From positions 1 through 38,287 of the forward strand of contig RXOD01003904.1 in assembly GCA_005223375.1 (NCBI GenBank): a stretch of 38,287 nt of DNA, read 5' to 3'. Below are positions 1 to 38,287 of this stretch, piece by piece. The translations under genes were made by a program, and so were the position numbers. The notes below the pieces were generated by a model, which was not told the DNA's origin, did no database searches, and saw only the letters and a list, made by a program, of their open reading frames with translations. Each line of letters opens with the position of its first letter. Position 1 is the stretch's first letter. Origin of the DNA: Amoebophrya sp. AT5.2 (Eukaryota > Sar > Dinophyceae > Syndiniales > Amoebophryaceae).

Positions 1-875
1 AGCGCGGTGATTCCGCAGCGTTCCTGGGCCCGCTTGCGGCGCACATAGCGAAATCCATCCTTTTCGATGACCATCGGGCGGCCGCTCATTGCCCCGCTGC
101 CGGGGGGCACCTGAATAAACTCATCATTCCGCAGTATTTCAACGCGAGCATTTGCCTCTCCAACTCCAACTCCTTTTGCTTCATCATCTGGTTCTGGTGC
201 ACTTGGAGGTATGCTCTCTGTCGGAGGGAGCACGACGAGCTGCTCGAGCACGTCGGAAAATTCCGCTTTCAGGAGCGCGATCTGCGCCGCGGTCAAGAGC
301 CGTGTCCAGCGATCGCTCAAACGCACTTTGCGATACTCGTGTTTGCTGTCCACGACGCTGCCGTCCTCTTGTTCGTAAGGCTCCAGCCCGAAAAGTGACG
401 CAGGGTGTGGCCTGTTACTTCTGTCATGAAGATCCAGGTGCACCTGCTCTTCAACTTCATCTTGCCACGGGCTTCTTGTGGTGAGGATGTCTCCCGAGCG
501 CGCACACACCACAAGGCCGGACTGCAGACTCGGGCCGCTGTCGCCGCCGTGGACGATCCCAGCAAAGTGCCCCACTTCGAGCACACCCGCATCGGTGTCG
601 TGCAAAACGCCGGAGCAGAACCGGCCATCCTGGAAGTACCCCGCAGCCTGTTGCTCATGGTGCGTCTGCAAACCAACCCCACACGGTCCTCGCCCCGCGC
701 AAAACTGACCCACATGACAGCAGTTCGGAGACTCGAATCGCCCCCAACCGTGCGGCAGCTCCCCAGCTGTATGGCCGTCATACGATATTCCCATTCCCGA
801 GTCGTGCCGCTCCGCGTCCATGGGGATGAATGTTTTCCTCGAACCGCCCTGCAGACCATAATCAATCACCGTCAT
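1..875 (-). CDS. MORN-like repeat protein, 3' end cut by the window edge
   Basis: An open frame runs from the ATG at 873-875 down to base 1 (291 codons) without a stop; an in-frame TAA at 912-914 lies upstream, so this ATG is the first available. The N-terminal 120 residues are rich in Gly, aromatic residues and Cys, with spaced pieces such as LPHGWGRF, AGYFQDGRFCSG and VLEVGHFAG that resemble degenerate MORN repeats (Y/F-x-G-x-x-x-G). The middle is charged and the C-terminal part has VIEKDGFRYVRRKR. MORN proteins usually tether membranes or cytoskeleton, but the repeats here are weak, so the family call is tentative. The coding call is firmer, because the other two frames on this strand break while this one stays open with GC-rich third positions. 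No intron was seen. The C-terminus is missing. Confidence 0.6.
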   Translation of the reverse strand, partial: MTVIDYGLQGGSRKTFIPMDAERHDSGMGISYDGHTAGELPHGWGRFESPNCCHVGQFCAGRGPCGVGLQTHHEQQAAGYFQDGRFCSGVLHDTDAGVLEVGHFAGIVHGGDSGPSLQSGLVVCARSGDILTTRSPWQDEVEEQVHLDLHDRSNRPHPASLFGLEPYEQEDGSVVDSKHEYRKVRLSDRWTRLLTAAQIALLKAEFSDVLEQLVVLPPTESIPPSAPEPDDEAKGVGVGEANARVEILRNDEFIQVPPGSGAMSGRPMVIEKDGFRYVRRKRAQERCGITA

Positions 876-2015
876 TCTCCACCTTGCACTGCCGGTGGTG
901 CGAGGAGGCACTTAGAGGACTGCGAGGGATTTATTCGACATACGGTAAAAATTAGTACGGACGGGCCGCTTGTTCCGTATAGCTCCGTGAGTCAGACGAG
1001 TATATCTTCCGTCGTGTGCTGGTAAGCCGCGTTATGTTGGGGCTGTCTGCTTCCGGATCTGTCTCTAGGTGGATTTAGTATAGTATACACGTTGTACGAA
1101 GTACGAAGTAGAAGCAGTTTTAAGGTAGCACTAAGCCTTTCCCTTTCTCTTGAGTTAAACAATAACAATTGAGCTCGCCCTTGCCACGATTTCGATCGCA
1201 TGCGTGCGTGGCAGATTCCTTGATCTCGTCAGTTCCACCTTCACCTCGCTCCTGTTGCAGGTGGATTGGACGATGCCATCTGATGGTGCGGTGATTGGAC
1301 GATGCGATGGGTGCGGTAGGACGCTTCACGCCGTCCGGTTCGACTTCGATCTCGAACCTTTACCTTTGTTGCGCTCTTGTATATCGAGACCCACTTCTTC
1401 ATCGTCTTCTTCATTGTTTTCGATGTGGATTGCGAGTACTAAGCGTTAATCCAGTGTTTCTAGTCGTGTCCTCGATGCGCTGCTGGCATTTGCGCTGCGA
1501 ATTCATTGATTCATGATCATATTCCGGAAGCCACTCAATCTCAACGCAAAATGGCTCATACACATACTGTCCACGTACAAATAAAACTTATTCTTTCGAC
1601 GTAGTCGTGATCAAACGAGCTAAGTATACAATCTAAATCTATCTCTGATTCTTAGAATGCAAGCCACTCCGCACACTTTGCGCCGCAGGAATTTTGATTA
1701 TCAGATAAATGATAGAGATGATCATCAACACGATCACCCCAAGCTCAAGGTCAAGGGCCCCGACTGTTACAACTCTTACTTGTGAATTACCTAGCTAGGA
1801 CGTCGACGTGGTAATGCTACTGCACTGGCACCATGTTCATGCCCCTGGCCCTGCGCGTGCTCTCTACTATCTCGAAGTTCGACGTCCTAGACTCGAACTC
1901 GAAGTCGAAGCCACTCGGTACTAGTACTCAAGAGGTCAAGAAAGAAGTAAGTACGGTTACGGTACTTCGTATTCATTCTCATTGATGATTCTGTCGCATC
2001 GTCGTCCACTCCACA
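876..2015. other. Intergenic stretch, no gene recognised
   Basis: About 1.1 kb between the MORN-like start and the ferric-reductase-like stop. Only short overlapping frames without recognisable motifs occur. A 13-base direct repeat (GATTGGACGATGC) appears near 1264 and 1286, and short GAAGT/CGAAG runs are scattered. It may hold the MORN-like gene's promoter and 5' UTR or an unrecognised 5' exon. Confidence 0.4.
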
Positions 2016-3683
2016 CTACACGCGCTGGTTTAGCAGTGCGCCGGAGTGTGCTATACCTTCAGTTCTTTGTTCATGTTGTTCATTTAATGGGTGCGCATAC
2101 GGCGTGGTCGTTCTCTTTCTGTTCATTTTCGTCTCGCCAAACTGAAGTAGCAATGCGAGTGCCACCGCGAATCCGGCCGCAAGTGCGAGCGGAGGGAATA
2201 CAAACGCCGAGTAGGTGTCCGCATTTCGCCGTCCCATGGTGACATTCCTTGCCTCCCATACCAAAGACAATCCAATGACGGCCCCCATCACGGCAATTGA
2301 CGCAGCCTTGCCGGAGCTGAGGGATGGAAGTACTCTGCGCTGCAAAAAATACTGCGTCTTGGCCTCCCTCTCCCAGACTGTGCACCTCGATGTTGTACTT
2401 TCGGCTGAGTGGAGCTGGAGGGGGTCAGACCCTAACTCTGCACTCCTCGTATTCGCTTCTCGAATCGTGTCCACCGCTGCACGCCCATCGTCCGGTCGAG
2501 AAGATGGCCGGCCTCCCACGCGGCTCGACGTCCACGCCCTGACCGCTGCTATCGCCACTGTTGGCACCAGCAGGAATATCGCGAACGGCCACCAATGTGC
2601 GGTCACGGTCACGAGCAACAAGATCGCCACCTTGCGGTGCCAGGTCTGGAAAAGCGCGCGACCTCCAAGTCCGAGCGGTGCAGCTGGGGAATGCCGCCAC
2701 CACGACAGCGCGGCGAGCAGAAGCACCAGCGCGAAGCACAACAGCCCCGTCAGGTAGATCAAGTTCTCTCCGTCGCTCAGGTCAGAAATCATCCACACCT
2801 CCTTGCGATACACAAACCAGATCAGCTCGCCGCCGCCGTGCAAGACAGCCAGAAGAACCGTGCTCCAACCTACGAACTTGTGCATCCCTAACAGCAGGCG
2901 ATGTTGGGGATGCACAAGTTCGTGGGCTGGAGCAGCCTCATTATTTTTTCCTGCTGCTGCTTTTGACACTGTCTTGGTAATCGCGGCAGCGGCGGAGAGG
3001 AGCGCGACGACACTCAGGTGCCACGACAGTGGATACGCGGCCGTGATCGCAAAAGCGAGTACGCGGTAGAAAATGTTTTTCTCGAAAAACTCGGCGGTCT
3101 CGTACTGGAGCAGCGGTAGCGCGAACCAAAAAACCGTGAGCGAAATCCACACTTTTGTGAACAAACCCAACAGCCACGCGGCTCTTTGTTCGTGCTTCGC
3201 GTTGTTCCCCATCTCTTCAACATCAGCGCTCCCGAGGGCATTCGCAGTGGCCGCTTGTCCACCTTGTTCTACTTCCCCCTCGCCTCGCTGTCGAGTCGGA
3301 AATGGCGTAATTTCACGCACTTCTTCCTCTGCGCCGGCGGCCAAGCCCCTCCTTCCCCACGCCGTCGCGCAAAGGTGCAACACCAGCCACCGCCCGGCGC
3401 ACCCGACAAGCACCGGCAGCGTCCAGGCGAGCAGCACTACCAGCGCGAACGGGGTAAACCCGAGGAAGGCGCCTTTGCGGAAGCAGTAGGGCGCTTCGGC
3501 GCCGCCCGCCGTGGTCCCGCAACCATCGTGCTCGTCCCACAGGTTGCAGAGGCCGCCGACCCCCCCGACGCCCCCCACGTCGTTCGCAAACCCGTAGTGC
3601 TCGAGGAAAACGAGCCGCAGGGGCTCGTACAAAACGGACACCGCCAGAAAACTGCACGCAGAAAGAACAGAAAGCCAGATCAT
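2016..3683 (-). CDS. Ferric-reductase-type transmembrane protein (bis-haem, no flavin domain)
   Basis: A single-exon 555-residue membrane protein. The first 30 residues form a signal anchor (MIWLSVLSACSFLAVSVL), followed by several hydrophobic segments. Two His pairs with 13 residues between them sit at about residues 257/271 (MHKFVGW...AVLHGG) and 348/362 (WHRKVAI...TAHWWP). This is the bis-haem ligand arrangement of ferric reductase-like transmembrane domains (NOX/FRE/STEAP superfamily). In that family the domain carries electrons across a membrane, usually from a C-terminal FAD/NAD(P) module. Here no flavin or nucleotide-binding domain follows; the protein ends with another membrane segment and a polar tail, so it may need a partner reductase or work like a cytochrome b-type protein. 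A 28-bp inverted repeat overlaps the first haem helix (see 2861-2934). The ATG is the first in the frame. Confidence 0.82.
   Translation of the reverse strand: MIWLSVLSACSFLAVSVLYEPLRLVFLEHYGFANDVGGVGGVGGLCNLWDEHDGCGTTAGGAEAPYCFRKGAFLGFTPFALVVLLAWTLPVLVGCAGRWLVLHLCATAWGRRGLAAGAEEEVREITPFPTRQRGEGEVEQGGQAATANALGSADVEEMGNNAKHEQRAAWLLGLFTKVWISLTVFWFALPLLQYETAEFFEKNIFYRVLAFAITAAYPLSWHLSVVALLSAAAAITKTVSKAAAGKNNEAAPAHELVHPQHRLLLGMHKFVGWSTVLLAVLHGGGELIWFVYRKEVWMISDLSDGENLIYLTGLLCFALVLLLAALSWWRHSPAAPLGLGGRALFQTWHRKVAILLLVTVTAHWWPFAIFLLVPTVAIAAVRAWTSSRVGGRPSSRPDDGRAAVDTIREANTRSAELGSDPLQLHSAESTTSRCTVWEREAKTQYFLQRRVLPSLSSGKAASIAVMGAVIGLSLVWEARNVTMGRRNADTYSAFVFPPLALAAGFAVALALLLQFGETKMNRKRTTTPYAHPLNEQHEQRTEGIAHSGALLNQRV
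2861..2934. repeat. Coding-region inverted repeat (28-bp arms, 18-nt loop)
   Basis: Arms 2861-2888 and 2907-2934 are reverse complements with two mismatches. On the coding strand the downstream arm encodes GMHKFVGWS, the conserved haem-ligand helix, and the upstream arm encodes PAHELVHPQ. The downstream arm is therefore probably the original and the upstream arm its inverted copy. Confidence 0.93.
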
Positions 3684-4109
3684 GCTTCCATGCCATCAGA
3701 TGCTGCGTTTTTACTGTTAAGTCCTTAAGTACTCCAAATGAATCTGGTTCCTTTCCATGAGCGAAGAGGAAGACGAAATGAAAAGATTGAAACTTCTTCT
3801 TGGTCGGTGTTTCTGCACCTCGTCAAGGATCTGCTCCCTCCATCGTAGGAAGATCCGCTCCAGTCGCTCAAGCCAGAGCCCTGTGCATGCCATGTGCTGT
3901 TGTTGATCTCGTCAGATGACGTTTTATATTATACGCGCGCAGATGAACTTCAACTTGAACTCGAGCTTCCTCATCCTCGCGCTCGCTCTTACAGGGAGCT
4001 AGGAGATGGAGAAGCGACGGAGAACACAACTCCCTCGCGTCAAAAAATTCCGACTGCTCTCGTCCATGCACATCCACCTCCTGGATTTATTGGATATTTC
4101 TCGCTTTCG
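3684..4109. other. Intergenic stretch, no gene recognised
   Basis: About 430 bases between the START gene stop and the ferric-reductase-like ATG. Short frames only. It presumably carries the 3' UTR of the START gene and the 5' region of its downstream neighbour. Confidence 0.4.
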
Positions 4110-6356
4110 TCAGTCAAGCCCGCACAGGTTTTCGACTAGTTCTCGCAGTCTTTCTTTTGGTATTGGTTGCACCGGCTCCTTCGCCATGAATTTCTGGCAC
4201 TCCTTGTTCAATTTCTGTGCCCACTGCCTCGGTATGCTCGCGACCACGAGAGACACCGCCGCGCTCGGGATGCTGCCCCCCGGATTGCTGTCCGTGATCG
4301 CGCGGAATTTGGTGGTGCCCGGAACTCTATGCAGAGGAAACTATTGTCCCATCAGACCCATCGCTCATGAAGAAGAACACGGTCACCGACGGACCTGCCG
4401 ACTTCTAGTCGTAGTCTCTCGTTATGGCTACCTGTGAGCTACGGGGAGCTGCCGATTGGCAACAGGCGCCTTGATTCGGAACCCGAGCAGAAGCTTTCCC
4501 CCATACTAAGCTGTGTCCCAACAATGACACGGCTTGGCACCTACGACCCACCGCCACCCCAAAGGAAAAAATAACAATAAGTACGTCCCGGGCCGATTGA
4601 TGCCATGATTCGGTCTGGGACCTATTTCCTCTGCATACACCGGGCCGGGCTCCAACGTGTTCCCGCTCATGAAGACGTTGACGCGGACCTGCTTCCCCGT
4701 CGGCGGGTAAACGTGGTCCCGGGACGCAGTGCTCCGCTCGTACGCCAGGTAGGGATATCTGTGGCGCGTGGGAGTTTCCGCGAAAAGAAAAACTTTGACT
4801 CACTTTCAGCAATTATTGCCGCATTAGCATAACACCCATCGTCTATATCCCGGAGCCGCTCGGCGATGAACTCACTGTCGCAATACTTATCTTGGGGGCG
4901 GTGCGGAGAGCTCGATGTTCGCTATCACTTCGCAAAGGCAAACTCAAAACCAAAGAAATATGGAAGAATACTTGAACGCCGGCACGCAGCGCGAGTCTCT
5001 GTAGCGGATGATTTCCCGGTTGCTGAAGCCCATCACCGGGGATTTGATGAGCACGCGTTCGATGCCCCGGTAGTAGTCCCCCTCGATCATCTCGTCGAGC
5101 AAGAAGTTGTCCTCCCACTGCATCCTCAGTTTCACGTTCTGCACCAAATGGAACACAACTTCGGGCGGCGCCTGGATCACGCTCTCTGCGCAGAAGAACA
5201 GCACGCGCTCGGGCTTCATCAACGCATTCACATTTCTCATCGAAGATTTATTTTGGGGGAGGCGGTTGGGGTTGTGCTTCTGATTCGGGTTCTGCTTGCC
5301 GATGTTGCTGACCCTCGCCCAGTTCGAGTTCAGCGAGGACGAAGACGATGACCCCCCCAGGGTCAGGTTCGGGTGCTTCATCGTCGTCCCCGGGCCTCCC
5401 GCGGCGCCCCCGGGAGATAGTGTCGGCGATCCGGGGCACGACAGCGCGCCAGCTTCTACCCGTGTTGAAGCACCTCCTCCACCACCACCGTCACCTCCTC
5501 CTCCACCGCCGATTTCGATGAACCGCTTCCAGACCCTGCACTCGGCGCGGTCCAGGGCGAGGGTCCACTGCTTCTGGTTGTTCTGGAAGTAGTCCATAAA
5601 CTGCAGCACGTAACCGATCTCCTCGTCGGGGTGGAGGGGAGTGGCCACACGGGTGGCGGTCGGCGTGTTCATCATGTTCAGCAACGAACCAAAGCCCCCA
5701 CGACCACTTCTACTCGTCTCAGAGGAAAGCAGAACCTGTCCCGGGGACGCCGGATTGTACTCATACGGAGAGTAGTAGGCACCACCTGAGCGACAGCGAT
5801 CGATATTTAATCTTCGAGGAATTTTCATCGAGGGAAGGGAAACCGACCCCATCATGACTACTACTCATGATCATCAGAAGCTGCATATTCACTTGTTTTA
5901 TTGTAGCAGTGTTTTAGTTTTTTAGAAGGTGAAACAAGGCCCCCCTCGTCTCCTCGCTGTAGACGTGCACCAGGTGTCTACTGGCTACTGCGGCTTCCGT
6001 GTTTAAACGAAGACAACAGAAGCCCCTCGACAATAAAGAACAAGCCAAAGGAAGGCACCTCTCCGCAGTTCCTCTGCTTCGGAGTCCTCTTCTCGCACCG
6101 AGTAGAAGACGTCGCTGTCGTCGTCCTCGCCACCATCTGCGTCGGAATAGCTGCCGGCGGTCCGCCACCCGGCCTGGAATCCGCGGCCCGCCCCGCGCTT
6201 GCCCGCCTTCCCGCCTGCCCGGCTCAGCCGCCCTCCCTTGGCCCCTGCTGACGTTTTGCCACCGCGATTGGGGTCCACGCCCACCTCGGCCGGAGTGCCA
6301 AAAGTAGAGCCCCGGCTGCGCGCCTCACGCAGCGAACCGCCGAAACAACACGGCAT
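4110..6356 (-). CDS. START-domain lipid-binding protein, four exons
   Basis: Exons 6356-6059, 5785-4972, 4758-4585 and 4326-4110 join with matching phases to 501 codons including TGA. All three introns (273, 213 and 258 nt) are GT-AG. The N-terminus (MPCCFGG) leads into a Gly/Arg-rich stretch and an acidic patch (DADGGEDDDSDVFYSVREE). A linker with poly-Gly and poly-Ser follows. The C-terminal half resembles a START domain: AESVIQAPPEVVFHLV, WEDNFLLDEMIEG, MGFSNREIIRYRDSR, VRVNVFMSGNTLEPGP, then TKFRAITDSNPGGSIP and a C-terminal helix (VSLVVASIPRQWAQKLNKE). START domains bind a single lipid or sterol in a hydrophobic pocket for transfer or sensing. No membrane segment is seen, so it is probably cytosolic or peripheral; the N-terminal Cys pair could be acylated. 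The first-exon join (6059/5785) is the least certain, though both sides have a GGTGCC-like boundary and the phase fits. Confidence 0.78.
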
Positions 6357-7027
6357 CCGGCGGCCGAAGGAACGGAACGAAGTATAAAGGAGCTTCGTAA
6401 GTTTAAGTAAGAAGTAAGTATGCCTCTAAGTTTGAGAACTTGCTTCTACTGCTCGCTCGATTTTTCTACAACCAAGAGTATAAAAGAGTGCCGTGTAGCA
6501 ACAGAAAATCAAATTTTCCTACGATTGCACACCGAGGATCGACAGGGGGTCCGTGGCAATTTGCAGCATGTGCAAGGACAGGCAGGGACACTCAGGTCAT
6601 CACCGCCACCGCCCCGGTGAAAAATTATAAATAAGCGATCCGAAGCAACAAAAAACCAAATAAGTAAAGTAGTTGGTGCCCGCTTCCGCCCAGTTGTGGA
6701 GGTATTATAATGCAACCGTCCGCGTCAGACTCAGTTTGTTCCGAGTCAGCCAAATAGTATGAAAAGGTACTGGTGCTGCTCCTGCTGCGCCAAGATGCCC
6801 TACGCCCGTTCCAAGCGTGAAGTTGAAACGCAAGGTACGACAACCGATGCTGTACATCTTGGTTCATCACAAGCGGTGACTACAACACACGACCACCGCG
6901 AATCGCGTGTTTAAAAAAGTACTCATCTTGTGCGGCCGCGCCGGCGTTCATTCCAACTTCAATTCCAATGCAATATCACATCGGACAGAATGCAGCTTTG
7001 CTTTGCAGAATGTGAATTAATAGGTTT
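6357..7027. other. Intergenic stretch, no gene recognised
   Basis: About 670 bases, more AT-rich than the genes beside it, between the kinesin stop and the START gene ATG. Repeated GTAAGTA-like strings occur at 6400-6420. No convincing exon. Confidence 0.4.
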
Positions 7028-10000
7028 TCACTGCGACTGCCCGCGCGAGGCAGAGCGCATCCGCTTTGTGGTTGCCTCGAGATCGAGTTTTATCCGGGGG
7101 AGGGGTCGGGACCTTGTTGTGCGGGGACCACTGCTCCCACCTCCGCCGGTTGTAATTCCACCACCACGTTGCTTAGAGACCAGGTCCACCTCCATCACCC
7201 CACCTGCAATTGTGGTCGTCGAGGATCCGGCCACCGACGCTGTAAGCGCGCTGCTGGTTCTTGATCTTGTTCCGTCGGAATGTTGATCCTGTTGTGCGGG
7301 GGCGATCATCTGACTCTCAGCACCGCCTGCCGCTGCGTGCCGCTGCTCCTGCGGATGATCCGATTTCGGTGGATCCACGATTTCTACAGGTTGTTGACCA
7401 CGACCTCGCGCTGCAGTCGCCGCGGCCGCGGGGTAGTGCGATTTCTTCTTCTGCTGCGGTTGCTTTCCCGATAGCATGGCGGCTTGCAACACCTCCAAGG
7501 ACGGCAGCGCCTTCCGGGCGGCTCCTGAAGTAGAAGTTGCAGAGATTGCCCCGGGCGTTTTGACGGCGCGAGCAGCCACTTGCGCTGACTCGCTGCTCGC
7601 GCCGTCGAGCTCGTCTGGCGCGACGAGGGGGCGCGTCTTCCTTGGCTCATCCGTCGTGGTCTTCCGCTGTCCTGCCCTCACAGGCTGCACCAGCACAGCG
7701 TCATCTTCCACCTGTACAGCGGCTACTTCTGCATCGGTCGGGGGTACTTCAACTTGTACATGTACTTCTTCAGTCACTAGATCTGCAGAGGATAGCAAAT
7801 CCGGAGTGGGTTCCGCGGAATAGGGTGTGAACCGGGTTCGCCTGGCCTTCCGCCGCCGCTCAATTACCGCGTCCAAGTGCTCCTTCATCTTCTCCAAATC
7901 CACCCGATCTTGCTGTTTTGGGTTGTCGTCGACGATGTTGTGGGTGTGCTGGCCGCCGCCCTCAACCTCGTGATCGACATCTTCGAGATCGTGTACGTGT
8001 TCGTCTCCCTCAGCCTCGGACGGCAAATCACTTCGGTTGATGCGCGTCAATTCTTCTTCTTGATCTTCTTGTCCTCGACCCGGCGTTGTTCTTTGCCGAG
8101 GGAGGGGCGCAAAAGGCGGAAGTTTCTTATGCTGGTGCGCAGCTGTCGCAGCGCCTCCGCCTGATGTAGTCGTGGCCCGTGAGGACGACGAAGCGGAGGA
8201 TCCGCCTGTCTGCAGGAGCCGCTGGTGCGACAGAACGTCCGCTCCTCCTGGATCAAGGACGGTCGCTGTTGCAGCTGGTGGGGGGATTCCCGCGGTTAAA
8301 AGCACGGTGTTCGGCGTACTGAGCTGCCTCGACGACGGCACCTGTTGCAACGGCGTGCCGGTGCCGCACGTCGACGTCCCGGTATAATTACCTCCTCCGC
8401 GTGGCGACATGGAGGACCACGGGGACATGCCCCGCCGCTCCATGCTCGAAAAAGCCGCGTGCTTGATCAGGTCCTCGCTCAGATTTTTCTGCCAGGCAGC
8501 GTACTGCCGGAGGCCGCGAATCTCGTCCAGCACCTGCTTCGCCTTCCCGCCAAGCGCCGGATCAGACGCGAGCACACCATCAATGGATCCAGACAAAGGG
8601 GGCGGAAGGGTAGACCTGGAGAATTTCGCGAAAAAAATCACCGACAGAATCGCACGAGTAAATCACCGTCGCACCTGCAAGATGCTGCACAGCACGTTTG
8701 TATCATCACACGGCGATCAAGAACATCAACATCAAAGAACAATACTTACACTGTCGTGCTGGTAGTGGAAAAATTTGAAAAAAAATATTGATGTGCCGGT
8801 AGTGCTACTGCTACTGCATAAATATAGATACGCGTCGCTGCTTGTCGCGACCTCGACGGCTTCGAGAAACTGGGTAACGAAGGCCTTTCCCCCAATAGAG
8901 TCGGTAGCTTCGTCTCCCGCTGTCGATCGATATCCTCTTCCGCCGGCGAGTCCTGATGAAGATGATGGCGCTCCTCCTGGTAGTCCTGTTGATGGCGGTC
9001 GCGGGGGTTTCAGTGCGTGCGCCAGCTCGATTGGCCTCATCTGTTGATGGCCTTCTGACGACGGGCCAGTCAGACCACGCGGCGACGGCGGGCTGGTCAG
9101 AAACAGGGCCCCGACTGCCGAATTCTCGTCGAAGAACTGCGTCTGATCCGTTACGATCTTGGGCAATCCAAGGCTCGCCCAAGATCGTAACGGATCAGAC
9201 GCAGTTCCCTCTGCGTCCGGCTCCGCCCCCGCGCCCGCCGCGTCTTGGAGGTTTATTGCGGTTGCCTGCTCGTTAGTCGCGTCGAGGGCGACGAGAGATG
9301 TGGTCCTAGTACTTGTGCGCGACGACGACGAGGGGTCTTGCATCATCATGATGTTCAACCGAGTGGGCTGTTCTTCGGATGACATGTAGTTTCTTGATGG
9401 GTGTGTCATGGCCGCTGCAACTCCATTCCCATTTTCGCTTCTTTCTTCCCCCGAGCAATCCTCTTCCGCTTCATGTTGATCTCTTGCGCTTGCACCGAAC
9501 ACGGCTGGCTCCCGAGCTAGCGAGGAAGCACCAGGATTAAAGGCCCCACCACCAGCACCGACCGCCGCCGGGGGGGCCGCGGTCGTTAAGAAGGACTGCA
9601 CCAGTCGCTCCAGCTGGTTTTTCTCTTCCCGCAGCTTCACCACTTCCGCGCGCAGTAAAGTTACTTCTTCCCCCGGAGGCGGACAAGCCCGCCCGTTCTC
9701 GGAGGCGGACAAGCCCGCCCGCCGCGGCTGGACGATTTTTTTGCACCGCGCGGCGAAGCCCAGCGTCGAGACCGTTTCCGAGACGCTGTGGCGCTCGCGA
9801 CTCACCGTGCACAGTACCCGCACGCGGCTCGGCCACCGCATGGCGTCCCAGAGGAGTTTGGTCAGCTTCGACTCCCGCCAAGGGACGAAGCCGCGAGAAG
9901 TCTGCGACTTCGACTTGGCGAGGGAGTTTACCACGTTGCCCAACGCGGCCAACGACGCGTTGATGGCCTTCGCCTCGCTCATCTTCCGCTCCTGGTCTTC

Positions 10001-11330
10001 AAGCAGATTCCCCCCCACGTTGGTTCGCTCCGACCCGGCCAAGTCCACCAAAACGAGCCGGGACCACTTGTTCGCTCTCTCGTCACCAGGCTGTGTCTGA
10101 TGCAAGGACGAGCGCGACGAGGAGGAGGCAGCGCGGCTTCTGCTTCTTTCCTTCCTCGGAAGCAACCCGGGCTGCAGAAGATGTGCCTCCGGTTCTTCCT
10201 CCGCACCAACGGTTGCAGGAGGATCAGGAGCTTCTCCTTCGGAAGTTGTCGCAAGCGGTACTTCTAGATCAAGATCCTTATGAAGATCTACAACTTGGTT
10301 ATTTCCTCGCTGCCGCACGTGCAGCGTGAGAAGCACGTGGCTGCGGCTGGAGAGGTGCTTGCTGAGGCCCAGCAGTTTCAGGTCTTCGTCGGTGCGCGGC
10401 GCCAGGTGGAGGCCCAGGTGGCGGTGGTCGGCGATCTCCGCCAGCGGCGTGCCGGCCGACGTCCGCAGGTGCACCTCGCCCACGTAGCGGTTGCGTAGCG
10501 CCAGGTCCAGGATCTCTGCCGCGTCGGCGTAGGACTCCACCTCGACCAGAGTGCTGCCCTCGACCATCACCCCCACCCCCGGCACCTCGCGCAGCTGCAG
10601 CTTCTTGCCGGCGCAAAACAAGTCGTAAACCTGGTCCAAATACACCTGCAGAAACTCCAGACGCACCTCCACATTTTTGGGAGTAGATGAAGATGATCCA
10701 CCTCCCAGCAAGGCCGCGAGGCAGAAGGGCACAATCCCTCGCTGGTCGGCGGCTTCACAATGTCCGGGGCCCTGCGGCTGGCCGCCGAGTAAACCCATGG
10801 TGTGCGTCTTGCCACTGCCCGTCTGGCCATAACAAAGCACAGCACCCGTGTCGCCGCGAACAACCTTGAGAAAAATTTCGATCACCGGCATTCGACTCCG
10901 ACATCGACCTGAGTTGGGTCCTCAGTAAGGGAGGAGCTCGTCGAGCAGCGCTACAAAACCAAAAGCTTCTAGATATTGCAGCTACAGACGAGCGAGGGAG
11001 GAGAGCAAAATCGAAAAAGTCGTAGAAGAAGTTCTGAGAACGCGGAACCTGTTGCACGAGGTTTCCGACGAACTGCTGGGCGACGGCGTCGTTCGTCGCG
11101 GTGGGGTGAAACACGTGGTCGAACGCGTAGTCGCGATGCTGCTGGCTCACCGGCGACTCCACGCGCACGCATTTCCCTTCCGCAAACACGAACGGTGTTG
11201 CGCCATCCCCGCCCGAGGTTGACGTTGAGGAGAGACACGGCTTCAGACGCACACCCACCTGCACAGTCGAGGAGCCCCTGCAGCTACCGCCGCGTCGAGC
11301 CACAGAACTGCTCCGGGAAGAAGCAGACAT
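7028..11330 (-). CDS. Kinesin-like motor protein, N-terminal motor, three exons
   Basis: Exons 11330-11042, 10908-8832 and 8615-7028 close in phase to 1318 codons. Introns are 133 nt (GTTCTC...CTCAG) and 216 nt (GTATCT...CTCCAG). The motor is at the N-terminus: QVGVRLKP near residue 25, AFDHVFHP, P-loop GQTGSGKTHTM (about residue 125), switch I SSRSHVLLTLHV (about 285), switch II LVLVDLAGSERT (about 386), then INASLAALGNVVNSLAK and WRESKLTKLLWDAM. All nucleotide-contact motifs are intact, so an active microtubule ATPase is expected. A short heptad-like region follows (LRAEVVKLREEKNQLERLV), then long Ser/Gly/Pro-rich disorder. Exon 3 begins with a short helical part (AKQVLDEIRGLRQYAAWQKN). The subfamily cannot be told. 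A 31-bp perfect inverted repeat lies in the disordered tail. The exon 1/2 join follows phase and GT-AG only; GTAAGT at 8746-8741 is an alternative donor for intron 2, but its phase does not fit. Confidence 0.9.
9134..9207. repeat. Coding-region inverted repeat (31-bp perfect arms, 12-nt loop)
   Basis: Arms 9134-9164 and 9177-9207 are perfect reverse complements inside kinesin exon 2. Both arms are read in frame: the upstream arm gives TASDPLRSWA and the downstream arm LPKIVTDQTQF. Perfect identity implies recent origin or active maintenance. Confidence 0.96.
9675..9721. repeat. Short direct duplication in kinesin coding region
   Basis: A 21-base unit (GGAGGCGGACAAGCCCGCCC plus G) occurs at 9675-9695 and 9701-9721, just after the motor domain. 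It encodes Arg/Gly/Cys/Pro-rich sequence. Probably replication slippage. Confidence 0.85.
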
Positions 11331-12005
11331 TCGAAGTGTAGCGTTCAGCTTTAGATAGTGAAGATAGTTGTATAGGTTTAGGGATGGACTCGATGTTCCG
11401 GCGCTTTTAGCAAAACTACCTCTACTGTCTTCGTGCTTCTCGGTCTCCGTCTCGTCGGCGATTGAGGATGAAGGCGAAACAGAATCAACCAACGAGCAGG
11501 GAGCAACGACGAAAGTGTCTCGCTTTGTTTGCGACGATTGTAGGGGGACAGAAAGACTCACTGTGACAGCGAAGTAACACAAGTCTAGCCGTACTTCATC
11601 ACTCTTTCAATGCACCTACTGTCAAACTCATTCTGTGTCTTACCGTCGAGCCTCACTAAACTGCGTCTCGCACTCTCCGAGAGAAAAACAGAGGCCGAAA
11701 AACGATGTCTGCAGCAGGCCACTGAGTAGACGAGAAGCCTGGTCGTGGCGGGTGGTCGTCGACCATAACGTCGCTGTCATCTTACGACTTGCGTGTTCAA
11801 TTCATATATCCTACAACAAATTCAGATTGGTTTTTATGCTAGTACAGCTGCATCGTCCGTGTGTGGGCGACGCCACCGCTCATTTCTTTCGCATTCGCTT
11901 CATACGAATCATAAGCAAGTAGAACGAACCGCGCGGCATATTCTGCGGCTTCGCTAATCCACTTTCCTCGCCTTCTCGCGCGCCTGCTCGTCCGCGACTT
12001 CTTTA
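11331..12005. other. Intergenic stretch, no gene recognised
   Basis: About 675 bases between the hydrolase stop and the kinesin ATG. A minus-strand frame is open upstream of the kinesin ATG (to 11582) but has low-complexity content and no recognisable motif. It is better read as 5' UTR. Confidence 0.4.
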
Positions 12006-13166
12006 CTAGAGTTTCGACCTTCGTGTACTGCCATCCAGCACGTCCGGAGCTGTACCTGTAGCTACGTCAACCTGCTTCGCGAGGAAAGCGGGCTCCTGCC
12101 CGCCGATCCTCTTGTTGAAATCCGGTCGTTTCGCATCATCCGCCGCCGGTCCCAGCAACGCGTCGTACAGGGCCACTTTTTGTTGCATTTGCTCGACGAA
12201 CGTGATCAGTTTCTCCTGATTTTCCTCGCTTAACTCTTCCCACCTTGGTACACGGTGCGCATTCATCTTCTGTCTGTCGTCCTCCTCCGAGAAATCCGAG
12301 CCTCCAGGTCCAGTCGAGGAGGACCGCCTGCTTTCCTCGACCAAAAGCACGTCGCCGTAGTTGCCCTCGAGACCCATTCTACTCTTTTCGGGCCTCACCA
12401 CCGTGTCGGCTTCGTGAAAGATGGACAGACACGACAACTCCGGAAAGCGCGGGCGTCGCGCTTGCAGCCTGCCGGCGGTCGGAAAGCTGCTGTCGTGCGG
12501 AACCGCGGAGCTCAACGACACCACGAACCGGACGGTCGACAGCGGGCCCCAATTCTGCACGGGCCCTGCAGGCAACGCCGCAATTTTCCGATCCGCTGCA
12601 TCGCCGGCCAGCCCGTCGTACGTGACGCCCTTTATGTGCGGCAGCACGTCGCCGGCGTTCGCGATCAGGTCCGCGCGGACTCTCTCGCTGAAGCCCGCTT
12701 CGTATGCGTCCGCGGCGCGCTCGAAGTCGCCGCCGTAGCGCGCGCCGACGAAGTTGACCAGGTGGTGAACCACCATCCCCCCCTGCGAGAAGCCGAGCAG
12801 CCCGTCGAAGGGACCCTGTTCCCGGAACACCCGGCCGAGGTACCGCAGCGTCTCGGGAAAGCCCTCCCAGAACGTGGAAAACCGCAACGGCTCCGGAGTG
12901 CGGGACAGCACATGGTAGCTGGCCCACCTGTAAGAGGGGGCTCCGGAAGTAGTTGCGGTTGTTGATGGAGATGTCGTGGTGGTCCGTGGGTGTGATGTTA
13001 CGGCGGATGCTGATGTGTGGGGCCCGTCGACGCAGACGAACTCGAAACTATCGCGTAGGTACGCTCCGGCGCCAGCTCCTCCGAAGAGCCCCTCGAGACG
13101 CCGTCGCAGGTGGTCACCGGATTGCCCATACCCGTGCAAACACAAGACCCGAAGCTTGCGGAACAT
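12006..13166 (-). CDS. FSH1-type serine hydrolase (alpha/beta hydrolase)
   Basis: 386 residues from the ATG at 13164-13166. The frame continues upstream to 13253 but only with a TTG, so the inner ATG, right before the first strand MFRKLRVLCLHGYGQSG, is preferred. The family pattern is clear: oxyanion-loop HGYGQSG near residue 12, nucleophile elbow LLGFSQGG near 126, acid-residue strand LSIFHEADTVV near 252, and a probable catalytic His in NAHRVPRWEEL near 302. FSH1/OVCA2-like enzymes are small cytosolic carboxylesterases of poorly known substrate. The protein is longer than the usual 220-280 residues because of inserts: a Thr/Ser-rich loop after the first strand, an Arg-rich stretch before the acid strand, and a Ser/Gly/Asp-rich loop before the His. 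No intron was needed. The C-terminal tail after the hydrolase core is unassigned. Confidence 0.85.
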   Translation of the reverse strand: MFRKLRVLCLHGYGQSGDHLRRRLEGLFGGAGAGAYLRDSFEFVCVDGPHTSASAVTSHPRTTTTSPSTTATTSGAPSYRWASYHVLSRTPEPLRFSTFWEGFPETLRYLGRVFREQGPFDGLLGFSQGGMVVHHLVNFVGARYGGDFERAADAYEAGFSERVRADLIANAGDVLPHIKGVTYDGLAGDAADRKIAALPAGPVQNWGPLSTVRFVVSLSSAVPHDSSFPTAGRLQARRPRFPELSCLSIFHEADTVVRPEKSRMGLEGNYGDVLLVEESRRSSSTGPGGSDFSEEDDRQKMNAHRVPRWEELSEENQEKLITFVEQMQQKVALYDALLGPAADDAKRPDFNKRIGGQEPAFLAKQVDVATGTAPDVLDGSTRRSKL

Positions 13167-13704
13167 GCTCGAATTCGAAAGAACGATCAGGATAGGAAGA
13201 CACGACTCGAAGATTCTGCTCTCGCGGAAATCTGTATCTGGGTGGATGATCAAAAAAAAACTACTAACTCCTGGCTGTAGTAGTGCGTGTCGTCCGTGTG
13301 GTCATTGATTTACCCGCCTCACGCTCAACGTCTTAAATAGAAACGAGTTTTTCTTTTTTATCAATCAACCACGAGCTCATCTTTTAATACAGAAAGCAAG
13401 GGCGTCGACGCCGAGCGCCAGCTGTGCCCGGATCCGGAACCGCGACCGCGTCATTTATACCTAGTAGAGGAGTACGATCGCCGCGATTAAAACAGAGCAG
13501 CAGGGAGTGTAGGACGATCCAACACACGATTCAATGACCTTCATTTTTGCTGGAAGTGGAACATCAATCTGCAAGTAAAGCGTCTGGGTCTGCGGCCTTT
13601 TCGTCACCTCGTTTGACCTTGATCGATGGCTGCTCACACGAACTCAACATTCCACTGCAACATCAATCCTACATCAGGTACCTGCTCCATAGCTGTTTCA
13701 TAAA
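13167..13704. other. Intergenic stretch, no gene recognised
   Basis: About 540 bases between the hydrolase ATG and the dehydrogenase stop. Short frames only and several AT-rich runs. No repeat or RNA gene seen. Confidence 0.4.
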
Positions 13705-15528
13705 TCACTCCAAAATTTCGTTTTCGATTGTTTCCAGGATGGAGCACCATTCCGTTTCTGGCGTTCCTTGTTCCCCCTCTTTTTCCGCAGCCAGTTTCAC
13801 GGCTGCCATTTGCGCCTCCACGTGCGCCAGCACCGTGTCGAGGATCGGCAGCGCCGGCTTCGTCGAGGACGTCCGCCCGCCACTGCCGGGGGGCAACGGG
13901 ACCGCTCCGCCCGTCTCCAGCCCCAGCTGCAGCCTTTTCATGAGAGCCAGGTCCTTTTTCGCGACCTGCAGGTCCGCGCCGATGGGTTTTCTGCGGAACT
14001 CACGGTGCACCATCTTCTTCGCGTACACGTCGGCGATCAGGCCCGGCAAGACGCCGCCCTGCGTAAAGTCCAGCAGCCGGTCCCGCTCCACCCCCGCCGC
14101 GTCTAGGAGGCAGAGGCACTCGCCCAGTAGCTCGCCCATCCCGTAAACCAGAAAATTGGTACAGATCTTGTACTTCGCCGAGGCCGTGCAGTCCAGCCTG
14201 CTCACGACGCGAGAGAGCTTTATCGAGAAAGAGCGAGGGGCCGTCCGACGGTTGATGGGGTGGAGGCCGAGGAGGCGGAGGCCAAGGCCAACGTCAACGA
14301 ACTGCAACTGCTCAGCTATAACGTTTGTTATATACTCAGTGGCGAGTGCTGCGAGAAGTGAAGGCTTGGAAGTAGTAGGGTGCGAAGCCAACGCCAAAAC
14401 TACATGGCCACACAGCTCCTGGGCCAAATGGAGTAGCGGCCTACTTCTACATCTACTCATGCCTCAGATCGATCGCCTACTACTACGCCGATGATGGTGC
14501 AATTGCAAACTACCGAATGTGAAATTTATCCCAAAAAATGAAAATCGAGGAAAACAATGAATATCGTAAAGTTGGTGCATCGGTCGCACGACCCGCCGCC
14601 ACGAAATCGAAATTATGGATGAAAGGGAAGATAAAAACCCATTCTCCCACCTAAGCCTTGCAAACGGGGGCGTGATCGAGTGCGCCACTTGTTGTGCGGC
14701 GTCGGGGTCCTCCGACGCGATCCAAGCGCAGAGCATTCGCTTCGTTGCGTGCTCAGGGCGGCCGGTGACGGAACAATTCACGAACTGGACGTCTTTCGAT
14801 CCCCCCGCGCGGTCGTTCAAGAGCTGAACGGTAGAGGGCGACAGCGTCGCACAGTTCACCAGCAGCAGGTTCGCAAGCTTCCCCTGCTTGTTCCCCTGGA
14901 GGTGCCCGTCACGTGGAGTCGATGAATCAAGGATCATTCTATCCTGATCCGCAATATTTTTTCCGTCCGTTGCGCTTGCGGATGGTGGAGGTGGTGCAGC
15001 TCCCTCTACTACGGCAGCAGCTCCAGCACCAGCGCCAGCCGATGCACCCTGGCATTGTTCCCCCGCCGACGAACTACGAAGTGGGTCCAGACTCTGTTCG
15101 TGCTCGGCCAGCTCTCCTCGGCGCTGCCGCGCTTCGAGATTGCCGAAAACCTCTTCTCCCTCCTCCTCCTCGGCCCCCGCATGAGGCTTCGACGCCTCCT
15201 TGAGGGACATTTCGATCATGTGGGAGCGGCCTTTCTCGTCCCACACGTCGCAAATCTGGGTTACCGCCGCAAGCGTCGGCTCGTCGGAGAGCAGCATGCA
15301 GATGATGACGTGACACCTCCCCACCAAGTCGGCCAGCTCCTCGTGGCAGAAGATCTTCTGCTTGTTCCGCCGGTCTCGCTTCACGAGGGCGAGAATCTCG
15401 TCCCTCGCGAGAACAGCCTTGGAGTGGGTGCGGTTGTACAGGTGGACTTCCTTGAAATTCCCATGCTCGGCGAGGTTCCTCGCCATGGGAAAGCCCATGG
15501 CACCCACACCGACGAAACCCAAATTCAT
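13705..15528 (-). CDS. 3-hydroxyisobutyrate dehydrogenase-like NAD(P) enzyme, two exons
   Basis: Exons 15528-14651 and 14197-13705 are joined across a 453-nt GT-AG intron; phases close to 457 codons including the stop. The N-terminus is a Rossmann dinucleotide fold, MNLGFVGVGAMGFPMARNLA (G-x-G-x-x-G). HVIICMLLSDEPTLAAV follows, then the substrate-region strand FVNCSVTGRPEHATKRMLCA. Exon 2 supplies the helical domain with TASAKYKICTNFLVYGMGE, carrying the K-x-x-x-N catalytic pair of the beta-hydroxyacid dehydrogenase family, and VAKKDLALM. Members oxidise 3-hydroxy acids (valine breakdown) or reduce succinic semialdehyde; the substrate here cannot be told. A poly-acidic, Ala/Gly/Pro-rich insertion of about 100 residues (roughly 115-215) sits before the strand LLLVNCATLSPSTV; it is absent from ordinary members and probably disordered. 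About ten residues expected at the exon join seem short, so a small extra exon cannot be excluded. Confidence 0.82.
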
Positions 15529-15907
15529 TTCTTACTACTTTAACATACGATGAAGAATTACTGTGCTTTTGTTTTTTTTCTCGTCGCGTGAGACTGGATC
15601 GCGGGCACGACCCCCTTCGATCTCTTTCTTACAGTTTCTTTGAATGGAACGCTGAACGCATACGACCAAGTGTTGAAAGGAACGCTGGCGAGCGCTGAGA
15701 TAGCACCCGAAGTAATACGTCGAAGATGCATAGCAGTGTTCGTAGTGATGTCAAGTTATGCTGGTGGGAACGCACGACCGCCAGCGCTTGTTTTGCACCT
15801 CACCTTACTGGTGGCAAGCGTCGACCGGGAGGTCAAGCTGGTGGTCCTGGCCGTGCCTTATCATGCCTCGACTTCTTTACATACATTCCGAATAAGTGTC
15901 GTCCTGA
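15529..15907. other. Intergenic stretch, no gene recognised
   Basis: About 380 bases between the JmjC-like stop and the dehydrogenase ATG. Nothing recognisable on either strand. Confidence 0.4.
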
Positions 15908-18364
15908 TCACGTGGGCGGCTGTGACATGCCTTCGCTTAGTTTCCTCGAAATGAGTGCAAGCACCTCCGGATCGGTCGCAGCGTGCAACAAACGGTCGGC
16001 CGCCTCGCCGAGCGGGCAGTCGTAATCTTCTCCACCTTCCATGCCAAAGTGCGTCGCCACCCCAAACAGCTCCGTGCATCGCGTCATCTGCCCGTCTCGT
16101 CGCGGCCGACGCAAAGCGTTAGTACTCTTACTACGGCCTTTCGCTTTATTCGTTGATGTCCTCATCTCTGCTGCTGGAGGAGCCTTCTTCCGTTTCCTCT
16201 TGTTCCTGCACGTGCCATCAAGCTGATCGCTACCCGAGGACTGTCCACCAGCAGCCTCAAGAACATCAGACTCCGCCCCTGCTTCAGAACAATCAGAGGA
16301 GGACGAGGACGTCGGCGCTTCTTCTAGAGACCACGGCGGGCACCGGTGCCTTCTCCCCGCTTGGTCCTTCCTTTTGTTCAGATTCAGTCCCACGACCCCC
16401 GCACCCCCCGCCGCACCCCCCTGCTCCAAGTGCTCGGCGTAACGCGTCGCCAGTGCGCCCACGAGGCAGCGGCAGAGGCTCTCGGTTTTTTTTGCGTGGG
16501 AGTCAAGGGAGTGCGGCACCCACTGGTTCAGCGCGAGGCAGGCTTTGTCCACCGCGATAGTAGCGTGCCACCAGTGGCGGGGAAGAAACAAGAGGTCCCC
16601 AGGGTTCAGCAACACCGTCAGGGGACGCTGTAGTTGCATCTCCAACAAGAGGCTGGCCTCGCTCGGTGGCGCCGCCGCGAGAGGTCGTTGCTCAGGCGGG
16701 TCCTGCTGCTCGCAGTCTTCCATAGTCACGTCCTCGTCGACATGGTCTTCTTCGTCGATGACGCCGCTGGTGCTAGTGTCGTCTTCGTGTTGCCGTTGCT
16801 GTTGTTGCTGTTCTTGCGCTGAACAAGATGCGCGCTCCCACGACGTCGACCGAAGCTGCGGGCTCTTGGTTTTTGTTTTGGTCGCTTTGCCCCCCGCAAT
16901 GCCAGCCCTTCCACCTCCTGGAACTCCCTGAAACCGCGGGTCGTCCCCTTTAACATCCTCCTCGTCCAGCTGCGGGATCTTCTTGGACAATCGTCTCCGT
17001 TCTCTGTCGATGAGTCGGTAGCTTTCGACGTACTCGGCGAGCGAGTCACCGACGGCTCCGTGCGAGAAGACGGTGGTTTCTTCGAACGGCAGGCGCGTCT
17101 CCGGCATCAAGACCTCCACGCGGCTGGTGCCAACTTCCGCAGCAGGAGCTGGAGCGTTTGGTGGGAAGAGCAGCCACCGCTTCCGGCCGTGGAGCTGGAG
17201 GATGTAATTGGTGCCAGTGGTGTCGTAGTGCAATCGCGAGCTGCTTCCCGCCGTGCCCGCCCACAGGCAGGGGAGCGACTCGCCCAAAAGTAGCTGCGCT
17301 TCATCCTCTTCTTTGTTGTTGTTCTCCCCCACGAACAACTGCCTCTGATGGTGTTGTTCCGGAAGTAGATCTGTTTTTTTGATCATCGATTCTTGACTTC
17401 GACTTCTAGTACAAGAACTTCGGTGCTTCCTCACTACTGGACGAAACAGCTTCGCCTGGAGCAAGCGCGCCTTCCGTCGTTGATCGGCGGAGAAGTCAGC
17501 GTCTTCCACGCCCCCTCCTGCCCCCGCCGCTCCACAGGGTCCGCAGGCTTCGTCCAGCTGGCAGTAGTCCAGGTATCTCGCCGTCGAAGCTGAACTTGCT
17601 CTTGCAGGTCCTCTTGCAGTACGATAGCTAGACTCGCAGCTGTCCACCGACGACGTGTCGCGGCGCAGAATGGCTTCCACGAACTTCCTGATCCGCACCT
17701 GCTTGGTCTCGCAGGCGGTCTCCCATGGCTGGAGCTCCTCCCAAAACGCGGCGTCCTCGAACAACGCGACCTCCATCCGCTCGTGGTCCTCCTCCTCGCG
17801 GCCGCTGGAGGTGCAGTTGGACATGTTGGAGGACAAGGAGGACGTCGGCGAAGGGAACGCCTTCTCATCTACAACAACGGGTAGGGGTACTGATGTTGTA
17901 GTAGTCGTGAATGGGTTCAGCTGAGGACCAGTTCCATCCACTTCGTCTACTTCGCCGTCGAGAACCAACAGACCACTGCTCAGGCTGGAGGTGGAGACGT
18001 CCTGCTGTTCCACTTTAGATGGAGATTTTACATGTGGCCGACGAAATTTGCGACGCCACTGCCGCAGCTTTCCCACCGCGGATTGCGGAATGGCGTCAAG
18101 GACTTCGCGAACGACCGCGGCGCACTCGTTCGCCCTCGCCGCGTCGGCCCCCAAAAATCCTTTGCGGACGGTCGCTGCATCAGGTTCAGACGAGCCTCCG
18201 AGGTAGCGGCGGACCACGTAGGGGGAAAATTCACACACCTCCACCTCGTGTTCGTGTTCGAGAGCTGTTCGAGAGGTCGTCCGGGAAGTAGTTTCCACCT
18301 CTGGGAGAGAAACTACTGCGTCCCGGACGACCTCTCGAACGTCGGCCAAAAAGGCAGGCACCAT
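15908..18364 (-). CDS. JmjC/cupin_8 Fe(II)/2-oxoglutarate oxygenase-like protein
   Basis: 818 residues from the ATG at 18362-18364 as one open frame. The jelly-roll core has SSRLHYDTTGTNYILQLHGR followed by KRWLLFPP, giving the metal-binding H-x-D near residue 378. After a long insert, NPGDLLFLPRHWWHATI near 598 holds the distal His, followed by ALNQWVPHS. This is the cupin_8/JmjC pattern of protein hydroxylases and demethylases such as the JMJD7 and HSPBAP1 relatives. All three iron ligands are present. About 200 residues between the two halves are low-complexity (acidic, Gln-rich), as are the N-terminal linker and the basic C-terminal tail (RNKRKRKKAPP), which could be a nuclear signal. The N-terminus holds the inverted repeat 18267-18340. 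Upstream small exons are possible (see 18420-18786). The target is unknown. Confidence 0.8.
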   Translation of the reverse strand: MVPAFLADVREVVRDAVVSLPEVETTSRTTSRTALEHEHEVEVCEFSPYVVRRYLGGSSEPDAATVRKGFLGADAARANECAAVVREVLDAIPQSAVGKLRQWRRKFRRPHVKSPSKVEQQDVSTSSLSSGLLVLDGEVDEVDGTGPQLNPFTTTTTSVPLPVVVDEKAFPSPTSSLSSNMSNCTSSGREEEDHERMEVALFEDAAFWEELQPWETACETKQVRIRKFVEAILRRDTSSVDSCESSYRTARGPARASSASTARYLDYCQLDEACGPCGAAGAGGGVEDADFSADQRRKARLLQAKLFRPVVRKHRSSCTRSRSQESMIKKTDLLPEQHHQRQLFVGENNNKEEDEAQLLLGESLPCLWAGTAGSSSRLHYDTTGTNYILQLHGRKRWLLFPPNAPAPAAEVGTSRVEVLMPETRLPFEETTVFSHGAVGDSLAEYVESYRLIDRERRRLSKKIPQLDEEDVKGDDPRFQGVPGGGRAGIAGGKATKTKTKSPQLRSTSWERASCSAQEQQQQQRQHEDDTSTSGVIDEEDHVDEDVTMEDCEQQDPPEQRPLAAAPPSEASLLLEMQLQRPLTVLLNPGDLLFLPRHWWHATIAVDKACLALNQWVPHSLDSHAKKTESLCRCLVGALATRYAEHLEQGGAAGGAGVVGLNLNKRKDQAGRRHRCPPWSLEEAPTSSSSSDCSEAGAESDVLEAAGGQSSGSDQLDGTCRNKRKRKKAPPAAEMRTSTNKAKGRSKSTNALRRPRRDGQMTRCTELFGVATHFGMEGGEDYDCPLGEAADRLLHAATDPEVLALISRKLSEGMSQPPT
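18267..18340. repeat. Coding-region inverted repeat near the start of the JmjC-like gene
   Basis: Arms 18267-18286 and 18321-18340 are perfect reverse complements of 20 bp. They are extended by 18287-18294 pairing with 18310-18317 after a 3-nt bulge. The loop is about 15 nt. Both arms are read through in frame (VREVVRDAVV and ETTSRTTSRT). Confidence 0.93.
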
Positions 18365-18419
18365 ATTACCCGTAGACCGGTGACCCCGATTGCTGATCCG
18401 GGGGGATTCGCGCGTTCAC

Positions 18420-18786
18420 AAGGACATCTTCAATTCTGCGGAGGATCTGGACGCTGGCGCTCGTCATGTTCTTGTGTTGCTGTTCTTCATCAATCCGCTG
18501 GTACTACTTTTAGTTTTAGCTGGTGGTAGTCTCTTCGGTCTTCGTATGGAAGAACCAGAACCGAGGTGCGTATACTGATAATTCATCTGCGGACCGGCAA
18601 TCCACGGGGAAGGAACAAGACCACTGCTTCTACCTTCATCGAAAAGAGAAGTGGAATTGGAAACGTAGTGCTTCACAACTTCTAGACAAGACCACACTCC
18701 TTCTCCTTTCGCACCTGGCCCGGGATTTAATGTTGAAGGACATCTTCAATGGTCGCGGCATCGGCAACCCACTGCACCTTCGCCAT
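18420..18786 (-). other. Possible extra 5' exons bounded by a 15-bp direct repeat
   Basis: Reading leftwards, an ATG at 18784-18786 opens MAKVQWVADAATIEDVL, ending in the 15-mer at 18736-18750. The identical 15-mer at 18420-18434, also in the IEDVL frame, continues as VNARIPPDQQSG. Collapsing the repeat would give one smooth open frame, the layout expected of an intron or insertion flanked by a direct repeat. No GT-AG pair fits at the repeat, and I could not find an in-phase join from there into the JmjC-like frame, so this stays a hypothesis. Confidence 0.25.
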
Positions 18787-19184
18787 CTTATTTTGCCTTC
18801 TCGTGATCATAGAGTTGGTTTTTCAATTTTTTCAGATTCAGATTCTCAAAAGCTTCGGAGCAATTTATTAATTTATTAGTCCCGATCCATCGATACAAAG
18901 TATAGTACTTATCTCAAAAAAAAACCAATAAAGTATACGACATGCATGAAACTCGGCGTCGGCCTCGAGAGCTGGAATTCTATGGATTTGTTTCGATCTC
19001 CTCGTCTGGGGCAAGATACAGCTACTTTCATATTTTTTTACGCAGCAGTCTGCACTTTGCCGCCACAGCCACTTCAAAATCAAAGAACTACAACTTATTT
19101 AAAATATGTTGTTCTTTTTCTTTCATACTGTTTCGCGATCGCGCCACGAACTGGGCACTGCGCGTCCGCCTCCACAACAGTTCT
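18787..19184. other. Intergenic stretch, no gene recognised
   Basis: About 400 AT-rich bases between the FGE-domain gene stop and the possible JmjC 5' exons. Nothing supported. Confidence 0.35.
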
Positions 19185-22100
19185 TCAGGAGCTGGAGCAA
19201 CATGGGTGATTTTCTACTTTTTTTTCACAGGTACCGCAACTGGATTGATGCAGCTTGTCCCTTTTATCTTCATCGTCATCTCCATACGAACCACCTCCGC
19301 CCCGTCGGGACGAGCTGTACCCAGGTTTCTTCTCCCCGTCCCCGGTTCCCGAGCCCTCCCGGCGATCTCCACCGGGCGCGCCCCTCCATCCCCACGACTG
19401 TTTCTGTTCCTCTCTCCCATCGGACTCCTTTCTGATTTCGTGCTCGCTCTCTTTGACGCAGGAGGAGCGCCGTGCCCCTCCACCTGACCCCCTCTCCACA
19501 ACATCCTCGTCGAGCACGTAGCCGTCCTCGCACTTCGCACATACCTGCCTCTGGCCTCCGCCGAACACGTCGCAGACCTTCGTCCTGCAGTGCGGAATGT
19601 CTTCTTTCGCCTTCTTTCTCCTCGCTGGTGTCTCCGCGACGAAGTCCGCGACGCAGCGGAAGCTGATCATGGCGGAGCGGGAGACGCCCGGCGGCCCGAC
19701 GAGAAAACTGTTGTACTCCTCCACCTGGTCGATCCGCGGCAGACACCACCAGCACTTCGCCGCGCGGTAGAAACTGCCGCCCAGGACCGCCGCGCGGCTC
19801 ATCCATTTGTCCTCGAACACGTCCGACCACTGCCACAGGAACTGGAACAGGTTTCGCACCCCCGTTTTGGGGGCCTTATCCTTAAACGCGTCCACCCGCA
19901 CGGAGGACATCGCGTCCTCGTGGTCGAAGAAAGGTGTGTCCGTGTGCTGCTCTGGAGCCGTGTACCAGTCAGCCTCGGTTTCCAAAAATTTCTCCGGGTC
20001 GCTCGCCGCCTGCGCCTCGTGGAGGCCGCGGGCCGCATACATCCACTCCCACATGTGCGGGAGTCGCATGTTGTAAAACCGGCAGAACTTCTGCGCCTCC
20101 CACGGCGTCACCCACCGCACCGGCTGCTTCTCGGCCCCTTTTGCAAACGTCCGCCGCACTTCATCTCTTGCTTTCACTTTCCGCGTCCAGTGCCTCAAAA
20201 AGATCGTGTCCGCGTCCTCGACGCCGTCTGGACCCGTAGCTGACCGCGGCTGTACCAGGAGCATATCTGCGAACTCGCCGCTTTCCTCGATGAATTTCTG
20301 AAACATCTGGTTGGTCACCAGCGTTTCGTGCATCAGGAAGGGTTTAACGTACAGGTGCGCGGCGTGCTGCAGCTGCGGCACGGCCTCCCAGGGCAGCTGC
20401 TCGCCGAATCCTGCGTGCTGCAGACCCTTTCCGACGACGTCTGGTCGTACGCTCAGGTCGATCGTCTCCTTCTTCCACCGGTCGGCAGCGTAATAGGTGC
20501 CCTCGATCATCCGCCCACACATGTGGAACCGGAACCAGTTGTAGCCCACCTCCCCACTCCCGCTCACCTCGAGCACACGGGCGCCCGCGCGTTCCTCGTA
20601 CCGCGATCGATACGCCGCATCGGCCCACCCCGGGCAGGACTGCTGATTCGCAGTGGTCATGTGCTGCGTGACCGGAAACCACGCGGGCGTTTCGGCGAAG
20701 TCCCACAGCGGCCGCTCCGTCACGAGCTGCATTTTCTTGAGACACTTCTCCAGCTTCTTCGGCGCGTTCTCGTCGCCGAAATAAAGCAGCAAAGCGGACA
20801 GCCCGTTGCGCTCCACCGGAAACCGCTTGACGCGCGCCTCCTCGCCCGCAACTGTGTAATCCGCACGCGAAAGCACCTTCCCCCGATACGCGTCGACGAA
20901 CACCGGTTTTCGTTTACCTCCGCTCCCCGCAAGTCCGGTCATGTCCAGGCCCTTCAGCACGAACTCCGGCACGCGGTCGAACCCGTCCACGTTTTCGTCT
21001 TCGTAGTTGATGAAGAGCCAAAGCCGGTGCTGCACCGTCGAGAATTCGCTCGCGTGCGCCAGTTGTTTATCACGACTATTTTCATCTCCAGTTCCACCCG
21101 AGGAGAAAATCACCGGCACGTAGGGCCGCCACCGCCACTTTCTGAAGTTCGCGTCCGTGCTCCGATACGGGTTCGTCACGACGTCTTTGAAAAAGCGCAG
21201 AATAGACGAGTGGCGCCGCAGGAGTTCGCCCTCTCGCGGGCCGATCAGGTTCACGATCTGCCACACCGTCTCCCAGCTCTCGTACGCAAGCCCGTTCCAG
21301 AATACCTCCAGGATCGCCTTTCCCCTGCACCGGTTCGCCCACCGCTGACAAATCGCCCCGTGCCACTTTCCGTTCGTGATCGCTTTCTGCCCGTACGCCC
21401 GCGGCGCGGTGAGTTTTGCCGTGATTGCGCAGCCGTTCCCTGCTCCACCCCCGGGATCCATGTACCGCCAGCCCCCCGTGTGCAGCGACAGATCCCCCGG
21501 CCCCTTGCAGCTAAAGCCCCATTTTCCCCAGTGACAGTCCTCGTTCACTTCGTCCCCCACTTCCGACAGCTGTTTCTCGGGCTCCAGCGCGGGCACCCGC
21601 CCGTGGTTCGCCTTCACGATCTGGTCGAACGCGTGGCGCGGCCAGAACTGCCTCGTGTCGCCGTTGATGCCGTCCGCGTTCGTTTCCCGCAGAAACTCGC
21701 CCCAGGCCTTCGCGTGCCAGTCGTCCTCCTTCGTCCCCGACGTTTTCCCGTCCTCTGTGCGGACGCGGCTCGTTCCATAGTCCCACGGCTGGATGGCGAA
21801 CAGCACCTTCACGTTGTGCTCGTGAAACTCGTCGACCAATTTTCTGCACCAGTGCCCCTCCCGCCCCCCGCAGCTGTCGTGGTACATCTGGAACAGGTTG
21901 CGGTTGTCGGCCCCGATGTTCGGGTACCCCGGCCACAACAGAACGCTGTCGATGCCCCCGTGCCGCTCCTCCAAATCGCGCAAAAACCGGCGCACCGTGA
22001 AGCCGCCGCGTTGGAGGATCTTTCCCGTCTTCTCGTCTTTTGTCTCCAGAGTCCGGTCGTACAGCGTGCGCGCGTGCATCATAGTCTGCGGCTGCGCGAA

Positions 22101-22643
22101 CACGTGCCGCGCCCACTGCACCTCGGGGTGGTCGTAAACGACCTTGTAGTCCACCTGCGGGATGTAGTCCGCCATCCACTTTTCCCACCTTTTGTACCAG
22201 GTGGCCCAGGGCATCTTGTCCGCGGGCCCGAGGCTGCACATCTGGCGCACAGGAGCCTCGCTGCACTACATGTTCAGACTCTCGGCCCACGTCAGATCCT
22301 TTGTCTCTTCTTGTTCTTTCTCGGTCCACGCAGACGAACTACTCGGACTGGAACGACTACCAGCCGATGATTCAGATTCCACCGAGTAAGTCTTGGTCTT
22401 CTTGCTGCTTTTTCGGCTTATTCCAGCAACATCTTCTGTACCACGACCACGGCCCGGTCGAATACCACCGCCGCGCCGCCTAGTGCTACTTGTTGCCCGG
22501 GACCACGGGGGGATCGCGGGCTCAGATTCACCCGTAGTTTCACCTTGTGAAAGTTCACCTTTCGCACGTAGGAAAGTTCTGCTGCTGCGACCGCCAGCGA
22601 ATAAACAGCTCTGCGCCACCAGAAATGCCGCCAGAAAAATCAT
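19185..22643 (-). CDS. Secreted protein with C-terminal FGE/SUMF1 domain, broken by an in-frame TAG
   Basis: One frame from the ATG at 22641-22643 to the stop at 19185, interrupted only by TAG at 22266-22268. The N-terminus MIFLAAFLVAQSCLFAGG is a clear signal peptide, followed by a Ser/Arg-rich linker. After the TAG, a region of about 450 residues (22250 to about 20900) has a barrel-enzyme look: VLLWPGYPNIGADNRN, HNVKVLFAIQPWDYGT, ADGINGDTRQFWP. This may be glycosidase-like, which is inference. The C-terminal third (about 20350-19620) is an FGE-sulfatase fold: HETLVTNQMFQKFIEESG, PVRWVTPWEAQKFCRFY, RLPHMWEWMYAARG, VLGGSFYRAAKC, SFRCVADF. FGE converts Cys to formylglycine in sulfatases in the ER; the active-site Cys pair of human FGE is not kept with the same spacing (C-W-W-C here), so activity is uncertain. 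A Cys motif (CAKCEDGYVLDED) and a Gly/Arg-rich tail end the protein. A 30-nt GT-AG segment at 22253-22282 would remove the TAG in phase. Confidence 0.75.
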
Positions 22644-23909
22644 CGGTGCTAGCGTGGACGGTCGGCTTGAGTTGAGTCTCAATCTAAGACGCTGAGGCGC
22701 GCACTCCGCTGACCACGTGACTGTGAATATAGATCTAAGTATAATAAAGTAGGCCCTCGCGAACGCGACGCCATGTAAGTCCACGAAGAAGTGACATAAT
22801 CATCGATGCTGCAAGCAATAGAGATCGACGACTACTATACTTTCTTAAACAACTTAACTATATGCGCCGGACTAGGAAACGGCAAGGGCAACGGGGAGTT
22901 TATAAATATTTACTTTATGTGTTTTGATTTTGAGTTTGCCGTAAAAAATCCACCTCACCTGCTCCTGCTGCGTGCACAGAAATTTGATTTCAGCCCTGCC
23001 CCTGTCGCTGACGCTGTCCTCCACCTTTTTTTCCATAAGAAGTTCATCTTATGTTTTACGGAAAAATACTGAAGTAAGAGAGAGACAGCACAGTAGAGAG
23101 GCCAGAGGGGGGACGCCCACAGCCACACTGCCACGAGCAGACGGAAACTCATGGGGAATCGGTGGTCAAGATTTTCAAGCCTTCGATCAGCGGAAAGGAA
23201 CGACGGAAGCGAAGCTCGCTCCGTCCGAGCCAGGATTCTTTTTTTTCATGTATGATGTAGTTCCACACGACTACTTCACGAGGACAGAGACGTTCACATT
23301 CTCGTTCTCCTTCTACTTCGTTCTTCATCTAGCCTACTAGTTAATTTATGACGCACGATGACGATGACGAGAACAAGTCAAGCCCCTACCTGACCACTCT
23401 CGAGAAGATAGACACTTGCGCGCGCTTCCGTGCACTGGAAAGTCGTCGCCGTCGTGCCCTGGAAAGTCGCCCATTGCCATAGATAAACGATTCATCGAGG
23501 GGGATCGATATGCGTCGTCAGACGGGACTTCTCGGGGGGCACAGCTGCGTGCTTTCTCTTACTTCGGTGGAGGGTGAACTCGCTCTCGCATACAGATACA
23601 ACAGTAGCTAGCACTTATGTTACTGGGGGAATTCACGGGCTTCGAACCACGCTTACATTACGCTAATGGTAATGGCTTACAGTTAGGATAAAATCTACGC
23701 CATAAACGAGTTAAAGCTGCAGCACCTGCAGCTAGCACTTATATATAAAGACAACGAAACCGAAAGCGAGTGCGTACGCATAGTCGTAGTGTATGTGTGT
23801 AGTGTAGTGTAGAGCTTTTCCGGGGTGAAAACAGTCCATCGCTCCACCTAGACGTAGACCTAAAGGGGTAAACGTAAATCTAAAAAATTAATTGCGCCGC
23901 TGCTTGTAG
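22644..23909. other. Intergenic, repeat-containing stretch
   Basis: About 1.27 kb without a supported gene. It holds one copy of a dispersed 100-bp repeat (23053-23154). A short direct repeat AGCTAGCACTTAT lies near 23607 and 23731, and a duplicated CTGGAAAGTCG near 23427 and 23459. It borders the copia relic. Confidence 0.5.
23053..23154. repeat. Dispersed repeat R1, copy 1
   Basis: About 100 bases matching 26533-26634 in the same orientation with a few substitutions and small gaps. Both begin GTTTTACGGAAAAATACT and end CGGAAACTCATGG, and share GACGCCCAC and GCCACACTGCCACGAGC. No coding capacity is seen; it may be a MITE-like or retroelement fragment. Confidence 0.88.
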
Positions 23910-24172
23910 TGTACGTGCCGGGAGCGGCTCCTCATTGATGAATGATGTTGATACGGGGGGGAAATACTTTTGAAAATCAATACTCATCGTTCCGGGGGAG
24001 TTCGAAACGACGCGAATCACTTTGATCTCTCCACTCTGGTACAGGTTCTTGATGAAGTTGTAGCGTATATCTATGTATGTGCGTCTTCTTCGTGGTCTCA
24101 AAAGTATGCACAAGGTCTACGTCTATACACGACTTATTGTCCTCGTAAATGACAGTGGGAAAATTCTTACTT
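23910..24172 (-). pseudogene. Ty1/copia retrotransposon RNase H remnant, frameshifted
   Basis: Reading leftwards from 24172, one frame gives NFPTVIYEDNKSCIDVDL, like the VIYEDN-x-S motif of copia-type RNase H. A second frame, shifted near 24090, continues YIDIRYNFIKNLYQSGEIKV followed by IRVVSNSP, which is the KHIDIRYHFIR-x-L...GEIKV signature found in the C-terminal end of copia Pol. The usual AD-x-x-TK ending has decayed. No reverse transcriptase, integrase, gag or LTR is recognisable nearby, so this is an old fragment of about 80 residues and not mobile. Confidence 0.7.
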
Positions 24173-24484
24173 TACATCCGGAATGCGTAGGGTCTTGCTA
24201 ACTTCATATCATGGCATGACGAAATGAATGAGAAAAGAAACACCCATACTCTCGCGAAACAAAGATAAGAAACGGACCGATTGCGGGCGTCAGAATAAAC
24301 ACGAGAAAGTTGGAAACTTCATCGGGTGAGCAACAGTTTGCCTATTTTCTTTGACCGTCGTTCCTATCTCGGTGTTCCGGGGGAGTTTGCCTATCTCCTT
24401 TGACCTCTACGTGCCGAAAACGAGGGCACATGATCCTCCGCTCTGCTTCACCTTCGCGTATTTCATCTCCAGAGAAGCCCGCGC
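24173..24484. other. Intergenic stretch
   Basis: About 310 bases between the glycoprotein stop and the copia relic. A string close to GTTCCGGGGGAGTT occurs here (24374-24388) and again inside the relic (23990-24003). No gene seen. Confidence 0.35.
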
Positions 24485-26137
24485 TTACTCGCCCGAGTCC
24501 TCGTCCTCCTCGTCCTCATCCTCGCTCGGTTTGGGGGCGTCGTCCTTCGGCTTGGCCTGCTCCCCCGACGCTCCTCCACTGCCGCCCGCAGCTTTCTTGC
24601 CACCGCAACAGCAACAGACCGCGACAACGACTGCAACCAAAAGGAGAACGGCTGCAACCAAAAGGAGAACAAGCAGTAGGCAACCACCTTTGTCGCCGTC
24701 TTTGTCGCCACCTTTGTCCGTCGTGTTGGAGTCCGTCGTGTTGGAGTCCGTCGTGTTGGAGTCCGTCGTGTTGGAGTCCGTCGTGTTGGAATCCGTCGTG
24801 TTGGAGCCCTTCGTGTTGGAGCCCGTCGTGTTGGAGCCCGTCGTGTTGGAGTCGCCAACCTCGTCGCCACTCTTCGTCTTGTCGGAGTCGATGCGGGCGC
24901 GGGGGAGCCCGAACTTGCAGTTCACATCCGCGTCGCAGTCGTCCTGGTTCGTGTGCTTCTTGCAATCTGCGATCAGCTTCTTCACGTGGGTTTGCGCGTC
25001 CTTCTTCCTGAACACACAGCAACTCTGGTAGGAGTCGGGGTCGCCTGCCTTCCCGAAATACAACTTCTTGGGGTGCGACACCCAAATTTTGTTCCCATTC
25101 GCATCCTTCCCCGCTGTGTTCTCCTCCTCCCCGGGACTGGCGAAACACGCCGATATGCCACGTGGAGTCGCCTCGTATGCTCCTGCCGTACAATTGGCGT
25201 GCTCGTCAAACACACGACCGCTCCCATAGTCGTAACACTTCGTGTCCGTGTTCTCTGGTTGCGCCCCCCATTTCTTCACGGTGGCGCACGGGACATCTTT
25301 GACACTCTCGGGTTGCAACCAAGGATCTGCCGGCGTCGTTGCTTTGGTCGAGGTCGTTGCGTCATCCGCTGCTTTGGTTTTGGGGGAATCGTCGTCGTCG
25401 CCCCGACCTTCCTCGAGGAACGCCGCCTTTTCAAGAAACGAGTCCTGGTCCTCCTTCTTGGAGGGCTTCTTCGTCTTCTGCGTCTTCGAAGACTTCTCTC
25501 CCCCTTTGTTCAATGCCTCGCACTTGCTCTTTTCATTGTCCCAGGTGCACCTCGCTTCTGCCCCCTGTTGGAACATGCAGACGGCCTTCTTCTTCATGCT
25601 TCCGCACGCCTTCTCCTCGCACTCCTTCGGCGACGGCGCGTCGGGCTCCAGCTCGCGGAGCGCATCCTGGAGCTTTTCAGCGTCTCCTGGAGGGTTTAGT
25701 GCCAACCACGACCGCGCGTACGGGAAGCAACGGGAGGACTTTTTTTGGTCGTGCACATCTTCGTCGATGCCTTCGCCATGCTTGTCGTTGCTTTTGTTGT
25801 CATCGCCCTTCTCCTTATCCTGGAGGCCGAGGCGGGACAGTGCTAGGAAGCCGGAGTCGCCCCCGGAACTTCCGGCCCGCAGCAAAGAGCTTTTTTCGGG
25901 GTCCGCGGAAAAGGAGCTGCGGAGTCGCGAGACCTGCTGGTGGAGCAAGGCCTCGCGCACCGTCTCCTGACCCCCGTGCTTCTGGCCGAGAGCGAGGACG
26001 ACGCGCGGCCCTTCAGAAACCTGAGACGGGTCTCCCGCGACAAGACATAAGGGCAAACAGGAACTGAGAACCTGGGCAGGCCCTCGCCCTCGTCGCGGAG
26101 GTCCCCTTCTGGCACTTGATGTACAAGAAGACGACAT
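24485..26137 (-). CDS. Type I membrane glycoprotein with Cys-rich ectodomain and tandem sequon stalk
   Basis: 550 residues from the only ATG of the frame (26135-26137); the frame is open upstream to 26311 but without ATG. The N-terminus has a basic stretch and then the hydrophobic core AQVLSSCLPLCLVAG, a signal peptide. The ectodomain has paired Cys clusters (CEEKACGSMKKKAVC, CTWDNEKSKC, CYDYGSG, SYQSCCVF, CKKHTNQDDCDADVNC) split by charged low-complexity linkers. Next comes a stalk of nine 5-residue units (DSNTT/GSNTT), eight of them N-glycosylation sequons. One membrane helix (CLLLVLLLVAAVLLLVAVVV) is followed by CCCC and a cytoplasmic tail ending in an acidic run, where the Cys could be palmitoylated. 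The layout fits a heavily glycosylated cell-surface protein with the ectodomain held away from the membrane. No known family is recognised. It neighbours two other secretory-pathway genes. Confidence 0.82.
   Translation of the reverse strand: MSSSCTSSARRGPPRRGRGPAQVLSSCLPLCLVAGDPSQVSEGPRVVLALGQKHGGQETVREALLHQQVSRLRSSFSADPEKSSLLRAGSSGGDSGFLALSRLGLQDKEKGDDNKSNDKHGEGIDEDVHDQKKSSRCFPYARSWLALNPPGDAEKLQDALRELEPDAPSPKECEEKACGSMKKKAVCMFQQGAEARCTWDNEKSKCEALNKGGEKSSKTQKTKKPSKKEDQDSFLEKAAFLEEGRGDDDDSPKTKAADDATTSTKATTPADPWLQPESVKDVPCATVKKWGAQPENTDTKCYDYGSGRVFDEHANCTAGAYEATPRGISACFASPGEEENTAGKDANGNKIWVSHPKKLYFGKAGDPDSYQSCCVFRKKDAQTHVKKLIADCKKHTNQDDCDADVNCKFGLPRARIDSDKTKSGDEVGDSNTTGSNTTGSNTKGSNTTDSNTTDSNTTDSNTTDSNTTDSNTTDKGGDKDGDKGGCLLLVLLLVAAVLLLVAVVVAVCCCCGGKKAAGGSGGASGEQAKPKDDAPKPSEDEDEEDEDSGE
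24718..24852. repeat. 15-bp tandem repeat encoding the glycosylation stalk
   Basis: Nine units of GTCGTGTTGGAGTCC with few changes, read on the minus strand as Asp/Gly-Ser-Asn-Thr-Thr. The 15-bp period keeps frame, so length change by slippage would alter stalk length without breaking the protein. Confidence 0.95.
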
Positions 26138-26532
26138 CTTCCGATGAAGTAGGTGGTGGAAAACTGGTGATGTACTTGCTTGATCTTCTTCGATTCTCAA
26201 TCTGGGGACTTCGGCTGGGTATTCGAATATCAGTTCATCCGTCGCGTTGGTGCAGCTTGGATGCGCGCTGTCTCGATCGATGCGTAAGATGATAGATTGA
26301 ACAAATTGCAATTGAAAGAATGTTGTACTTGTAGGCTGTACGTTGCCTCCTCATAGTGCCACGGGTTAGCTCGGTTGCACTTCACGTCGTGGAAAGAAAA
26401 AAGCAGTCACGGAGATCCGCATTTCCCTCCAGGTTGAGCCCAATCCCGAATGGCTACGGAAAAAACTAAGTAGTACGATACGATACGATACGATAGTTTT
26501 TTCTGTCCGCATGGTCAGAATGTGTTACGTAT

Positions 26533-26634
26533 ACGTTTTACGGAAAAATACTCAAGTACGAGAGAGACAGTAGAGAAACGAGGGGGAGCGAGGACGCCCA
26601 CTGCCACACTGCCACGAGCGGACGGAAACTCATG
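26533..26634. repeat. Dispersed repeat R1, copy 2
   Basis: Second copy of the 100-bp repeat at 23053-23154, same orientation. The two copies lie on either side of the membrane glycoprotein gene and the copia relic. Confidence 0.88.
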
Positions 26635-26903
26635 GTCAGTCTCAGTCATCGAGCTCGACGCCTAAAAATCGAGAAATTTTGACTCGGAAAGTCAGGACAT
26701 CGAACGTTTTTCTTTCCTCATGCTTGCAATTTGCATGATCGTGTTGTAAGTGTAGAGCATGCGCTCGGCCCGTTTCCAATCATGGTAGTACTTACTTATG
26801 TCGAACCAATCAAATGCCATGCGTGACGTTCCTTAGTCGGTCGCCGATGCTCTACTGTGCGCAGCCGCTCAGTGTCAGTCTCAGTCATCGAGCTCGACGC
26901 CTA
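26635..26903. repeat. Repeat R2, two 30-bp direct copies
   Basis: The sequence beginning GTCAGTCTCAGTCATCGAGC and ending TCGACGCCTA is identical at 26635-26664 and 26874-26903. Confidence 0.93.
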
Positions 26904-27325
26904 GGCGTAGGCAAGAAAAAATACTTATTAAAACGGTTGGTTGGTTGGTTGGTTTTCAGAACGCAATTTTAGGGTGGATTCAAACTTTGTGCTAGGGGTT
27001 GGGCCCACCTCTTGCCCACCTCCTCCGCCACCCCTAACTCGCTTAAGATCTCCCGTATGCGTTTTGCCAGGATTTGCAGATAGCCAATAGATAAATACTT
27101 ATTAAAACGAAATCAAATTATGTAGTGCGCGACGCACGTTCCCGATTGCATCAGGGACAGAGTCAGTCTCTGACGCTCTACTGTGCGAAGGCTCAATGTC
27201 AGTCGTCGATGTCTGCTGGGTAAAACAAAATATAAACAGACTAAAGGTAACGCGTTCCGCTCCCGATTGCGCCAAAGACTGGGTCAGGCTCGGATGCTCT
27301 ACTATGCGCAGGCTTCATGTCAGTC
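26820..27325. repeat. Repeat R3, three diverged copies
   Basis: Copies of about 60-75 bases lie near 26820-26880, 27134-27205 and 27254-27325. Each contains GCTCTACTRTGCG followed by a TCARTGTCAGTC-like end; the last two also share CCCGATTGC. Similarity is clear but imperfect, pointing to an old tandem or dispersed family. Confidence 0.8.
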
Positions 27326-27687
27326 GATACTTACATACTGCATGCGTGGCTGTTTCGTGTTTAGACTTTTTTTGTGTGTTTCCTTCTGAAGTCTGAGCTC
27401 GACTCTTCGGAGATACCGACTACCACCGCTTTTCAACGATTTCCGGCGACCTCTGAAGCAATTGATTTTCATCGTCGAAGCGCTTCCAAAAATAAATTGC
27501 AAAATAGTTATACATTAGGAAATCACACACTTGGTTGCCGCCGTAGCGGCCCCGTACGAGAATGCGGGGGCTATACATTCATAGTCCTTGGTCTGCAAAA
27601 GCGCTACAAAAGAAGCACCAAGAAAATGGGCACGCACTGCACCACGCGAATCGCAGCCTCTCGCGGAAGATTGATTGCCGAGGAGCA

Positions 27688-29013
27688 TCAGCAGCACGAC
27701 GAAAAGACAGCTTGCAGGGATCCCGGCGCCTTGTAGTCCCCACACTGTTCCCCGACAAATTTTGCGTCGCCGTCATAGCCACTCGGCTTTTTGCAGCAGC
27801 GGTAGTGGTAATACGTGTCACCGTTGTCTTTTGTGTAGGTCGCGCCAAGCAGGACAGCCTCGCCTTGTTTGCACGAGCAGGGCTCCGACGTGGAACCCGC
27901 CCAACAGTCGTTGCCGCCTTCGACACTGGGGGAAAGGCACCAGTCCTCCGAGCACTGATCTTCGTCCAAATCCTTCAACGCGTGAGGATCGTCCTCTGTG
28001 CAATGAATTGATTCAGTGCCCTTTTTATCTCTACGCTTGAAAAAGAAAGCAGAGAAAGACTACAGGATGAAAAAATTGTAAACATAATAGTCATGATGTC
28101 GTGGTGCACTTCTGAAAAAGTTTAACGCGGACCAAAAGGAACAGACAAGGAAGAAAGAACTTTTCGTCAAGCTCCCGTCCTCCTTCGATAGCGAGTCATC
28201 CTCGAACATAAAATCCTCCTTGTTCTTCCCCTTGTAGTCCCCACAGTGTTCCCCAACGAACTTTGCGTCACCTTTATAGCCAGCCGGTTTTTTGCAGCAG
28301 CGGTAGTGGTACGCCGTGGCGTTGTCGAGGCTAGCAAGGGTCATGGTCCCGCCCAGCAAGACAGCCTTGCCTTCTTTGCACGAACAGCCGGACATGGAAA
28401 CACCCGCCCAACAGGCCGTCCCGCCAACGCCATCGGAGGCAGTGCACCAATCTTCCGAGCAGTGATCCTCCAAACCCTTCAAAACGTCAGGATCGTCACC
28501 TGTGCAATAAATTCAATTGCATTGATGACGATCTACCCTACTCGGGGCGTCAAGATGCCTCCTCTATTTTTAGAAGAGGCGTGTTCGTTTGCGTGGTTTC
28601 TCTGTTGCATTAGAAAAATTAAGTTCAACATACTCATGCTTGAAAGTGAAGGACCGAAAGAGGAGCAAACTACTGATAAACAAAATATGTCGCGCACTTC
28701 TGAAAGGGAGCGACGTGGACCAAAAGCAAGTTACAAGAAAACAAGAAGAACTTTTCGTGTAATGGTAGCCGCTCCCTTTCCGCCCGTCCTCGATGATACT
28801 TTTTCCGTCTGCCAACGTTTTGGGAAGAAAACGCACATCGCCAGTCGCGGTCATCGCCACGTGGCTTTTCTTCGCGTTCGAGCTGTGCATCTGGAGCACG
28901 GCCCTGCCCGTGGACTTTTTCCTGCCACCCGAAAGCCGGGCGTAGACGCCAACGGCTCCCAGCATGACGCCCAGACAACCCGACCGCACGAGCTCCCTGA
29001 AGATAGCGACCAT
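27688..29013 (-). CDS. Secreted cysteine-rich protein with two tandem-duplicated domains, three exons
   Basis: Exons 29013-28752, 28499-28161 and 27995-27688 join in phase (1/1) to 303 codons including the stop. Exon 1 begins with a signal peptide (MVAIFRELVRSGCLGVMLGA). Exons 2 and 3 each encode one copy of a domain of about 80 residues: CSEDWC, GG-x-x-CWAG, CSCK-x-G-x-AVLLG, YHYRCCKKP-x-GY-x-GDAK, FVGE-x-CGDYK, with eight conserved Cys probably forming disulphides. The copies share most motif residues but differ in the loops. Both introns (252 and 165 nt) begin ACGAAAA|GTTCTT and end ATTGCACAG, so intron and exon were duplicated together; the 1-1 phase of exon 2 allows such repetition. No known family is recognised. 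A secreted, disulphide-rich, duplicating protein may have an outside-facing role, but this is inference. Confidence 0.82.
28557..28580. repeat. Small hairpin inside intron 1 of the Cys-rich gene
   Basis: GCCTCCTCTA and TAGAAGAGGC pair, with one mismatch, around a TTTT loop. It is absent from the homologous intron 2 and may be the scar of an insertion that made intron 1 longer. Confidence 0.6.
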
Positions 29014-29327
29014 TTGCCTGTGGCTGTGGTAGGCAGCTAGGTTTCGGAACCGAAATTGATTAGCCGTAGATGTTGTATGTAAGTAACAACAAGTAGCAAC
29101 GGCTGACGGAGCACTGCTTGAGCTTGCGCCAAGATGGCTTTATGGACCTCCTTTATGCCGCAGACTGTTTGTTTCACACGGAAAACCCGTTTTGGCGGCC
29201 CAAAAAAAAAATTATATCTCGCGCGGATGGTGAATGTGTATGTGATGGATTTGGTTTTGGATCTTTCGATCAACACGACTAGCAGGGTAGTGACTCACTT
29301 TTGTTTGGCTTTCACTTCCCAGATTCG
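29014..29327. other. Upstream region of the Cys-rich gene
   Basis: About 310 bases immediately before the Cys-rich gene ATG. No exon recognised. It presumably contains the promoter. Confidence 0.35.
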
Positions 29328-29661
29328 GCTTCTTGCTTCCGACGGAGAGACTTCTTCTCATCCCAAGCAGATGACAAAGAAAGGAACTACGGAAACACAC
29401 GGGGAGAGAGAGCATCGAACAGAGGATCCTCACGAAGATCGCCCACGAGGATCGACCGCACCTCCACGTCTCCCACGCGTTCGCTACCCCGCCGCACCCG
29501 GGGCCCCAGTACTACGTTCCCTTCCTCCAGAAGCTATCAGCCCCTGCATCGATTGTCGGTCATCCCCATCCCTGGACAGTCCACGCCCTTGCCCAAACAT
29601 CCCCGTGCGTCCGCGCACGGGGCCAGCAGACTGGCGGAGCCCGCATCCGCGCCTTCACCTT
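29328..29661 (+). CDS. Possible plus-strand Ser/Arg/Pro-rich exon (tentative)
   Basis: From CTTCCCAG at 29320-29327 to CTTC|GTGAGG at 29661 one plus-strand frame stays open with GC-rich third positions and encodes a Ser/Arg/Pro-rich stretch (RSPTRIDRTSTSPTRSLPRR). A good acceptor follows at 29691-29706 (TTTTTCTTCAG). No start codon or upstream exon could be joined in phase, and the product is low-complexity. An overlapping plus frame (29134-29769) has an ATG but poorer codon bias. It would be the only plus-strand gene in the window. Confidence 0.25.
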
Positions 29662-29755
29662 CGTGAGGTCTTTCCTGTCCTCTGTCATCGGATCTTTTTC
29701 TTCAGCGCTTTGAACAACGGTTCCTCGAAGATCGCCCACGAAGCTCGACCCCACT
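29430..29755. repeat. Direct repeat of about 28 bp
   Basis: CGAAGATCGCCCACGA followed by a related GACC end occurs near 29435-29462 and 29727-29752, with a few mismatches. It falls in the tentative plus-strand region. Confidence 0.7.
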
Positions 29756-29993
29756 CAGACTGTTCATAGGTCTCAGTGGCATTCATCGAACACGGGAAGC
29801 AGCGAAATGACCGATACGAACTAGAAATCAAAAGGGGCGCGGAACTGCGGCGTGGATCTTCCGGTCAAAGAATGTAAAACAGACATACTTATCATGACAG
29901 TAGAAGACTTCTACCGGGGGATCAATTCAACAGAGCATAGGTAGAGCGCAATTCGTTTTCTTGAGAGCTATAGCTGCTCATAGCACGTTCTCG
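29662..29993. other. Intergenic stretch, no gene recognised
   Basis: About 330 bases before the stop of the next minus-strand gene. Only the second copy of the 28-bp repeat is notable. Confidence 0.35.
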
Positions 29994-31805
29994 CTAAGAA
30001 ATCTCGTGGGCCATCGGGCGGCGGGCCCAGCGGGAGTAGGTGACCCAGGTGAGCGTGTTTTTGTCACCGCTCAGCAGCCCGACCTTCTTGTCGATGTGCA
30101 TCCCCTCAAGTAACGAGAACCGGATTTGCTGCCGCCCCAGGTTTCGGCTTGCGAACGCACCCCCCTCTTCGATGACGATCTTTTCCCGGCTCCGCTCGTC
30201 CTCCCACAGCCCCGCCACGATAGCCGCGTTCGCTCTTTCGACGATGAGCGAGGTGTTGTCAGCTTGTTGTTCGTGTCCTTGGTGCTGTCGCAGCGCTTTG
30301 TACTTTGTGACCGGGAGGTTTTGCGGCTCCCACGGACTTTTCCGCTGCCACGTGACCGCCTGTTCCGGTCGCACGTCGAGCCACAAAATTTGATCCTCTG
30401 GAAGAGGAAGTCTAGAGGTATCATCGTCAGCGCCGTCAGAGGTCATGCTGCTACTGTTACTCCTGGACAGCACGCCGTGGTAGTGCGTCCAAAAAACCTC
30501 CCTCGACGGGCGGGGAGTTAAGTCCCTCCCAGCAGCAGTAGGACAAACCGTACAAAGGCAGCCGGTTTGTTTCTTTCCGCCCACGGAGACCTCCCCTACC
30601 CCGTTCACGTGGACGTGCAGGTTGAAAGGGTGCACGTCCCAAAAAGTGTTCTGCATCCACTCCGCCACGGGTTGCCGCTTCAAGTACACCACGCTGTCGC
30701 GCTGCCAAGTCACCCACCCTCTCTCTTTTACAGCCCCCGTCGCTGTTGTGGCGCAGCGGCGGAGGTGCGCCCGGAACACGGGGTGCGTCTCGGGGTCGAA
30801 CCACCGGTGGCGGAACACGCGCAGCGGGATGGATCCCTGATGTTCCGGTGAGGCGGAGGAGGAGGACGCCGAACCGCCCCGATCCGTCGCCACCCGATCC
30901 GCCACGCGGCCCTCTTCCTCCTCCACCTCCGCGAGGTGCCACTGCTGGTCGTGTTGGTCGCAGCTGCTGGTGTTTTTAGTTTTACTGCTGCTCTCTTTCG
31001 CCTTTATATGCGACTTCGCATCGTCTACCGCCGATGTGTGGTCGGCGGGACTAGCGTCACCTGGGAACAGAGAGTCCAACAAAGAGTCCATCCGCTCCAC
31101 GAGAGCGCGACCGCCCCGCACCTCCAGCACCTTCACAAGGCTTTGTTGGGCGAGCGCCACCAGCTTCTCGCTGTCCAGGGATTCCTTCGCCCGCATCAGC
31201 AGCCCCTTGCTAGCCATGTGGGAAGGGACGAAAACCTCGAACAACTGCCCGACTTTCGGCGGAGAAAACCGCACGATTATTACAGAAAGAGGAGCAACCC
31301 AGAAATCGATCGGCCGCTTTCCTACGCCTAGAGCGATGAACTCCGGCGATGTTGAAAGAGAATACATATACTTACAGCCTTACAGCTACACCGGGTCGTT
31401 TTTACTACTCGACCAATTTTTGCCAAAGTATGGCCAGACTACAAACACATACGAAAAACATAGCCTATTCTTGGCAGCCACAGCAGCGGCCCCAGCCCGT
31501 ACAGCGTAACCAGCGGCGGGGAGAAGAGGCGATGTCGAAAGGGTTGCTCCTCTACTTAACACCAGTCTCTCGTTGTGTAGCAGCGTGACCGGACCGGCGG
31601 GCGATTCTCGCTGCGACGCCAAGTGGCCGGCCAACTGCAGCAAGGCCCGTGGGTGCGGCCTGTTCTTGCTAAGCACCTTCTTGTCGCCTTGAAGGCCATG
31701 TTTTTTGTCGGCTGGACTACTTTTCGAATCTTCATTTTCGAAAAAGTCCACGTCGAAGCAGTGTTTCACCGCGTCTGGCCGCAGGTCTATGGAGAGGGTA
31801 CAGAG
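29994..31805 (-). CDS. Uncharacterised protein, 5' end unresolved
   Basis: I do not recognise a family. The main exon (about 31244-29994) encodes EVFVPSHMASKGLLMRAKES, a helical part LVALAQQSLVKVLEV, an acidic linker, then WFDPETHPVFRAHLRRC, WMQNTFWDVHPFNLHVHVNG, VFWTHYHGVLS and a C-terminal block ending SRWARRPMAHEIS. His- and Trp-rich pieces such as HPFNLHVHVNG and WTHYHG could bind metal, but no signature is clear. An upstream exon (about 31805-31503), supported by GC-rich third positions, encodes LRPDAVKHCFDVDFFENED through LLHNERLVLSRGATL. A GT-AG intron 31502-31245 joins them in phase 0, though other acceptors (near 31330) are possible. Upstream of 31805 a TTCACAG acceptor suggests a further 5' exon that I could not find; an ATG reading MGGSLARFW near 32107 is one candidate. 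Confidence 0.6.
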
Positions 31806-32178
31806 CTGTGAAGTACTACAGCAACTTCTATGAAGTAGAAGTAGAACCTGCTGGGTTTCTAAGGCTGGCGAAACCCACGCGCACTGGAGTGGTGTACCCG
31901 GCGCCGGGAGATGAGCTATTGGGAGGGGGGTATCTAGAGCAGTGAGTCTTGCTGATATTAGTAGGGAGACGTGAAAACCAATTGTACCCCAATACAGCTG
32001 AGGCTGCACGAGACGCTTCGGCGTCGTAGAAAGTTACCTATAGGCAATCGGCAGTCTGGTTTCGCGGTACAAGATTCAATCAATCATCGCGCCAAAACCG
32101 CGCCAAGGAACCCCCCATCGACCCCCTATCGACAACCCACCCTCGCTCCCAACTCCAACACACGGACCTTTTTATTTT

Positions 32179-34965
32179 TTATACTTCATTTATAAGTACT
32201 TCATCGGCACTTCGCAGCTGTGGGCACCAGGTGATAAGGTCCTCCAGGGACTTGTGGGGTTGCGCGTTTTGGGTCTGGAGCCCCTGCAAAAACCCCCTGT
32301 TCCACATTCGAAAGGCCCGCAACCGGTCCCCCGGCGTTCTTCTTCCGGCTGCCACGTCACCGCCGCCTGCCAAAGGTGGCTCCGGTTCAACCTCCTCCTC
32401 TTGCCCAACATCAAAACTACCAACAAAACTACCGTCTTCGAGCGCGGCTCTGCCTCGCCCGACCGGCACGATGTGGAACTCCGCTGTTGATGACGCCGGT
32501 GCCTCGCCGCGTTGCAGCAGTGCGTCCTCCTCCAGGAGTTTGAGCATCTCCGACTCATTGTCGGAGGAGGAGGTTCCCCCCACAACAACATTTTCCTGTG
32601 TTTCCAATTCTCGGCCGCCCCCCCAATATTCCGCCGCCCCTTCGCTCCTCCTCTTTTTCGTTTTATGGTCTCGTCCCCCCAAACGACTCCCCGCCCGGCC
32701 GCTGACGGCGGAGGCGGTTTCCGCGTTTTGGTCGTTATTAACGACGTTCACTTCCGGCTGGAGCAGCTCGTAGGGGCCGAAAACGTCCCGTTTCCGCCGG
32801 TTCCAACGCGCCCGTGCGTCCCCGAGACTCGCATGCTCCTCGCGCGTCCCCCAAAGCAGTTTCCGACGTTCCCCCGCCAGCGCCGCCTCCGCGGAGTAAC
32901 CCTTTCCCCGCCTCTTCCAGTCCGTCGGCGGGGGAAGGAGGCCCTGTTCGTGAAGGAGGCCGAGGAAGTGTGTCAACACTTCCTCGGCCTCCTTCACAAA
33001 CAGGGCCTCTTCGGCCGGGCTGCAAAAGAGCCGGCGCTCCTTCGGGCGGGTTGGGGCGGGGGCGAAAAACGTCTCCGACGAAGAAGATGAGAGAAGGGCC
33101 TGCAAAAACGTCCCGCCACCCCGCGGGAAGGGGACGCCCGCGCTACGCGGCTCCTGCTGGTTGGTCTCGAGCAGGCCCAACAGCTGGCGCGCGGCTATAC
33201 GGTACCGCTTCTCGCTCGTCCTCTTCTCGCTCGTCCTCTTCTCGCCACTACTCGTCGTAGCTGTAGCTGCTGTCTCACCGGGTGCTTCTTCTAGGGGGGC
33301 GCGAACGAAGTTGTGCAGCCACGGAAGTGTCACTGGGTAGGTGGTTGCGGGTGGCTGCGAAAACGAAGCCGACGCCCCGCCAGCCGGGGCTCCGGTGGAG
33401 AGTTGGGGTGGTTGGCTCTGGTCGCCGGCTGCGTGCGGGGTGGGAACAGCGGCGGACAGCAGTCTGCGCGCCGCGCTGAGGGCGCCCCGCCCGGCCAGGA
33501 AGGGTCTGCCGCCAGCACCCGCGGCAGCCGCCGTGTTCCCCCCCTTTTTCGGCAAAAGCCTTTTTCGGCAAAACCGGAGCCGGGAGTTTTCCAGCAACGC
33601 GGCGCACAGCCGACGCCGGTACCGCAGGTTTTCCGCTCCCCGCCGAGACAAAACCCGACGCCGACTCAGCGCGAAGAGCGACTTACTCCTGTTTGTCTCC
33701 TCCTGGTCGCGGGGCAGCTGCTGCAGGACCCAGAACTTCCTCGTCGGTCGGGGACCCACTACCTCCTGCAGTGTCGTGGGGTCGTCCACAGTACGTTCCG
33801 CTGAAGTGTAGGGCGGTTCGCCCGCAGCCTGGGTCCAGCGCAGGTTGTGCCGATTCTGCTGCAGCCAGCGTTTTAGCTGTAGGTCCGGGGTTTGTACTTT
33901 TTGGCATAAAATCTCGGCTTCATCTGGTAGACCCCCGCCCAAAACAAGCTCCCCCACCACAGCGTCGAAGAGGGCGTCGATGCGAAGCCCTGGAATGCGT
34001 TCCGCCCTCCCTCCACGGGAAACGACCCACTCCGGCACGCGGAGCAGACTGCACACATCCTCGCCGAGCTGCGCACGCAGAACGCGCTCGGGATCTGCTT
34101 CGGCCGCTGGTGTTTGGGGTGGCGGGAGGCGCGAACTAGATGCACTCGCAGCTGGTGCGCCTCCTGATGTAGTTCTTGTGGCTGCTGTTCCTACGGCCAG
34201 CACTACGGGCTGCACTTGGAAGGATCCGTCGCTCTCCCCCACTCGCGTCTTCCTCCCGATTGTGATGGCGTACTTGACGGCTGCTCGAAGGGTCGTGGAG
34301 GGTTCCGAAGTTGCGTTCTGCCCAGCACTGATATGCAGACGGTCCTCGACACCCTGTCGAGCATCGGATAGAACACTCTCCTCGAGCGTGTAAAAGCCGT
34401 CCGCGCGCTGGTACTGCTTAGTGCAACCAGAAGAACTACAACGCTTGCCCCCCTCAAAACGGCGGTAACGGCCGAAAGTGGTCGAGTGCGAGTGGTCCAA
34501 CCCCAGTGGATAATTACCGCTGGACGAGGGTCGGGCGACCTCGGCATGCCGCTCCGCGTCCCGCCGCGCTACCTCCAGCCACTCCTCCGGATCGGCGACG
34601 AACTGCCAGGAAGCGGCTGTCGCACCCGGTCGGATGGAAGTCCTCACCACGTCAGAGTCAGAGCTCACCCGGTGGAAGCTCCGACTGCTTTCCGCGTACG
34701 CGTAGGTCCCGTCCAGCTCCGGACCGCCGTTGCATACGCGCACGTGCCGCAGTAGGTTGCCGTCGAATTCGATCTCGGGAGAAGACCCGCCAACAAGAAC
34801 CGGCGTTTCCTCCGGAGGCGCCACCTGGTCCGTGGTCTCCGGTGTCGGGGCTTCTGCGAGGAAAACGGCCGCCGCGGCCCCTGTCCGTTGGGGGGGGTCT
34901 TGCGGGGGGCGCAAAGCTCCCCGCCCCGGCTTCGTCGCAGGACGAAAAGCGAAGGAGACCGTCAT
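32179..34965 (-). CDS. Large uncharacterised protein, one open frame
   Basis: 928 residues from the ATG at 34963-34965; no family recognised. The N-terminal part has VRVCNGGPELDGTYAYAESS and ASWQFVADPEEWLEVARRD. The GGPELDGTY piece resembles an nGTY-type motif I associate with dinoflagellate proteins, but I cannot name a domain. The middle holds EDVCSLLRVPEWV and IPGLRIDALFDAVVGELVLG, then a very basic stretch with Arg runs (ALSRRRVLSRR, RYRRRLC, RKRLLPKK) and Ala/Gly/Pro linkers. SEKRTSEKR is a short tandem duplication. A helical part (EEALFVKEAEEVLTHFLGLL) coincides with a 34-bp inverted repeat. The C-terminus has DRLRAFRMWNRGFLQGLQT. No signal peptide or membrane segment. The Arg-rich centre suggests nucleic-acid or ribosome contact, or a nuclear location; this is inference. 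Confidence 0.7.
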   Translation of the reverse strand: MTVSFAFRPATKPGRGALRPPQDPPQRTGAAAAVFLAEAPTPETTDQVAPPEETPVLVGGSSPEIEFDGNLLRHVRVCNGGPELDGTYAYAESSRSFHRVSSDSDVVRTSIRPGATAASWQFVADPEEWLEVARRDAERHAEVARPSSSGNYPLGLDHSHSTTFGRYRRFEGGKRCSSSGCTKQYQRADGFYTLEESVLSDARQGVEDRLHISAGQNATSEPSTTLRAAVKYAITIGRKTRVGESDGSFQVQPVVLAVGTAATRTTSGGAPAASASSSRLPPPQTPAAEADPERVLRAQLGEDVCSLLRVPEWVVSRGGRAERIPGLRIDALFDAVVGELVLGGGLPDEAEILCQKVQTPDLQLKRWLQQNRHNLRWTQAAGEPPYTSAERTVDDPTTLQEVVGPRPTRKFWVLQQLPRDQEETNRSKSLFALSRRRVLSRRGAENLRYRRRLCAALLENSRLRFCRKRLLPKKGGNTAAAAGAGGRPFLAGRGALSAARRLLSAAVPTPHAAGDQSQPPQLSTGAPAGGASASFSQPPATTYPVTLPWLHNFVRAPLEEAPGETAATATTSSGEKRTSEKRTSEKRYRIAARQLLGLLETNQQEPRSAGVPFPRGGGTFLQALLSSSSSETFFAPAPTRPKERRLFCSPAEEALFVKEAEEVLTHFLGLLHEQGLLPPPTDWKRRGKGYSAEAALAGERRKLLWGTREEHASLGDARARWNRRKRDVFGPYELLQPEVNVVNNDQNAETASAVSGRAGSRLGGRDHKTKKRRSEGAAEYWGGGRELETQENVVVGGTSSSDNESEMLKLLEEDALLQRGEAPASSTAEFHIVPVGRGRAALEDGSFVGSFDVGQEEEVEPEPPLAGGGDVAAGRRTPGDRLRAFRMWNRGFLQGLQTQNAQPHKSLEDLITWCPQLRSADEVLINEV
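32938..33009. repeat. Coding-region inverted repeat (34-bp arms, 4-nt loop)
   Basis: Arms 32938-32971 and 32976-33009 are reverse complements with one mismatch, around GTCA. On the coding strand they encode EALFVKEAEEV and THFLGLLHEQGL, both amphipathic helix-like. This is nearly a perfect palindrome and the tightest of the four coding hairpins. Confidence 0.96.
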
Positions 34966-35415
34966 TCGATTTTCTGCACCAGCACATACGAAAAACTGCT
35001 AACGTCGGAAATTATCAGTATTGTTCAAATCATCCGAATCGCAACCGAGCCATGGACAGATCGATTCTGTTGGTGCTGGGCCGATTCTTCAATGCAGTTT
35101 AAAAACAGTTTGAAGTGGAACGTATTGGGGAACGCGTTCGATGATCGCTGAACACCGAAGAGGACAGCACGAACCGCGGTGATTCCTCGATCGCCGATTC
35201 CAGAGTTTTTTTCGGTTTTTTTCAAGTATAATTATGGGTTCCGCAATTTAGATTTACTGTATCGATGTAGTTTCCTCCTAGGAGCAAGTTCAGAGGCATA
35301 TAGCATTCCGAAATCACAAAATCATCCTCCTTCGCTTCCCCAGATCACAGTAATTCGAAAGCAATAGCCTCGCCTCCCCAGCGCCCCCAGATACCTCCAC
35401 CAGCATCCCCATAGC
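34966..35415. other. Intergenic stretch, no gene recognised
   Basis: About 450 bases between the stop of the PKA regulatory subunit and the ATG of the 928-residue protein. Nothing recognisable. Confidence 0.4.
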
Positions 35416-37964
35416 TCATGGAAACTGGTGCAGCGTCACGTTCCGGCCGAGCACGTCGGTCATGTTTCCGACCAGTCTAACAAAGTCCTGGCGCGCCAGG
35501 ACATAAACCTCGGCGAACGCGGAAAAGACCCGCACCGTCGCCGGGCGGGGGTGGTCAAACACGAGAGCGAGCTCGCCCCAGAAGTCCCCCTCCGCATACT
35601 CCCGCGCCACTACCCCGTGCTCGATCACAGATATGGAGAGGGGATTTCGGATGGTAAGTAAGTACGTGAGCTGGTTTGGCGATTGCGGGGACCAAGGCGC
35701 TCTGAAACGGACTGTGACGGGCCGTTAGGGAGGTGCCTAGACTCATATGCCGTTTGTAGGGCGGTGCCTAGACTCATATGGGGGACTGTATGGGGGGACA
35801 AGAACGTCGTCGGACTAATTCTAATGAGAAGACCATAGAAGGGCACAGCCATGAGAGAATGCTTGAAGTAGAGCAGCCTATCGATGCGGAGCGAAACAGA
35901 CCGCAAATAATGGCGATGTGTCGTCTAGGCCTCATGGGTTGCTTTTGTGCAGTGGGCTGCCGAGCAGGCGGATAAACAACGCCGCCACCTTTCTACCAAA
36001 CTTTCGCGACCTCTCTACCCTATGGGACGATCGATAGCCAAACGATCCCCCCCATAACCAAAGCCCCACCAAAATAATTTCCCTCAACATAGCGCCCAAA
36101 CCACTACTACCAGAAAGTACTTACCAAATGTTTCGCCGTTCCTACCGCTGAGTTGCCCGCTTTTCACCAAAAAGAACTGCTTCCCCTCGCTTCCCTGCTC
36201 CGACAGCACGGCCTTTTCCTCGAAGGTTTGCAGTTTCAATCCGTCCACCAGTCTCGTGATCTCTAAGTCATTCAACGACCCGAACAAAGGAACCTGCCGC
36301 AGAAACCGCTCCAGCGTTCTTTTCCGCTTCGCGGCCTCCTCGTGGAGGACGGCGTGGAATACACTGCGGTCGAGCCGGTAGAGCACGCATTCCTCCTTCG
36401 CCACCACCGTGCAGGCGCGCTTCCCAGGGTGCAATAACGCGTTCTCCCCCAACATCAGCCCGGGCTCCACCGTCCGCAGCAGTCTGCCCAGCTCGGGGTC
36501 TGGTTTTGTCTCATCTTCGTTTTCGACGTCTTCGTCTTCTTGTTTTGTCCCAGACATCTCTTCGTCCGTTTTCTTCCAGCAGTCGAGCCTGCCCTCGGCG
36601 ACGATGTACATGCAGTCGGCCTCGTCACCCTCGGCATACAACTCGCGACCAGGCGCGGCGGAAACGTCCTCGAGAGCGTTCAGCAAAACCAGCTTCGCGC
36701 CCTCCGACTCCAACCCCTGCCACAAAAAACTCTGCGCCAGAATCTGGTGGGCGGGGGATTGGTGATTAATATTTTTTGGGATTCAATTTTTCATAATGCG
36801 ATTGCGAGCGATTGCTGCTGCGAAAAATGCGACTGAAGTTAGTAGAGTCAGTAGCCGATGAGCAGTGGTCGATATAAGTCTTGAGGAATTCGACGGCATG
36901 CAGATCCGGTCGAGCCTGTATACTTATTTTCAGCTCGTCTCATGTTTCTAAAGCAGTTGTGTCTATCGATGAACCGGATTCAAGGATCCAATGTCCGCAA
37001 TCGAGTAATTACCTCTCGCAGGTTCTGCATGGTCTGCTCGTCTTTCGGTATCACGGGCGGCACCACGGCGGTTTTGGGATTCACGCTACCGAACCTGGAT
37101 TTCGTTTTTAATGCCGAGATAACATAGGCAGCTGTAGACTTGGGCCAAGGACCACGAAGTAGTTGATCTATAATTCACTTCCACTTGTTTCATCTGTAGC
37201 ACGAAATGACTCGAATGAAATTTCACTAGTACGCTTCCGCGCTCACGGCGAGTGCTCTGGTTCGGGGCACGGGCGCCGCGTCGTCCTGGCCGGCGGTTTC
37301 ACCTTCCGAGGTGGCCAGCGTCTCTTCCGCCCCCGAGCTTACGGCACTTCCCCCCCCACCCTCCTCACCGCCCCCCTCGACGAAGGCATGCCCCTCCGTC
37401 AACTTCTGTCCCATCACCGCCAGCTCCTGCCAAAGCGCCCCGTTTTCCTTTTTCAGAGCCTCCACCTGGGCGTCCCGCGCGATGGTCTTCAGTCGCGTCG
37501 CCTCGATCGCGTAGTCGGAGGTCCGCCCCAATCGCTTCTGGAGCCAGCTCTGCATGAACTTCTTAGAGCGATAGGAATAAAAAAATCGATCCTGCTTCTG
37601 CTATTGGTGAAAGTGATCTAATATCTAGACATCTAGCCGGAGGTGCCTTCAGTGGACCGGCGAAGGCGCACTCGGGGGCCCTCTCGGGACCTAAATCGCG
37701 CCCGCGTCCAGAGGCTGGCGGACCACAGATCCAAAACCATCGACAGATGACAAGAGGACTACTAACAAACTACTAGCTCCACCCATCGATGGCTGTTTTA
37801 AGTAAATGATCGATTTTTTATCAAAGATGTTGTCTCGCGCTAAACTTCAGCGGGTCCTCCGGCTGGTGGCAAATGACGTCGGTGACCAGGTCGTGCAGCA
37901 CCGGATTCATGTGGTCGGTCAAAAAACGCGACCGCTCCTCGCCGAGCGCAGTGGTGTCCACCAT
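35416..37964 (-). CDS. cAMP-dependent protein kinase regulatory subunit, five exons
   Basis: Exons about 37964-37848, 37561-37233, 37094-37013, 36743-36126 and 35652-35416 sum to 461 codons. Exon 1 plus the start of exon 2 form an RIIa/Dpy-30-type dimerisation-docking helix pair (SRFLTDHMNPVLHDLV, HQPEDPLKFMQSWLQ). A Gly/Glu-rich linker leads to an inhibitor site RALAVSAEAF, with Ala at the phospho-acceptor position, so a pseudosubstrate as in type I subunits. VVPPVIPKDEQTMQNLRE follows, then two cyclic-nucleotide domains. Their phosphate-binding cassettes are GENALLHPGKRACTVV and GELALVFDHPRPATV; both keep the Glu and Arg that hold the cyclic phosphate. The protein would inhibit a PKA catalytic subunit until cyclic nucleotide binds; cAMP or cGMP preference is not decided. 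The middle two introns are GT-AG; introns 1 and 4 are not and have inverted-repeat ends, so those exon edges may shift a few bases. Confidence 0.87.
35653..36125 (-). mobile_element. Introner-like intron 4 of the PKA regulatory gene
   Basis: A 473-nt intron whose ends are inverted repeats: on the coding strand it starts GGTAAGTAC and ends GTACTTACTTACC, and weaker pairing (TGGTTTGG) extends to about 30 bases. No AG acceptor keeps the frame of the second cyclic-nucleotide domain. Cutting at the repeat ends restores it (ETF followed by IRNPLSISVIEHG). Inside, a 24-bp unit starting CATATGAGTCTAGGCACC is repeated in tandem (about 35733-35782). Confidence 0.65.
37562..37847 (-). mobile_element. 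Introner-like intron 1 of the PKA regulatory gene
   Basis: A 286-nt intron lying between two copies of AAGTT (37843-37847 and 37557-37561), like a target-site duplication. Its ends are inverted repeats: TTAGCGCGA...AAAAAATCGATC at one end matches TTAGAGCGA...AAAAAATCGATC read from the other. No GT-AG pair restores the conserved DPLKFMQSWL reading, whereas removing one AAGTT copy plus the insert does. Confidence 0.65.
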
Positions 37965-38287
37965 CCTTTTTCAAAATTTTTGACTTTTGTCTTCGCGTTG
38001 GAGAGATCAGGCTGATTCTGTATCCGATACTTTGGGGAAAGAAAGCATAGCCGGTTTGGGGACCACTACTTGGGTCTTCGCCGATTTACCATAGAGGCAT
38101 AGGGAGCTAATAAAAGAGGAAGGGCCTGCTGCTACTAGGTAGAAGATTATGGGACGACCGGGATGCGGGGCTGACCGATATTTTACAGGTACAGAATGAA
38201 AATGTTTCCTGCTTCAAAATTGGCGGGCGAGAACGCATGTCCCCCGAAAGACCGATATACTCCAAAAGCTGGAGTGTAAGCGGAAGA
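37965..38287. other. Upstream region of the PKA regulatory gene, window end
   Basis: About 320 bases upstream of the ATG. No exon recognised. It probably holds the promoter or the 3' region of a gene outside the window. Confidence 0.35.

Follow-up and report, generated by a model that had tools for sequence, protein, structure and literature searches.

The window analyzed in this study is the whole of contig C108, 38,287 bases long, within a draft genome of 50.7 Mb in 2,759 contigs. Judged by its sequence, the window comes from the nuclear genome of an Amoebophrya-like, syndinian-type parasitic alveolate that is distant from Amoebophrya sp. A120; the best named relative of its first protein is from Amoebophrya sp. 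A120 and is 39% identical across 91% of the query. The eukprot models g12000, g12002 and g12007 share long exons with the window genes, in the same order and with other predicted splice ends. Because these models match both the genes and the gene order of the window, they are probably models of the same genome. Coding segments were called with a codon-usage hidden Markov model (HMM) trained on 61 long frames, and all of those in the window lie on the minus strand. Gene clusters that run in a single direction have been reported for Amoebophrya (PMC7789003), and the all-minus-strand coding across 1-38287 resembles them.

An earlier note on this DNA had described four long inverted repeats inside open frames, and two repeat finders recovered all four (2861-2934, 9134-9207, 18267-18340 and 32938-33009; hereafter hairpins 1-4), with spans of 74, 74, 74 and 72 nt, respectively. 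Hairpin 1 has 33-nt arms that pair at 30 of 33 positions around an 8-nt loop. Hairpin 2 has a perfect 31-bp stem and a 12-nt loop (94% when taken as 36-nt arms), while hairpin 3 starts with a perfect 20-bp stem that continues past a 3-nt bulge into an inner stem. The 34-nt arms of hairpin 4 pair at 33 of 34 positions around a 4-nt loop. The stop-free frames that host hairpins 1-4 are 559, 729, 835 and 939 codons long, so that all four are indeed read through without a stop, as had been claimed; hairpin 3 is near the 5' end of its frame, and its coding status therefore hinges on the start codon. Rfam, searched over the whole window at the gathering threshold, returned no match. The genes and hairpins are listed below.

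2016-3683, minus strand: gene of hairpin 1, encoding a Ferric_reduct-like transmembrane protein (Pfam match under the cut-off)
2861-2893, minus strand: shared (native) arm of hairpin 1, the 3' arm in gene sense, encoding the stretch LLGMHKFVGWS, which is present in P0001
2902-2934, minus strand: new arm of hairpin 1, the reverse complement of the native arm, encoding approximately APAHELVHPQ
7562-7606, minus strand: a fifth, shorter hairpin with perfect 15-bp arms and a 15-nt loop, within a 544-codon frame
8732-10891, minus strand: gene of hairpin 2, encoding a kinesin (Pfam PF00225, E = 2.4e-55)
9134-9207, minus strand: hairpin 2, past the kinesin motor domain, in an exon of gene model P0050
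9134-9169, minus strand: 3' arm of hairpin 2 in gene sense, tentatively native by codon scores
9172-9207, minus strand: 5' arm of hairpin 2 in gene sense, tentatively new by codon scores
15908-18364, minus strand: gene of hairpin 3, encoding a JmjC/cupin-8 domain protein (Pfam PF13621, E = 1.6e-16)
18267-18340, minus strand: hairpin 3, with the 20-bp outer stem and bulged inner stem, right after codon 8 counted from the first ATG of the frame
32179-34965, minus strand: gene of hairpin 4, family unknown (no Pfam match at E = 0.01), with the relative P0049
32938-32971, minus strand: new arm of hairpin 4, encoding THFLGLLHEQGLL in place of SCV of P0049
32976-33009, minus strand: shared (native) arm of hairpin 4, the 5' arm in gene sense, encoding EALFVKEAEEV

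The hairpin at 7562-7606 was missing from the earlier list. In the gene of hairpin 4, the model P0048 treats approximately 34100-34330 as an intron and thereby leaves out about 74 residues; because the protein of P0049 includes them at high identity, this predicted intron is probably spurious.

Abundance and genomic distribution of the hairpins

The hairpin census covered 318,287 bases, made up of the window and of 28 further 10-kb stretches drawn from 19 other contigs, with an arm score of at least 14 and a loop of no more than 80 nt. It returned 18 hairpins, compared to one in ten third-order Markov simulations (about 0.1 expected), and none were returned when the first 228 kb were simulated with a first-order model under a stricter setting. 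The claim that the hairpins are beyond chance is thus borne out. Eleven of the 18 have arms of at least 20 nt (four in the window and seven in the other 280 kb), which corresponds to approximately one such strong hairpin per 29 kb; as the census was tuned to long arms, this is a measure of the frequency of long arms and not of a shift in the distribution of tract lengths. The window, which was chosen for its hairpins, has four strong ones against 0.96 predicted from the rest of the sample (p = 0.016), an excess that is not explained by a uniform process. At the same threshold, 200 kb of Escherichia coli K-12, a bacterium and hence a poor control for a eukaryote, contained four hairpins, all of them outside annotated genes according to the gene tables; none reached a score of 18, compared to nine in the 318 kb analyzed here.

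Elsewhere in the sample the spans ranged from 29 to 98 nt, and 6 of the 11 strong hairpins span 71-79 nt. A fixed length, whether of an element or of a read-length artefact, had been considered given the 72-74 nt found in the window and was dropped in view of the 29-98 nt found elsewhere. The similar total length in the window would also suit MITE-like mobile elements with terminal inverted repeats that were inserted in exons. A search of the 50.7 Mb that scored the best candidates, however, found none of the four window hairpins a second time, and the 18 hairpins have only short words in common, the best being 12 nt (L021 vs. L028). Clean target-site duplications were absent from the 18 hairpins, and one arm of hairpins 1 and 4 is native gene sequence. 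We consider such insertions extremely improbable. Membership in a MITE family was rejected for the four window hairpins, for which the multiple copies typical of such a family were not found.

The HMM assigned 64% of the 318-kb sample to coding segments; in five shuffled stretches, it assigned 0%. Coding segments wholly contain ten of the 18 hairpins, and 11 are in a stop-free frame of at least 300 codons, the eleventh being that of L021 (452-codon frame). The hairpin of L011 straddles the end of a coding segment, and the other six are outside coding segments. Both hairpin 3 and L012:3041-3089 count as coding here while being close to the 5' ends of their frames, and either might precede the true start. 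Exon enrichment was absent (11 of 18 vs. a coding share of 64%, two-sided binomial p = 0.81); nor was any clear depletion in exons seen among the 18 hairpins of this 318-kb sample. The observation of the earlier note that intergenic DNA lacks hairpins of this length is true of the window but does not extend to the rest of the genome: 7 of the 18 hairpins, including some with arms of 35, 27 and 24 nt, do not fall within any stop-free frame that reaches 300 codons.

The hairpin at L003:1453-1550 belongs to a region where near-palindromic words recur in a cluster, and it may differ in kind from the other 17. The cluster, at L003:1276-1783 in non-coding DNA, consists of 23 interleaved inverted-repeat pairs around the near-palindromic word ACCTTCAGAAGGT. 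Inverted repeats with longer loops (at least 25 nt, span up to 450 nt) are also in excess, with 14 that have arms of at least 14 nt vs. 0.9 in simulation, and part of these 14 belongs to the L003 cluster. Mostly non-coding DNA also contains two perfect inverted repeats, one with 32-bp arms around a 340-nt loop (L014:6401-6804) and one with 30-bp arms around a 179-nt loop (L019:9621-9859); they may be introners or older foldbacks. In the window, a perfect 13-bp inverted repeat at 31288-31553 surrounds a 280-nt gap with coding segments of the same frame on either side, similar to an Amoebophrya introner, and L012:3098-3489 has the same introner-like layout with arms of 19 bp.

Comparison of the two arms with relatives

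Orthologues were available for hairpins 1 and 4 and were compared as proteins. The close relatives P0001 and P0049 carry the source label lgn, which we take to denote Logan assemblies. In both cases the protein of the relative keeps one arm and is without the other, in line with the expectation of the earlier note that an alignment of orthologues would identify a missing arm. For hairpin 1, P0001 (91% identical) retains only the protein of the 3' arm, which is also found, less exactly, in P0003 of Amoebophrya A120 and in P0004; the new 5' arm was not seen in P0001, P0003 or P0004. The alignment reads VRNIDA-GGPYNT-HRLLLGMHKFVGW in P0001 and GKNNEA-APAHELVHPQ-HRLLLGMHKFVGW in the window (the hyphens are our reading), such that about ten new residues replace six (GGPYNT in P0001), and the stretch between SKA and HRLLL differs by a net three residues. 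For hairpin 4, P0049 (92% identical) retains only the 5' arm, as EARFVEEAEEV vs. EALFVKEAEEV of the window. Here P0049 has EEVL-SCV-PPPTDW and the window EEVL-THFLGLLHEQGLL-PPPTDW, with thirteen residues for three. The event thus brings in new residues, as the earlier note had it, and also replaces native ones; the 18-25 new residues per hairpin given there were too high, the new arm amounting to about 10-13 codons. In the protein alignments, collinear native sequence flanks both hairpins on both sides. The outgroups support gain of the new arm in this lineage for hairpin 1 only, and the difference at hairpin 4 could be either a gain or a loss in P0049.

For hairpin 2, the 14 kinesin relatives included one that is probably a model from this genome itself and 13 distant ones, without useful coverage of the hairpin. 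Codon scores for native vs. new arm were computed on 10 coding hairpins. They were in line with the orthologue for hairpin 4 (8.3 vs. 2.8 bits) and weak for hairpin 2 (3.2 vs. -1.2 bits). As they could not separate the arms of hairpin 1 (-1.3 vs. -1.1), they were not relied upon.

The alignments bear on whether the hairpins are RNA structures under selection in mRNA, e.g., a translational or processing signal. The predicted RNA folds of hairpins 1-4 are very stable (-54, -64.3, -55 and -71.9 kcal/mol; z-scores from -9.3 to -15.8), which would suit such a role. The structure is, however, missing from the closest relatives found for both of the hairpins that could be compared, the hairpins have no sequence in common, and coding enrichment is absent; selection for RNA structure is therefore highly improbable as an explanation.

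Whether the hairpins are introner elements, i.e., the non-canonical introns of Amoebophrya that bear inverted repeats and are spliced out, was considered as well, as the organism is a relative of Amoebophrya, the introners of which bear inverted repeats of 8-20 nt that can form hairpins and have direct repeats of 3-5 nt at their borders (PMC7789003). Gaps between coding segments that are bracketed by inverted repeats of at least 11 nt were also found (2 of 91 vs. 0.27 expected), while those with repeats of at least 8 nt showed no real excess (7 vs. 5.2 expected). Against this reading, the relatives have the residues that the shared arm encodes at hairpins 1 and 4, and excision would remove them. 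Given that the shared arm encodes conserved protein, hairpins 1 and 4 are not introns. The predicted models P0002, P0050 and P0048 likewise retain hairpins 1, 2 and 4, respectively, as exon, and the whole span of 72-74 nt is almost all stem. Exact direct repeats of at least 3 nt abut none of the 18 hairpins, including none of the five in the window; with offsets of up to 4 nt, the 18 hairpins yielded a single 7-nt border repeat and five 4-nt ones, all at hairpins outside the window. It is thus very unlikely that the hairpins themselves are introners.

The two arms of a hairpin are not always exact copies, with three mismatches in hairpin 1, two in hairpin 2 and one in hairpin 4. All four arm differences of hairpins 1 and 4 are at third codon positions and synonymous in the shared arm (p of about 0.01 under a transitions-only model), while the same changes would be non-synonymous in the new arm and one of them a stop. 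This pattern fits a copy that was made some time ago and whose source has since evolved under protein selection. Other hairpins were mixed: hairpin 2 and the hairpin of L029 each have one mismatch that is synonymous in the 5' arm and one that is synonymous in the 3' arm and thus favor no single arm, the sole mismatch at L012:5999 is synonymous in the 5' arm, and the two mismatches at L020:2313 are synonymous in neither arm.

The mismatches also address the concern that the hairpins are foldback chimeras from library preparation or assembly. The assembly is a draft in 2,759 contigs, and foldback chimeras do occur in whole-genome amplification. That the mismatches of hairpins 1 and 4 are synonymous in the shared arm is, however, evidence against an artefact. 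Moreover, the native strand and frame resume on both sides of the hairpin in the alignments of hairpins 1 and 4, and all four window hairpins are held in long open frames. An artefactual origin is consequently quite unlikely.

Template switching as the probable origin

Each hairpin is probably the footprint of a short-range template-switch mutation that occurred in DNA replication. During DNA synthesis, the nascent strand would quit its template, about 33-36 nt would then be copied in reverse, either from the nascent strand itself or from the nearby opposite strand, and synthesis would rejoin the normal template slightly further along. Such an event would leave one arm with the original gene sequence, and the other arm would be its reverse-complement copy that replaces a few native codons. 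Coding and non-coding DNA would be hit alike, and within genes those events that preserve the frame would be retained, after which the native arm would keep evolving under protein selection and thereby acquire synonymous mismatches. The polarity of the arms at the protein level for the two hairpins compared, the open frame and the occurrence of such hairpins elsewhere in the genome are observed, while the switching, its strand and its trigger are inferred. Because the flanks are collinear on both sides, two switches, one out and one back, would have been needed. In gene sense, the new arm precedes the native arm at hairpin 1 and follows it at hairpin 4, which suggests opposite-strand events. 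The earlier note had proposed a shared mechanism and offered two candidates. Template switching agrees with the absence of one arm from the relative at both hairpins compared, and a class of insertions specific to exons does not agree with the 10-11 of 18 hairpins found in coding DNA vs. a coding share of 64%.

Short sequences shared around the hairpins were found as well. Of 36 flanks, taken within 25 nt of a hairpin, 10 share at least 7 nt with it, compared to 3.4 expected from random flanks or 4.4 from nearby flanks; this excess is modest, and L003 contributes two of the 10. At hairpin 3, CTCTCGAAC of the gene-sense 3' arm recurs 2 nt past the end of the arm. Together, the flank sharing and this repeat are suggestive of microhomology at the switch points.

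The stop-free share of the antisense was determined for 4,124 coding 36-mers of this genome and is 78-83%, depending on the frame. As the antisense is mostly stop-free, the main filter on such events in genes would be whether the net change is divisible by three.

Relation to known systems and meaning

Template switching of this type is already known. In great apes, 4,017 significant events were reported under a four-point model, which often create inverted repeats and a net length change; their tracts are 12 nt long at the median and 128 nt at most, and the events are depleted in coding DNA (PMC7954356). The hairpins described here are similar to these events in being a reverse-complement copy of local sequence. 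They differ in that their arms reach 31-36 nt, with only long arms having been searched for, and in that coding depletion is not visible. In Saccharomyces cerevisiae, template switching at inverted repeats is reported to alter amino acids in coding genes, with arms of 7-16 bp and no more than five neighboring residues changed per gene, indels being left aside (PMC8604942), in contrast to the arms of up to 33-36 nt and the 10-13 new residues found here. A single template-switch event can form a perfect stem in RNA genes (PMC8794818), whereas the hairpins of this study are in protein-coding exons. Long inverted repeats inside coding sequence are also found in the mitochondria of Nematomorpha, where coding palindromes reach 284 bp and both arms encode conserved protein (PMC6649704); in contrast to those, the genes here are nuclear, and at hairpins 1 and 4 a single arm is shared with relatives and the other is new. 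The introners of Amoebophrya come from the same lineage and have inverted repeats, but they are introns with direct repeats at their borders (PMC7789003), while the hairpins here are exonic. Among the matches listed, neither the titles nor the openings of the abstracts pointed to template-switch hairpins in syndinian coding DNA, which does not prove their absence in print. With the type of mutation already known, what stands out is how long the arms are and how densely they occur in nuclear coding DNA.

A broader possibility is that this lineage has an active long-tract foldback process that regularly writes in-frame protein, and that the same process supplies the hairpins for the inverted-repeat introns, in which case the exonic hairpins would be the unspliced counterparts of newborn introners. 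The long-tract part of this proposal rests on the 6 of 11 strong hairpins that span 71-79 nt, and we regard the proposal as a whole as unlikely.

In the papers cited above, template switching that gives rise to inverted repeats has mostly been described from short events; in this genome, it appears to produce arms of more than 30 nt in nuclear genes of a parasitic alveolate. Given that the reverse complement of coding DNA is about 80% stop-free per frame, the process can supply segments that are ready to be translated, and hairpins 1 and 4, as compared with their relatives at the protein level, are probably two documented cases of new protein sequence.
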